Assembly: GCF_004795855.1 (NCBI RefSeq)
Contig: NZ_CP039252.1
Span: 1,178,001-1,242,000 of the forward strand
Length of the DNA: 64,000 nt
From: Hydrogenophaga sp. PAMC20947
GTDB taxonomy: Bacteria; Pseudomonadota; Gammaproteobacteria; Burkholderiales; Burkholderiaceae_C
Reading direction: 5' to 3'
Under the pieces are notes generated by a model. The model did no database searches and was not told where the DNA came from. It worked only from the letters and a program-made list of their open reading frames with translations. A program made the position numbers and the translations under genes. The stretch's first letter is position 1. Each line of letters opens with the position of its first letter. Of this stretch, positions 1 to 64,000 are shown piece after piece.

Positions 1-493
1 GGCAAAGTCAAACATCAATCAGCAAAAACGCCGCAACCTTGCCCACCACCGAGGGCAGCATGCTGAAGTTTTTGATGCTGCTGGGGGCCAGTGTTTTGAT
101 GGGCCCTGCGCTGTTGCCATTCACGCGCTTGCCTTATCGGTCCAGAGACTCTGTGAGGTAGCGCACAGAGGTTTCCAGGTTGACGTTGTGCAAGCCCATG
201 GCGTTGTATGGGGCAAGCCGATGGCGGGGACAAAGCCGTCAAGGCTGAGCCCTGAGCGGGACGGGTCGGCAAACAGGTGTTCGATCTGCGCACTGTCAGC
301 CACATCACAATCAGCTGCCTGGCCTGAATCAAATTCAGCGGTGAATTCGGGGATGCGCCACTGGAAACGTTCCCCACGTATCTGAACGCGAGCCCGCCTT
401 GTGCGCGTGGCAGGCCATGGCGACGCCCTAGGCGATCGATCAAAGGGGCAAGATACCCGTGAGCAGCAGTTTTTTGCCCGCCAAAAATCCCAT
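1..493 (-). pseudogene. fabI: Degenerate enoyl-ACP reductase (fabI) remnant
   Basis: Read on the minus strand, three frames together retell FabI in the correct order. From an ATG at 493 comes MGFLAGKKLLLTG, followed by two stops. Next, in other frames, are a LAF-YVG piece, then FTAEFDSGQAADCDVADSAQ, a DGFV-AIG piece, YNAMGL-(x)-LETSVRYL, then a stop, RVNGNSAGPIKTLA and KVAAFLL. These match the FabI start, the DGFVHSIGFAP segment, the YNTMG active-site region and the AGPIKTLA motif. About 50 residues between DGFV and YNAMG are missing, a second piece near the C-terminus is missing, and several stops and frame changes break it. It cannot make a working reductase. The remnant probably runs past the left edge. 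The call is firm because order, spacing and strand all agree. A functional enoyl-ACP reductase must be encoded elsewhere (inference). Confidence 0.85.
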
Positions 494-531
494 TGCTCAA
501 AACTCCGCCAAAAATCCCGCAGAATTGCTGC

Positions 532-2376
532 ATGGGTTTATGTTCTGTTTTTTCCGTCGTTTGGGCGCAGCGCGCGTTGATGGGGGTGGCCATGGCCTTG
601 TCGGTCAGTGCCGCCTGGGCTGCGCATGGCTATGGACTGTGGGGGGAATTGAAATACCCCGTCGGTTATCAGCATTTCGACTACGTTGATCCGGCAGCGC
701 CCAAGGGGGGTGAGCTGCGCATGGTGAGCAACCTGCGCCTCTCCACGTTCGACAAATACAACCCCTTCACGTTGCGCGGGAGTTATCCAGCCTTTGTGAC
801 GTCCTTGATGTTCGAGGGCTTGTTGACTGGCTCACTGGATGAGAACGGCACCGGCTACGGTTTGTTGGCTGAAGATGTGAGCGTGGCGCCCGATCGCCTC
901 AGCGCCACTTTTCGGTTACGCAGGGAGGCACGGTTCAATGACGGAAGCCCTGTGCTCGCAGCCGATGTCAAGCACAGCTATGAAACCTTGATGGGTCCTC
1001 ATGTCAGTCCGAGCTACAAAACTGTTCTGACGGATGTGGCAGGGCTGGATGTGGTTGATGAGCGCACCGTGCGTTACCGGTTCAAAAAACCCAACCGTGA
1101 GTTGCCACTGACGGTGGGTGGGTTGCCGGTATTCAGCCGGGCCTGGGGCAACGAGGTCGATCCCAAAACAGGACAACGCAAGTCCTTTGACCAGGTGGTG
1201 GTGGACATGCCTATCGCCAGCGGCCCTTACACCATCGGGCCGGTGAAGTTTGGTCGCGACATCACCTATGTGCGCGATCCCAACTACTGGGCCAAGGATC
1301 TGCCGGCACGCAAGGGGTTGTTCAATTTCGACCGCATCACCGTCAAGATCTACAAGGACAACACGGCCAAACTCGAAGCCTTGAAGGCAGGCGAGTTTGA
1401 TTTCATGCGCATCTTCTCTGCGGGTGACTGGGCGCGCCGCATCGATGGCAAACGTTTTGATTCGGGCGAGCTGGCGAAGGTCAACCTGCAGCACCGCTTG
1501 CCGACAGGCTTTCAAAGCTATGTGTTGAATACTCGCAAGCCATTGTTGAGCGATGTGCGTGTTCGGCAGGCGCTTGGCCTCGCACTGGACTACGAGTGGA
1601 TGAACCGCCAGATGTTCTATGGCGGGTACCAGCGGGTGCAGGGGCTGTTTGGCAGCACGGATTGCGCGGCGAGCGGCCTGCCCAGCGAGGCCGAGTTGGC
1701 GTTGCTCAAGCCCTGGGCCAAAGAGCTGCCTGCCGCAGTTTTTGGCCCAATGGCCGTGGCGCCGCGCACCGACGGCGAACATTCGCTGCGCGGCAATTTG
1801 AAGCAGGCGCAGGCCATGCTTAAGGACGCGGGTTGGCGGGTGCGCGACGGCGTGCTTACCAATGCTGAGGGAACGCCGTTTGAACTGGAATACCTTGCCA
1901 GCGACGAAGGTGGCGTGCGATCCACCATGCCCTGGGTGCGGAATCTGGAAAAACTGGGCGTCAAGATGCGAGTTCGCGTGGTCGACTTTGCCTTGTACCA
2001 GGAGAAGTTGCGCACCTTTGATTTCGACGTGGTGACCCTGGCGTTTGGCGGCACGCACACGCCCGGCGCGGAATATGCTGAGCTGTTTGGCAGCGAGGCG
2101 GCCAAGACGCCCGACTCGGGCAATTATTTTGGGGTGAGCAGCCCGGCTTTGGACGATGTGCTGAAGAGGCTGGGGGAGGCCGATAGCCGGCCCGACTTTC
2201 TGTCGGCCTGCCGTGCATTAGAGCGGGTGGTGGCGCACAGCCATTTGATGGTGCCCCAATGGTCGGGCAACAGCCACCGCATCGTGTTCAACCAAAGCCG
2301 GTTGGCCTACAAGGCGCCAATGCCTGTGTTTGCTGAAGGGGAAGATTGGGTGTTGTCGTCATGGTGGAAAAAATGA
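532..2376 (+). CDS. yejA: Periplasmic peptide-binding protein, YejA-type (SBP family 5)
   Basis: Extracellular solute-binding protein of the family-5 (peptide/oligopeptide) class, the capture subunit for the YejBEF importer that follows. After a hydrophobic export signal ending near SAAWA-AHGY, the mature part begins YGLWGELKYPVGYQHFDYVD and carries typical family features: an F-EGLL segment, the FRLR-EARFNDGSPV-A-DV motif and VRQALGLALDYEWMNR. Length (about 614 residues) fits YejA. The frame opens with TTG at 493, but ATG 532 or ATG 580 give a more sensible signal peptide; I chose 532 and the N-terminus is uncertain. The gene diverges from the fabI remnant, whose start codon touches this frame. 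Known YejA proteins bind peptides, including microcin C in enterics; the substrate here is inferred. Confidence 0.88.
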   Translation: MGLCSVFSVVWAQRALMGVAMALSVSAAWAAHGYGLWGELKYPVGYQHFDYVDPAAPKGGELRMVSNLRLSTFDKYNPFTLRGSYPAFVTSLMFEGLLTGSLDENGTGYGLLAEDVSVAPDRLSATFRLRREARFNDGSPVLAADVKHSYETLMGPHVSPSYKTVLTDVAGLDVVDERTVRYRFKKPNRELPLTVGGLPVFSRAWGNEVDPKTGQRKSFDQVVVDMPIASGPYTIGPVKFGRDITYVRDPNYWAKDLPARKGLFNFDRITVKIYKDNTAKLEALKAGEFDFMRIFSAGDWARRIDGKRFDSGELAKVNLQHRLPTGFQSYVLNTRKPLLSDVRVRQALGLALDYEWMNRQMFYGGYQRVQGLFGSTDCAASGLPSEAELALLKPWAKELPAAVFGPMAVAPRTDGEHSLRGNLKQAQAMLKDAGWRVRDGVLTNAEGTPFELEYLASDEGGVRSTMPWVRNLEKLGVKMRVRVVDFALYQEKLRTFDFDVVTLAFGGTHTPGAEYAELFGSEAAKTPDSGNYFGVSSPALDDVLKRLGEADSRPDFLSACRALERVVAHSHLMVPQWSGNSHRIVFNQSRLAYKAPMPVFAEGEDWVLSSWWKK

Positions 2377-2509
2377 CCACCTTTGCCGCACTTCGCAGGC
2401 CTATTTTGAGGGGGCGATGCTGGTGGCATGGCGGACCCAGTTCCGCGGCCTCCTGGGTTTGTGTTCGCTCGCGCCGGTAGAGTATTCCCGTTTCCACTAC
2501 AGCTCACCT

Positions 2510-3535
2510 ATGTTTGCCTACATCCTCAAGCGCTTGCTGCTCATGATTCCGACGCTGTTCGGCGTCTTGTTGTTGACGTTTGTCGTGATCCAGTTCGTGC
2601 CCGGGGGGCCGGTGGAGCAGTATTTGGCCGAGTCGCGCACCGCTGCAGGCTCCAGCGCGGAAGGGGGTTCGGTGTACCGGGCGGCCCAGGGCGTGGATCC
2701 CAAGCGGCTGGAAGAGATCAAGGCCTTGTACGGCTTTGACAAGCCGCCAACGGAGCGCTTTGTGCAGATGCTGGGGCGGTTTGCGCGCTTTGATCTGGGG
2801 GAAAGTTTTTTCCAGAACAAGTCGGTGAGCGCACTGGTCTGGGAAAAGCTGCCGGTGTCGATCAGTTTGGGACTCTGGACGTTTTTCATCAGTTACCTGG
2901 TCGCTGTGCCCCTGGGGGTGGCCAAGGCGGTGAGGGCGGGGTCGCGGTTTGACCTGGTGACCACCCTGGTGGTCTTGGTGGGGTACGCCATTCCCGGCTT
3001 TGTGCTGGGCTTGGTGTTGCTGGTGATTTTTGGCGGTCAGTTGCAATGGTTTCCGCTGCGCGGCCTGACCTCGTCGAACTGGGAGGAGCTTTCCTGGGGC
3101 GCCCGCATCGTGGACTATTTGTGGCACATCACCTTGCCCGTTACGGCCATGGTGCTCGGCAGTTTTGCCGTCACCGCCATGCTGACCAAGAACGCCTTTC
3201 TCGAGGAAATCCGCAAGCAGTATGTGATGACCGCCCGGGCCAAGGGCTTGTCAGAGCGGCAGGTGTTGTGGAAACACGTTTTTCGAAATGCTTTGATTCC
3301 CATCGTGACGGGTTTCCCCGCAGCGTTCATTGGCGCATTCTTTACCGGGTCCTTGCTGATCGAAACCTTGTTTTCCCTCGATGGTCTGGGTTTGCTGAGC
3401 TTTGAGAGCGTGATCCGCCGGGACTACCCGGTGGTCTTGGGGACGCTGTTTCTCTTTACGCTGCTCGGTTTGATGACCAAGTTGATCTCCGACCTTTGTT
3501 ATGTGTGGGTTGATCCGCGCGTGAAATTCGACTGA
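2510..3535 (+). CDS. yejB: Peptide ABC transporter permease YejB
   Basis: Inner-membrane permease of the YejABEF importer, 341 residues. It starts MFAYILKRLLLMIPTLFGVL, the usual N-terminal membrane helix of the DppB/OppB permease family, followed by the periplasmic loop with VPGGPVEQ. The permease core has several membrane helices. The EAA loop that docks the ATPase is visible as a YVMTARAKGLSERQVLWKHV stretch at about residues 240-260. The frame is open well upstream (to 2330), but homology begins at ATG 2510 and nothing before it looks coding. It lies 133 bases after yejA and is followed by yejE, so the genes very likely form one operon. Confidence 0.9.
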   Translation: MFAYILKRLLLMIPTLFGVLLLTFVVIQFVPGGPVEQYLAESRTAAGSSAEGGSVYRAAQGVDPKRLEEIKALYGFDKPPTERFVQMLGRFARFDLGESFFQNKSVSALVWEKLPVSISLGLWTFFISYLVAVPLGVAKAVRAGSRFDLVTTLVVLVGYAIPGFVLGLVLLVIFGGQLQWFPLRGLTSSNWEELSWGARIVDYLWHITLPVTAMVLGSFAVTAMLTKNAFLEEIRKQYVMTARAKGLSERQVLWKHVFRNALIPIVTGFPAAFIGAFFTGSLLIETLFSLDGLGLLSFESVIRRDYPVVLGTLFLFTLLGLMTKLISDLCYVWVDPRVKFD

Positions 3536-3692
3536 ATATGATCCACCCCCATCGCTTGCGCACTGCGCGTCGACAACCCAGGCCCGACCGGTTCCTTGGG
3601 ACAATACTGTTGAAATGGCAGAGTCAGATCCTCGGCCTGCTGGGTTTCGATGCCCCGGGCTGCTGTTGGTGTTTTTCATTGAGCGGTCGGGC

Positions 3693-4733
3693 ATGACGGA
3701 CGCAGCAGTTTCTCGCAGCCCCGCTGGTCGGGCTTGGCAACGTTTCAAGCGCAATCGCCTGGGCTACTGGAGCCTGATTGCCTTCGTTTCACTGGTGGTG
3801 ATCAGCTTGTTTGCCGAGTTGATTTCCAACGATCGGCCTTTGATCGTGCGCTACGAAGGGGAAACCTACCTGCCGATGGTGCGCGATTATCCAGAGACGG
3901 TGTTCGGTGGTGACTTCGACACGGCGACCGACTACCTGGACCCGTTCATTCAAAAGCGCTTGTCACAAGACGGCAACTGGGCGCTTTACACGCTCAATAC
4001 CTACGGCGCTAAAACGGTCAATTACTTCGCCAAGTCACCCAACCCGGCGGGTCCAACCGTGGATAACTGGCTGGGTACGGACTCCCAAGGTCGAGACATG
4101 CTGGCTCAGCTGCTCTACGGCTTCAGGGTGAGCGTGCTGTTTGCGCTGGCCTTGACGGCGGTCGGCACCCTGATTGGCGTCATCACAGGCGCCATCCAGG
4201 GATTCTTCGGCGGCAAGATCGATTTGGTGTTTCAACGCTTCATTGAGATCTGGGGCTCGATGCCCGAGCTCTATTTGTTGATCATTTTTGCTGCGATTTT
4301 TTCACCCAGCCTGCCGTTGCTGCTGGTCTTGCTTAGCCTGTTTGGCTGGATGGGCTTGTCGGATTACGTGCGCGCCGAGTTTTTGCGGAACCGGCAGCTG
4401 GACTACGTTCGCGCGGCGCGGGCGCTGGGCTTGTCCAACGGCCAAATCATCTGGCGCCATGTGCTGCCCAACAGTTTGACGCCCGTGGTCACTTTTTTGC
4501 CCTTTCGAATGAGTGGGGCCATCCTCGCACTCACGTCACTGGACTTTCTCGGCCTCGGTGTGCCACCGGGTACGCCTTCTCTGGGCGAGTTGTTGAGCCA
4601 AGGTAAAAACAACATCGATGCCTGGTGGATTTCGTTGTTTACCTTTTTGGTCCTGGTCACCACCTTGCTGCTGCTGACTTTCATGGGTGACGCGCTGCGC
4701 GATGCGCTGGATCCTCGAAAGGCCGATCAATGA
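3693..4733 (+). CDS. yejE: Peptide ABC transporter permease YejE
   Basis: Second membrane permease of the importer, 346 residues, OppC/DppC type. It begins MTDAAVSRSPAGRAWQRFKR, has one N-terminal membrane helix (about residues 26-46), then a long periplasmic segment typical of YejE with a TDSQGRDMLAQLLYGFRVS motif at the start of the permease core. The EAA loop reads DYVRAARALGLSNGQIIWRH. I chose ATG 3693 because family similarity starts there; the open frame reaches back to 3615 without recognisable sequence. A gap of about 157 bases after yejB holds no gene that I can see. The 3' end overlaps yejF by four bases (ATGA), which indicates translational coupling. Confidence 0.9.
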   Translation: MTDAAVSRSPAGRAWQRFKRNRLGYWSLIAFVSLVVISLFAELISNDRPLIVRYEGETYLPMVRDYPETVFGGDFDTATDYLDPFIQKRLSQDGNWALYTLNTYGAKTVNYFAKSPNPAGPTVDNWLGTDSQGRDMLAQLLYGFRVSVLFALALTAVGTLIGVITGAIQGFFGGKIDLVFQRFIEIWGSMPELYLLIIFAAIFSPSLPLLLVLLSLFGWMGLSDYVRAEFLRNRQLDYVRAARALGLSNGQIIWRHVLPNSLTPVVTFLPFRMSGAILALTSLDFLGLGVPPGTPSLGELLSQGKNNIDAWWISLFTFLVLVTTLLLLTFMGDALRDALDPRKADQ

Positions 4734-6439
4734 CGGCCACCAGGTTCCCCGCTGCGCGAGGTTCGCCACCCCCCGAGGAGGCTGGCCACACCTTGGGGCG
4801 GCCCAGCGGTGAGGTCGAGACGTCCAGCCCGCCCCAAGATGCTTTGCTGAGCGTTCGCAATCTGCGCGTGGGCTTTGGCGGGCGCGATGTGGTGCACGGT
4901 ATCGATTTTCACATTGCTCCCGGTGAAAAGCTGGCGCTGGTAGGCGAGTCGGGCTCGGGAAAAACGGTGTCGGCCTTGTCGCTGTTGCGGCTGGTTCATA
5001 ACGCACAAGTCAGTGGCACGGCCCGGCTGAACGGGCGCGATCTGCTCAGCTTGAGCGAACCTGAGCTGCGCGCCGTGCGCGGCGATGAGGTGGCCATCAT
5101 CTTTCAGGAGCCCATGACAGCGTTGAACCCGCTCTACAGCGTGGGCAGCCAAATCGGGGAAATACTGCAGCTGAAAAAGGGATTGTCGGGCAAACAGGCA
5201 TCGGCCGGCGTGGTGGAGTTGCTGGCTGCCACGGGCATTCCCGAGCCCGCCAGGCGCGCCAACGCTTTCCCGCATCAACTCAGCGGAGGCCAACGCCAGC
5301 GCGCCATGATCGCCATGGCGCTGGCCAGCGCGCCCAAGCTTTTACTGGCCGATGAACCGACAACGGCGCTGGATGTGAGCTTGCGCGGGCAAATACTGGA
5401 TTTGCTGAGCGATCTGCAGCGCCAACACGGCATGGCGGTCTTGCTGATTACGCACGATCTGAATCTGGTGAGCCGGTTCGCCGATCGCGTGGCCGTGATG
5501 GAGCAAGGGCGCCTTGTGGAGCAAGGCAACGTGCGCGCGGTGTTTGAAGCGCCGACCCATGCCTACACACAGCGGCTGTTGGCCAGCCGCCCGCAACGCG
5601 ATGTCGTCGAGACGCCCGTGGTCCAAGGCGAGAGGCCTGCGTTGCGCACGCAAGGGTTGCAGGTGAGCTATCCAGTGCCGCTGCCGGGTCTTCGTGGGTG
5701 GTTCAAGAAGGGCGCGTTTGTTGCGGTCAAGGGCGCGAACCTGGCCATTGCTCAAGGTCGAACGCTGGGGGTAGTCGGCGAATCGGGATCGGGCAAATCC
5801 ACGTTGGCGTTGGCGGCCTTGGGCTTGCTGCCCTTTGAGGGTGAACTGCAGGTGGATGGGACCGACTGGAGGCAAGCCGAGAAACAGGGAAGAAGCAAAT
5901 CGTTGCGCCAGCGCATACAGGTGGTGTTTCAGGATCCGTTTTCTTCGCTCTCACCCCGCATGACTGTCGAGCAAATCGTTGGAGAAGGGCTCACAGTGCA
6001 TGCCCCTGAACTGTCGGCTGCCGAGCGGCGCGAGCGGGTGGAGCAGATGCTGGCTGAGGTGGGGTTGGTGACCGACCCGACGCAAGCCGGCGACTGGCTG
6101 CAACGCTACCCGCATGAATTTTCAGGTGGCCAGCGGCAGCGCTTGGCCATTGCACGGGCGCTGATCGTTGAGCCGAAGTTGCTGGTGCTGGACGAACCAA
6201 CCAGCGCGCTGGATGTCACCGTGCAGCAGCAGGTGTTGCGCTTGTTGCAGCGGCTGCAGCGCGAACGGGGCCTCAGCTATTTGCTCATTACCCACGATAT
6301 GGATGTGATTCGTGCCATGGCTCATGAGGTGGCCGTTATGAAAGAGGGCGACATCGTGGAATATGGCGCCTGCCTGAGCGTACTGGCCCGGCCGAAGCAC
6401 AGCTACACCCAGGCCTTGGTGCGAGCCACCGACCCGTGA
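4730..6439 (+). CDS. yejF: Peptide ABC transporter ATP-binding protein YejF (two ABC domains)
   Basis: Cytoplasmic ATPase that powers the YejBE permeases, 569 residues with two complete ABC domains. Domain 1 (about 38-290) has Walker A GESGSGKT, signature LSGGQRQR and Walker B LLLADEP. Domain 2 (about 305-565) has Walker A GESGSGKS, signature FSGGQRQR and Walker B LLVLDEP. The first 35 or so residues (rich in Pro, Gly, Ser, Glu) precede any ABC homology and are encoded by a GC-rich repeat (see 4749-4809). The real protein may start at ATG 4730, giving an odd N-terminal tail, or at a later weak codon such as TTG 4844. ATG 4730 overlaps the yejE stop, which favours it. Confidence 0.9.
   Translation: MTATRFPAARGSPPPEEAGHTLGRPSGEVETSSPPQDALLSVRNLRVGFGGRDVVHGIDFHIAPGEKLALVGESGSGKTVSALSLLRLVHNAQVSGTARLNGRDLLSLSEPELRAVRGDEVAIIFQEPMTALNPLYSVGSQIGEILQLKKGLSGKQASAGVVELLAATGIPEPARRANAFPHQLSGGQRQRAMIAMALASAPKLLLADEPTTALDVSLRGQILDLLSDLQRQHGMAVLLITHDLNLVSRFADRVAVMEQGRLVEQGNVRAVFEAPTHAYTQRLLASRPQRDVVETPVVQGERPALRTQGLQVSYPVPLPGLRGWFKKGAFVAVKGANLAIAQGRTLGVVGESGSGKSTLALAALGLLPFEGELQVDGTDWRQAEKQGRSKSLRQRIQVVFQDPFSSLSPRMTVEQIVGEGLTVHAPELSAAERRERVEQMLAEVGLVTDPTQAGDWLQRYPHEFSGGQRQRLAIARALIVEPKLLVLDEPTSALDVTVQQQVLRLLQRLQRERGLSYLLITHDMDVIRAMAHEVAVMKEGDIVEYGACLSVLARPKHSYTQALVRATDP
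4749..4809. repeat. GC-rich dispersed repeat inside the 5' end of yejF
   Basis: Contains CCTTGGGGCGGCCCAG (4791-4806). The same 16-mer minus one G recurs at 27089-27103 between virD4 and smpB, and related CCCCTGGGGGCGGC and CCCCCTTGGGGGG forms occur at 30815 and 13293. I infer a small dispersed repeat of the kind common in Comamonadaceae intergenic regions, here placed within the first codons of yejF. Confidence 0.45.
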
Positions 6440-6575
6440 ACATGCCCAAGCACTTGAGGTCTACCCGCCTGGGTTGACAATACCCAGATTGATCTTTGTC
6501 AAGACCGCCTGAGTGGTCACCGTCTATAACCGTGCACTTGGCGCCGCACCTTGTGTGTTTGCCGCGAGCTTTTTC

Positions 6576-7361
6576 ATGTCCCATCCATCTGCTTCCCCAG
6601 CCCCTACGTCGCACGCCCAGCTGCGCAGCATTGACCTGCACTCGCCTTGGCGATGGCTGGCGTTGGGCTGGTCCGATCTGAGGCGCAACCCGGTGCCAGG
6701 CCTGTTGCATGGCTTCCTCCTGACAGGATTTGGCGCTTTGTTGCTGTGGGCCGCGCGTGATCAGTTCTGGTTGCTGGCCGGTGCTTTCTCCGGCTTTCTC
6801 ATTGTTGCGCCTGTTCTTGCAACTGGCCTCTATCACGTCAGCAAGGCTTGCCAAGGCGGGCGCAGTGCTGGTGTGGGGGAAGTGGTGATGTTGTGGCGAT
6901 CGGGTGACCGGCGCCTGGTGACCTTTGGCTTGTTGCTGGCACTGGCCGGCACAGGCTGGGTGCTGACCTCTGCGGGCCTGATCACCTTGTGGTCACCCGT
7001 TGCGATTCAGAAACCCGCGGATTTTCTGCGCCAGGTGGTTTTGGTGCGCGAAGTGGGTTTGTTCGAAGTGTGGCTGTTGTTGGGTGCCTTGCTGGCGGCG
7101 CCTGTGTTCGCATCGACCGTGGTGGCGCTGCCGATGCTGGTAGACACCTCGGTCCCCGTCAGCATGGCGGTGCTGGCCAGTTGGCGTGCCGTGGCTGAAC
7201 ATCCTGGGCCTATGGCTCTCTGGGCTGTGCTGATCGCGGTTCTGGTGGGCCTGGGCATGTTGACGGCTCTGCTGGGCCTGATCGTTCTGATTCCCATCAT
7301 CGCCCACGCCAGTTGGCATGCCTATTGCGACCTCACCGGGCGGATCGGAGTGGCAACATGA
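6576..7361 (+). CDS. DUF2189-type integral membrane protein
   Basis: Membrane protein of 261 residues, probably the DUF2189 family of unknown function. The N-terminus LRSIDLHSPWRWLALGWSDL is the typical opening of these proteins (a short cytoplasmic segment followed by 'W...GW.D'). About six hydrophobic segments follow, with a central region PADFLRQVVLVREVGLFEVW. The start was set at ATG 6576, since sequence before it in the same frame (from 6513) has no family character. It follows yejF by 136 bases and may be transcribed separately. No substrate or activity can be deduced. Confidence 0.75.
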   Translation: MSHPSASPAPTSHAQLRSIDLHSPWRWLALGWSDLRRNPVPGLLHGFLLTGFGALLLWAARDQFWLLAGAFSGFLIVAPVLATGLYHVSKACQGGRSAGVGEVVMLWRSGDRRLVTFGLLLALAGTGWVLTSAGLITLWSPVAIQKPADFLRQVVLVREVGLFEVWLLLGALLAAPVFASTVVALPMLVDTSVPVSMAVLASWRAVAEHPGPMALWAVLIAVLVGLGMLTALLGLIVLIPIIAHASWHAYCDLTGRIGVAT

Positions 7362-7396
7362 CATATTCCCGCCAGACGGCCACCCGCTGACCTTGT

Positions 7397-7618
7397 ATGG
7401 AAGTTACCCTTTTCGGCTTCACCGAGGGCCAAATTGCTCAGTTTGGATTGACCTTCGGCGTCGGCGCATTCATCTTGTACATGTTGTTCATCGTTTTGAA
7501 CCTTGCACTGGAGGCCAAAGCAGGGAAGTTCGGGACCTTCATTCTCTTTTTGGTACTCTCCTTGGGCATGCTGGGTTTTGTGGCAAAAAACGTGATTCAG
7601 TGGGTATTGGGAATTTAG
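7397..7618 (+). CDS. Small membrane protein, DUF2788 family
   Basis: 73-residue protein with two membrane segments (about 16-36 and 44-66): GVGAFILYMLFIVLNLALEA, then FILFLVLSLGMLGFVAKNV. Size and the 'FGLTFGVGAFILYMLFIVLNL' signature fit the DUF2788 family, widespread in betaproteobacteria and of unknown role. It starts 35 bases after the DUF2189 gene, so the two may share a transcript. The rimP promoter begins immediately after its stop codon. Confidence 0.75.
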   Translation: MEVTLFGFTEGQIAQFGLTFGVGAFILYMLFIVLNLALEAKAGKFGTFILFLVLSLGMLGFVAKNVIQWVLGI

Positions 7619-7638
7619 CGTTTACTCTGGCCCGGATA

Positions 7639-7668
7639 TTGCAAATAGAGGGCAATCCGGTCTATAAT
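7639..7668 (+). promoter_or_regulatory. Sigma-70-type promoter of the rimP-nusA-infB operon
   Basis: TTGCAA (7639-7644) and a perfect TATAAT (7663-7668) are separated by 18 bases. Transcription would start near 7675, about 115 bases ahead of rimP. Position and quality make it the likely main promoter of the operon. Confidence 0.75.
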
Positions 7669-7683
7669 GCTAGCTTCACGACC

Positions 7684-7716
7684 AAATGGGCGGGTTACTA
7701 CCGGCCCATTTTTTTT
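7684..7716 (+). terminator. Intrinsic terminator/attenuator-like hairpin in the rimP leader
   Basis: AAATGGGC (7684-7691) pairs perfectly with GCCCATTT (7704-7711), the inner GG/CC adds two pairs after a mismatch, and a run of eight T (7709-7716) follows. It lies about 10 bases after the predicted transcription start and before rimP, so it is more likely an attenuator of this operon than a terminator of the upstream gene. The operon encodes NusA, which acts on such hairpins; autoregulation is inference. Confidence 0.65.
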
Positions 7717-7789
7717 GGCTGAACGCTTTTTCGTTTTTGACATTGATCGGGTGCCCAGGGCGCCTCCACCAGGACAATCACCACACACA

Positions 7790-8383
7790 ATGGGCTGGCA
7801 AGAAACCGTTACGCAAACCGTCACAGGGCTGGGTCTTGACCTGGTCGATCTGGAGCGATCCGCTGGCGGCTTGCTCCGTGTGACCATTGATCTGCCCTGG
7901 GTGCCGCCTCAGGAGGGGCAGCCTGCACCCTTGCCTCAATTTGTGACGGTGGAAGACTGCGAGAAAGTTACTCGGCAGCTGCATTATTTGTTGGAGGTTG
8001 AGGGCCTGGAGTACCGGCGTCTGGAAGTCGGGTCTCCTGGTATTGATCGTCCATTGCGGCATGAGGTGGACTACATCCGCTTTGAGGGTCAGATGATCGA
8101 TCTGACGCTCAAAGCGCCTATTGGTGTCACCGATTCGGCTGTGGCAGCCAGTCGCAAGAAGTTTCGCGGCACGCTGGAGCGGGCCGAAGATGGGGTGTCT
8201 TGGCAAATCGTCTGGAGCGATGAGCCTGAGCGCAAGCCGGGGCAGCGGGTGAGCAAAAAGCGTTTGCCCCTGCCGATGCAGGCGTTGAATTTTGAGCTGT
8301 CGGATGTGCAGCAGGCGCGTTTGGCGCCGATTGTGAATTTCAAGGGCCGTCAGACCTCGGCGCCCGGAAGTGTTTCCGAGTGA
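7790..8383 (+). CDS. rimP: Ribosome maturation factor RimP
   Basis: Cytoplasmic assembly factor for the 30S subunit, 197 residues. Recognised by TVTGLGLDLVDLERSAGG near the N-terminus, the FVTVEDCEKVTRQL segment, and the LEVGSPGIDRPLR motif. The C-terminal SH3-like domain begins near DLTLKAPIG. The start at ATG 7790 is where family similarity begins; the frame is open to 7667 but that stretch contains the promoter and leader hairpin. First gene of the rimP-nusA-infB-rbfA-truB-typA series. Confidence 0.93.
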   Translation: MGWQETVTQTVTGLGLDLVDLERSAGGLLRVTIDLPWVPPQEGQPAPLPQFVTVEDCEKVTRQLHYLLEVEGLEYRRLEVGSPGIDRPLRHEVDYIRFEGQMIDLTLKAPIGVTDSAVAASRKKFRGTLERAEDGVSWQIVWSDEPERKPGQRVSKKRLPLPMQALNFELSDVQQARLAPIVNFKGRQTSAPGSVSE

Positions 8384-8460
8384 TGGGGTGATGGTGGGCT
8401 GTTTTATGCAAAAAATGTTTGTGACTCTGAATCAGAGCTTCGGAAAGGTGGGCCAGTGAT

Positions 8461-9960
8461 ATGAACCGCGAAATGTTGATGCTGATTGATGCCATCTCGC
8501 GTGAGAAAAACGTAGAGCGAGATTTGGTGCTGGGCGCCGTCGAGCTCGCGTTGGCCTCCGCCACGAAAAAGCTCTACAAGGGCGAGGTGGACATCCGTGT
8601 GGCCATGGATCCCGATTCTGGTGCCTACGAGACTTTCCGCCGCTGGCTGGTGGTCCCCGATTCGGCGGGCTTGCAGAATCCCGATGCGGAAGAGTTGCTG
8701 ACCGATGCGCGCGATGAGTTGCCTGATATCGAAGAAGGCGATTTCATCGAGAAGCCCGTAGAGAGTGTGCCGATTGGCCGGATTGGCGCCATGGCCGCCA
8801 AGCAAGTCATTTTGCAAAAAATCCGTGACGCCGAGCGCGAGATGCTGCTGAACGATTTCATGTCGCGTGGCGACAAGATTTTTGTTGGTACTGTCAAGCG
8901 CATGGACAAGGGTGATCTGATCGTTGAGAGTGGCCGTGTTGAAGGTCGTCTGCGCCGCAGCGAGACCATTCCAAAGGAAAACTTCCGAACGGGTGACCGG
9001 GTTCGCGCCATGATCATGGAAGTGGATTTGACGCTGCGTGGCGCGCCCATCCTGCTGTCGCGCTCGGCGCCTGAATTCATGATTGAGCTCTTCCGCCAGG
9101 AAGTGCCCGAGATCGAGCAAGGCCTGCTGGATATCAAGACCTGCGCCCGGGATGCGGGTTCGCGCGCCAAAATTGCCGTGCACACCCATGACAAGCGTAT
9201 CGATCCCATCGGTACTTGCGTCGGTGTGCGGGGTTCCCGTGTCAACGGCGTGACCAATGAGTTGGCCGGTGAGCGGGTGGACATCGTGCTTTGGAGTGAT
9301 GATCCTGCCCAGTTCGTGATCGGCGCCTTGGCGCCTGCCAATGTGGTGTCAATTGTGGTGGACGAAGAGCGTCATGCCATGGATGTGGTGGTGGATGAGG
9401 AAAACCTCGCTATTGCCATCGGCCGTGGTGGGCAAAACGTTCGCCTGGCTTCCGAGCTGACTGGCTGGCGCATCAACATCATGACCGCAGACGAATCGGC
9501 CCAGAAGCAAGCCGAAGAAGCCGACGGCATCCGCAAGGTGTTCATGGCAAAGCTGGATGTGGATCAAGAGATCGCCGACATCTTGATCGAAGAAGGCTTT
9601 ACCAGCCTCGAAGAGGTGGCCTATGTGCCGCTTCAGGAGATGTTGGAAATTGAATCGTTTGACGAAGACACTGTCAACGAGCTGCGGACCCGCGCTAAAG
9701 ATGCTTTGCTGACGATGGAAATCGCCCGCGAAGAAAGCGTGGAAGAAGTCTCGCAAGACCTGCGCGACCTCGAGGGTATGACCCAAGAGCTGGTGGCCAA
9801 GCTGGCCGATGCCGGCGTGCACACACGCGATGAGCTGGCCGATTTGGCCGGCGATGAATTGACCGAGATCACTGGCCAGGCGCCCGAAGAGGCGACTGCA
9901 ATGATCATGAAGGCTCGCGCTCACTGGTTTGCCGGTGACGAAGCCCAGGCCTCTAACTGA
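8461..9960 (+). CDS. nusA: Transcription termination/antitermination factor NusA
   Basis: RNA-polymerase-binding elongation factor, 499 residues, the usual length for proteobacterial NusA. The order is N-terminal polymerase-binding domain (about 1-125), S1 domain (about 130-200, around [19 protein letters not shown]), two KH domains (about 230-345, with [11 protein letters not shown] and [12 protein letters not shown]), then two acidic C-terminal repeats containing [15 protein letters not shown] and [17 protein letters not shown] purine-rich ribosome site (GGAAAGG) lies just upstream. It sits 77 bases after rimP and 32 before infB. Confidence 0.96.
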
Positions 9961-9992
9961 ATCAGTGGAGGCCCACGCGGAGAAAAGAACCC

Positions 9993-12869
9993 ATGACAAG
10001 TACCACCGTCGCCGAACTGGCTGCCGAGCTGAACAAGCCCACTTCAACCCTGCTGGAGCAACTCTCCTCTGCTGGGGTGCCCAAATCCGCAGGGACTGAT
10101 GCGATCACCGAGTCCGACAAGCAAAAGCTGTTGGGCCACCTCAAGGCCAGTCACGGCACGGCAGGTGGCGAGCGCAAGAAGATCACACTGGTGAAAAAAT
10201 CCACCAGCGAGATCAAGCAAGCCGATGCCACCGGGCGTGCCCGAACCATTCAGGTGGAAGTGCGCAAGAAGCGCACTTTTATCAAGCGCGATGACGAAGT
10301 CGCTGCCGTGCCAGAAGCGGAGCCAGAAGCAATCGTAGACACCACGCCCGTGGTGGACACGGCTGAGCTGGCCAAGCGGGAAGAAGAGGCGAAGCGTCAG
10401 GCGGAGCTGTTGCGCCGTCAGGCGGAAGAGTTTGCGCAAAAGCGCAAGGATCGCGAGGCCGAAGAGGCACGGGTGGCCAAGGTCGAGCAGGAGCGTGCCG
10501 CCGCTGAGCAGCAAGCTGCTGCCGAAGCCGCAGCGAAAGCGAAGGCCGCCGAGCCAGCGCCTGTGGCCGAACTCGACGCTGAGGGTTCTGCCGCAGCACG
10601 AATTGCAGAGCACGAAAAAGCCAAGCTGGTTTCGCTGGAGCGTGAATCGGTTGCGCGAGCGTTGGCTGAAAAGCAAGCAGAGACTCAGCTCGCGGATGAT
10701 CTGCGTGCCAAAGATCTCGATGAGCGCCGCAGCAAGGCCGAGGCCGAGGCCGCCAATATCCGAGCCATGATGGCGGCGCCCGCCAAGACCATGGTGGCCA
10801 AGAAGCCTGAGCCGGATCCCAAGGCGATCAAAGGCACGCTGCACAAACCCGCAGGCACACCAGGTGCCAAGGTGGCTGGTGCTGCTGCCGTCGCTGGTGC
10901 AGCGGGAGGCAAAAAAGAGATCAAATCGGAAAACCTGTCTTCCACCTGGAAGGACGATGCGGCCAAGAAGAAAGAGATCAAGACGCGTGGCGACACGGGT
11001 GCAGGTCGTTCCAACTGGCGCGGTGGCCCGCGTGGAGGTGGTGGCGGTCGTCGCGGCGGTCGCGACTCGAGCAACGCGCATCAGAGCACGTTCGTCGCAC
11101 CGACCGAGTTCAAAGTTATCGAAGTGCACGTGCCCGAGACCATCACCGTGGGTGAACTCGCTCACAAGATGAGCTTGAAGTCTTCTGAGGTGATCAAGCA
11201 GTTGATGAAACTGGGCCAGATGGTCACCATCAACCAGCCGCTTGACCAAGATACCGCCATGATCGTGGTGGAAGAGCTTGGCCATACCGCAGTGGTTGCG
11301 GCGCTGGATGATCCTGAAGCATTCCCCGAAGAAGATGGCGGGCAATTCACTGGTGAACTGTTGCCGCGTGCCCCTGTGGTGACGGTGATGGGTCACGTTG
11401 ATCACGGTAAGACGTCTTTGCTGGACTACATCCGGCGTGCGAAGGTTGCTGCTGGCGAAGCCGGTGGTATCACGCAGCATATTGGCGCGTACCATGTGGA
11501 AACCCCGCGCGGCATGGTGTCTTTCCTGGACACCCCCGGCCACGAGGCGTTTACCGCCATGCGAGCCCGTGGCGCTCAGGCAACCGACATCGTGATTCTG
11601 GTGTGCGCAGCCGATGACGGCGTGATGCCCCAGACCAAGGAAGCCATCAAGCATGCCAAGGCCGCTGGAGTTCCGATCGTGGTCGCATTGACCAAGATCG
11701 ACAAGCCAGGAATCAGCCTTGAAAAAGTGCGTGGCGAGCTGGTGTCCGAAGAGGTCATTCCGGAGGAGTTTGGTGGTGACGTTCCATTCGTGGGCGTCTC
11801 GGCCAAAACAGGCGAGGGCATTGACGCTTTGCTGGAGCAAGTGTTGCTGCAGGCCGAGCAGCTGGAGCTGAAGGCTCCGGTCGATGCCATGGCAAAGGGT
11901 CTCGTGATCGAAGCGCGCCTGGACAAAGGTCGCGGTGCCGTGGCCACGGTGTTGGTGCAGAGCGGTACCCTCAAGACGGGTGACGTCGTGCTGGTGGGGT
12001 CAACCTCTGGGCGCGTGCGTGCCATGCTGGACGAAGATGGCAAGTCCATCAAAGAAGCCGGTCCTTCCATTCCGGTGGAGATCCAAGGTCTTTCTGAGGT
12101 CCCGCAAGCCGGTGATGACTTCATGGTGATGAGCGACGAGCGCCGAGCGCGTGAAATTGCCACGTACCGTGCGGGTAAGTTCCGCAATACCAAGTTGGCC
12201 AAGCAACAGGCAGCCAAGTTGGAGAACATGTTCGCCGATTTGTCGGCTGGCGAAGTCAAGGTGCTGCCCATCATCATCAAAGCCGATGTGCAGGGTTCGC
12301 AAGAAGCCTTGGGCCAGTCATTGCTCAAGCTCTCGACCGAAGAAGTCAAGGTTCAGATCGTGTTCTCTGGCGTGGGTGGCATCAGCGAGAGCGATGTCAA
12401 CCTGGCCATCGCGTCCAAGGCCGTGGTGATCGGATTCAACGTGCGTGCCGATGTCGGCGCGCGCAAATTGGCCGAAGGCAATGACGTCGATTTGCGCTAC
12501 TACAACATCATTTACGATGCCGTGGACGAGCTCAAGGCTGCCATGTCGGGTATGTTGGCGCCTGAAAAGCGCGAAGAGATCATTGGCCAGGCGGAAATCC
12601 GCACAGTGTTCGTGGCTTCCAAGATCGGTACAGTTGCCGGTTGTATGGTCACGTCCGGTATGGTCACCCGTTCTTCGCACTTCCGTCTGCTGCGCGAAAA
12701 CGTCGTCATCTACACCGGCGAGATCGATACGCTCAAGCGCTTGAAAGATGATGTGCGCGAGGTCAAGGAAGGCTTCGAGTGCGGTATCAAGCTCAAGAAC
12801 TACAACGACATCAAAGAAAACGATCAGCTCGAGTTCTTTGAAGTCAAGGAAGTGGCGCGCTCGCTCTAA
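9993..12869 (+). CDS. infB: Translation initiation factor IF-2
   Basis: GTPase that brings initiator tRNA to the ribosome, 958 residues. N-terminal IF2 domain (about 1-55), then a long Lys/Glu/Ala-rich linker with coiled-coil character (about 95-260), a Gly/Arg patch near 345-355, a second IF2 N domain (about 375-425), and the G domain with GHVDHGKTS (467-475), DTPGHEAF and TKIDKPG. Domains II, III and C2 follow to the end. A GGAG site lies 12 bases before ATG. It directly follows nusA and precedes rbfA by 11 bases, the classical order. Confidence 0.96.
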
Positions 12870-12880
12870 TCGAATCGACC

Positions 12881-13258
12881 ATGGCACGCAAATCGTCCTC
12901 CACCCCCAACCGCGGCTTTCGCGTGGCCGACCAGATCCAGCGTGATCTGGCTGAGTTGATCGCGCGCGAGTTGAAAGACAGGCGCGTGGGCATGATCACG
13001 ATCAATGCGGTTGAGGTCACGCCTGACTATGCCCATGCCAAGGTGTTCTTCAGCCTTTTGACCGGAGATCCGGTGGAAACGCTGGAGGGTTTGACTGCCG
13101 CCGCGGGTTTCTTGCGATCGGGCCTTTTCAAGCGCCTGCACATCCACACCGTGCCGACGCTCCATTTTGTGTTTGACCGCACCACAGAACATGCGGCCGA
13201 CATGAACGCCTTGATCTCCAAGGCGGTGGCCTCCAGATCCACGGACGACGAGGTCTGA
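12881..13258 (+). CDS. rbfA: 30S ribosome-binding factor RbfA
   Basis: Small cold-adaptation and 16S rRNA maturation factor, 125 residues. KH-fold signature segments are visible: [39 protein letters not shown] and [13 protein letters not shown]. It starts 11 bases after infB and stops two bases before truB. No strong Shine-Dalgarno sequence is seen, so its translation probably relies on coupling to infB. Confidence 0.95.
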
Positions 13259-13260
13259 TC

Positions 13261-14319
13261 ATGAGCATCACAGGGCTTCCCCAAGGTGCGAAAGCCCCCT
13301 TGGGGGGCTCCGGACCCTGTCTCGACGGAGTGCGTTCTGCTGCACCAAAAGTGCAACGCACGCGCGTCGTCCGACGTCCTGTGCACGGCGTTGTATTGCT
13401 GGACAAGCCGCTGGGCCTCTCCAGCAACCAGGCATTGCAGAAAGTGAAGTGGTTGCTTCGTGCCGAAAAAGCCGGACACACTGGCACGCTCGACCCACTG
13501 GCAACAGGTGTCTTGCCACTGTGTTTCGGCGCGGCGACCAAGTTCAGCCAATTGCATTTGGATGCGGACAAGAGTTATGAGACGGTGGTGCGTTTGGGTA
13601 TCAAGACCACGACCGCCGACGCTGAAGGCGATGCCATCGAAACGCGACCCGTGACCTGTACGCCCGGCCAGGTGGTCGAAGTGCTGGATCGTTTCATGGG
13701 TGAGATCGAACAGATTCCACCCATGCACAGCGCATTGAAAAAGGACGGCAAGCCGTTGTACGAATATGCGCGTGAAGGTGAAACTGTGGAGCGCGCTGCG
13801 CGCCGCGTCACCATTCACGATCTGGATATATTGGATATGCAGCTCGACGGCGATGCGCCCAGTTTGCGGTTGCATGTGCGCTGCAGCAAGGGTACATACA
13901 TCCGCACATTGGGCGAAGACATTGGCGAGGCCCTGGGTTGTGGCGGCCATCTGATTTTGTTGCGCCGTGTGGCCACCGGGCCTTTCAACGCGGAACAATG
14001 CGTGACCCTGGAAGCCTTGGAGGCCGAGACGGAATCTCAACGGCTGGCACATGTTTTGCCGGTGCCGATTTTGTTGCAAGGACACACACGGGTCACGTTA
14101 GACGAAGAGAATGCAGCACGCTTCCTGAGCGGTGTGCGCCGCCGGGGTGATTGGGCCAACGACGAACATGTGGCCGTTTTTGGTCCGTTGCCCCATTCCG
14201 ATACAGAGAAAAAAGACACCACCTTGCTTGGCAGCGCGCACACCGCTGGCGGCGAATTGATCCCGGGGCGGCTGCTGAGCCCCATCGAAATACAGCAAAT
14301 CTTGGAAACCTCACCATGA
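13261..14319 (+). CDS. truB: tRNA pseudouridine(55) synthase TruB
   Basis: Makes pseudouridine 55 in the T-loop of tRNAs; 352 residues. The catalytic motif [15 protein letters not shown] puts the active-site Asp at residue 78. [10 protein letters not shown], the [20 protein letters not shown] motif and [15 protein letters not shown] are also present. The first 38 residues or so precede homology (which begins at [19 protein letters not shown]) and are partly encoded by a GC-rich palindrome at 13293-13309, so the N-terminus is unusual. Overlaps typA by four bases (ATGA), implying coupled translation. Confidence 0.95.
13293..13309. repeat. GC-rich palindrome in the 5' coding part of truB
   Basis: AGCCCCC and GGGGGCT face each other around 13300 and could form a strong hairpin within the first 50 bases of the truB message. 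It resembles the CCTTGGGG-type repeats seen at 4791 and 27089. Its position ahead of the TruB core suggests repeat insertion at the gene start. Confidence 0.4.
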
Positions 14320-16139
14320 GCAAACAAATCCGTAACATCGCCATCATCGCCCACGTTGACCATGGCAAAACCACCATGGTTGACCAGCTGCTGCGTCAGT
14401 CTGGCACATTCGCCGATCACGAAAAAGTGGTCGACACCGTGATGGACAACAACGCCATTGAACGCGAGCGTGGTATCACCATTCTGGCCAAGAACTGTGC
14501 CGTCAGCTGGAAAGACACCCACATCAACATCGTCGACACCCCCGGTCACGCGGACTTCGGTGGCGAGGTTGAGCGCGCGCTTTCGATGGTTGATGGCGTT
14601 GTATTGTTGATCGACGCACAAGAAGGCCCTATGCCCCAGACGCGTTTCGTGACCAAAAAGGCATTGGCCTTGGGTTTGCGTCCCATCCTGGTGGTGAACA
14701 AGGTTGACAAGCCTGGTGCGCGTCCTGACTTCGTGGTCAATGCCGCCTTTGACTTGTTTGACAAGCTCGGCGCAACCGATGAGCAACTCGATTTTCCTGT
14801 GGTGTATGCCTCGGGTATCAATGGCTGGACGTCCATGGAAGAGGGCGCTCCTGGTGAGCAATGGGGCCCCGACATGTCGGCGTTGTTCGACACCGTGTTG
14901 AGCCATGTGCCTGCGCAAACCGGTGACCCGGAAGCCCCTCTGCAATTGCAAATCTCGGCGCTCGACTTTTCAACTTTTGTTGGCCGTATCGGCGTTGGCC
15001 GCATCAGCGCCGGCACCATCAGGCCCTTGACCGATGTGATGGTCATGGAAGGTCCTGATGGCAAGTCCTACAAGGGCCGCATCAATCAGGTGTTGACCTT
15101 CCACGGTCTGGACCGCGTGCAGGTGACCGAAGCCGGCCCAGGTGAAATTGTTTTGATCAACGGTATCAGCGACATCGGCATCGGTGTGACTGTGACCGAC
15201 GTCAACAAGCCTGCGCCGCTGCCCATGCTGAAGGTGGATGAGCCTACGCTGACCATGAACTTCTGCGTGAACACCAGCCCATTGGCTGGCCGCGAAGGCA
15301 AGTTCGTCACCAGCCGTCAACTCTGGGACCGCCTGCAGAAAGAGCTGCAGCACAACGTGGCTTTGCGCGTGAGCGAAACCGATGAAGAAGGTGTGTTCGA
15401 AGTCATGGGCCGGGGTGAATTGCACCTGACCATCTTGCTGGAGAACATGCGCCGCGAAGGTTTTGAGCTCGCCGTGTCCAAGCCACGCGTGGTGTTCCGC
15501 GATATTGATGGTGTGAAGCACGAACCTATTGAAATGGTGACGGTCGACATCGAAGAAACACACCAAGGTGGCGTGATGCAAGCGCTGGGCGAGCGCAAGG
15601 GTGAACTGGTCAACATGGAACCCGACGGCCGCGGCCGTGTGCGTCTGGAATACCGCATTCCTGCCCGTGGGCTGATTGGTTTTACCAACGAATTCCTGAA
15701 CTTGACCCGTGGTTCTGGTTTGATCGCCAACATCTTCGACAGCTACGAGCCGCACAAAGGCGATATTGGCGGCCGCAAGAACGGTGTATTGATCTCCATG
15801 GACGACGGTGAAATTTTCACCTACGCCCTGGGCAAGCTGGATGACCGCGGCCGCATGTTCGTGCGCGCCAACGATCCGGTGTATGAGGGCATGATCATCG
15901 GTATCCACAACCGTGACAACGATTTGATCGTGAACGCCACCCGTACCAAGCAGCTGACCAACTTCCGCGTCAGTGGCAAGGAAGATGCGATCAAGATAAC
16001 GCCTCCGATTGATTGCACGCTGGAATACGGCGTGGAATTCATCGAGGACGATGAGCTGGTTGAAATCACACCCAAGAGCGTGCGTTTGCGCAAGCGCTTC
16101 TTGAAAGAGCATGAGCGCAAAAAGGCTTCACGCGACTGA
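14316..16139 (+). CDS. typA: Ribosome-associated GTPase TypA/BipA
   Basis: Translational GTPase of the EF-G family, 607 residues, which binds ribosomes and affects stress and cold responses. It starts [20 protein letters not shown] (G1 motif at residues 14-21), followed by ERGITI (switch), [14 protein letters not shown] and [12 protein letters not shown]. The C-terminal part has the TypA-specific [20 protein letters not shown] segment. Length is normal for the family. The ATG overlaps the truB stop; the longer open frame back to 14151 is a truB shadow. Probably the last gene of the rimP operon. Confidence 0.96.
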
Positions 16140-16211
16140 TAGAACCGGGTCGAGGTGCTGGTGTTGACCATCGCCCCGACCACGGTCGTTGTGAACAGGC
16201 CGTAAGCTGCC

Positions 16212-17378
16212 ATGATGGGCCAGAACCGATCGCTCAGCCATACCCAGGCCGTCGCCTTGATGGTGGTCGCGGCTTTGCTGTGGTCTTCTGCTGGCGTCGT
16301 TTCGCGTCAGCTGGAATCGGCTGTGCGTTTCGAGGTGACCTTCTGGCGCAGCGCTTTTACAGTGCTGTCGCTGTTGTTCATGTTGCCCGTGTGGCGCCAG
16401 GCGACGCGTTCTCACGGAAAGGCTGAGGCTTCACCTTGGGCCGAGCGGCACCGCGCCACGCAGTGGGTGCACCACCATTGGGGCCTGTTTCCCGCGTCAA
16501 GAACCTTCTGGCTTTCCGGCGTGTGCTGGAGCGTGATGTTCACGGCATTCATGCTGGGTCTCACCTTCACGAGCGTGGCCAATGTGCTCATCATCATGTC
16601 GGTCGGGCCGCTCTTCACAGCGGTCCTGGCCTGGCTGGTGAACGGACAGCGATTGCACGCCCGCGTGTGGGGGGCCATTGTGCTGGCCGGTGGAGGCATG
16701 GCCTACATGTACGGCGGACAGGTGGTCGACTTGATGCAAAGCGATCAGGCCCAGGCCCATCAGCTGGTGCTGGGCTCCTTGATAGCCTTGTGTGTGCCCG
16801 TGGCCGGAGCATTGAACTGGACCCTCGTGCAACGCAGCCAGCAGCACGGTCAACGTATCGACCTGGTACCTGCGGTCTTGGTGGGCGCGTGTTTGAGTTG
16901 CGTCTACACCTGGATGCCTTCTCAGCCTTTTCAGGCAACGAGCGGCGACCTCCTGTGGCTATCGTTGCTGGGCCTGACGCAATTGGCCATGCCGTGCATG
17001 CTTGCCGTGATTGCAGCTCGCACGTTGAAGGCGCCAGAGGTGTCGCTGCTCGGTTTGCTGGAAGTGATCTTTGGCATTCTTTGGCCTTGGCTTTTCGTCC
17101 ATGAGGCCCCTGGCAGTCAGGTGTTGTTGGGTGGCGGAGTGGTCATTTTTGCCTTGGTGGGCAATGAAATGCTCGGGTGGCATTCGCGGGTTGGCGCTTC
17201 ACGCATCCATACCCTCTCGGCCTCTGCGCCCGAGTTGACGCCTGATGCCGAGAGCGGGGTTAGCGCCTTCCCCTCGAATGAATCCCTTGCACCGCATACA
17301 AGTGTTCACATGGCGATCAACGAAGCTGCGGCACCCCTGATGACGCTCAAAGATGATCAGCCTGGACGGCTGGTCTAA
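16212..17378 (+). CDS. EamA/DMT-family transporter
   Basis: Inner-membrane transporter of the drug/metabolite superfamily, 388 residues with about ten membrane segments arranged as two EamA repeats. Repeat 1 opens with ALMVVAALLWSSAGVVSRQL and contains FWRSAFTVLSLLF. Repeat 2 contains ALNWTLVQRSQQHG and ends with LLGLLEVIFGILWPWLFVHE and a GGGVVIFALVGNE helix. A polar C-terminal tail of about 60 residues is longer than usual. These proteins usually export metabolites or amino acids; the substrate cannot be told. It lies 72 bases after typA and may be transcribed on its own. Confidence 0.85.
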   Translation: MMGQNRSLSHTQAVALMVVAALLWSSAGVVSRQLESAVRFEVTFWRSAFTVLSLLFMLPVWRQATRSHGKAEASPWAERHRATQWVHHHWGLFPASRTFWLSGVCWSVMFTAFMLGLTFTSVANVLIIMSVGPLFTAVLAWLVNGQRLHARVWGAIVLAGGGMAYMYGGQVVDLMQSDQAQAHQLVLGSLIALCVPVAGALNWTLVQRSQQHGQRIDLVPAVLVGACLSCVYTWMPSQPFQATSGDLLWLSLLGLTQLAMPCMLAVIAARTLKAPEVSLLGLLEVIFGILWPWLFVHEAPGSQVLLGGGVVIFALVGNEMLGWHSRVGASRIHTLSASAPELTPDAESGVSAFPSNESLAPHTSVHMAINEAAAPLMTLKDDQPGRLV

Positions 17379-17590
17379 GCGCGATGCTGATGAATCCGAT
17401 CCCCAAGCCACTTCTCATTGGGTCGAGGGCCATCACGAGCGGAATGGGGTACTGTCGAGGTGATTGACTGACTTCACTGCCTGCATTTCGCCACACGTTT
17501 CAGGACCTTCATCTCACAAAGCCCCTTTGGATCCGCAAGCCTCCCAGGCCCCGACCTTTTGCCACCGACACCACCCCGGAGTATTGCCCC

Positions 17591-18712
17591 ATGAGCACCC
17601 CCTTAGCATCCGCCTCTGATTCTTTTGTGCAGACTGAAGTCAGAGGGCGTGTCGGATGCATCACACTGAACAGGCCAAAAGCGCTCAACGCCTTGTCGCT
17701 GGAAATGGTGCGGTCGCTGACCCAGGCACTGAAAGTTTGGCGAGAGGATACCCACGTATTGGCGGTGGTGATTCGGGGCATGGGCAAAGACGGGCCATTT
17801 GGTTCTTTTTGCGCGGGTGGCGATATTCGGTTTTTTCACGAAGCGGCGCTGGCGGGAGATGACCGTCTGGACGCATTCTTTACCGAGGAATATGCGCTCA
17901 ACCACCTGATTCACACCTACCCAAAACCCTACATTGCATTCATGGATGGCATTGTGATGGGCGGGGGTATGGGCATCAGCCAGGGCGCCAGTCTGCGCAT
18001 CGTCACCGAGCGCAGCAAGTTGGCCATGCCAGAAACCGGTATCGGTCTGTTCCCGGATGTGGGTGGCGGCTACTTCCTGAGCCGCTGTCCAGGCCATCTG
18101 GGTGAATACCTGGCTTTGACAGGCCATATGCTCAACGGTTCCGAAGCTGTGGCGGCGGGATTGGCCGACGCGCTCATGGAAAGCGGGCGACTGGCGGGCC
18201 TCTGGGACAGCCTGGGGCGCACGCCTTATGAAAGCGGAGAGGCCGTCGAGCGCTGGTGTCAGAACCACCTGCAAAAAAACGTTGAGCGAGCCAACCTGCC
18301 CTTGCTGGACATTAATCGTGTCTTTGCATTGGGTGACGTCCCGGCGATCCTGGTGGCTCTTGACGCCCAAGGCAGTAGCTGGGCCAACGAGACCGCGGCC
18401 ACCTTGCGCAAGCGCTCACCGCTGATGCTGCACGTGGTGCTTGAACAAATCCGGCGCGCGAGAACCATGAGCCTGGCCGACGACCTGCGTATGGAGCGGG
18501 GTATGGTTTACCGCAGTTTCAACATGACCCACCTTGGCCGCAGCGGTGCGCAGACGGAAACCGTTGAGGGCATTCGGGCACTGGCGGTGGACAAGGATCA
18601 CCAGCCTCGCTGGAATCCCGGGCGGATTGACGAAGTGACGCCCGCCATGGTGGGTCCGTTCTTCGAGAGTCCTTGGCCCGAACAAGAACATCCATTGCGC
18701 GGTCTGGTGTGA
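17591..18712 (+). CDS. Enoyl-CoA hydratase/isomerase family; probable 3-hydroxyisobutyryl-CoA hydrolase
   Basis: Crotonase-fold protein of 373 residues. Length (longer than true enoyl-CoA hydratases of about 260) and the motifs SFCAGGDIRFF, GIVMGGGMGISQGA and MPETGIGLFPDVGGGYFLSR place it with the 3-hydroxyisobutyryl-CoA hydrolase group, which acts in valine breakdown by releasing 3-hydroxyisobutyrate. The oxyanion-hole glycines (AGGD and MGGG) are intact. It appears monocistronic, flanked by intergenic stretches of over 200 bases. The bkd operon at 53539-57139 would supply the earlier step of the same pathway, but the two are far apart and the link is inferred. Confidence 0.8.
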   Translation: MSTPLASASDSFVQTEVRGRVGCITLNRPKALNALSLEMVRSLTQALKVWREDTHVLAVVIRGMGKDGPFGSFCAGGDIRFFHEAALAGDDRLDAFFTEEYALNHLIHTYPKPYIAFMDGIVMGGGMGISQGASLRIVTERSKLAMPETGIGLFPDVGGGYFLSRCPGHLGEYLALTGHMLNGSEAVAAGLADALMESGRLAGLWDSLGRTPYESGEAVERWCQNHLQKNVERANLPLLDINRVFALGDVPAILVALDAQGSSWANETAATLRKRSPLMLHVVLEQIRRARTMSLADDLRMERGMVYRSFNMTHLGRSGAQTETVEGIRALAVDKDHQPRWNPGRIDEVTPAMVGPFFESPWPEQEHPLRGLV

Positions 18713-19319
18713 AAGCGTCCGCTCAGGGGGACGCGGCCATTCCGGCCCTGGGCAGCCACGCTCTTCCTGGCTAGAGTGGCCGAAGTGCCACTGTGGGGCC
18801 GTTAAACGCTCGCGCCGAGGTCCTTCCTGGCGGCTGGTCGGGCAGCGGGCCACCCATGCTCATCCACTTTTGATCAACCCAGTGCCTTGATGGCGCTCGG
18901 GAGCGTGCGCCCGCGCGCGATCCATTGTTTTTTGGTGCACACGGTGTAAGCCATTGGTTTCGTTGGCTTCACGCTTAATGTAACAATAAAGAATAAAAAA
19001 AGTGCCAGGTGCTCGCTACAAAAGCAGTACGATCAGCCTATGCTTTCCATCTTTGAAGCGCTGAAAGGCTAGGGCCTGCCGGCCACCGAACTGACCTGCC
19101 ATGACTCTGCGGATATAGCAAGCAGCGCCCGCTCGATGGGTCATGTTCACGGTTTTCTGCGCTTTGAGATCGCTTTTCAAATAACCGTGTACACCGTGCA
19201 CAGACTGGCTCTTGGCAGATGAAAAGCAAGGTGGGCTTTCGAGGTGTGTGGTGGTGGGTCCAGATGCGGGTGTCCACATGCTGCGATAGCGTAAAAAAAA
19301 ACAGATTGAATGGGCAATC
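18713..19319. other. Intergenic region ahead of the type IV secretion block
   Basis: About 600 bases without a convincing gene. An AT-rich stretch near 18975-19005 (TAATGTAACAATAAAGAATAAAAAAAG) could hold a promoter, but no clear -35/-10 pair stands out. Frames at 19030-19270 are short and interrupted. I see no match to a known gene. Confidence 0.4.
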
Positions 19320-19739
19320 ATGAAGAGTGTTCGCGTTGTTTCTGCTACCCGGGTGGTTGTCACCACCGTGTTGGTAGCCCTATTGCAAGCCTGTGCAGCA
19401 CCTTTGGCAGTCGATATGGCCGACAACTGGAAACCCGTGAATGCTTTGGGCGATGTACCCAAGGAGATTCCGCTGAAGGAAGAGGCGGAGCTGCACAAGT
19501 ATCAGATGCTGCCCACGGATTCCACTTTGCGCATGTTGCTGGAGCGCTGGGCCAAGGAAAATGGCGGGTCGCTGGACTGGCAATACCCGGCCGATCTCAC
19601 CTTGGTGAGTGGGCTCGAGCCGATCAAGGACAACAACCTGCAACGCGCCCTGAATGCGGTGCGCCGCACCTACGCAGCCCAGAAGCTGCGCATACAAGTG
19701 TTGGGTAACAAGAGTTTGCTTGTGTCGCGCATGCCTTGA
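19320..19739 (+). CDS. TcpQ-domain lipoprotein, VirB7-like T4SS component
   Basis: 139-residue exported lipoprotein. The N-terminus has a basic start, a hydrophobic stretch and a lipobox-like LLQAC (Cys 25). Residues about 65-135 (LRMLLERWAKENGGSLDW... and NNLQRALNAVRRTYAAQKLRIQVLGNKSLLV) look like the TcpQ/N0-type domain found in outer-membrane rings of pilus and secretion systems. As first gene of the virB8-virB11 block it takes the place of VirB7, the lipoprotein that anchors VirB9 in the outer membrane; some T4SSs, such as that of Xanthomonas, have a VirB7 with an N0-like domain. The role is inferred from position and fold. Confidence 0.7.
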   Translation: MKSVRVVSATRVVVTTVLVALLQACAAPLAVDMADNWKPVNALGDVPKEIPLKEEAELHKYQMLPTDSTLRMLLERWAKENGGSLDWQYPADLTLVSGLEPIKDNNLQRALNAVRRTYAAQKLRIQVLGNKSLLVSRMP

Positions 19740-19790
19740 TGTGGGCGTGCATTCGAAACACCGACAGGTTTGCAGGTTTTCAGGGGTGAT

Positions 19791-20681
19791 ATGGCAGTGT
19801 TCAAGCGTGGTTTGACTGAAGCGACTCAAGAAGTCTTGAAGAAGTCCATGGATTTTGAGTCGAACGTCGTGTCGATGGTCAAGCGCAGTGAGCGCAGGGC
19901 CTGGATTGTGGCGATGAGCTCAATGTTTGTGACGGTATGTCTGGTGGGCTCCATCGCATACATGCTGCCTCTCAAGGAAAAGGTTCCCTATCTGGTCACG
20001 GTTGACCTGAAGCGCAGCACCAGCACCGTGAGCTATTTGCGTGACGATGTCGCCGCTTCGGGCATTTACGCCAGTGAAGCCCTCAACAGAAGCTATGTCT
20101 CCCGTTTTGTCCAGGCGCGCGAAGGATATGACTGGGACACGATCAACGAACATGACTGGGAATACGTTTCCTCCATGTCGAACGATGCGGTTCGCGGGTT
20201 GTTTGTGAGCCAGTTTGATGGCACGGCAAACAGTCCCGAAAGGAAATGGGGACGAGAGAACGCCATCCGAATCAAGGTCAACAGCATTGTATTCAACGGG
20301 CTCGACGAAGAGCGAGGGGCGCGTCCAACGGGTGCCACAGTCCGGTTTGAGCAGTGGAAATTCGACAAACGCACAGGCAAGAGCGAGTACCTCAGTAGCC
20401 ACGTGGCGACGTTGCGGTACGAGTTCAAGTCCAACCTCAAGATGAGTGAAGCCCTTCGAATGCGCAACCCGTTGGGGTTTCAGGTCACCGCTTTCAAAGT
20501 GGACGACGAGTTCAACGCACCGGTGTTCAAAGCGACACAGCAGGATGTGGGCATACCTCTGCTGAACGAGGAGGCGGGCATTCAGTTCCGCGGGGCCGAC
20601 GCCGGCACCTCTGCCGAAACGGCACAGCCAGCCGCCAATACCTTGCCCGGCGCACCGGCCACGCCGCGTCAAGGGCCGTGA
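19791..20681 (+). CDS. virB8: Type IV secretion protein VirB8
   Basis: Inner-membrane T4SS assembly factor, 296 residues. A cytoplasmic N-terminus (1-37) is followed by one membrane helix (about 38-58, WIVAMSSMFVTVCLVGSIAY) and a periplasmic VirB8 domain. PYLVTVDLKRSTSTV at the start of the periplasmic domain and the following SRFVQAREGYDW segment are typical. ATG 19791 has a CAGGGG ribosome site; the in-frame start at 19770 lacks one. The Pro/Ala-rich tail after about 265 is variable. Followed at once by virB9. Confidence 0.9.
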   Translation: MAVFKRGLTEATQEVLKKSMDFESNVVSMVKRSERRAWIVAMSSMFVTVCLVGSIAYMLPLKEKVPYLVTVDLKRSTSTVSYLRDDVAASGIYASEALNRSYVSRFVQAREGYDWDTINEHDWEYVSSMSNDAVRGLFVSQFDGTANSPERKWGRENAIRIKVNSIVFNGLDEERGARPTGATVRFEQWKFDKRTGKSEYLSSHVATLRYEFKSNLKMSEALRMRNPLGFQVTAFKVDDEFNAPVFKATQQDVGIPLLNEEAGIQFRGADAGTSAETAQPAANTLPGAPATPRQGP

Positions 20682-20707
20682 TTGAAATGAACAGGGATTC
20701 TCAAACC

Positions 20708-21463
20708 ATGAAAACACACAGCCGTCTGCTGCATTCCGTATGGGGTTCAATTCTGGCACCGACCCTGGTGTGGTCAGGGTTGACACAGGCGCAAGAAGTG
20801 CGCGAAGTGCCTTACCAGGTGGATCAGGTGGTGAGGGTCAACACTGGCCTGGGTATTGCGACCCAGATTGAAATCAGTCCGCAGGAGCAGATCAAGGACT
20901 TTGGCACCGGCTTCAGCGATGGCTGGGAACTGGTCAGACGCGACAACATTTTCTACATCCGACCAAGGAATGTGGACGTGGACACCAACATGTACATCCG
21001 CACCAACATGCGCTCGTATTTGCTGGACCTGCGTGTTTCAGCAACCAAGTGGAAGACGCTCGAAGAAGCCAAGAGTGCGGGCGTCTTTTACAAGGTGCGT
21101 TTTGTCTACCCATCGGAGGCGCCAGACAAGGCCAGCAGCATGGCCGCTGCCAATACCGTTCTGTCGCCATCGGCTGCTGCCCTGGACTCGCAGGGAACGT
21201 ACCACCTCAACTACGACTACTCCACTGTCCGAAGCGATTCAACTATCGTTCCGACCCGGGTGTACGACAACCAGCAATTCACCTACATCCATTTGCCGCC
21301 GCTGGCCAATTTTCCAGCCGTGTTCGGGCGCAACGAGCGATCCGGCGATGAGTTTCTGGTGAACACGAAAAGTGAGAAGAACGTGGTGGTGGTTTTGGGC
21401 GTGTATCCCTATTTGGTGATGCGCATGGGCAGTGACGTGGTGGGCTTGAGGAGAAACAAATGA
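20708..21463 (+). CDS. virB9: Type IV secretion protein VirB9
   Basis: Outer-membrane core-complex protein, 251 residues from this start. An export signal ends near GLTQA-QEVR. The N-terminal domain contains VVRVNTGLGIATQIEISPQE and the C-terminal domain NYDYSTV... VYDNQQFTYIHLP, both typical of VirB9/TrbG/CagX. Upstream in-frame starts GTG 20678 (overlapping the virB8 stop) and ATG 20687 are possible; ATG 20708 gives the cleanest signal peptide. The 3' end overlaps virB10 by four bases. Confidence 0.88.
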   Translation: MKTHSRLLHSVWGSILAPTLVWSGLTQAQEVREVPYQVDQVVRVNTGLGIATQIEISPQEQIKDFGTGFSDGWELVRRDNIFYIRPRNVDVDTNMYIRTNMRSYLLDLRVSATKWKTLEEAKSAGVFYKVRFVYPSEAPDKASSMAAANTVLSPSAAALDSQGTYHLNYDYSTVRSDSTIVPTRVYDNQQFTYIHLPPLANFPAVFGRNERSGDEFLVNTKSEKNVVVVLGVYPYLVMRMGSDVVGLRRNK

Positions 21464-22548
21464 GTCAGCAATTCCCCAAACAGACAACGGGTCAGGGTCC
21501 GGTGCTCAACAACAACATGCCCAAGCTGTCGTCCGGTTTGTCGCGTGGCGTGAACAAGACCGCTGTGGCTTATATCGTCCTGGTCTCGCTGGCCGCGATC
21601 GGTATGACACTCTGGGTCGCCAGCAATGCGTTTTCTGCCGACGATGACAAAAAGCAATCGCAGACGTATGAAGAAGTGGTGGTACCCGAGAAGCCAATCC
21701 TCAAGCTGCCCCCCGTGGAGGAGCAGAAACTGGCCGCAGCCACGGCGCCGCTGCCCATGCCCATGCAGTCAGACACGGCAGTGGCCAGGCCGGAAGAGCG
21801 TGACGACCTGCTCCAGCGGCGCATGGCCAGCCAGGACAATCTGGTCGCGGCGAGCGACAAGGGCAAGAAAAATCCCTTCTTCCAGGATGAGTTCTCTGCT
21901 GTGAAGCGGGGTGCGGTTGAGGCTTTGGCCAATGCCGACTTCACGCTCACGCGTGGCACCTTCATCCGCTGTTCTCTTGAAACCAAAGTGGTTTCTACGC
22001 TTGCCGGCATGACATCCTGCATCGTGACCGAGCCAATCTACTCGGTCAACGGGCGCCGACTCCTGATCGACAAAGGCTCCAAAGTGAGCGGCGAATACAA
22101 ATACGCAGACGAGCACTATGACCGGATTGGCATTCTTTGGACCCGAATCCTGACCACCACCGGGCTGGACGTCCGCATTGACAGTGCGGGTACAGACGCT
22201 TTGGGTGGCACAGGTGTGCCCGGTGAATACAACGGGCATTGGGGCGAACGGCTTGGCTCGGCTTTCTTGGTCAGCATGTTGGCCGATGCGGTCGATATTG
22301 GGGCGCAGAAATTTGCTGACCGCGAAAATGTGAGTGGCCAAACCACCGCCCAATACGACAGCGATGGGCGATTGGCTTCGGTCCGGGTGGATCCTTGGGA
22401 ATCGCAGACGGTGAGTACCACCAAAAAAGCGGCAACCGATCTTCTTGCACGCTCAGCCAACCGCAAGGCCACGGTCACAGTGCTCAATGGCACGGTGCTG
22501 AACATTTTTGCCGCGCGTGATATCGACTTTTCGACGGTGATGCGCTGA
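21460..22548 (+). CDS. virB10: Type IV secretion protein VirB10
   Basis: Energy-sensing core protein that spans both membranes, 362 residues. It has a cytoplasmic N-terminus, one membrane helix (about 35-54, AVAYIVLVSLAAIGMTLWV), a Pro-rich periplasmic linker and a C-terminal TrbI/VirB10 domain: LTRGTFIRCSLETKVVSTL, a SCIVTEPIYSVNGR motif, LLIDKGSKVSGEYK and a final VLNGTVLNIFAARDIDF. Start by ATGA overlap with virB9. Confidence 0.92.
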   Translation: MSQQFPKQTTGQGPVLNNNMPKLSSGLSRGVNKTAVAYIVLVSLAAIGMTLWVASNAFSADDDKKQSQTYEEVVVPEKPILKLPPVEEQKLAAATAPLPMPMQSDTAVARPEERDDLLQRRMASQDNLVAASDKGKKNPFFQDEFSAVKRGAVEALANADFTLTRGTFIRCSLETKVVSTLAGMTSCIVTEPIYSVNGRRLLIDKGSKVSGEYKYADEHYDRIGILWTRILTTTGLDVRIDSAGTDALGGTGVPGEYNGHWGERLGSAFLVSMLADAVDIGAQKFADRENVSGQTTAQYDSDGRLASVRVDPWESQTVSTTKKAATDLLARSANRKATVTVLNGTVLNIFAARDIDFSTVMR

Positions 22549-22565
22549 CGGACCTTGTTGCCAGC

Positions 22566-23615
22566 ATGACTGATCAGTACAACGACGAACCGATAGCCAA
22601 CATCTCCTCGGAGTTTCTGGACTACCAATACCATGTCCTGGGGATTACCGAGTTTCTGAGGGATCCAACCGTCACGGAAATTTGTATCAACCAGCCAGGT
22701 GAAGTCTTTCTGGAGACGGTGGCCGGATGGAGGTTGGTGAATGTGCCAGGCTTGACTTTTGATCGTGCCAGGCAGTTTTGCACCACGGTGGTCAACGAGA
22801 GCCGCACGGGCCAGCGCATCACCAACGTGGACCCGGTTGTGTCGTTGACCTTTCCCACCGGCCAACGGGCTCAGTTTGTGCTCCCGCCCGCTGTGCCGGC
22901 CGATCACGTGTCGATCACGATCCGGCTACCGTCAAGGTACACCAAGTCGTTGGCGCAGTACCAGGACGATGGCTTCTTTGATCAAATTTTGGAAGACGAC
23001 GGGAGGATCACTGAGCTCGACCAGGAGCTGATCGAGCTCAAGCGGCAACGGAACTACCACGGCTTCTTCAGCAAGGCCGTGCACTACAAGAAGAACATCG
23101 TGGTGTCCGGTGCCACAGGCAGCGGAAAAACCACCTTCATGAAATCGTTGGTGACCCATATCCCCGACGATGAGCGGCTGATCACGATTGAAGATGCCCG
23201 TGAGCTGTTCATTGAGCAGCCCAACCGTGTTCACCTTATTTATTCTCGAGGCGGGCAGGGAACTGCCAATGTATCGGCTAAAGGGTGCATGGAAGCCTGT
23301 TTGCGAATGAAACCCGATCGCATTATTTTGGCTGAAGTTCGAGGTGACGAGTCGTTCTACTACATTCGCAACTGCGCGTCGGGGCACCCTGGCTCCATCA
23401 CCAGTTGCCATGCCGGCAGCACCTCCCAGACCTGGGATCAAATGGCCTTGATGGTGAAGGCCTCGCCTGAGGGCTCCGGTCTGGCCTTTCCCGAAATCAA
23501 GCGGCTGCTGATGCTGACCATCGACGTCGTGGTCCACATCAAAGCGCACGCTGGAAAGCGCTTCATCACCGGGATTGATTTTGATCCGCAACGCAAGCTG
23601 ACTCTCGACTCATGA
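22566..23615 (+). CDS. virB11: Type IV secretion ATPase VirB11
   Basis: Hexameric cytoplasmic ATPase of the T4SS, 349 residues. Walker A GATGSGKTT is at about 182-190, an Asp box at ITIEDAREL, Walker B-like RIILAEVRGDES, and a His box GHPGSITSCHAGS. The N-terminal domain contains TEICINQPGEVFLE. All catalytic motifs are intact. It starts 17 bases after virB10 and overlaps the next gene by four bases. Confidence 0.93.
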   Translation: MTDQYNDEPIANISSEFLDYQYHVLGITEFLRDPTVTEICINQPGEVFLETVAGWRLVNVPGLTFDRARQFCTTVVNESRTGQRITNVDPVVSLTFPTGQRAQFVLPPAVPADHVSITIRLPSRYTKSLAQYQDDGFFDQILEDDGRITELDQELIELKRQRNYHGFFSKAVHYKKNIVVSGATGSGKTTFMKSLVTHIPDDERLITIEDARELFIEQPNRVHLIYSRGGQGTANVSAKGCMEACLRMKPDRIILAEVRGDESFYYIRNCASGHPGSITSCHAGSTSQTWDQMALMVKASPEGSGLAFPEIKRLLMLTIDVVVHIKAHAGKRFITGIDFDPQRKLTLDS

Positions 23616-24082
23616 GCATGAAACTCCAACGGCACCGCGTTTGGGTACACGCCCTGGCTGTATTCCTCGGCGTCCTCATGCCCTTGGGGCCGGCGCTCGC
23701 GCAGACGATCTCGGCGTTGACGCCTCTGGAGCTCCGTGGTGTCTGGTATCCCAAGAGCGAGCAGGGTGCTCAGCAATGTGCTCGGGTTCAACGCGAAGGC
23801 CTGGGTGAGTTGCATCCGGGAACCCTTCAAATCACCCACACACAGCTGCTCGATCTAAAAGGCATGGGGCAGCACACGGTCGTGTTCGTCACCGAATCGC
23901 GGCCGCGCAAGCGCAACATCTGGCGCCTGCAAGGGCTGGTGGATGTGTATCCCTACGAGGCGCCGAAGGTGCTGGAGACTTACATCATGGAGCTCGACAA
24001 AAAGGAGTTGCGGTGGTTCAAACGTTCTTTTGATGGGGTGGCTGAGCGAGTGGACTCCTTTGTGTACGAACGCTGTGTGTAG
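23612..24082 (+). CDS. Small exported protein of the T4SS cluster, unknown function
   Basis: 156 residues with a clear signal peptide (basic start, hydrophobic AVFLGVLMPLGPALA, cleavage near ALA-Q). The mature part contains LRGVWYPKSEQGAQQCARV, later WRLQGLVDVYPYEAPKV and a C-terminal YERCV; the two Cys residues could form a disulfide. I do not recognise a family. Overlap with virB11 (ATGA) shows it belongs to the operon, so a periplasmic role in the secretion apparatus or its cargo is plausible but unproven. Confidence 0.7.
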   Translation: MSMKLQRHRVWVHALAVFLGVLMPLGPALAQTISALTPLELRGVWYPKSEQGAQQCARVQREGLGELHPGTLQITHTQLLDLKGMGQHTVVFVTESRPRKRNIWRLQGLVDVYPYEAPKVLETYIMELDKKELRWFKRSFDGVAERVDSFVYERCV

Positions 24083-24167
24083 GTCGCTGAGGCAAAGGAT
24101 CAGCGCGTTTTTTGGGCGCTTCCCCGGTGGGTGATGGCCGCAAGCTTTGTTGTAAATGGGAGAGAAC

Positions 24168-25130
24168 ATGGTTTTGATGTCGAGGGTGGGCAGGGCGATA
24201 CGGTTTTGCGCGGCGGGGGTCGCAATCGCGGCGATTTCTGGGTGTGCCGGATGGATTCCGTCAGTGCTGGACCGTGGTTTTTCGCCCATGACACAGCAGG
24301 TGGGTGCCGATGGGCCTCCGTTGCATTTCGATTTTGAGTTGGGTGACGAACCCGGGCCCGATGAAAATGTCCTGGGCGCTGGCTTTATCGTGGTGAGGCG
24401 CGAAGGACGGGAGATTCAAGCATTGCCCCATGCTTTCGAAATGCCTAAGGAAGCCATTGATCGCAATCACTGGCTGTCCTTTAAGGATTTCAATGGCGAT
24501 GGGCAGTTGGACTTCGTCGTGACCCGAATGCTCACAGGGGACACAGGCCAGGCGATCACAAGCCTGTACCAGATGGATGCGAAGACAGGCAAGTATTTCC
24601 AGGTGGTGCCGCTGTCGAATGTTGGCGCGATTTCGGCTGCTCTGCCCGGATGCGTGAACCTGAAGTCTCGGGACGAACGCGGGGCTGCTCGGCACCAGGT
24701 GTATTGCTACGCCAAGCAGGCATCGAAGTGGATTCACCAATCCGGCCTGGGCCGGCAAGAGGTCCCCGATCTCGCTGAGGCAGGGTGCGCGGGCTCCGCA
24801 GCGGGTTTGATCGATTGCCGAAAATCGCGCATCGAATTGGATCGCCAGTTGTTGTCCCTGCTGCGGGAGCTGCGAAACGGGCGGCGCGACAGCTTGTTGC
24901 AAGAGGTGAACAGAGGATATGCCTCCGCATATGCAAAACACATGGATCGCGGCCACCGCACCTGGTTGCTTTACAGGGATGCCCGTTGCACCACCCAAGT
25001 GCGCGAGCAAGCGGTTCCCGTTGGTGAACTCGGTGCTGCCACCGAGTCATGCCGATTCGAAATGGCGCGCGAGCAACTGACCAGTTACCAAAAGCGTTTG
25101 GTGGACTTGGCCGCCGGCCCGTCGCAGTAA
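24168..25130 (+). CDS. Lipoprotein with DxNGDG calcium-type loop and LprI-like C-terminal domain
   Basis: 320-residue lipoprotein. A signal with lipobox ISGC puts the modified Cys at residue 26. Residues 107-115 read DFNGDGQLD, a loop of the kind found in FG-GAP/integrin-like or dockerin calcium-binding repeats. The C-terminal third (about 218-310: CRKSRIELDRQL, WLLYRDARC, ATESCRFEMAREQL) resembles the LprI/DUF1311 domain, some members of which inhibit lysozyme. ATG 24168 has a GGGAGAG ribosome site; 24156 and 24177 are alternatives. Lying between virB11 and virD4, it may be a structural lipoprotein or an immunity-type protein; the LprI resemblance is by eye. Confidence 0.6.
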   Translation: MVLMSRVGRAIRFCAAGVAIAAISGCAGWIPSVLDRGFSPMTQQVGADGPPLHFDFELGDEPGPDENVLGAGFIVVRREGREIQALPHAFEMPKEAIDRNHWLSFKDFNGDGQLDFVVTRMLTGDTGQAITSLYQMDAKTGKYFQVVPLSNVGAISAALPGCVNLKSRDERGAARHQVYCYAKQASKWIHQSGLGRQEVPDLAEAGCAGSAAGLIDCRKSRIELDRQLLSLLRELRNGRRDSLLQEVNRGYASAYAKHMDRGHRTWLLYRDARCTTQVREQAVPVGELGAATESCRFEMAREQLTSYQKRLVDLAAGPSQ

Positions 25131-25134
25131 GCCG

Positions 25135-27039
25135 ATGACCGCTCTGCGTGTGGCTGTCGCTTGCCTGCTGCTGATTCTGGTCTTTTTCGCGGGTAGCTAC
25201 CTCAGCGGAATGATCCTTTTCCTTAGGCTTGACCTGCCTCTGTCGAAGCTTGGGCCGTGGGACTTCGTCCGCTACTGGACGACCTTTGGGCAAGCTGCGA
25301 GCTACCGAGCAACGGTATTGAGCAGTGGGCTGGCTGGCTTTGCGGTACCGGTGCTCGCCGCTTTGGCCTTGGCCTTGAAGCTGCTTCTGAGCCATAAACC
25401 CCATCTGTACGGCGAAGCCAGGTTTGCCACCATGGGTGACTTAAGGTCGCGGAATATGTTGAAGGCTGATGAGACCGCGCTGGTGGTGGGGCGCAAAGAC
25501 GGCAAATACCTCTACTTCAATGGCCAACAGTTCGTCATTCTGGCTGCACCGACGCGCTCAGGAAAAGGTGTCGGTATCGTCGTGCCCAATTTGCTGAGTT
25601 ACCAACATTCCGTGGTGGTGCTCGACATCAAGCAGGAAAATTTCGATCTCACCAGCGGTTTCAGGGCCAAGTATGGCCAGGACGTTTTTCTGTTCAATCC
25701 CTTTGCGGAAGACCTCCGCACGCACCGCTGGAACCCGCTGGGCTATGTGTCCGCCGATCCCAATTTTCGTGTCAGCGATGTGCAGAGCATTGCCGCCATG
25801 CTGTACCCGGCCAGTGATCTGCACAAGGATCCCTTCTGGGCCAACCAGGCCCAGAATGCCTTCGTGGCTTTTGCCCTCTACGCGTTTGAACAAGCAGCCT
25901 ACATGGCTGAGCACTTTGATGTTCCAGAAACGGAGCTTGCGCCGACCATGGGGGGGCTGTACCGGTTGACATCGGGCCGCCCCGGCCAGGACATCAAAGC
26001 CTACCTGAGCGACCTGGCGGCTTGGCCCCACTTGAGTTCGAGCGCTCGCACCGCGTTCTCGACCTTGCTCGGCCAGGCGAATGAAACATTGGCCAGCATC
26101 ATGGGGACGTTCAAGGAGCCGCTCAATCCCTGGCTCAACCCCGTGGTGGATGCGGCAACCAGTGCCAACGATTTTGATCTGCGTGAAGTCAGACGCAAAC
26201 GCATGACGGTCTACGTGGCCATCCAACCCAGCAAGCTGGCGGAAAGCCGCTTGATTCTGAATCTGTTTTTTAGCCAGTTGATCAACCTGAACACCAAAGA
26301 TCTGCCCCAGTCGGACCCGAGCCTCAAGTACCAATGCCTGTTGTTGATGGACGAGTTCACCAGCATTGGTCGCATGGACATTGTCAGCAGTTCGGTGAGC
26401 TTCATGGCCGGCTACAACCTGCGGCTGATGCCTATTGTGCAGAGCTTGTCTCAGCTGGAAGCCACCTACGGCAAGGAGCACGCACGCACGATCATGACCA
26501 ACCACGCGCTCCGTGTCATCTTTGCGCCACGCGAGCAACAGGATGCGAATGAGTACAGCGAGATGCTGGGTTACACCGGGGTGCGCAAGGACAGCATCAG
26601 CCGGAGCCGATCACGTGAGAGCAGCTACACCCGAAGCGAGAGCGAAGAGCGTCGCGCGCTGATGCTGCCGCAGGAGCTGAAGGCCATGGGCGATGACCGT
26701 CAGATTCTGATCGTGGAGGGCATGGCCCACCCGGTCATGTCCGACAAGATTCGGTATTACAAAGATCCGGCGTTTCAACAACGATTGCTTCCGAAAGTTG
26801 ATGTGCCGGTGCTTGAGCTGCCTGTGCGGCGCCTTGCCTTGCCTGTGGAACCTTCGGTGGAGGCCCCACAGCGGCATGGGCCGCCCGACAGCGTGATGTC
26901 CATGGACGCCAGGGAGTTCCTCCATTCCCATGGGGAAGCCAGCGGCCCGCCCCGGGCAGAGCGGGCAGGGGAATACACCGGTTTGGCGGGCGTGGCTCAG
27001 GAGATCGACAAGGTCATGGACGCGCTCGGCCATCCGTGA
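25135..27039 (+). CDS. virD4: Type IV coupling protein VirD4/TraG family
   Basis: Inner-membrane ATPase that recruits substrates to the T4SS, 634 residues. Two N-terminal membrane helices (about 5-28 and 62-84) precede the ATPase domain. Walker A APTRSGKGVG is at about 138-147, Walker B CLLLMDEFTS at about 400-410 (Asp 406, Glu 407), with EHARTIMTNHALRVIFAPRE and the sensor-like QELKAMGDDRQI following. A Pro-rich tail of about 90 residues may bind substrates or partners. It starts five bases after the lipoprotein gene and ends the cluster. Confidence 0.92.
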   Translation: MTALRVAVACLLLILVFFAGSYLSGMILFLRLDLPLSKLGPWDFVRYWTTFGQAASYRATVLSSGLAGFAVPVLAALALALKLLLSHKPHLYGEARFATMGDLRSRNMLKADETALVVGRKDGKYLYFNGQQFVILAAPTRSGKGVGIVVPNLLSYQHSVVVLDIKQENFDLTSGFRAKYGQDVFLFNPFAEDLRTHRWNPLGYVSADPNFRVSDVQSIAAMLYPASDLHKDPFWANQAQNAFVAFALYAFEQAAYMAEHFDVPETELAPTMGGLYRLTSGRPGQDIKAYLSDLAAWPHLSSSARTAFSTLLGQANETLASIMGTFKEPLNPWLNPVVDAATSANDFDLREVRRKRMTVYVAIQPSKLAESRLILNLFFSQLINLNTKDLPQSDPSLKYQCLLLMDEFTSIGRMDIVSSSVSFMAGYNLRLMPIVQSLSQLEATYGKEHARTIMTNHALRVIFAPREQQDANEYSEMLGYTGVRKDSISRSRSRESSYTRSESEERRALMLPQELKAMGDDRQILIVEGMAHPVMSDKIRYYKDPAFQQRLLPKVDVPVLELPVRRLALPVEPSVEAPQRHGPPDSVMSMDAREFLHSHGEASGPPRAERAGEYTGLAGVAQEIDKVMDALGHP

Positions 27040-27088
27040 CCAGCGCGGACTGGTTGGCTTGCCTGCCCATCAGAATAGGGGTGCGATG

Positions 27089-27156
27089 CCTTGGGCGGCC
27101 CAGGGACCTCGGGCTGCCACGCGGGGCCAACAAAGCAAATAAAGGCCCGCCCAAGG
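27089..27156. repeat. Inverted GC-rich repeat between virD4 and smpB
   Basis: CCTTGGGCGG (27089-27098) and CCGCCCAAGG (27147-27156) are perfect inverted copies 48 bases apart. The left arm extends to CCTTGGGCGGCCCAG, one base short of a 16-mer in yejF. It lies between two convergent genes and may help terminate both. Confidence 0.5.
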
Positions 27157-27167
27157 TGCAAGTGGAG

Positions 27168-27662
27168 TCAGCGACTGCGGCTTTTCATCGCCCGTTCAAC
27201 CTCGCGCTTGCCTTCGCGGTCTTTGATGGTGTCCCGTTTGTCGTGCTCGGCTTTGCCTTTGCCCAAGGCAATTTCACATTTCACCTTGCCATTCTTCCAG
27301 TGCAAGTTGAGTGGGACAAGGGTGTATCCCTTTTGTTCAATTTTTCCAATGAGGCGGCGAATCTGGTCTTTTTGCAACAACAGCTTTTTGGTCCGGACAG
27401 AGTCCGGGCTGACGTGGGTGGACGCCGTGTTGAGGGGGTTGATCTGGCAGCCGATCAGGAAAAGCTCGCCGTTGCGAACCACCACATAGCCATCGGTGAG
27501 CTGGACCTTGCCTTCGCGCAAGGCCTTGACCTCCCAACCTTGCAGCACCATGCCCGCCTCGAAGCGTTCCTCGATGGCGTAATTGAAAATCGCCTTCTTG
27601 TTGTCAGCGATTCGGGACTCCCCGCCCTTGGTCAGCGGGGTTTTGGATGGCTTGGTGGACAT
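27168..27662 (-). CDS. smpB: SsrA-binding protein SmpB
   Basis: tmRNA-binding protein needed for trans-translation and rescue of stalled ribosomes, 164 residues. Key segments: [50 protein letters not shown] and a basic C-terminal tail ([20 protein letters not shown]) that mimics mRNA in the decoding site. It is divergent from ratA, the usual arrangement in many proteobacteria. No ssrA gene is seen in this window. Confidence 0.95.
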
Positions 27663-27764
27663 GGGTATTCAGATGCGGCCGAAACGGGCCAATACAATGG
27701 CTGCGAAATGCTGCCTGGAGGTCGCCCCAAGTGGGGCTGACATCTTTGATGGCCAAGTGATTGT

Positions 27765-28208
27765 ATGAAAACGATTCAGAAATCTGTTTTGCTGTGGCAC
27801 AGCGCACACGAAATGTTTGCGCTGGTGACCGACGTCCAGCACTATCCCGAGTTTTTGCCTTGGTGTGATCACAGCGAGGTGATGGAGCGCGAGGCCGGGG
27901 AGATGGTTGCGAAGGTGGGTCTGTCGATTGGAGGATTGCGTCATAGCTTCACGACCCGCAACACCCATGTCGAAGATCGGCAAGTCATGCTGCGCCTGGT
28001 CGATGGCCCCTTTTCGCAACTCGAGGGCTGTTGGGATTTCACCCCGCTGGGCGATGGCAGCCAACGTGCCTGCAAAGTCGAGTTTCGCCTGACCTATGGT
28101 TTCTCCAGCGCCACGCTGGCCAAACTGGTAGGTCCCGTTTTTGACAAAATTGCTGCAAGCATGGTGGATGCGTTTGTCAAGCGCGCTGATGAGGTTTACG
28201 GCGCATGA
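27765..28208 (+). CDS. ratA: RatA/YfjG-type START-domain (coenzyme Q-binding) protein
   Basis: 147-residue START/SRPBCC-fold protein of the Coq10/RatA family. Visible signature: SAHEMFALVTDVQHYPEFLP, then WC near the start and FDKIAASMVDAFVKRADEVY at the end. In E. coli RatA was described as a ribosome-association toxin; many homologues are thought to help coenzyme Q function, so 'toxin' should not be assumed. It overlaps the rnfH-like gene by four bases and is divergent from smpB. Confidence 0.85.
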   Translation: MKTIQKSVLLWHSAHEMFALVTDVQHYPEFLPWCDHSEVMEREAGEMVAKVGLSIGGLRHSFTTRNTHVEDRQVMLRLVDGPFSQLEGCWDFTPLGDGSQRACKVEFRLTYGFSSATLAKLVGPVFDKIAASMVDAFVKRADEVYGA

Positions 28209-28534
28209 AAGTGATCTTGATGTATGCCATTGCGCCACGCCTGGTGCACGAGCAATCGATCGAGGTGGCCGAGGGGAGCACCGTGCAGCAAGCCGTTGAT
28301 GCTGGCGGCTGGTGGCGCAGGTTTCCTGCCCTCGCTGAATCTGATGTGCGCTGGGGTATCTGGAGTCGGCTTGTTGAGCTGGACGCAGCCTTGCGAGAGG
28401 GCGACCGGGTAGAGGCCTACCGTCCGCTGCGCGTCGATCCCAAGGTCGCACGGCGTGAGCGTTTCACTGGGCAGGGGGCCAAAGGCGCAGGCTTGTTTTC
28501 GAAACGGCGCCCGGGCTCCAAGGCGGGATACTAG
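28205..28534 (+). CDS. rnfH: RnfH/RatB family ubiquitin-fold protein
   Basis: 109-residue beta-grasp protein of the RnfH/YfjF family. Typical features: MKVILMYA at the start, the EVAEGSTVQQAVDAGG motif and EGDRVEAYRPLRVDPKVARR near the end, then a basic tail. It follows ratA with an ATGA overlap, the conserved pair. Function in the family is uncertain. Confidence 0.85.
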   Translation: MKVILMYAIAPRLVHEQSIEVAEGSTVQQAVDAGGWWRRFPALAESDVRWGIWSRLVELDAALREGDRVEAYRPLRVDPKVARRERFTGQGAKGAGLFSKRRPGSKAGY

Positions 28535-28585
28535 CGGCTGCGGCCCCCGTGTTAGTTCGTACCAGGGGGGGGCTAGCCGCTTTTG
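28533..28585. terminator. Probable rho-independent terminator after rnfH
   Basis: AGCGGCT (28533-28539) pairs with AGCCGCT (28575-28581), and the inner CCCCC pairs with GGGGG, giving a long GC stem that ends in TTTT. It lies between convergent genes (rnfH and the DUF4124 gene) and may serve both strands. Confidence 0.6.
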
Positions 28586-28593
28586 ACTCGTCT

Positions 28594-29145
28594 TTACTGG
28601 GCTACCGGGCCACAGTCGGACTGGATGATTTCATTGAGCCGTTTGATTTGTTCAGCACGTTTGGCATCGTCCACAAACTCACGTTCACCTTTGGCGTTGG
28701 TAATCACAACGCGCACGCCGGAGTCGTAGGTGGCTTTGCCCTGTTTGGCTTGGACGCAATTGTCGGCGCGCGCCTTGGCAAGGCGGTCAGTCGCGGCCTT
28801 TTTTTCCGCTTTTGCGGCTACTTCAGCCTGTTTTTTCTTGGCCTCCAAGGCCTCATCCTTGCCTCCGGTAGACGGGTCTAAGGCTGGTGCAGACGCTGCG
28901 CCTGGTTTGGTTTTTTCGTCGGCAGCCGCAGAGGCGGTTGCCGTTGTGGCAGGAGACCGCGCACCGGGCTGTTTGAGAATGTTCTTGTCTGGAATACCCG
29001 GCGGCGGCGCAGTGTCGCTGAACACTTTGCGACCTGTGTTGTCGATCCACTGCCATTGTGCAAAGGCGGAGACGCTCATCACCGAGGTCATCAAGACCAG
29101 CGCCATCGATCGTGTGCGAAGAAAGAGAGGTTTTTGGTAAGCCAT
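28594..29145 (-). CDS. DUF4124 domain-containing exported protein
   Basis: 183-residue protein with an export signal ending near SAFA-QWQW and a DUF4124 domain at the mature N-terminus (WIDNTGRKVFSDTAPPPGIP). A Lys/Ala-rich middle (about 100-130) looks helical. Two Cys residues remain in the C-terminal third (DNCVQAKQG, SDCGP). ATG 29145 is taken as start; ATG 29106 would give a more standard signal peptide. The family is common next to purine genes in Burkholderiales but has no assigned role. Confidence 0.8.
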   Translation of the reverse strand: MAYQKPLFLRTRSMALVLMTSVMSVSAFAQWQWIDNTGRKVFSDTAPPPGIPDKNILKQPGARSPATTATASAAADEKTKPGAASAPALDPSTGGKDEALEAKKKQAEVAAKAEKKAATDRLAKARADNCVQAKQGKATYDSGVRVVITNAKGEREFVDDAKRAEQIKRLNEIIQSDCGPVAQ

Positions 29146-29158
29146 TTTTGAAGTTTAA

Positions 29159-30787
<1,629 letters not shown>

Positions 30788-30880
30788 CGCCCCCCACGCA
30801 GTCTGAAGCGTTGCACCACCCCTGGGGGCGGCACTGACGGCCCGGCGGGAGGGGTTCCGCGCTGCCCTGGGTTGGGGTCA
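30788..30880. repeat. GC-rich repeat between guaB and guaA
   Basis: The guaB-guaA spacer contains CACCCCTGGGGGCGGCAC and GC-rich inverted pieces resembling the repeats at 4791 and 27089. No gene or promoter is evident in it. Confidence 0.4.
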
Positions 30881-30941
30881 CGCACTCGTTGGGTCGTCTT
30901 TCTTGGCGGCCTTTCCTTTTTCTGAAGTCCACTGTCCAGCC

Positions 30942-32561
30942 ATGCAACACCAGAAAATTCTCATTCTTGATTTCGGCTCCCAGGTTACCCAGCTCATCGC
31001 CCGGCGTGTGCGTGAAGCCAATGTTTACTGCGAAGTACATCCTTGTGATGTGTCGAGTGAATGGGTGAAAGAGTTTGCCGCTGACGGTCAGCTTAAAGGG
31101 ATCATCCTGTCGGGCAGCCACGCCAGTACCTACGAAGACCAGGACTTGCGTGCGCCGCAGGCGGTATGGGATCTGGGGACGCCAGTACTCGGTATCTGCT
31201 ACGGCATGTTTGCCATGACGGTGCAAATGGGTGGGCAGGTTGAGGCGTCCTCGCACCGCGAGTTTGGCTACGCGGAGGTGCGAGCTCGTGGCCACACGGC
31301 CTTGCTCAAAGACATCGCAGACTTCCACACCCCGGAAGGCCACGGCATGCTCAAGGTCTGGATGAGCCATGGCGACAAGGTCACCGAGCTGCCACCAGGC
31401 TTCAAGCTCATGGCGTCTACGCCCAGCTGCCCCATCGCGGGCATGGCCGACGAAGCCCGCGGGTATTACGCGGTTCAGTTCCACCCCGAAGTGACCCACA
31501 CGGTGCAGGGCAAGGCCATGCTGGAGCGCTTCGTGCTGGATATCTGCAAGACCAATCCCGATTGGATCATGCGCGACCATATCGCTGAAGCGGTGGCCTT
31601 GATCAAGGAACAAGTGGGTGACGAAGAGGTGATCCTGGGACTGTCTGGGGGGGTGGACTCTTCGGTGGCTGCGGCGCTGATCCACCGTGCCATTGGCGAT
31701 CAGCTGACCTGCGTGTTTGTGGACCATGGTCTGCTCCGCCTGAACGAAGGCGACATGGTGATGGACATGTTTGTCGGCAAGTTGCATGCGAAGGTGATTC
31801 GCGTGGACGCGGCCGACCAGTTCCTCGGCCATCTGGTGGGTGTGAGTGATCCTGAGGCGAAACGCAAGATCATTGGTCGCGAATTTGTCGAGGTGTTCAA
31901 GGCCGAAGCCGCCAAACTGATCTCAAGTGGTGCATCAACAAACGGCGCCAAGTGGTTGGCACAAGGCACTATTTACCCCGATGTGATCGAGTCTGGCGGA
32001 GCCAAGAGCAAGAAGGCCGTGGTCATCAAGAGCCACCACAACGTGGGCGGCCTGCCAGAACAGCTGGGGCTGAAGCTGCTGGAGCCTCTGCGCGATTTGT
32101 TCAAGGACGAAGTTCGGGAGCTGGGTGTGGCGTTGGGTCTGCCCCACGACATGGTGTACCGCCACCCGTTTCCCGGGCCAGGATTGGGTGTGCGCATTCT
32201 GGGTGAGGTGAAGAAAGAATATGCGGATCTGCTGCGCCAGGCCGATGCCATCTTCATCGAAGAGTTGCGTTCCACCATCGACCACAATTCTGGCAAGAGC
32301 TGGTACGACCTCACCAGCCAGGCATTCACCGTGTTCTTGCCCGTAAAGAGCGTGGGTGTAATGGGTGATGGTCGGACCTATGACTACGTGGTGGCGTTGC
32401 GTGCGGTGCAAACCAGCGACTTCATGACGGCTGACTGGGCCGAGCTTCCCTACCCGTTGCTCAAGAAAGTGTCAGGTCGCATCATCAACGAAGTGCGCGG
32501 TATCAACCGAGTGACCTACGACGTATCAAGCAAGCCACCTGCCACCATCGAGTGGGAATGA
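30942..32561 (+). CDS. guaA: GMP synthase (glutamine-hydrolysing) GuaA
   Basis: Aminates XMP to GMP; 539 residues. The glutamine amidotransferase domain comes first ([20 protein letters not shown], nucleophile Cys in [16 protein letters not shown]), then the ATP-pyrophosphatase domain with the P-loop GLSGGVDSS and C-terminal dimer domain ending PATIEWE. Start at ATG 30942. The last codons double as an attachment site: the bases at 32544-32559 recur at 61274-61289, so the final residues may be supplied by the integrated element while the protein stays intact. Confidence 0.97.
32544..32559 (+). other. attL core of the guaA-linked genomic island
   Basis: ACCATCGAGTGGGAAT at the 3' end of guaA matches ACAATAGAGTGGGAAT at 61274-61289 at 14 of 16 positions, in the same orientation and the same reading frame (TIEWE-stop). 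The integrase gene lies just inside. Confidence 0.7.
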
Positions 32562-32676
32562 GTCAAGATGGTTCCAAGGTGTTTCCCGGCATCCCAAGAA
32601 AACCCGATTTCGCTGTAGGGACAAGGACTTAGCGTCTCACGGCGTCCCATCGAATCCAAGGACGTCCAAGGCGTCC

Positions 32677-32753
32677 TGACGGTTGACCTGACGGTATCCG
32701 GGCACCTAAGCTGGCAGGCCTGCAGTGATACCGTCAGAACCCATGACGGTATC
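32677..32753 (+). promoter_or_regulatory. Left-end integrase arm-type sites (TGACGGTATC iterons)
   Basis: TGACGGTATC occurs at 32689-32698 and 32744-32753, inverted at 32727-32736, with a partial TGACGGTT at 32677. The copies at 32727 and 32744 form a perfect inverted repeat with a 7-base spacer just ahead of the integrase start. They may bind integrase or repress its promoter; the matching copies at the right end favour arm sites. Confidence 0.6.
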
Positions 32754-32787
32754 GCGGTCCTGCGACAAGGAATGGATCGGAGATGTC

Positions 32788-34194
32788 ATGGAAACCTCGA
32801 TGGAACGGGCGCGGATTGGGTTGCCGAACGCGAGAGCGCGTCTCGGATTGACGGAAGCCAAGCTGCGAGAACTACAACCTGGCGAGCGGGCATACAAGGT
32901 CAGCGACGGAGGCAACGGTCTCTATGTCGTCGTCTCGCCCAGCGGCAGCAGGTCGTTCCGCTACGACTACCGGCTAAGCGGCCGCCGCGAGACGCTGACC
33001 ATTGGTCGCCACGAGCCGGTTGCGCGTCACGCCCAGCGATCTCACCTCGCCTACGGCATGGACGTGACGCTGGAGGAGGCGCGTCTGCTGCTGGCTCGGG
33101 CACGTGTCGATGTCAGTTCTGGGCGGTCGCCGGCCCGAGCCAGAGTCGAGCAGCGCAGCGAAGTAGCCGACGCCATGAGCTTCGGGCGGTGGGCGACGCG
33201 GTATTTCGAGTTCAAGTCCGACGCCAAGAGCGGTGCCGAGCGACTGGCCGAAAGCACGCTGTCATTGCGGCGTTCGATCTACAACCGCATCCTGGCTGGC
33301 CCGTTCGGGAAGCTGAACCTCGATGAAATCAAGCCGGTCGCGTTGGGTGAGTTGCTTGATCGCGTCAAGACAGATCGAGGCCCAGGTCCGGCCGTGCACG
33401 CCAGGGAACTGGTGTTGCAGGTCTACCGGTTCGCCAATGGCAAGGGCGTCGATATTGCCAATCCGGCTGAGGCGCTCGCGCGGAAGGCCTACGCGACGTT
33501 TGTCCCGCGCGAGCGCAACCTGAGCCGCCATGAAATCAAGACCTTGATCGACGGACTGGAAATGACTGGCACCGCGCCGACACTGCGCCTGGCTGTGAGG
33601 TTCTTGCTGCTGACGGGTGTTCGCAAAGGCGAATTCATCGGGGCTACCTGGGCGGAAGTGGACTGGGAGCGGGCACAGTGGCGGATCCCTGCCGAGAGGA
33701 TGAAGGCAGGCAAGCCGCAAACGGTGTATCTGGCAGAGCAGGCCCTGGACATCCTGACAACGCTTCGAACCTGCTTCCCATCGAGCAAATTTGTCCATCC
33801 AAGCCGCTATGACTCCGCCGAGCCGATCAGCCAGGCCACCCTGAACCGGACGATCGCTGCTTCGGTGACCCGGATCAACCAAGACCGAACATCTGGTCAG
33901 GATTCATTTCTGCCGGTTTCCGTCCACGACCTGCGCCGAACGTTCTCGTCACGGCTCAACGACGCGCTCTTCCCGGAGGCCTTGGTCGAAGCCTGCCTGG
34001 CCCACCAGAAAAAGGATCATGTTGCTGCAGCCTACAACCATGCTCGATTGTCGGGGCCTCGGCGGGTCCTCATGCAAGTATGGGCGGACATGCTGGACTG
34101 TTGGATGCGCGGCGAAACCGCGAGGGAGGTCATCGTCTCTGGTAAGGCGAAAATCGATGCGGCGGCGCACGACGCAGAAGGCATGAACTTGTAG
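32788..34194 (+). CDS. int: Tyrosine-type site-specific integrase (P4 type, DUF4102 N-domain)
   Basis: 468 residues from ATG 32788. The N-terminal DUF4102-like domain contains LRELQPGERAYKVSDGGNGL, then VSPSGSRSFRYDYRLSGR. A core-binding domain spans about 125-225. The catalytic residues are all present: Arg 279 (TGVRKGE), His 380 and Arg 383 (HDLRRTF), His 406 (LAHQ) and Tyr 416 (AAYNHA). ATG 32788 has GGAG five bases upstream; longer in-frame starts (32725 GTG, 32743 ATG) would cross the inverted repeat at 32727-32753. It would recombine the guaA end with the island's att site. Confidence 0.9.
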   Translation: METSMERARIGLPNARARLGLTEAKLRELQPGERAYKVSDGGNGLYVVVSPSGSRSFRYDYRLSGRRETLTIGRHEPVARHAQRSHLAYGMDVTLEEARLLLARARVDVSSGRSPARARVEQRSEVADAMSFGRWATRYFEFKSDAKSGAERLAESTLSLRRSIYNRILAGPFGKLNLDEIKPVALGELLDRVKTDRGPGPAVHARELVLQVYRFANGKGVDIANPAEALARKAYATFVPRERNLSRHEIKTLIDGLEMTGTAPTLRLAVRFLLLTGVRKGEFIGATWAEVDWERAQWRIPAERMKAGKPQTVYLAEQALDILTTLRTCFPSSKFVHPSRYDSAEPISQATLNRTIAASVTRINQDRTSGQDSFLPVSVHDLRRTFSSRLNDALFPEALVEACLAHQKKDHVAAAYNHARLSGPRRVLMQVWADMLDCWMRGETAREVIVSGKAKIDAAAHDAEGMNL

Positions 34195-35728
34195 GCCAAA
34201 GCAACACCCTGTGTAGCGCCTCGGGGAGTTTCTGTTGTTCGGTGCGTGGTTCTGGACCGTTCAAGCAAAAAGAGATGATGGCCACGCTTGCTGGCGCGAT
34301 GTATGGCGGGATTGCGCGAGGGTTCGGTGCCCTGGGTGCCGATGCTCAGTACGGCGAACGATGTCCGTGGACCGGCCAAATTTAACCGATAAAACAAATT
34401 GTTTCTGTTTGGATAAACAGAAAGAAAGACTCAAGGCTTGCTGAATACCGAATCGATCATGCTGTAACCGTGGATCGAGGAAGGCGCATCTGGTTGAACG
34501 CAGTTTTTGAGAATTTTGATCTCGGTTTGGGAAAGCCCACCTACTACGCAAGGCACCAATGTGTTGCCGCCGATACCGAATTTCCCCCGGACTTTCGGCA
34601 TAAACCTGTCCAAGTTTTCCGCCGCACCCCCCTAACAGATGTGGTCAAGAGGTCACAAGGACCCCCGAAATTGGCGTTCATCTCGCAGCAAGCCTTCTGC
34701 CCCGCAGGCTCCAAGCGCTGCACTGAGCTTCTGGCGCTTCACCCTCCGCTGGCCTCATCCATCACTCGAACTGCAGACCGCTGTTATGGCTTCACGCCAA
34801 GTCCGACCGCTGTCCTTGGAATTTGCCAATTTTGCTGACTTTTTGAAATGGAATGAAAGATTGTGAAAGGAAATGAAAGGGCTTTTCATTCCAAACTAGG
34901 AGACCCATTTCCTTAGCCTGTCCTCTTCACTGGAGCCCCCATGCAGTGTGCTCATGTTCCGTCAGTCGGCCGAATCGCTCCAGTTGGCATACCGTGTGGG
35001 GCCCGTGAGAGGGACCAGATGGGCTGCAGGCACAGGACTGCGGTTGCGGACGTCGCACATGGCACCTGTCTCCTTTGCCGATCTGGACGATATTCATCTC
35101 TTTCCAAAGACAGCACCAGACACAGAGGATCCCTAGGCCATTTGATGCTGCAAGCTTCAACGGGGTGGCGAACCTTGTGCACTCTGAGGTGTTTAGCAGT
35201 TGGGGAAATTGAAGCCTAGCTAAAGCAAAATTCGCGGTTCGGAAATTTTGTCATTGTATTAATACCAAAAAACTGACTTTTAAAACCATCTTGACGGCAA
35301 TTTATTTGATTTTTGTGTGGTTCTACTGCGTCAATCAAACGGAATAATTTCACAGGACGAAGTGACGAAATGTTAGGAATTTTGGAAGAATTTATTGGCT
35401 TCAATCAAGTTGCAAATAACCAAATAGATTCGCCAAATGCCTAAAATTGTTCCCCCTTTAATCTTGAATATATGTCATGGAATAGAAAAATGTAGATGGA
35501 AATCTTCATCTGCTTAACAAGGGCAGTCGGGCATCACTTTCGTGGAGTTGGCGGTGATCGGTTTGATCATCGCTGCCATTGGAAATTGGAGAATGTGTGC
35601 AGAGCAACGCCGATTTCACCGAAGCCAAAGATATCCCGAGATTTCAATTTTTGTTGATTTTTGTCGTATAGAACCGCTCGGCTTAGAGTGGATTTTTTTG
35701 TTTTCGAGTGAGCGTTGAGGCTGGATAG
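34195..35728. other. Intergenic accessory stretch, partly AT-rich, with gene debris
   Basis: About 1.5 kb with no intact gene. A minus-strand frame 34431-34613 (60 residues, containing KFGIGGNTLVPCVVGGLSQ) reads like protein but I cannot name it and it has no context. From about 35220 to 35720 the sequence is distinctly AT-rich compared with its surroundings. A pilin-like fragment lies at 35518-35600. The promoter of the TPS operon presumably lies in the last 100 bases, but no clear elements were found. Confidence 0.5.
35518..35600 (+). pseudogene. Fragment of a type IV prepilin N-terminus
   Basis: Frame from 35518 reads QGQSGITFVELAVIGLIIAA, the classic prepilin cleavage motif (Gly, then a hydrophobic helix with Glu at position 5 of the mature protein). 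A stop codon lies directly upstream, there is no start in this frame, and the hydrophobic helix is shorter than usual. It appears to be debris of a pilin gene. Confidence 0.55.
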
Positions 35729-37456
35729 ATGAACGTCAAAAACAAGTCGATTTTCCGTGTGGACCTTCGGGCCCGATTTCTCCTGATCGCAATAGGCAGT
35801 TTTGCCTTATCGGCCTTCGCTCAAGGGGTACCCAGTGCCGTTCCACCCCAGGACTTGCTGAGGCAGGAGCAGGACCGGTTGCGCCTTGAGCAGCAACGAA
35901 CCCAGCCTGCCGTTCGACCTTCGGGCGTCGACCTCAAGGAAGTGCTGCCAGAGGTCGTGGCGTTGCCTGAGAGCCCTTGCAAAGACATACAAACCGTAAC
36001 CATTGCGGGGGCGGAATTGATGTCAGACCAAGAGAGATCGTCGCTGGCTGGTGGATATGTTGGCAAGTGCCTGGGATCCGTCGAAATCCAGCAGCTCATG
36101 GGTGACATCACGCTGTTTTACGTGACGCGTGGGTTCGTCACCACCCGTGCCTATCTTCCTGCCCAGGATCTGCGCACCGGCCAGCTCCAGGTGCTGGTGC
36201 AAGAAGGGCGGATTGAGCGCATCGACATGAGCGGAGAGGACAGTGATCGCGTTCACTGGGGCATGGCTTTTCCAGGGAAGTCGGGAGACCTGCTGAACAT
36301 TCGCGATCTTGAGCAGGCGATTGATCAACTCAATTCGGCCAGGGGCAATGCCGTCACCATGCAATTGTTGCCCGGCAGCAAGCCCGGCTTGACCGTGGTT
36401 GAGTTGACGAATCGGGCGACCACCCCCGTTGAACTCAATCTCAGCACCGACAACATGGGCAGCGAGTCCACCGGTCGCCACAACGCGAGCACCACATTGA
36501 CGACTGGGGGGCTGCTGGGTCTGAATGAATCTGTTTCCTTGACCTGGATCACCGCCGTGCCCAGGAAACGCAGTGCGTTTTCGGAGAGTCTCGGTGCCCA
36601 ACTCAGCATTCCGTATGGCTACAACACCTTTGGCCTGAGATTCTCTCAGTCTCAATTCAGCATCGGTGCCGACATTCCCTACCGCGAAACGCCGTTCTAC
36701 ATCACAGGAAAATCCGAGTCCACCGAGGTGACCTTTGATCGACTTTTCTACCGTGACCAGTCCAGCAAGCATGCGGTCACGGCCAGTTTTGCGGACGGGG
36801 ACAGCCTCAGCTACGTTGACGGGGAACTGGTCAAAGTGGCCAGTCAAAAATCGAAAACCCTGAGCCTCGGGGTGCAAAGTTCGATGGTGGTGGGAGGGGG
36901 CCTGTTGACCGCAGCCCCTCGGTTGGTGATTGGCCAGCGCAACCACTACGCACTGCCCGAGGAGCTGTTGTACGCCGCGCCCGATGCGAACTACCAGAAG
37001 CTGGCCCTCACGCTGAACTATGGCAAAGGCCTCAAATGGGCTGGCGAAAACACCAGCTGGAACACTTTTCTTCAGGGTCAGTACGCCGAAAAATCACTTT
37101 ATTCGAGCGAGCGCATCAGCATTGGTGGCCTGGGTTCGGTGCGGGGATTCACCGACACCACGCTGGCGGGTGACTCGGGCTTTTATTGGCGCAATGAGTT
37201 GGCCTTGCGCCAGGGTGCCGATGTGATGGGACGAGCGGTCCAGTGGAAGTGGTACGCCGGTTACGACATCGGCCATGTGACCAGCCACGACGAAGAAGAG
37301 CCCGATGGAACCATGACCGGATGGGTCTTGGGCCTGAACACCCAAGTGGGGCCCACATCGCTTGATTTGTCTTGGACGCGCGCGCATCTGCGCCCCACCG
37401 GCATGCCCATTGACCCGAACGGACAGTTCTGGTTTCGCCTCTCTGCTCAATTTTGA
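35729..37456 (+). CDS. Two-partner secretion outer-membrane transporter TpsB (ShlB/FhaC/HecB family)
   Basis: 575-residue outer-membrane beta-barrel that exports the adjacent TpsA. A signal peptide ends near SAFA-QGVP. The mature N-terminus has a Gln/Arg-rich helix (PPQDLLRQEQDRLRLEQQR), then POTRA domains (about 85-240, including TVTIAGAELMSDQE and VTRGFVTTRAYLPAQDL) and a C-terminal barrel. The conserved SVRGF motif of Omp85-type transporters is at about residue 470, and the chain ends in Phe (LSAQF) as expected for barrel insertion. It starts 35 codons after a stop-rich AT-rich zone and precedes tpsA by 18 bases, so the pair is co-transcribed. Confidence 0.9.
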   Translation: MNVKNKSIFRVDLRARFLLIAIGSFALSAFAQGVPSAVPPQDLLRQEQDRLRLEQQRTQPAVRPSGVDLKEVLPEVVALPESPCKDIQTVTIAGAELMSDQERSSLAGGYVGKCLGSVEIQQLMGDITLFYVTRGFVTTRAYLPAQDLRTGQLQVLVQEGRIERIDMSGEDSDRVHWGMAFPGKSGDLLNIRDLEQAIDQLNSARGNAVTMQLLPGSKPGLTVVELTNRATTPVELNLSTDNMGSESTGRHNASTTLTTGGLLGLNESVSLTWITAVPRKRSAFSESLGAQLSIPYGYNTFGLRFSQSQFSIGADIPYRETPFYITGKSESTEVTFDRLFYRDQSSKHAVTASFADGDSLSYVDGELVKVASQKSKTLSLGVQSSMVVGGGLLTAAPRLVIGQRNHYALPEELLYAAPDANYQKLALTLNYGKGLKWAGENTSWNTFLQGQYAEKSLYSSERISIGGLGSVRGFTDTTLAGDSGFYWRNELALRQGADVMGRAVQWKWYAGYDIGHVTSHDEEEPDGTMTGWVLGLNTQVGPTSLDLSWTRAHLRPTGMPIDPNGQFWFRLSAQF

Positions 37457-37474
37457 TCGATCTAGGAACCCATC

Positions 37475-40400
37475 ATGAACCACGTCTACCGCGTTGTTAG
37501 GAACAAAAAAACTGGCCTGTGGATGGTCGCCTCGGAAATTGCGCGCTCGGCCGCGGGTTCAACGGGTGCGGTTGTGCTGGCCAGCGGCATGCTTGCCTTT
37601 CCGGTGGTTGCGCTCGCCCAGTCGGCCAGCGCGGGCATGGCCAGCGGCCAGGCGGGCAGGGTGTATGTGGCCCCCAACGGGAGGACGACGGTGGTGGACA
37701 TCAACAATGCCTCCGGCGCAGGGCTGTCGCACAACATGTTCACCCAGTTCGACGTCAACAGCGGTGGCCTGGTGCTCAACAACGCGAACACCCAAGGCAC
37801 GGCGATCACTGTCAACACGCAACTGGCGGGTGAGTTGCTCGTCAACATGCAGTTGGACAAGCAGGCCACCGTCATCCTCAACGAAGTGGTGGGCGGTGGC
37901 CAGTCTGGCTTGAATGGCTTCACCGAGGTTGCTGGCCAAAGGGCCAAGGTAATCATTGCCAACCCCAACGGCATCTCGGTCAATGGCGCGGGTTTCATCA
38001 ATACTTCTGCCGTTACTTTGACCACCGGTTCGCCGCAAGTCGCTGGAGGCCGTTTGACGAGCCTTTCGGTCTCCGGCGGCGATATCGCGGTGACGGGCGC
38101 TGGCCTGAATGCCAAAGGGGTCGACGTGCTCAATTTGTTGAGCCGCAACCTCACCCTCGGCGGCAACATCAATGCCGAAGACTTGGTGGTCTTGACCGGG
38201 GCACAGAAGCACAGCATCGGGTCGGACGGGTTCTCCGTTTCCGGCTCGTCGGGGTCCAGTGCCAGTGGCGCTACCTATGCCATTGATGCATCCTCCCTCG
38301 GCGGCATGTACGCGGACACCATTCGCCTGGTTTCGACCGACCAGGGCGCAGGTGTGCGCATTTTGAGCAACGTGGCTGCATCGGGCGGCGAATTTTCTCT
38401 GACGGCCGCGGGGAAAATCGAGATTCGCGGCAAGATTTCAGCCAACAAAGACCTGCTGGTCCGCACCAGTTCCCTGGCCACTGGGCCCAACCCATCCGAT
38501 GCAGCGCTTTTGTTTGGGAATGGCTCACTGAGCAGCAAGGGCGATTTGGAGATCGTGGTGGGTGGCAAGGCGATTTTGGAAGGGGGCGAACTGTTTGCCT
38601 CGAAGCAGATCAACATCCAGGCCGGTGAGCTGCAAGACAGCAGTTCTCAGAGCACCGCAGAAGGCAACAACAACCGCACCGCCAACGGCGGCGTGAATGT
38701 CAATGTGACGGGCGAAGCGGCGATCAGCGAAACCATCTGGACCGCCGGTCAAGATTTGACCCTCGCGGTCGGGCAGCTCAACGCTAGCGCGGCCAATACG
38801 CAACTGAATGCAAACCAAAGCGTCAATCTCACTGCCACCACCGGCGGCATGGATTTGGGCCAGGCCAAGGTGGTGGCGTACACCAACCTCAACCTCAATG
38901 CGTCCACATCGATTGACGTGGGGGCAGGGGCTACCCAGGGCATTCAAGCCAAAACCGGGTCGATGGCGATCCAAACCGGTACCACGCTGTCCAACGCGGG
39001 GGAAATTCAGGCCGCCAGCATGTCCAACGTGAATGTGGGTTCGGGGTTGACCAACTCCGGCTCCATGGTGTTGTCGACCGCTTCCACCGCTCAAGACATT
39101 GTTCATGTGGGGGCCAACCTTGTGAACCAAACGACCGCGGTCTTGTTGAGCGCTGGCGACGTCCAATACACCGTCGCCGGCAGCACCAGCAACGCTGGCA
39201 CCGTGCAAAGCCAAGGCAGCACCACGGTGCAAACCAATGGGCTGACGCAGACCAGCGATGGGCAGATCATTGGCGGTGTGCAAGACGGCAAAAACGTGAC
39301 GGTGACTTCCACCGGCAACATCAACAACGCCGGCTTGGTTCAAGGCGATGGCAACGTCAGCATCACGGCATCGAATCTGACGCAGAGCGGCAACGTGATC
39401 GCGGGTGCGGCGCGCGTGGGTGACCTGACCGTGAGCACGGGCAGCGGCGATGTGAGCAACACCGGGGTGATGCAGGCCTCGGGTGGGGTGAACCTCGCGG
39501 CCAGGAATCTGACGCAGACGGGCAGCGCCCAACTGTTGGCCGAAGGGCAGGCGGATCACGCCAGCCAAATCACCCTGAGCGGCAATTTGAGCAACAACGC
39601 CAGCACGGTTCAGGCCGGTGGGGCCCTCGCGTTGAGTGCGCAGGCGTTTGAACAAATAGGGGCCAGCGCTCGATTTTTGGGCGGCATGAGCAACGGCGGG
39701 GCCACGCAACTGAACCTGAGCGGCGGCTTGGACAACCAAGGCATTGTTCAGGGCGGCGGCGATGTGGACATCACCGCCGAAGGCCTGCTTCAACAAGCGG
39801 GAAGCCGCTTGATCGCGGGTGCCACGGCCACGGGAGACCTGAGCATCGACGCTGGTGCGCAGGATCTCGACAACCGCGGGCAAATACAAGCCTCGGGCGC
39901 GCTGAATGTGAGTGCCCGTGACTACACGCAAAGCGCCGCGGCCACCACCCTGGTTGACGACGCCAACAACAGCGGCAGCACGATCGACCTGGCAGGTGTT
40001 CTGAACAACGGCAACCTGCTTCAAACCGGTGGCCGCCTTGCTATCAACGCCGCTTCGCTGAACAACAGCGCCACGGCCAGCAAAATCATTGCGGGCAAAG
40101 AACATGTCAGCGACCTGGACGTTCAGCTCACTGGCGCCATGACCAACGCAGGCCTGCTCCAGTCGGGAGGCGACACCGCCATACAAGCCAGCGCTTTTTC
40201 CCAAGGCACCAGCGCCAAGGTGTTGGCGGGCGCGACCACCGCCGGTGGCGCCATAGGGGGCATTGAGCTCGACGTGGGAACCGGCAACATCCAGAACGAT
40301 GGCCTGTTGCAATCCAGCGCGGGCATGGACATCGCCGGCCACAACTTCAGCAACGCGGGCAAAGTGGTGGCCGCGACCTCGGGGGCGGGCAGCAGCCAGG

Positions 40401-43400
40401 TGCAACTCACGGGCACACTGACCAACAACCTGCTGCAGGCGGGCGCCGCACTCAACATCAGTGCCGCGGCCTTGAGCCAAGGCACCACCGGCAAGATCTT
40501 GGGCAGCATGCAAGACAGCCAAGGCACAACCACCATTGCGCTCAATGGCTCGGGCACCTATGTCAACTCTGGCACCCTGTTCTCTGGCGGCGATCTGGCG
40601 CTCAGCGCCGCCGCCATCACCAATGCCAACGGCGCCCTTGTGGGCAGCAACGGCGACACGGCGATCACCACCACCACGGGCAGCCTGACCAACCACGGCG
40701 ATTTGGTATCCGTGGGCGACATGGCGCTGAATGCCGCCACCAGCATCAGCAACTTGGCGACCACCCACACGGTTCAAGGGCGCTACCTTGGCATGCAAGG
40801 TTCGACAGCGCGGTACGAACTCAAGCAGGTTCTTGACAGCAAGGGCACCATCAATGCGATGGGCAGTTTGAGCATGACGGCGCAAAACACCGTGCTCAAC
40901 GAGAGCGAGATCAGGGCCGGCGGCATGGGCGCGGGCAACATCACCATCACCGCCAACACCATCCGAAACGAAGTCAAAGGCGGCGACTCGCGGGCTTGGA
41001 CTTCCGTCGACACGGTCACCAGCGACTTGCCTGATGCCGAGACCACGGCGGAGAACAGGGGGCTGGATTATGTTATCGATGACGAAGACAACAGCTACAA
41101 CAACGGCGACAAGCACAAAATCACGACCTATACCGAGACTTGGCATAGAGATCAGTATTTCACAGCCGGTTTGGCGGCCTTGAAGCCGCTGATCAGCGGC
41201 TCAGGCACGGTGCGCTTGCAAAATTTCACGAACGGTAAGAACTTGGGCGGGGTCATTGAAGGGGCCAACGTCCTCATCAGCACCACCAAGCCGGGGGCCA
41301 CATTCACCAACGATGCCCTCGCCGTTCAGCGGCAAAATTACACCCGCGAGACGGAGTATGAGATCCATTACGCGGCGTTGGGGCCTGCGAAATGGAGCGA
41401 AGGCTGGACAACAAACACCACCAGCAGTAGCTTGGTGGGTGTGAACACTTCGTACGGCGCCAGCATCGGCGCGTCGATTCGCGCGCCGGGCGCTGTGTCG
41501 ATCACGGGTGTTGCCATGACCAATGCGGGCTCTGTGTTGCCTTCGTCGGGCTCCACGCCGGGCGGAGGGTCGGCCGGGTCGGCACCTGGGACGGTCAACG
41601 CCAGCGGCACCGACGCGGGCGCCTCTGGCATCGCGACCTTCGTTGGCGTGGCTTCGTTGCCGCGGTTCGACCCCCTGAATTGGCCGGGGCTCAACCTCAG
41701 CTTGCCCACGAGCCAGAACGGCTACTTCGTGACCAGCAAAAACCCGTCGGCGCGGTACCTGGTTGAGACCAACCCCTTGTTCACCAACAATGCTTCGTTG
41801 GGCTCTGATTATTTGGCCGACAAGCTGGGCATCGACCCAGAGCTGAGCATGAAGCGCCTGGGCGACAACAACTACGAGGCATACCTGGTTCAGCAACAGC
41901 TGATGGCCCAAACCGGCTCTTCGCTTTTGGCAGGCCTCTCGGGCGCAGGAGGGGTTTACCAACAACTGATGGAAAACGCGTTTTCCACCGGTGGCGAACT
42001 GGGCTTGACCTATGGCGTTGCGCCCACGCTTGAACAGCTGGCCAAGCTCACAGAAAGCATTGTCTGGATGGTGGCCGTGGAAGTGGGTGGTCAAACCGTG
42101 CTCGCGCCGGTTGTGTTCCTGGCGCCCAAAACACTGGCCTCGCTCAAAGGGGGTGCCGAAATCGAAGCCGATCAGGTAACGCTCAATGTGACCGAGCTGA
42201 TGAACAAGGGGGGCAGTATTGCCGGGGCCACCAGCGTTTCGGTGAACGCCAAAGGCGATATCACCAACCTCTCGGGCAGCGTCATGGGCGGCAGCGTGGT
42301 ATTGGCCTCTGTCGAGGGTGGCATCACCAATGCCACTTTCGTGGCCACGGCGGGCGATGAAGGCAACATGACCACCACCTTGGGCAAAACCGCCCAGATC
42401 GTGGCGACCGATTCCCTCAAACTTGACGCCAAGGGCGACATCCAAAACCTGGGGGCGCAGATGGGTGCGGGGGGCGATGCGTCCCTCAATGCCGGTGGTG
42501 CCATCACTTTTGACACCATCGAAGACAAGTCGTCGGTGTCGTCGGTTTCGTCTCAGAGTGGCTTTCTGTCGGGTGGCGTCACCAGAAACACCACGAGCAC
42601 GGTCAACCAAGTGAAATCGGGCCTGGACGTGGGCGGCAGCCTCGCGATGAACGCGGGCAAAGACATCACCTTGGCGGGCACGGACGCCGACGTGGGTGGC
42701 GATGCGCAAATAGCGGCGGGTGGCGATGTGAACATCGTGGCGCGAGAAAACACGGTGACCTCCAACACCACTTCGACCATGTCCGGGCTCGGCGTGGGTG
42801 GGGGGGTGTACGGCACCAGTGAAACCAAGACCGACAGCTTCTCTAGCCGCAATGTGGGGAGCTCATTGAACATTGGCGGCAACGCCGATGTGAAGGCCGG
42901 GGGCGACATGACCGTTCAAGGCTCCAAGCTCAATGTGGGCGGCGATGCGGGTCTGGATGTCACCAACTTGAATGTCTTGGCAGGGAAAGACCTGGACACC
43001 ACCACCACCACCACCAAAACCACCAGCTTTTTGCAGGTGGAGAACGTGGGCAATGGGCCGTCGAGCAGCAGTTCCTCGCAATCGGATTCGTCCAAAGGCA
43101 GCGAAACCAGTGGGCAGGCGGGCGGCGCGGCGGCCTCAACCTCGGCCAGCACACAGGCCAAAGCCAGCGCCGGCGCGGGCGCCAGCTATTCCGACTCGGC
43201 GGGTGTGACCTTGGCCAAAACCACCACCACGACCGATGCTTCGCTGTCGCAGCGCAGCGTGGGCTCGGAGTTGAATTTGGGTGGCAACGTCACCATCAAG
43301 GCCAAGGACACGGTCACGCTGCAAGGCTCGGAATTGAACGCAGGGGGCGATCTGGACCTCAGCGCCAAGAACGTGCAACTGTTGGCGGCGCAAAACATTG

Positions 43401-46400
43401 AAGAGACGTCGTCCACCAGCACGACCATCCGTCTGGGCCTCTACGCAACCACCGAAAACCAGGCAGGGGCTTCGGCCGAGGCCTCGGCTCAAACCCATGG
43501 CAACGCAGACGCGTCGGCCAGTGCGGGGGGCACTTCGGCCAGTTCTCAAGCCAACGCATCGGCGGGCGCCAGCGCCAATGCCGGCGCGCAAGCGGCAGCC
43601 AGCAGCAACAACACGGTGGATGTGTTGCGCATCGACAGCCGAGACAGCGAGTCGCTGAAAGTGACGAACACGGGGTCGGCGATCCGCTCTGGCGGCGATA
43701 TGAAACTCGATGTGGCCGAAAAGCTGAGCACGGTGGGCTCCACCATTGAGGCCGAGGGCAATGTGGATCTCAAGGCCAAAGAGATGAGTTTTGAGGCCGC
43801 TCAAGACATCGACTACGCCAAAGAAAGCGCCAGCTCCACGCGTATGGGCTTGTATGCCGACGTGGGCACCAGCGCCGAAGCCAAGGCCCAGGCCAGCGCC
43901 GGGGTCGATACCAGTGCGACGGCCCAAGCCAAGGTCACGGGCGCCAGCGCCAAGGCCGGCGGCAGCGCAGAGGTGGGGGTGAGTGCCGAGGTCAATGCCC
44001 AGGCCAAGATCGGCGTCGGCCTTCAAGCCAAAGACACGCGTTCCACCACCGAGGCGGGATCGTCCACCGCGGTGACGTCGTCGATTGTTTCAAAAAGCGG
44101 CAGTGTGACGCGCACCGCCGAAGGGACCATCAAGGATGTGGGCACCAACATCGAAGCGGCCACCGATTTCAACCAGTCGGCGACCCGCATCGAAAGTCTG
44201 GCTGCTGAAAACAGCCAGTTCTTGAACACCACCAACGAAGAAACCACGGTCCGCGTGGGGGTGTATGCCGCTTCCGGCGCCGATGCCAAAGCCAGCGCCA
44301 GTGGCAGTGCCCAAGGCACGGCCAAGGCCGGCGTCACGGGTGCGCCATCGGCCAAAGGCAGTGCCGAGGGCAGCGTCAATGCCCAGGCCGGTAGCGAGGC
44401 GGTGGTGGGGCACGAGGCATCGATGACGCGCAATGTGGATTCCACTGCCTCCAAATCGACGCAAGCGGTGGTGTCCACCGTGAAGGTGGGGGGCGACGTG
44501 AACAGCGCCTCCAAAGAAACCACGGTGTTGCAGGGCACTCAAATTGAGGCCGGTGGAGCGGTCAACCTCAGCGCCGCAGAGCTCGAAGCCCGCGCCGCCC
44601 GGGATACGGCAGAAACCACCACTTCGTCGGAAACGGCCAGCGCCAAGTTGGCAACCAAGGTCGGTGTTGGAGCCAAGGCCGAAGCATCGGCATCGGCATC
44701 GGGTTCGTCCTCGGGCGGCGGCAGCGGTGGCGGCAACGCGGAGGCCGGAGCCGGGATTCGCGTGGGGGCATCGGCTGAGATGGGCTACGAAAATGATCAA
44801 AACCGAAGCGCCTCCACCACGGCGGTGGTGTCCAGTATTTCGGGCAACAGCATCAACATCAACACCACGGGCAAAACCACCTTGGAGGGCACGAACCTGA
44901 ACGCTGGCGACGGTGGCATCATGATCGCGGCGAAAAGCCTCGACTACCAAGCCGCGCAGGATACGTTTGAAACCTCCGGCGAGTCGATCAAAGTGAACGC
45001 GTCATTGACCTTGGAAGTCACGGCGCTCGCTTCGGCGAACATCGATGCCAAGGCCGAGGCCAGCACGGCGGTGGGCAGCAGCCAGTCGTCGGGCACCCGT
45101 GCGGTGGTGGGCAACATCAACTCCGCCGGTGGGTTGAACATCACCACCCAAGGCGATACGCGATTGGAGGGCACACAGGTGGCAGTGGCAGGCGATACCA
45201 ACGTGGCCGCTGGTGGCAGCGTGAAGATCGATGCGGCACGCAACACCTTCCAAGGCAGCGCCAACGAAGTGTCTGCCAGCGTGGGTTTTGACAAAGACGC
45301 GACTGCAGGCAACGTCTCGGTGGGGGTTTCCAAAGCCAATGAGAACCGTTCAGAGGCTGTTGTCTCCAATCTCGGTACCGGTGGATCGCTCAACATTTCT
45401 GCGGGCAACAACGTGGAAATCGAAGGGGCGAACATCGCGGCGGGTGGCGATGCGCAGTTGGCGGCAGGTGGCGATTTGACCTTCAAGGAAGCGCGCAACG
45501 AATCGACCGCCAGTGCGAACGACGTGAGCGTGAGCCTGGGGGCGAGGAGCAAGTCGTCAAACAACGCGGAAACGGGGAACACCACGGCCTCCAAAGGCGG
45601 CAGCGCAGGCGTTGACGTGAATGTGCAAAGCAGCCAGAGCTCGGAGGCGGTCACGGGTTCGATCAAGGCCGGCAACAACCTGACGCTGGCCTCAGGTGGC
45701 AACGCCACCTTTGTGGGCACCGAGCTCGCGGCGGGCAACAGCGCGACGGTGGTTGCGGGCGGCGATGTGGCCTTTAAGGCGGCGGAAAGCACGCGCAGCT
45801 CGGTGGGCGTAGGCGTTGGCCTGGCGGCTGCGGCCGAAAGCGACACCACGACCAAGACGGTGAATAACACCACCAATACCACCAATACTGGCAACACTGG
45901 CAACACTGGCAACGCCGCCAACAGCACCAACACCGCCAACACGGCGGGTGAATTCAAGAAGGAATCCAGCAAAGAGGCGTCGGGCAGCCTGAACCTTGAT
46001 GCCGCCGTGGGCCAAGAGCAACGCGGTGCCACCTTGTCTGCCGGCGCGGGCGGCATTCAGATTGCCTCTGGCGGCAATGTGGAGCTGCAAGGCACACAGA
46101 TGGCCACCGACGGTGCGGCCGACATTTCGGCGGCCGGAAAAGTGATTCAAACCGAGGCGACCAGTTCGTCCGTGGGATTGGGTGTGAACGTCAGTGGAAC
46201 GGCCAAATCCAAGAAAACAACGGGCACCTTGGTCACCGACCCGGCGCCGGCCCAAGGGGGTGCCCCTGCCGAGACCGATGCCGGGCCAAAAGACGCGCCG
46301 GGCGCGACCAGCACTGGGGCCGAGAGCGCAGAAAAGACCGACAAGACTGGGAAAGTCGATCCGGCTGAGAAGGTGGAGAAGAGTGGTTCGGCGCCCGAGG

Positions 46401-46885
46401 CCGAGTCGACCGACGCGAAAGGTGCGCCACCCAGTGCGGCTTCCGCTGAGGCCAACGAAGAAACGGGCGATGCCAAGGCTGAAGCGCCCGAGCCAACCAG
46501 CGAGGGCAGCGTCAAGAAAAAATCCAGCCTGGAAACCAGCAGCGAGAGCACTGAAACCCGCATCGAGGCAGGGGGTGGTACCACGATCCAATCGGGCGTG
46601 AAACCCAAGTCGGTGATTCCCGGCGTGGTGATGACACTGAAGGGTTCGACCCAAACCGATGGCACCGTGAAGGCCCTGGTCCCGATTCCGGGCAACCTGC
46701 CTGCGGGCAGCAAGGTGGTCGCCCTTCAACCCGATGGCAAACCCTTGCCTGAATGGGTGAAGTTTGACGCGGCCACGGGCGCGGTCACCGGCACGCCACC
46801 TGCGGGCTTTGAGGGTGGTTTGAACATCGTGGTCAGCGTGCCGCAGGCGGACGGCAGCGTGCGCAAGGTGGGCGTGCAGTTTTGA
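37475..46885 (+). CDS. Giant filamentous haemagglutinin-like TpsA exoprotein (3136 residues)
   Basis: Secreted adhesin-type protein exported by the upstream TpsB. An extended signal (ESPR: MNHVYRVVRNKKTGLWMVAS) covers residues 1-50. The TPS domain (about 55-250) has the NPNGI motif at 163-167 and GFINTSAVTLTTG. Residues about 250-1500 are short beta-helix repeats of the 'NAGLLQSGGD' kind. Residues about 1680-2900 are haemagglutinin repeats interrupted by Ala/Ser-rich blocks. An acidic Pro/Ala/Glu tail (about 2900-3040) leads to a putative Ig domain (about 3050-3136, LPEWVKFDAATGAVTGTPP). I found no cysteine in the chain, no VENN motif and no toxin-like C-terminus, so it looks like an adhesin, not a contact-dependent inhibition toxin. 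Confidence 0.9.
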   Translation: MNHVYRVVRNKKTGLWMVASEIARSAAGSTGAVVLASGMLAFPVVALAQSASAGMASGQAGRVYVAPNGRTTVVDINNASGAGLSHNMFTQFDVNSGGLVLNNANTQGTAITVNTQLAGELLVNMQLDKQATVILNEVVGGGQSGLNGFTEVAGQRAKVIIANPNGISVNGAGFINTSAVTLTTGSPQVAGGRLTSLSVSGGDIAVTGAGLNAKGVDVLNLLSRNLTLGGNINAEDLVVLTGAQKHSIGSDGFSVSGSSGSSASGATYAIDASSLGGMYADTIRLVSTDQGAGVRILSNVAASGGEFSLTAAGKIEIRGKISANKDLLVRTSSLATGPNPSDAALLFGNGSLSSKGDLEIVVGGKAILEGGELFASKQINIQAGELQDSSSQSTAEGNNNRTANGGVNVNVTGEAAISETIWTAGQDLTLAVGQLNASAANTQLNANQSVNLTATTGGMDLGQAKVVAYTNLNLNASTSIDVGAGATQGIQAKTGSMAIQTGTTLSNAGEIQAASMSNVNVGSGLTNSGSMVLSTASTAQDIVHVGANLVNQTTAVLLSAGDVQYTVAGSTSNAGTVQSQGSTTVQTNGLTQTSDGQIIGGVQDGKNVTVTSTGNINNAGLVQGDGNVSITASNLTQSGNVIAGAARVGDLTVSTGSGDVSNTGVMQASGGVNLAARNLTQTGSAQLLAEGQADHASQITLSGNLSNNASTVQAGGALALSAQAFEQIGASARFLGGMSNGGATQLNLSGGLDNQGIVQGGGDVDITAEGLLQQAGSRLIAGATATGDLSIDAGAQDLDNRGQIQASGALNVSARDYTQSAAATTLVDDANNSGSTIDLAGVLNNGNLLQTGGRLAINAASLNNSATASKIIAGKEHVSDLDVQLTGAMTNAGLLQSGGDTAIQASAFSQGTSAKVLAGATTAGGAIGGIELDVGTGNIQNDGLLQSSAGMDIAGHNFSNAGKVVAATSGAGSSQVQLTGTLTNNLLQAGAALNISAAALSQGTTGKILGSMQDSQGTTTIALNGSGTYVNSGTLFSGGDLALSAAAITNANGALVGSNGDTAITTTTGSLTNHGDLVSVGDMALNAATSISNLATTHTVQGRYLGMQGSTARYELKQVLDSKGTINAMGSLSMTAQNTVLNESEIRAGGMGAGNITITANTIRNEVKGGDSRAWTSVDTVTSDLPDAETTAENRGLDYVIDDEDNSYNNGDKHKITTYTETWHRDQYFTAGLAALKPLISGSGTVRLQNFTNGKNLGGVIEGANVLISTTKPGATFTNDALAVQRQNYTRETEYEIHYAALGPAKWSEGWTTNTTSSSLVGVNTSYGASIGASIRAPGAVSITGVAMTNAGSVLPSSGSTPGGGSAGSAPGTVNASGTDAGASGIATFVGVASLPRFDPLNWPGLNLSLPTSQNGYFVTSKNPSARYLVETNPLFTNNASLGSDYLADKLGIDPELSMKRLGDNNYEAYLVQQQLMAQTGSSLLAGLSGAGGVYQQLMENAFSTGGELGLTYGVAPTLEQLAKLTESIVWMVAVEVGGQTVLAPVVFLAPKTLASLKGGAEIEADQVTLNVTELMNKGGSIAGATSVSVNAKGDITNLSGSVMGGSVVLASVEGGITNATFVATAGDEGNMTTTLGKTAQIVATDSLKLDAKGDIQNLGAQMGAGGDASLNAGGAITFDTIEDKSSVSSVSSQSGFLSGGVTRNTTSTVNQVKSGLDVGGSLAMNAGKDITLAGTDADVGGDAQIAAGGDVNIVARENTVTSNTTSTMSGLGVGGGVYGTSETKTDSFSSRNVGSSLNIGGNADVKAGGDMTVQGSKLNVGGDAGLDVTNLNVLAGKDLDTTTTTTKTTSFLQVENVGNGPSSSSSSQSDSSKGSETSGQAGGAAASTSASTQAKASAGAGASYSDSAGVTLAKTTTTTDASLSQRSVGSELNLGGNVTIKAKDTVTLQGSELNAGGDLDLSAKNVQLLAAQNIEETSSTSTTIRLGLYATTENQAGASAEASAQTHGNADASASAGGTSASSQANASAGASANAGAQAAASSNNTVDVLRIDSRDSESLKVTNTGSAIRSGGDMKLDVAEKLSTVGSTIEAEGNVDLKAKEMSFEAAQDIDYAKESASSTRMGLYADVGTSAEAKAQASAGVDTSATAQAKVTGASAKAGGSAEVGVSAEVNAQAKIGVGLQAKDTRSTTEAGSSTAVTSSIVSKSGSVTRTAEGTIKDVGTNIEAATDFNQSATRIESLAAENSQFLNTTNEETTVRVGVYAASGADAKASASGSAQGTAKAGVTGAPSAKGSAEGSVNAQAGSEAVVGHEASMTRNVDSTASKSTQAVVSTVKVGGDVNSASKETTVLQGTQIEAGGAVNLSAAELEARAARDTAETTTSSETASAKLATKVGVGAKAEASASASGSSSGGGSGGGNAEAGAGIRVGASAEMGYENDQNRSASTTAVVSSISGNSININTTGKTTLEGTNLNAGDGGIMIAAKSLDYQAAQDTFETSGESIKVNASLTLEVTALASANIDAKAEASTAVGSSQSSGTRAVVGNINSAGGLNITTQGDTRLEGTQVAVAGDTNVAAGGSVKIDAARNTFQGSANEVSASVGFDKDATAGNVSVGVSKANENRSEAVVSNLGTGGSLNISAGNNVEIEGANIAAGGDAQLAAGGDLTFKEARNESTASANDVSVSLGARSKSSNNAETGNTTASKGGSAGVDVNVQSSQSSEAVTGSIKAGNNLTLASGGNATFVGTELAAGNSATVVAGGDVAFKAAESTRSSVGVGVGLAAAAESDTTTKTVNNTTNTTNTGNTGNTGNAANSTNTANTAGEFKKESSKEASGSLNLDAAVGQEQRGATLSAGAGGIQIASGGNVELQGTQMATDGAADISAAGKVIQTEATSSSVGLGVNVSGTAKSKKTTGTLVTDPAPAQGGAPAETDAGPKDAPGATSTGAESAEKTDKTGKVDPAEKVEKSGSAPEAESTDAKGAPPSAASAEANEETGDAKAEAPEPTSEGSVKKKSSLETSSESTETRIEAGGGTTIQSGVKPKSVIPGVVMTLKGSTQTDGTVKALVPIPGNLPAGSKVVALQPDGKPLPEWVKFDAATGAVTGTPPAGFEGGLNIVVSVPQADGSVRKVGVQF
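43021..46150 (+). repeat. Internal haemagglutinin repeats with Ala/Ser-rich inserts in tpsA
   Basis: Units of about 150-170 codons recur, each with a core such as TTIRLGLYA, STRMGLYADV, TTVRVGVYAA or ATKVGVGAKA, followed by an Ala/Ser/Gly-rich stretch and then a V-S-(T/S)-containing beta segment (VGGDV..., EGTQIEAGG). At about 45870-45930 a short run of Asn-Thr-Gly triplets (NTGNTGN) adds low-complexity sequence. Such arrays are prone to recombination and length change. Confidence 0.7.
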
Positions 46886-46950
46886 CGGGTGGCGGTGGGG
46901 TGGCCGACTCGCCAGCCCGCGCCTCGCCTGAAGCTCCCGATCAGCGGGTC

Positions 46951-46979
46951 AGCGGATGACTCGGGTCATCCGCTTTCTC
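46951..46979 (+). terminator. Terminator hairpin after tpsA
   Basis: AGCGGATGAC (46951-46960) and GTCATCCGCT (46965-46974) form a perfect 10-bp stem with a TCGG tetraloop, followed by TTCTC. It is 65 bases past the tpsA stop and should end the tpsB-tpsA transcript. Confidence 0.7.
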
Positions 46980-47017
46980 ACAGCAGCAGCGTGTAGCGGC
47001 CTTCGTTCAGCCCGGAG

Positions 47018-47638
47018 CTACTTTCTCTGAACCCGATGGTCAGGTGTTGTTCTGCGGGGTAGTAGGCGAACGGTGGTGGGTGAAGACATCGAACATATTT
47101 CGGACACGTGGCCTCGAAACGGGCCAGCACCCCGCCGTATGCAAGCATTGTCGGCGGGCTTCGATGGGGTGGCAGGAGTGACTACCGCGCTGTGCGCCAG
47201 ACCGCTTTGCCTGTCCACGCCAATGTGAGGCCTCATTCCGAAATACCACTGCTGGCCCTTGCGCGTCTGGTGCATCTCGGGGTCGCGGGCCCTGTCTGCA
47301 TTCTTGGTGGAACTGGGGGCTCCAATGATGGCGGCGTCCACTATGGTGCCGGTATTGACCTTGAAGTACCGGTCCTGCAATTGTTTAACCACCATGGCAA
47401 ACAACGCTTCACCGAACTTGTTGTCAGTGAGCAGTTTGCGAAACTTCGCGATGGTGGTGGAGTCTGGAACCGGTTCGCGCCGGAGGTCTACGCCGACGAA
47501 GCGGCGCAGGCTGGCACTGTCGTACAAGGCTTCTTCACAGGCCATATCGGCCAGGTTAAACCAGTGCTGAATGACATGAATGCGAAACATGCACTCCAGC
47601 CCAAATGGACTGCACTCTGTTCCTGAGGTAAACATCAA
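47018..47638 (-). pseudogene. Truncated IS5-family transposase
   Basis: The minus-strand frame carries the N-terminal and central part of an IS5-type transposase: FRIHVIQHWFNLADMACEEA, LYDSASLRRFVGVDLRREPV, PDSTTIAKFRKLL, VDAAIIGAPSSTKNADRARD and PEMHQTRKGQQWYFGMRPHI, then GVDRQSGLAHS. After VVTPA the similarity stops, and the C-terminal catalytic part (including the last acidic residue) is missing. No pair of terminal inverted repeats was identified. It lies directly between the tpsA terminator and the histidine kinase and is an inactive relic. Confidence 0.8.
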
Positions 47639-47775
47639 CGTCCACTCGGGATGATGTTCAAACCCAGCGCGGCGAAGTCCGCTTAGCAGAAGCCCAAACA
47701 GAACCCAGAAAGGTCACGACTTGTGCTTGAATCATCGACTTTCTCTCTCACTGAGCGCAACAGCGTTCCTGGCCT

Positions 47776-49833
47776 ATGTTGTTGCACCGCCGACTTTCGC
47801 TACGAAGTTTCCTGACCTTCGCCTTGTTGGCGGTGTTGTTGCCCATTGTCTTGGCCAGTGGCAACTTCTTCTACCGTTCGGCCCACGCCGCAATGGAGGA
47901 GTACGCGCTGCAGTTGTCCGGTGAAGCTGCGGCCCGGACACGCGAGAAAGTGGACGCGTTTTTTGATGCGCCACAACGGGTCATTGCTTTCAACCTCGAA
48001 CAGGCGCGCGTCGGCCAATTGATGTACCGGCAGCCCGATGTCTTGATGCGCCAATTCGCCCTCCAGATCGAACAGCGACCACAACTGACGTTCGTTTCCA
48101 TGGGCTTGCCAGACGGGCAGTACTACGCTGGCGGCCGTTCGCCTCGAGGGAAGGACCAGGCCTTGCACACGCTGAGTTCCCGAATCAGCAATGGCCGAGC
48201 CATGGAAGTGATGCGGATCGACCCAGACACCCGAAAGGCCGTTCGCGTTTCTTTAACCGACTTCGGTTTTGATGCCCGTGATCGCCCCTGGTACCGCGCT
48301 GCGCTGGAGCGCACTGGCATGGCGTGGTATGCCCCGTATCGCTATTCAGGCTTCGGCAAGCAAACAATCCAGAGCACCGTAGGCATGGGCGTCTCTGCGC
48401 CTTTGCGGGCCAGCGACGGCAGCTTGATCGGCGTCTTGGCCGCCGATGTGGCCATGTCGAAGCTCAACGACTTTTTGGCAGAACTGGCTTTGGAATGGGG
48501 TGGCAAAGCTTTCCTCGTCGAAGCAACGGGTGAAATGCTGGCGTCATCTTCCTCCGACGACGCAGGCTTTGGCCGCACGGAATCGTTCAACCCGGACAAG
48601 GTGCACATGGACCAAAGCCTTGACCCCGTCATTCGGGCCTTGGGGCTTCACATACGGGCGACGGAACAGCCGGAAGGCAGCCAGTTCATGGAGGTGGACG
48701 GGGTTCGCCATCTCGCACGGTGGTGGAGTCATGCGCTGAACAACGGGCCGGTGCTCACCATGGCCATCATCCTGCCCGAGAGCCGCTTCAATACGCCACT
48801 GCGCGACGTGCTGCACAACACCGTGATCACCACCATCGCGGTCATGCTCGCATCGGTGTTTTTCGCCATTTTTGTGGCACACCGGGTGGCGTGGCCCATG
48901 CGGGCGCTGAGCGACTGGGCGGCCCGCCTGGCCCAAGCCGACTGGCATGCGCAGGCCCCGAAATTGAGCCCCATCCGCGAGCTGCGTGCGTTGGAAGAAA
49001 CCATGGGCACCATGGCCAACCAACTCAAATCGCATGCCGAAGGCCTGGAGGACATGGTGGCGGAGCGCACGGCCGAGCTGGAGGATGCCGTTGCAGCCAT
49101 CGAGCAGACGCTGACAGACCAGCGCCAATTCATCGCGATGATGTCCCATGAAGTGCGCTCGCCATTGGCGGTCATCAACGCAGCGGGGCAGTTGTTGGCC
49201 TTGCGCTCCAAAGACCTTCCGCCGCAGCAGGCGCTGGCGCAGCGGATCCTGCGTGGGTCTGCACGCCTGAGCACCTTTTTTGACAACTGCCTCACCGAAG
49301 ACCGCATCGAGAGCCGAAACTTTGCGCTGGAGCCCGAGCCGGTTGACGTGGCGGAACTCGCACAATGGGTGACCGAAAACGGCGGTCAATTGTCGGGCGA
49401 ACACCCTATAGAGCTCGACGTGGCTGACGGTCTGCCACCGGTTCAGGGTGACCCCGTGCTGCTGCGCGTGATGCTGGTGAACGTGTTGTCCAATGCCTTC
49501 AAGTATTCCGCGCCCGGAACACCGGTTTCCATGCAGGTGACTCGCCATGCCACAGGCTGTCGTTTCACGATCGAAGACGAGGGGCCAGGTATTCCCCTGG
49601 AAGAGCAAGCCGTGGTCTTCGAGAAGTACCGCCGGGGGCGAGGCGCCGAGGGCATCCCCGGCGCAGGCCTGGGACTTGCGTTGGTCAAACGCATCGTCGA
49701 TCTCCATGGGGGACGGGTGTCCCTGGAACCCCGGGTCCCCAGCGGCACACGCTTCCATCTCGACATTCCCTTTATTGCACCCGAGGCGGCTGGCGATCAA
49801 GCGCATCTGACTCCAGCGGACCATGCACCATGA
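47776..49833 (+). CDS. Membrane sensor histidine kinase with Cache domain
   Basis: 685-residue two-component sensor. Membrane helix 1 (about 10-28), a periplasmic double-Cache-like domain (about 35-345, with FVSMGLPDGQYYAGGRSPRG and DARDRPWYRAAL, typical of small-ligand sensors), membrane helix 2 (about 350-372), HAMP-like linker, a coiled coil (LEDMVAERTAELEDAVAAIE), a HisKA domain with the phospho-acceptor His 458 in MMSHEVRSPL, and an HATPase domain (NVLSNAFKYS, EDEGPGIP, GAGLGLALVK). The 3' end overlaps the response-regulator gene by four bases. Ligands of similar Cache domains are organic acids or amino acids; none can be assigned. Confidence 0.9.
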   Translation: MLLHRRLSLRSFLTFALLAVLLPIVLASGNFFYRSAHAAMEEYALQLSGEAAARTREKVDAFFDAPQRVIAFNLEQARVGQLMYRQPDVLMRQFALQIEQRPQLTFVSMGLPDGQYYAGGRSPRGKDQALHTLSSRISNGRAMEVMRIDPDTRKAVRVSLTDFGFDARDRPWYRAALERTGMAWYAPYRYSGFGKQTIQSTVGMGVSAPLRASDGSLIGVLAADVAMSKLNDFLAELALEWGGKAFLVEATGEMLASSSSDDAGFGRTESFNPDKVHMDQSLDPVIRALGLHIRATEQPEGSQFMEVDGVRHLARWWSHALNNGPVLTMAIILPESRFNTPLRDVLHNTVITTIAVMLASVFFAIFVAHRVAWPMRALSDWAARLAQADWHAQAPKLSPIRELRALEETMGTMANQLKSHAEGLEDMVAERTAELEDAVAAIEQTLTDQRQFIAMMSHEVRSPLAVINAAGQLLALRSKDLPPQQALAQRILRGSARLSTFFDNCLTEDRIESRNFALEPEPVDVAELAQWVTENGGQLSGEHPIELDVADGLPPVQGDPVLLRVMLVNVLSNAFKYSAPGTPVSMQVTRHATGCRFTIEDEGPGIPLEEQAVVFEKYRRGRGAEGIPGAGLGLALVKRIVDLHGGRVSLEPRVPSGTRFHLDIPFIAPEAAGDQAHLTPADHAP

Positions 49834-50573
49834 ATTTGAACAAGCCCACCATTGCCATCGTCGAAGACGACATTGATCAGCGAAACACCCTTCAAGAGTT
49901 CCTGACGGACGCGGGCTACGACGTGTGGTGTGCGGGCAGTGCCGAGGCTTTCTACAAAGGGTTCACCGCGCATCCGGCCGATGTGGTCATTCTCGACCTG
50001 GGCTTGCCTGGTGAAGACGGCCTGAGCGTGGCGTCGTTGCTCAAGGCCAAACCCGAGGTGGGCGTGATCATCCTCAGTGCGCGGGACTCGTTGGACGACC
50101 GGTTGGCCGGGATGAGAGCAGGCGCCGACCGCTACCTCGTCAAGCCCGTCAACCTGCTGGAACTGTCCGCCAACATCGAGGCAACGGCCATTCGTCTGGA
50201 GCCCAAGTCCGGGCACCAAGCAAGCGTGCCCCAACTGCTGGTCGCCGAGGCGCCCTGGGTACTTGCGGTCAAGGACTGGGCGCTTGTCTCGCCCATGGGC
50301 AAGTCACTGCAACTCACCACCCTCGAGTTCATGTTCCTTCAGCAACTCATGCGCTCAAGTGGGCAACCCCAGGCCAAACGCGATCTGAGCACCCTCCTGT
50401 TCGGGCCCCGTGCCCAAAACGGTGCGGAGCGCCTCAACCTGTTGGTGGCCCGGCTGCGCAAGAAGTCGGCGCAAGCCTTTAACGAGACCTTGCCGGTCAA
50501 AACCTTGCACCAGATTGGGTACGCCTTCACGGCCGAGACGCACATCACGCAGGCGCCGCAAGCCCTGCACTGA
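49830..50573 (+). CDS. OmpR-type two-component response regulator
   Basis: 247 residues. The receiver domain (about 1-125) has the acidic pair at 13-14 (EDD), phosphorylation site Asp 56 (VVILDLGLPGEDG) and Lys 105 (YLVKPV). A C-terminal winged-helix DNA-binding domain (about 140-235) has LTTLEFMFLQQLM, RLNLLVARLRKK and TLHQIGYAFTAE. It is translationally coupled to the kinase upstream. The nearest large target in the same island is the tpsB-tpsA operon, so regulation of the adhesin is a reasonable guess without direct evidence. Confidence 0.9.
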   Translation: MNLNKPTIAIVEDDIDQRNTLQEFLTDAGYDVWCAGSAEAFYKGFTAHPADVVILDLGLPGEDGLSVASLLKAKPEVGVIILSARDSLDDRLAGMRAGADRYLVKPVNLLELSANIEATAIRLEPKSGHQASVPQLLVAEAPWVLAVKDWALVSPMGKSLQLTTLEFMFLQQLMRSSGQPQAKRDLSTLLFGPRAQNGAERLNLLVARLRKKSAQAFNETLPVKTLHQIGYAFTAETHITQAPQALH

Positions 50574-50625
50574 GGGCTTAGGGCAGCTGCACTTGCCCAC
50601 TGATATGCGCATCGCATGCCATGAA

Positions 50626-51024
50626 TTAACCGCCAGCAAGATGCAGGCTGCAATACCTGCCGGAGCCCAAAAAGTAAGCCGCCCCATGACGCCTAACCGT
50701 TCGCGGTGAGCGGCTCGCTGCCGCCTGCCGTAGCGAGTGCGCTCGACTGATGGGATGGACTCCCCCGTTTGTTTGCGCGACATTCGCGCTCTGGTCTTCA
50801 TGGGCGTGGGGCACCAGCCACCGCGTCAGCGGTTGAGTGACAGCTTTCCCTTTTGACCACGGTCCGCTCATGGCCGAAAGCGCTGGTTCTGACATCTGAG
50901 CGCGTGACAGCTTTGCTCGGGGCACGCAGGGGCGCACGATAGCGAGTTTGCCTGTGGCATCCACACCATGAACGTCAAAGACGTTCTTGGCGAGATCGAT
51001 TCCGATAGTGACAATGGCAGACAT
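50626..51024 (-). pseudogene. Degenerate IS110-family transposase remnant
   Basis: The frame opens MSAIVTIGIDLAKNVFDVHG, then VDATGKLAIV, the N-terminal DEDD-fold motif of IS110-type transposases. Similarity then fades: the remaining frame continues to about 50626 and a second frame (around 50700-50800, KTRARMSRKQTGES) carries weakly similar sequence, indicating frameshift and decay. Most of a normal transposase of about 340 residues is missing. It sits next to integron-type sites; the IS1111 branch of this family is known to insert into attC sites. Confidence 0.65.
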
Positions 51025-51153
51025 GGACTTCCCCTTCCACAAAAACGAGTGAGTTGATGAAAAGTTCGACCTTCCCATCGTGGCACTCAGTTGCCGTTAA
51101 CCGCAAGCCTCAGGGTGCGCGGCTCGCTCGGGACGGGGAAGTCTCTTTCATTC

Positions 51154-51192
51154 GTTAGACATCTGCTCGATGAACCAAGATGCTCGTTAGAC
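51154..51192 (+). other. Two integron-type core sites (GTTAGAC)
   Basis: GTTAGAC, a perfect GTTRRRY recombination core, occurs at 51154-51160 and at 51186-51192. The second is nine bases ahead of the DUF4279 start codon, the position expected at the left end of a gene cassette. A full attC partner upstream is not clear and may have been damaged near the IS110 remnant. Confidence 0.5.
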
Positions 51193-51200
51193 AACACTAG

Positions 51201-51650
51201 ATGCAGCCGAGCGTTCGCTACGATGACGAATACGCGACGTGCGTCAGTACGTTCGTCTGGCTGCGCGTGATGAGCGAAACGCTCGAGCCCGACTCAGTGA
51301 CGCGGAGGCTGCATGTCCAGCCAACACGAACGCAATTGCGCGGCGCTTTGCCCGCACCAAACTCCAAGTACCCCTACAAGTACTCCGGGTGGTTTCTCGA
51401 GTCGGACGGCCAGGTCCAGAGTCGAGACGCTCGGCGTCACCTTGACTGGCTGCTGTCCCAGCTCACCGGGAAGGGCAAAGTATTCGCGGAGCTCATGGCC
51501 GAAGGTAACAAGGTGGATGTTTGCTGCAAGTGGGAGTCTGTGGGGCAGGGTGGTCCGCTTCTGAGCCCGCCGCAGCTGGAAGGCCTCGCCCAACTCGGCC
51601 TTGAGCTTTGGTTCGATGTCTACTTTGCGGGTCAAGACGGTGTCGTCTAA
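51201..51650 (+). CDS. DUF4279 domain protein, probable integron cassette gene
   Basis: 149-residue cytoplasmic protein of the DUF4279 type: FVWLRVMSETLEPDSVTRRL, HVQPTRTQLRG, YSGWFLESDGQVQSRD and DWLLSQLTGKGKVFAELMAE are characteristic. Function of the family is unknown; members are frequent in integron cassettes and accessory regions. The stop codon TAA lies within the RYYYAAC box of the attC site at 51645, and a GTTAGAC core lies nine bases before the start, so the gene fills a cassette closely. No promoter is evident. Confidence 0.75.
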   Translation: MQPSVRYDDEYATCVSTFVWLRVMSETLEPDSVTRRLHVQPTRTQLRGALPAPNSKYPYKYSGWFLESDGQVQSRDARRHLDWLLSQLTGKGKVFAELMAEGNKVDVCCKWESVGQGGPLLSPPQLEGLAQLGLELWFDVYFAGQDGVV

Positions 51651-51721
51651 CCCCTCCATCGAGCGGACGTGCCAAGGGACGCTTCGCGCCCCATGGCCCG
51701 CCGCTCATGTCGAACGTTATG
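51645..51721 (+). other. Integron attC recombination site (59-base element)
   Basis: Begins GTCTAAC (fits RYYYAAC, contains the stop codon of the DUF4279 gene) and ends CGAACGTTATG (GTT core at 51716-51718). Inner arms GAGCGG (near 51660) and CCGCTC (near 51701) are complementary, and GGGACGC/GCGCCCC forms a terminal hairpin, giving the imperfect cruciform typical of attC. The 77-base length is within the usual range. The last box departs from GTTRRRY after GTTA. Confidence 0.75.
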
Positions 51722-52006
51722 AGTTTTTCTGACATGGCCCATATCACTTGTCCGGTATGCCGCACAGATCTAGAGGCAGAAGACGTCGACTTCTGCTGGA
51801 ACTGCGGAAGCCCCACCAACCTATCGCCGGTGGAAGTCACCCGAATGAAAGAGTCCATCGCTCAAGAAAAAGACAAAGTTTCTTCCGGCTCGGATCATGT
51901 GGCTTCTAGCGAAAGCCAAACACCGCTCACTTGGGCTGACGCACTGTGGGCTTCCCCCAGTTTCCCGGACGGTTTGCTTAGCCCATTAAGCCTTGCTCAA
52001 AGTTGA
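51719..52006 (+). CDS. Zinc-ribbon protein, second cassette gene, 3' end altered by IS3 insertion
   Basis: Short protein with a CPVC-(x)12-CWNC zinc-ribbon motif (ITCPVCRTDLEAEDVDFCWN) followed by a Ser/Glu/Lys-rich helix. The ATG at 51719 overlaps the attC core, as is common in cassettes; ATG 51734 is an alternative. From 51945 the reading frame runs into the left inverted repeat of the IS3 element and stops at 52006. Joining across the element (51944 to 53198) the original frame would end after about eight more residues (PPIHVDH-stop), so the insertion replaced only the tail. Confidence 0.6.
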   Translation: MSFSDMAHITCPVCRTDLEAEDVDFCWNCGSPTNLSPVEVTRMKESIAQEKDKVSSGSDHVASSESQTPLTWADALWASPSFPDGLLSPLSLAQS

Positions 52007-52841
52007 CTGGGCTGAGGAAGTCTAGCTTTGAGTGTTTACGCACCGGGTTGTAGAAGCGCTCGATGTAGTCGAACACGTCGGACCTGGCTTCTTCCCTTGT
52101 CCGGTAGACCTTGCGGCTGAGCCGTTCGGTCTTCATCGACGAGAAGAAGCTCTCCATCGCAGCGTTGTCCCAGCATTCACCTCGACGACTCATGCTGCAG
52201 GTGATGCCTTGTTCCTTGAGCAACCGCTGGAAGTCGTCGCTGGTGTACTGGCTGCCCTGGTCCGAGTGATGCATCAGCGAGCTGGGTTTGCCGCGCCGCC
52301 AAAGGGCCATCAACAAAGCGTCGCTCACCATCTTGGCCTGCATGGTGTCGCTCATCGACCACCCCACGATGCGGCGTGAGTACAGGTCCATCACCGCTGC
52401 CGCATACAGCCAGCCCTCAGCCGTCCAGATGTAGGTGAAGTCAGCCACCCACTTTTGGTTCGGACCACTGGCCTCGAAGTCGCGCTGCAGATGGTTGGGC
52501 GCGATATGGTTCTCAAGCCTGCTGCCCGTATCACCAGGTAGCCTGCGTCGCTTGTGGCGGGCTTGCAGCTTGGCCAGGTGCATCAGCCGGATGACCCGAT
52601 TCATCCCACAGGTCTCCCCCAGCGCTCGAAGGTCGTGCCAGACGCGTGGACTGCCGTAGGTTCGGTCGCTGAGTTCGAAGCTCTCTCGGATGAGGCGGGT
52701 GAGCCTGGCGTCGTCTTGGCTGCGCTGGCTCGGCGCTCTGTCCATCCATTCGTAGAAGCCGCTGTGGGAGACCGCCAGAACCCGACACATGGTGCGGGTG
52801 GGCCAGACACTACGATGCCGCGCGATGAAGCCGTACTTCAC
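51978..52841 (-). CDS. IS3-family transposase OrfB (DDE integrase domain)
   Basis: 287-residue catalytic part. The HTH_21-like N-terminus contains RVLAVSHSGFYEWMDR. The rve core has the three acidic residues: Asp in WVADFTYIW, Asp in MHHSDQGSQYTS and Glu in WDNAAMESFFSSMKTE. It ends with YIERFYNPVRKHSKLDFLSP. It overlaps orfA by four bases and is probably made as an OrfAB fusion by frameshifting at the A7 run in orfA. Confidence 0.93.
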   Translation of the reverse strand: MKYGFIARHRSVWPTRTMCRVLAVSHSGFYEWMDRAPSQRSQDDARLTRLIRESFELSDRTYGSPRVWHDLRALGETCGMNRVIRLMHLAKLQARHKRRRLPGDTGSRLENHIAPNHLQRDFEASGPNQKWVADFTYIWTAEGWLYAAAVMDLYSRRIVGWSMSDTMQAKMVSDALLMALWRRGKPSSLMHHSDQGSQYTSDDFQRLLKEQGITCSMSRRGECWDNAAMESFFSSMKTERLSRKVYRTREEARSDVFDYIERFYNPVRKHSKLDFLSPVNFEQGLMG

Positions 52842-53134
52842 TGCGGGTCCTTTGCAAAGTAGCCGAGCGCTTTTTTTAGGATGTCGCGCTCCGTGGTCAC
52901 GCGGCGTAGTTCGCGTTGCAGCCGCTCCACCTCAGTGGCGGCCTCACTGCGAAGCGGCCGGTTCGGCCTAAGGTCCAACACTCCGCCACGTTCCTGGGTG
53001 ACCCACCGCCTGAGCACGCTGGTCTGGATACCCAAGTCCCGCGCAATGTTCGTGACCGTGGCTCCTGGCTGCTTGCACAGCTTCACTGCCTCACGTTTGA
53101 ACTCGTCCGTGAAGCTCCTTCGGGTTCTTGTCAT
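52838..53134 (-). CDS. IS3-family transposase OrfA
   Basis: 98-residue helix-turn-helix protein (RRSFTDEFKREAVKLCKQPG, then IARDLGIQTSVLRRWV) with a C-terminal leucine-rich coiled coil (VERLQRELRRVTTERDILKK). The codons for ILKKALG contain seven consecutive A on the coding strand (52871-52877), a standard slippery site that lets ribosomes shift into orfB. Confidence 0.93.
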   Translation of the reverse strand: MTRTRRSFTDEFKREAVKLCKQPGATVTNIARDLGIQTSVLRRWVTQERGGVLDLRPNRPLRSEAATEVERLQRELRRVTTERDILKKALGYFAKDPQ

Positions 53135-53197
53135 ACCTATCTCCTGAACACATCATGTCATTGGATGTGTCCGGGAAACTGGGGGAAGCCCACACAC

Positions 53198-53538
53198 CCC
53201 CCATTCATGTTGACCATTAGCAGTCGACCGACTTCTGCCGAAGCTGGCGTTCGTCGAGTCCCGGCAATGGGCAGCGCGCCAATGCGTGCTCCGCACGACC
53301 AATTGGGCGACAGCTTTAAACAGTGGCACCCATCACCACACAAGCATCCACCCCGCTCACGAATTCACAGCGCGGAGGAGACCGTACGCTGGCTTGGGTC
53401 TCGTCGATCTCGATGCTGGCACCTTTCGTGAGGATCTAACCTTCTTTGACTATGCGCTGATGTGCGAGGTGGCGGTACCCGTCTCCACGACAGGTCGAGG
53501 TCAGATGATGTGGTCGTCAAGGCGGCGCGCAACGCCGG
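53198..53538. other. Spacer between IS3 and the bkd operon
   Basis: 341 bases. The first part is the displaced tail of the zinc-ribbon cassette (stop at about 53221). No second attC site could be recognised. No lpdV-like sequence is visible where the E3 gene of a bkd operon would be expected. A small GC hairpin (CGGCG/CGCCG) lies just after the bkdB stop on the minus strand and may act as terminator. Confidence 0.4.
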
Positions 53539-54888
53539 TCAAGCCAACAGCAAGGCCGCAGGCGACTCCAGCAGTTGGCGCACCGCCTGAATGAAGCGCG
53601 CGGCGTCCTGCCCGTCCACGATGCGATGGTCGAACGACGAGGACAGATTCATCATCTTGCGCGCGACGAACTGGCCACCGATCACCATCGGCCGCTCCAC
53701 CATTCGGTTCACGCCGACGATGGCCACCTCCGGCGCGTTGATGATGGGCGTGGACACGATGCCGCCGAGCGCGCCAAGGCTGGTGAGCGTGATGGTCGAG
53801 CCGGTGAGTTCGTCCCGGGTCGCACGCCCGGAGCGTGTTAGTTCGGCCACCTGGACGATGGCGCGCGCGTTGGTCCACAGATCGCCATCCTGGGCATGGC
53901 GCAGCACTGGCACCATCAGGCCGGCGTCGGTCTGGGTCGCGATGCCCACGTGCACGGCGCTGTGCCGGGTGATGACGCCGATTTTGTCGTCAAACAGGGC
54001 GTTGACCTGGGGGAAATCTTCAATAGCCAGCACCATGGCACGGATCAGGAAAGGCAGCAGCGTCAGCTTGCCCCGGGAGTCCCCGAAGCGCATATTGAGT
54101 TGCGCGCGCAGCGATTCGAGTTCGGTGACATCGCATTCCTCGACATAGGCGAAATGAGGAATGCTGCGCTTGGATTCCTGCATCTTCAGCGCGATGCGTC
54201 GACGCAGCCCGATCACCTTGATGTCCTGCATGGTGTCTTCACCAGTGCGCGGCGTCGCCGCCGGCGCAGCGGCCGCGGGAACTTGCGGGCTATGTTGGGC
54301 AATATGCTCGTCCAGGTCAGCTTGCAGGATGCGGCCGCCGGCGCCGCTTGGTCGCACCTGGCTCAGGTCAACGCCCAGTTCCCAGGCGCGGCGGCGCAAT
54401 GCGGGCGACGCAATCGGCTTGTGGTTGGGAGTGGATGGGGCCGCAGGCTTCTCCGGAGCGACGGGTTGAGGGGCTGTGTCGGGCGGCGCTTCGGCCTGGA
54501 TCGGTGACGCTGTCTGGGCCGACTCCTTGGCAACTGCAGGTTCGAGTCCGGGTTTTTCGGTGATGCCGGAAGCACCTTTTCGAGTGGCCGGGACCGGGGC
54601 CAGGGCTTGGGCCGCAGGCGATGCATCGGCCGCGCCACCACCGTGCAGCGCGATGTCAATCAGCGTCGCACCCACCGCCAATACCTCGCCGACCTCACCG
54701 CCGAGCCGACTCACCCTGCCCGCCACAGGCGACGGTATCTCCACCGACGCCTTGTCGGTCATCACATCGGCCAGTATCTGGTCTTCTTTCACCATGTCGC
54801 CGACCTGCACATGCCAGGCCACCACCTCGACTTCGGTGATGCCTTCGCCCAGGTCGGGCATGCGAACGGTATGCACTCCCATGATCAT
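53539..54888 (-). CDS. bkdB: Branched-chain 2-oxoacid dehydrogenase E2 (dihydrolipoyl acyltransferase)
   Basis: 449-residue E2 core. The lipoyl domain (about 1-80) has the lipoylated Lys in DVMTDKASVEI. An Ala/Pro-rich hinge follows, then a peripheral-subunit-binding domain (SPALRRRAWELGVDLSQVRP) and the catalytic domain (about 215-449) with the active-site FDHRIVDGQDAARF. Start by ATGATC overlap with bkdA2; ATG 54882, with GGAGG seven bases upstream, is an alternative. The complex turns branched-chain 2-oxoacids into acyl-CoAs. The E3 (lpdV) gene usual after bkdB is absent. Confidence 0.88.
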   Translation of the reverse strand: MIMGVHTVRMPDLGEGITEVEVVAWHVQVGDMVKEDQILADVMTDKASVEIPSPVAGRVSRLGGEVGEVLAVGATLIDIALHGGGAADASPAAQALAPVPATRKGASGITEKPGLEPAVAKESAQTASPIQAEAPPDTAPQPVAPEKPAAPSTPNHKPIASPALRRRAWELGVDLSQVRPSGAGGRILQADLDEHIAQHSPQVPAAAAPAATPRTGEDTMQDIKVIGLRRRIALKMQESKRSIPHFAYVEECDVTELESLRAQLNMRFGDSRGKLTLLPFLIRAMVLAIEDFPQVNALFDDKIGVITRHSAVHVGIATQTDAGLMVPVLRHAQDGDLWTNARAIVQVAELTRSGRATRDELTGSTITLTSLGALGGIVSTPIINAPEVAIVGVNRMVERPMVIGGQFVARKMMNLSSSFDHRIVDGQDAARFIQAVRQLLESPAALLLA

Positions 54889-55895
54889 GCCTCCATCACG
54901 CGTTGCAGTGCCACCGCGACACGTGCCGGCCCGGGAAAGTAGGCCCATTCCTGCGCGTGCGGATACGGCGTGTCCCAACCGGTGACGCGTTCGATTGGCG
55001 CCTCCAGGTGGTAGAAACAATGCTCCTGCACCAGTGCGATCAATTCGGCGCCAAAGCCACTCGTCCGTGTGGCTTCGTGCACCACGACGCAGCGCCCGGT
55101 TTTTTTCACCGACGCAACGATGCTGTCCAGATCCAGCGGCCATATGCTGCGCAGATCGATGATCTCGGCGTCGATGCCGGTCTCAGTCACCGCCGCCTGC
55201 GAGACATACACCATGGTGCCGTAGGTCAGGATGGACAGGTCCGCGCCTTCACGAAACACGGTCGCCTTTTCCAAAGGCACGGTGTAATGGCCTTCTGGGA
55301 CGTCGGCCAGCGGGTGGTCTTTCCATGGGGTCACCGGTTTGTCGTGGTGGCCGTCGAACGGCCCGTTGTAGAGGCGCTTGGGCTCGAGAAAAATCACCGG
55401 ATCGTTGTTCTCTATGCAGCTGATTAGCAGACCCTTGGCGTCATATGGGTTGGACGGCATCACGGTGCGCAAGCCGCTGACATGGGTGAACAGCGCCTCA
55501 GGGCTCTGGCTGTGTGTTTGTCCGCCGTAGATGCCGCCGCCACAGGGCATGCGGATTGTCAACGGCGCGGTGAAGTCGCCGGCCGATCGGTAACGCAGGC
55601 GCGCAGCTTCCGAGACGATCTGATCGCAGGCCGGATAAAAATAGTCGGCGAACTGCACCTCGACGACTGGCCGCAACCCGTACGCCGCCATGCCGATGGC
55701 CGTGCCGACGATACCGCCTTCGGAAATCGGCGCATCGAATACGCGCGAGCTTCCGTACTTCTTCTGCAGGCCGTCGGTGCAGCGGAACACGCCGCCAAAA
55801 TACCCGACGTCCTGTCCATAGATCACTACGTTGTTGTCGCGTTCGAGCATGACATCCATCGCAGAACGCAGGGCCTGAATCATCGTCATCTGCAT
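54885..55895 (-). CDS. bkdA2: Branched-chain 2-oxoacid dehydrogenase E1 beta subunit
   Basis: 336 residues, very close to pseudomonad BkdA2 as I know it: MTMIQALRSAMDVMLERDNN, GQDVGYFGGVFRCTDGLQ, VQFADYFYPACDQIVSEAAR, GGGIYGGQTHSQSPEA, then IERVTGWDTPYPHAQEWAYF near the end. It pairs with BkdA1 to form the thiamine-diphosphate E1. It starts five bases after bkdA1 and overlaps bkdB by four, so the three genes form a tight operon. Confidence 0.93.
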   Translation of the reverse strand: MQMTMIQALRSAMDVMLERDNNVVIYGQDVGYFGGVFRCTDGLQKKYGSSRVFDAPISEGGIVGTAIGMAAYGLRPVVEVQFADYFYPACDQIVSEAARLRYRSAGDFTAPLTIRMPCGGGIYGGQTHSQSPEALFTHVSGLRTVMPSNPYDAKGLLISCIENNDPVIFLEPKRLYNGPFDGHHDKPVTPWKDHPLADVPEGHYTVPLEKATVFREGADLSILTYGTMVYVSQAAVTETGIDAEIIDLRSIWPLDLDSIVASVKKTGRCVVVHEATRTSGFGAELIALVQEHCFYHLEAPIERVTGWDTPYPHAQEWAYFPGPARVAVALQRVMEA

Positions 55896-55900
55896 GGTGT

Positions 55901-60594
<4,694 letters not shown>

Positions 60595-61032
60595 CGCAAC
60601 GATCGCGTCTGAAACTCGGCGCCTTGCTGCCATGGGGACCGTGATGACGGTCGAGCTGGTGCTGTTGCTCAAGCAGGGCTCGTGGGTCAACTGAACGTCA
60701 CCCGCTTCTCAAGGCAATTTTCAATTTTCGGTTTGTTTGGCCTCGGTCGAGTGACCGGTCTGGGGGAGCGGATTCAACCGGTCGATTGACATCTGGTCCC
60801 GCGAACGACCGGTTGCGGCATTTGCGAACGTTCAGCCGTCGAATCCGAATGGCTAACGTCAGCCTTCACCTGAGCTTGGTCGCGCCCGTGTGAACTGCGG
60901 TTTCTGGCGGGGCTGAGTCGGATGGTTAACCAGCCGAAAGCGGTCGCTGGGTTTGGGGGCAGCCGCCGCTCAGTTCATTCCCCCTTGAAGTGCCGTGGAC
61001 GCCGCGGACGGTAGATGGGCACCGGAAGTCTC

Positions 61033-61096
61033 GATACCGTCACCGCAGTGCACAAATCCGTCATTGCGCCGACCGACGGGGCCGCCGATACCGTCA
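61033..61096 (-). promoter_or_regulatory. Right-end integrase arm-type sites (GATACCGTCA)
   Basis: GATACCGTCA occurs at 61033-61042 and 61087-61096, identical to the 10-mer at 32727-32736 and complementary to those at 32689 and 32744. The distance from the att core (about 180-240 bases) matches the left end (about 130-200 bases). Two copies so near the boundary are unlikely by chance. Confidence 0.6.
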
Positions 61097-61273
61097 AAGC
61101 GTCCAACTCGAGCCCCGATCGCGTGGCAAGTTCCAAATCTCGACACTTCATGGCCAGTAGCTATAAACTGGCGTTGCTTTGTGCAATCGCAGGCGACGGG
61201 AAGCAAGTCGGTATTGACCTCGTTATGGGCCGCAGAGCCACGGATTTCAGCGATGAGCGGCGACCGGCCACTG

Positions 61274-61289
61274 ACAATAGAGTGGGAAT
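61274..61289 (+). other. attR core of the guaA-linked island
   Basis: ACAATAGAGTGGGAAT followed by AG; 14 of 16 bases equal the guaA end at 32544-32559, and the encoded peptide (TIEWE then stop) is the same. It marks where the original guaA terminus was displaced by integration. Confidence 0.65.
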
Positions 61290-61441
61290 AGGCTCCACGC
61301 ATGACGCGGTGGTGAGGCGGCTTCGGGTGGCAATCAGGGCCTGGTAGAGCGGAACAGGCGGGGTTTTGATCGGTTGTTTAGGCTCAAGCTGAGCGCACGA
61401 TTGTCGATACTGGGGGGAGAGACAACGAAATCCCGCCCAAT

Positions 61442-62842
61442 ATGACTCCCGCCACCACCACCGACGCACCCGAGCCGCTAGTTGAGCTGCCCCCGCTGCC
61501 CCCGCAGCCGGCGCCGACGGTCTTGATGGTGGACGATGAGCCTTCGGTTCTGAGTGCACTGAGACGCCTGTTTCGACCCCAAGGCTACAAAATTTTGCAG
61601 GCGAACAGCGGTGCAGAGGGCCTGGAACTGCTGCGTGCCAATGCGGTGGATGTCGTGATCTCCGATATGCGCATGCCTGAGATGGATGGCGCGCGCTTCC
61701 TGGAGCTGGCTTGCAAGCATGACGCCGGCATTGCCAGAATTCTGCTCACCGGCTATGCAGACATCGCCGCGACCATTGCCGCCATCAATCACGGTGCCAT
61801 TCACCGCTATATTGCCAAACCCTGGGATGACCAGGAACTGCTGGTGGTCGTGAAGGAGGCGTTGGACCGCCGCCAGCTCGAGCGCCGCAACGTGGAGTTG
61901 ACCGAACTGGTCGGCACCCAAAATGAGCAGTTGCGGGACGTCAATCGCACGCTGGAGTCCCGAGTCGAAGCAAGGACCAGCGAACTGCAGCAAGTCAATG
62001 GCATGCTGGAGGCTTCTTACGAAGAGTTGGACAGCACTTTCATGGTGGCGGTCACGGTGTTTTCCGCGTTGTTGGAGATGCGGGAGACCAACACGGGACA
62101 CTCGCGCCGTGTTGCCGATCTGGCGCGCAACACCGCCAAACGCCTGGGTTTGTCGGACCGGGAGGTGCGTGACGTTTACCTGGCTTCCTTGGTGCACGAT
62201 GTGGGGAAAATCGGGTTCCCAGACAGCATGATGGGCAAACCGTTGTCGATGTACACGCCGGAGGAGACCATGCGCTACCGCCGTCACCCTGTGGATGGTG
62301 AAACGGCGCTCATGCCTTTAAGCCAACTGCAGGGCGCCGCGCGGATTGTGCGCCAACACCACGAACGGTTCGATGGCAAAGGCTTTCCCGAAGGATTGTC
62401 GGGATTGGAAATTTCGATCGGTGCACGCATTGTGGCGCCGGCCAGCGATCTGGATGCGCTCATGCACGGCGGTCTGGGCAGCTCCAAGATCAAGATCGAC
62501 CAGGCTCGCCAAATGCTCCAGGGTGGCATTGACACGCGGTATGAGCGGCGGGTGGTTGAGGCGCTGCTGGAAGTCTTGGCGGAAGCTGAGGCGGCGGCCA
62601 AGGCAGATGTGCAGATAGAGGCACACGCGCTTCGACCAGGCATGGTGCTGGCGCGGGACCTGATGTCCAGCCAGGGCGCCATTCTTCTGGCGGTTGGCTA
62701 TGTGTTCGACGAACGCATCATCAAACAGATTTCGGATTTCTCGCGCCGGGAAGGCGTACAGCTGAAACTGCATGTGCGGCAAGACTCGCTTCAACCACAT
62801 CCGTCTACAGCGGGCCCCAGGCCATCGAAAGACCACCTATGA
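61442..62842 (+). CDS. Response regulator with HD-GYP-type output domain
   Basis: 466 residues. A Pro-rich N-terminus is followed by a receiver domain (about 25-145) with DDE 31-33, phosphorylation site Asp 75 (VVISDMRMPEMDG) and Lys 126. A coiled coil (about 150-195) leads to an HD domain with His 252-Asp 253 (LVHDVGKIGFPD) and HHERFDGKGFPEGL. In true HD-GYP cyclic-di-GMP phosphodiesterases the last motif is GYP; here it reads GFP, so activity is likely but not certain. A C-terminal segment of about 100 residues is extra. It overlaps the next gene by four bases, suggesting a signalling pair. Confidence 0.88.
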   Translation: MTPATTTDAPEPLVELPPLPPQPAPTVLMVDDEPSVLSALRRLFRPQGYKILQANSGAEGLELLRANAVDVVISDMRMPEMDGARFLELACKHDAGIARILLTGYADIAATIAAINHGAIHRYIAKPWDDQELLVVVKEALDRRQLERRNVELTELVGTQNEQLRDVNRTLESRVEARTSELQQVNGMLEASYEELDSTFMVAVTVFSALLEMRETNTGHSRRVADLARNTAKRLGLSDREVRDVYLASLVHDVGKIGFPDSMMGKPLSMYTPEETMRYRRHPVDGETALMPLSQLQGAARIVRQHHERFDGKGFPEGLSGLEISIGARIVAPASDLDALMHGGLGSSKIKIDQARQMLQGGIDTRYERRVVEALLEVLAEAEAAAKADVQIEAHALRPGMVLARDLMSSQGAILLAVGYVFDERIIKQISDFSRREGVQLKLHVRQDSLQPHPSTAGPRPSKDHL

Positions 62843-64000
62843 ACGCTTCATCGCTTCGCCATTTTGATGCACGTGCGCAGAGCGTCCATGAGCTGGTCAA
62901 TGCGGTCGCCGTGCCGATGGCTGTCCACGCAGGTGGCCCCATCATCGCGGCCAATGAGGCGTTTTGTCGGCTGGTGTCGAGATCCGAAGAAGCCTTGGGG
63001 CAACTTGCATTTGGCGATCTGTTGGGGGAGGACGATCGCGATGCGATCGTGGAGATTTGTCGCACGTGTCTGGATGGTTTGGGCCTGCCGCCAGTGACCT
63101 CTGGTGTTTTGCTGACACCCGATGGTGGCGAACGGCCAGTGGAGATGCATGCGCGCCCGGTGAACCTTGGGGGAACGCCAGCCGTGGTGATGACCTGCGT
63201 CGATCAAAGCGACATTCTCCATACCCAGACCAGCCTGATCGCCTTGAGCGGCATGCTGCGGCAAATTGTTGATGGGGCGCCGCTGGCCTCGTTTGTGATG
63301 GACCACAATCATCGCATCACCCACTGGAATACGGCTTGCGAGCGGTTGACGGGTTTGCCACGGCAGAAGGTGCTCGGGTCGAGGGAGGCATGGCGTGCGT
63401 TTTATGACGACGAGCGGCCATTGTTGGCCGACTTGATTGTTGACGGCGTCAGCGAAGCCGCCATCTTGGCGTTCTATGGCGATACCGCCCACCCCTCCAA
63501 AACCGTGCCCGGAGGGTTTGAGGTAGAAACTTTTTTCCCGCAATTTGGCCCACAGGGTGCAGAGGGCGCCTGGCTTTCTTTCACCGCAGCCCCGTTGCGC
63601 GATGCCGAGGGCCAGATCATTGGTGCCATCGAGACATTGCAGGATGTGAGCGTGCGGCGCCAGTCCGAAGAAGAACTGTTGAATCACCGCAATGATCTGG
63701 AAGAGCTGGTCAAGCAGCGGTCGGCGGAGCTGGCTTCAACCGCCCGTGAGCTGGAACGCTTTGTGTCGAGCTCCCCGGTGGGCGTGGCCTATTCTTCGGC
63801 AGGCAAGATCCAACGGGTCAACGCCGCGATGGCGGAAATGTTTGGCTATTCACAAGAAGCCATGACGGGCATGTCGGGTCGAAAAATCTACCTCTCCGAG
63901 GAAGACTTTGCCAGTCTGGGGCAGTTGGCCGGGAGACAACTGAGCATGGGCGAGCCGCTGCAGCATGAAATGTGGCTTCGGCATGCGGATGGTCGTGCCA
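62839..64000 (+). CDS. PAS-domain sensor protein, partial (runs off window)
   Basis: 387 codons are visible from ATG 62839 (ATGA overlap with the HD-GYP gene), with no stop before the window end. Three PAS-like units are seen: about 15-115 (VAVPMAVHAGGPIIAANEAF), about 135-275 (FVMDHNHRITHWNTACERLTG, ending IGAIETLQDVSVRRQ), and from about 305 (PVGVAYSSAGKIQRVNAAMA, then EMFGYSQEAM). A coiled coil with LEELVKQRSAELASTAREL joins the last two. There is no signal peptide, so it is probably cytoplasmic. The output (kinase, GGDEF or other) is outside the window. Confidence 0.85.
   Translation, partial: MNASSLRHFDARAQSVHELVNAVAVPMAVHAGGPIIAANEAFCRLVSRSEEALGQLAFGDLLGEDDRDAIVEICRTCLDGLGLPPVTSGVLLTPDGGERPVEMHARPVNLGGTPAVVMTCVDQSDILHTQTSLIALSGMLRQIVDGAPLASFVMDHNHRITHWNTACERLTGLPRQKVLGSREAWRAFYDDERPLLADLIVDGVSEAAILAFYGDTAHPSKTVPGGFEVETFFPQFGPQGAEGAWLSFTAAPLRDAEGQIIGAIETLQDVSVRRQSEEELLNHRNDLEELVKQRSAELASTARELERFVSSSPVGVAYSSAGKIQRVNAAMAEMFGYSQEAMTGMSGRKIYLSEEDFASLGQLAGRQLSMGEPLQHEMWLRHADGRA

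Follow-up and report, generated by a model that had tools for sequence, protein, structure and literature searches.

Islands at guaA with a GAGTGGGA core are already known (PMC9376610, PMC7775301), in line with the earlier statement that the guaA 3' end is a known integration site. GIsul2 lies at this 3' end, has the core GAGTGGGA, and its integrase-driven excision and integration were demonstrated experimentally (PMC9376610). ICERspD18B from Rheinheimera sp. D18 also occupies the guaA 3' end, with a P4-type integrase and the direct repeat ACAATNGAGTGGGAATNNTT; it carries a type IV secretion system (T4SS), a relaxase, resistance genes and, beside int, alpA, and it has been shown to transfer (PMC7775301). 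The GMP-synthase-associated islands of Song et al. 2012 (as cited in PMC7775301) share the site, the P4 integrase and the GAGTGGGA core with the locus described below, and alpA is frequent among them. Among titles and abstract openings on Hydrogenophaga islands and on guaA ICEs (Comamonadaceae), none describes the island reported here.

The locus lies in a window of 64,000 bp, positions 1178001-1242000 of the single-contig 4.85-Mb genome of Hydrogenophaga sp. PAMC20947. We conclude, with a probability of about 0.93, that 32560-61289 is an island that was put at the guaA 3' end by its own guaA-specific integrase and is most likely stranded there. The kind of insertion is already known, and the window island is a real, well delimited further example. 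Like GIsul2 and ICERspD18B it occupies the guaA 3' end; as in ICERspD18B its integrase, which adjoins guaA, is of P4 type; and a GAGTGGGA-containing repeat is found at both of its ends. The right-hand copy, attR, matches the first 16 positions of the published ICERspD18B repeat but not the final TT. The features of the two ends are:

30942..32561, + strand: guaA (GMP synthase), an open reading frame; the host gene, with the attachment site at its 3' end
32547..32559, + strand: attL, ATCGAGTGGGAAT, with the identical 10-bp core GAGTGGGAAT at 32550-32559
32560..32724, + strand: conserved left end of the element, common to sister islands directly after guaA (alignment of 16 left ends, window included; blastn to 32559-34226)
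Within 32689..32753: three left GATACCGTCA sites at 32689 (- strand), 32727 (+ strand) and 32744 (- strand), probable arm-type sites
32725..34194, + strand: P4-type tyrosine integrase, probable start 32788 (Pfam Arm-DNA-bind_3 and Phage_integrase)
61033 and 61087 (61033..61096), + strand: two right GATACCGTCA sites, probably arm-type, at distances of 257 and 203 bp from the att end
61277..61289, + strand: attR, ATAGAGTGGGAAT, which with its flanks encodes TIEWE-stop

The copy at the guaA end (32544-32559, ACCATCGAGTGGGAAT) and the right copy (61274-61289, ACAATAGAGTGGGAAT) are identical in 14 of 16 bases, exactly as the sequence-only reading had noted, and the frame of the right copy reads T-I-E-W-E-stop (ACA ATA GAG TGG GAA TAG). 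When up to two mismatches were allowed in 13 bases, the window gave 2 matches (the reference site counted) versus 0.98 expected, and at least 2 matches of the 13-base att pattern were reached in 26 of 100 shuffles. Taken alone, the direct repeat is therefore weak evidence, near chance. The exact 10-mer GAGTGGGAAT occurs three times in the 4.85-Mb genome, twice at the island ends; the third copy, at 3917572, lies within a coding sequence that by eye resembles a topoisomerase.

The integrase is intact and has both Pfam domains listed above, and its arm domain matches 3jtz, a CP4-like integrase. Motifs that we take to hold the catalytic residues (R300, K327, H401, R404, H427 and Y437) were recognized by eye, in agreement with the claim of a catalytically equipped integrase behind guaA. 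When named genomes were scanned, relatives of this integrase turned up at 16 loci, from Hydrogenophaga, Ramlibacter, Piscinibacter, Rubrivivax and uncultured bacteria, mostly Burkholderiales. Fifteen were examined, with L112 (31% identity) left out; as L110 and L111 are the two ends of one circular record, they represent 14 distinct insertions. The integrase (76-92% identity) lay directly behind guaA, together with the shared left end, in 15/15. Over the left 1640 bp the window is 87-89% identical to four sister islands, which are 90-98% identical among themselves. A blastn comparison of the whole window with the DNA behind guaA in the 15 integrase loci and 41 further genus loci (E 1e-10) found nothing right of 34226; one short match left of guaA, at window 6122-6213, was seen in L079. 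Among the 25 matches listed for plasmid-borne relatives of the integrase, identity reaches 51% at most, and all 847 fall below 60%; the plasmid-borne integrases that we assume to be of GIsul2 type are about 42% identical. Integrase dN/dS was 0.07-0.11 against five relatives; this describes the lineage and need not hold for the latest history of the window copy.

What is decisive for the borders is a related right terminus in sister islands, not the repeat. The tail TTGACAAT[A/C]GAGTGGGA[A/G]TGA closes five sister right ends (G020, G070, G061, G069 and G065) and sits within ~0.8 kb before tadA or paiB; the window end at 61289 differs from this tail in one base (CTGACAAT) and in its stop codon, TAG. 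The clearest case is G020, an ICE-like element on a Hydrogenophaga MAG contig, in which a single contig carries both island ends, separated by 76.8 kb, and tadA follows attR after ~0.8 kb. In G070 and G061 the right end is on a different contig from the integrase, and we infer that the two belong together. The right end of G069 closes a 1.5-kb remnant. G065 has such a right end too, and the DNA fetched behind its guaA gave no match to the integrase. In blastn, the window right end gave 34.6-43.7 bits against the ends of G020, G070, G061 and G069; as a control, 200 random segments of the window were scored against the G020 end and reached at most 24.7 bits. The right 270 bp of the window are 51-56% identical to these four ends, which are 75-92% identical to each other. 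A search of 399 family genomes with the window right end yielded, besides itself, matches of 32 and 34 bases only, at most two candidates having been scored in each genome, a setting too insensitive to recover even the related end of G061. No copy was found in plasmids.

The GATACCGTCA sites add to this anatomy. Genome-wide there are 12 copies, five of them at the two island ends, and in G020, G070 and G069 the right-hand sites lie 258 and 205 bp from the att end; only the 205-bp site is exact in G061, and G065 has neither. We suggest that they are probably arm-type binding sites of the integrase. The G020 element thus shares much with the window: an integrase 92% identical, the same left end and attachment site, a related right terminus and a similar arm-site spacing. 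It differs in its contents: no window cargo protein matched it at E 1e-8, and its own genes include alpA and those for T4SS proteins, a type I restriction subunit and a Rieske_3/molybdopterin enzyme.

That the repeats are coincidental and genes accumulated one at a time behind guaA would fit the weak shuffle result for the repeat alone, as well as the guaA-paiB gap, whose length differs among many relatives in which this integrase has no match. We regard such an accumulation as very improbable: the two-ended anatomy is common to other islands, and the shared right terminus contradicts it. The sequence comparisons instead support an island unit of 32560-61289 (28,730 bp), which is well delimited, and the original proposal of a 28.7-kb island at the guaA 3' end is upheld by the islands with the same integrase or right terminus. 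In the mechanism we propose, the P4-type integrase would recombine GAGTGGGAAT in the last guaA codons with a copy in the circular element. The element copy would bring the TIEWE-stop tail whose frame is described above, and recombination would keep the guaA C-terminus with the element in or out. The element is a member of a Burkholderiales guaA family in which integrase and ends are common and cargo differs; one sister, with its type IV secretion system, resembles an ICE.

Besides the weakness of the repeat and the gaps in the sister set, two observations count against this explanation: the right 270 bp of the window are only distantly similar to those of the sisters, and paiB, the ancestral neighbour, lies 7 kb further right. 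The latter concerns the right-hand neighbour:

61442..62842, + strand: HD-GYP response regulator, the first gene outside the island and part of a c-di-GMP cluster

The paiB gene of the window genome begins at 68262, and the interval from attR to paiB holds HD-GYP, PAS-kinase, EAL-REC, HDOD and receiver genes. The sequence-only reading had predicted that in relatives guaA would be followed directly by the HD-GYP gene. A guaA match at E <= 1e-100 was found in 54 of 60 genus genomes, the window's own included, and the DNA behind it (about 3-18 kb) was fetched from 41 of the 53 others; twelve were left out, mostly with guaA at a contig end or with a partial or low-identity match. No HD-GYP match was present in these 41 stretches. 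Instead, paiB and/or tadA followed within the fetched stretch in 25/41, and in 9/41 the distance from guaA to paiB or tadA was below 1 kb, which represents the empty site in relatives. The prediction thus failed: the HD-GYP gene is ruled out as the ancestral neighbour, the reference order at the locus is guaA-paiB-tadA, and the right neighbour of the empty site is therefore another than predicted. Since attR is recognized from the element side, the border at 61.29 kb stands despite the different neighbour. Together with the exact borders and the probable arm sites, this order provides a reference for guaA islands in Hydrogenophaga and related Burkholderiales.

At E 1e-100, 12/60 genus genomes, own included, have an HD-GYP match. 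Nine of the other 11 loci were fetched as 20-kb stretches, and these contained no guaA or paiB match; HD-GYP, kinase, EAL-REC and HDOD occurred together in 7/9 and the first two only in 2/9. A regulator cluster running into paiB was found in none of 66 other genus genomes, many of them drafts, with at most four candidates scored per genome. The 7-kb c-di-GMP cluster (61290-68261) is thus non-ancestral at guaA and probably an older insertion. The data could also be read as a single 35.7-kb insertion that begins at 32562 and runs to about 68261, right in front of paiB, with the repeat at 61.28 kb an internal relic or a tandem att. In the genus, guaA is indeed usually followed by paiB-tadA, and the HD-GYP cluster is at guaA in no other genus genome examined. 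However, no att-like sequence lies by paiB with up to two mismatches in a 17-base pattern (plus strand), none with up to one mismatch in a 13-base pattern lies right of 64001 (both strands), and the element-type right terminus stops at 61289. In addition, G023 (L068) has a second att-like copy (one mismatch) 1.8 kb behind guaA, likewise before other DNA that precedes paiB. We consider the single insertion improbable, and because of the G023 arrangement a stacking of insertions at guaA is a plausible history. The 28.7-kb island would then probably have integrated between guaA and the earlier 7-kb insertion, pushing the latter towards paiB.

Between integrase and right terminus the island encodes:

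35729..37456, + strand: two-partner-secretion (TPS) transporter, ShlB/FhaC type (ShlB, POTRA_2, POTRA_3)
37475..46885, + strand: TPS exoprotein of 3136 aa, a filamentous-haemagglutinin-like adhesin (ESPR, TPS and Fil_haemagg_2 with eight stretches)
47018..47638, - strand: transposase fragment, IS5-type by our reading (DUF772, partial DDE_Tnp_1)
47776..49833, + strand: dCache histidine kinase (Pfam)
49830..50573, + strand: response regulator with a Trans_reg_C output domain
50626..51078, - strand: ORF without a Pfam family, its start resembling an IS110-type transposase by eye only
51201..51650, + strand: DUF4279 protein
51978..53134, - strand: IS3-type transposase pair orfA/orfB (rve, HTH_21, HTH_Tnp_1)
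53539..54882, - strand: branched-chain 2-oxoacid dehydrogenase (bkd) E2
54885..55895, - strand: bkd E1 beta
55901..57139, - strand: bkd E1 alpha
57835..60594, + strand: second aconitase, AcnA type

When 12 island proteins were compared with four sister islands, three of which (G070, G061 and G056) are incomplete and bounded by contigs, the integrase alone matched all four; the kinase and regulator matched G070 weakly. Long interior blocks are common to G020, G061 and G056. Other matches in the genus are of low identity or rare; ShlB-type matches elsewhere in 60 genus genomes, for instance, are at most 34% identical. The cargo looks accessory, as first suggested. PADLOC, run on seven proteins (six from the island plus HD-GYP; integrase and TPS proteins not included), returned low-scoring partial matches only.

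An ICE is recognized by T4SS and relaxase genes and an IME by its own relaxase and/or oriT, and no T4SS or relaxase Pfam domain was detected in the 16 island proteins scanned, which include the small ORFs only in part; nor, unlike in ICERspD18B, did these proteins include resistance genes or an alpA product beside the integrase. A gene for AlpA (PF05930) near the integrase, a frequent but non-obligatory trait of guaA islands, was not found in the window island either, which separates it from GIsul2 and from the frequent pattern in the islands of Song et al. 2012 as cited. The single genomic copy is at 1171312, outside the island, and low-stringency tblastn within the island gave a best E of 0.086. 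AlpA is encoded about 450-600 bp inside attR in G020, G070 and G061. The right ends of G069 and G065, where no intact integrase of this kind is present, lack it; its absence from the window island is therefore not unique. Because att, the probable arm sites and the integrase are kept but no alpA or conjugation genes were found, the island has most likely descended from a guaA ICE and become stranded; a related element might at best help it to move. It is possible, if doubtful, that it still excises alone through an unrecognized directionality factor; the integrase dN/dS and the retained att and probable arm sites would be compatible with this, whereas the missing AlpA-family gene, the transposase fragment and IS3-type pair, and the lack of conjugation or relaxase domains in the proteins scanned speak for a stranded element. 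We think it unlikely that the island is a chimeric shell, with an integrase end from the local Hydrogenophaga guaA-ICE lineage (87-89%), a right terminus from a diverged lineage (51-56%) and metabolic/adhesin cargo between, which as a parasite would be mobilizable in trans by AlpA and the conjugation machinery of a resident guaA-ICE. The sister set, comprising a one-contig ICE-like element, a 1.5-kb remnant and this alpA-less cargo island, would allow the losses upon element fixation to be tested.

With the copy at genome position 246349 the island aconitase shares 55% identity; no match in the other genus genomes searched exceeds 59%. Among 26 other genomes with a total of 27 bkd loci, no aconitase match (E 1e-5) lay close to bkd; the flank was at most ~1.5 kb in 26/27, and a link over a greater distance may exist. 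E1 alpha was found in 2/60 genus genomes and 26/399 order genomes, own included in both. No dihydrolipoyl dehydrogenase (E3) was present beyond E2 in the three frames of that strand in the window, and the IS3-type pair begins ~400 bp beyond E2. In G064, the other genus genome with E1 alpha, a frame that we read as dihydrolipoyl dehydrogenase follows E2.

The guaA element of the Hydrogenophaga MAG contig G020, a sister of the island in the window, is 76.8 kb long (loci L054 and L177–L180). It encodes T4SS proteins and a subunit of a type I restriction system, along with an enzyme of the Rieske_3/molybdopterin kind, which we read as arsenite-oxidase-like. In G069, another genome of the genus, the first 1.5 kb behind guaA constitute a remnant (locus L060), with ∼ 295 bp resembling the left end of the element, then attR, and paiB directly after attR. 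This 1.5-kb remnant appears to be an element of the guaA family that has collapsed.

In the Hydrogenophaga sp. PAMC20947 genome, attR and paiB are separated by additional genes:

61290–68261 (window numbering; right part is L113, positions 1–4261): c-di-GMP cluster, 7 kb, between attR and paiB

The cluster comprises HD-GYP, PAS kinase, EAL-REC, HDOD and receiver genes. No integrase was seen within it, and a recognisable att was not found at its right end. In other genomes of the genus that possess the cluster, it was located elsewhere.

Within the island, the integrase is separated from the two-partner secretion genes by 1.5 kb of low G+C (34200–35728; about 51% across 34001–36000), in which one ORF matched no Pfam family.

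A further integrase (31% identity) is encoded at genome positions 1171312–1173366, ∼ 5 kb left of the window, with a match to the directionality-factor family AlpA nearby; this region may represent another island, on the upstream side of guaA. In the genus genome G072 (locus L066), guaA ends in GCGACAATAGAGTGGGAG, which resembles the element-side att tail and is possibly the trace of an earlier insertion.
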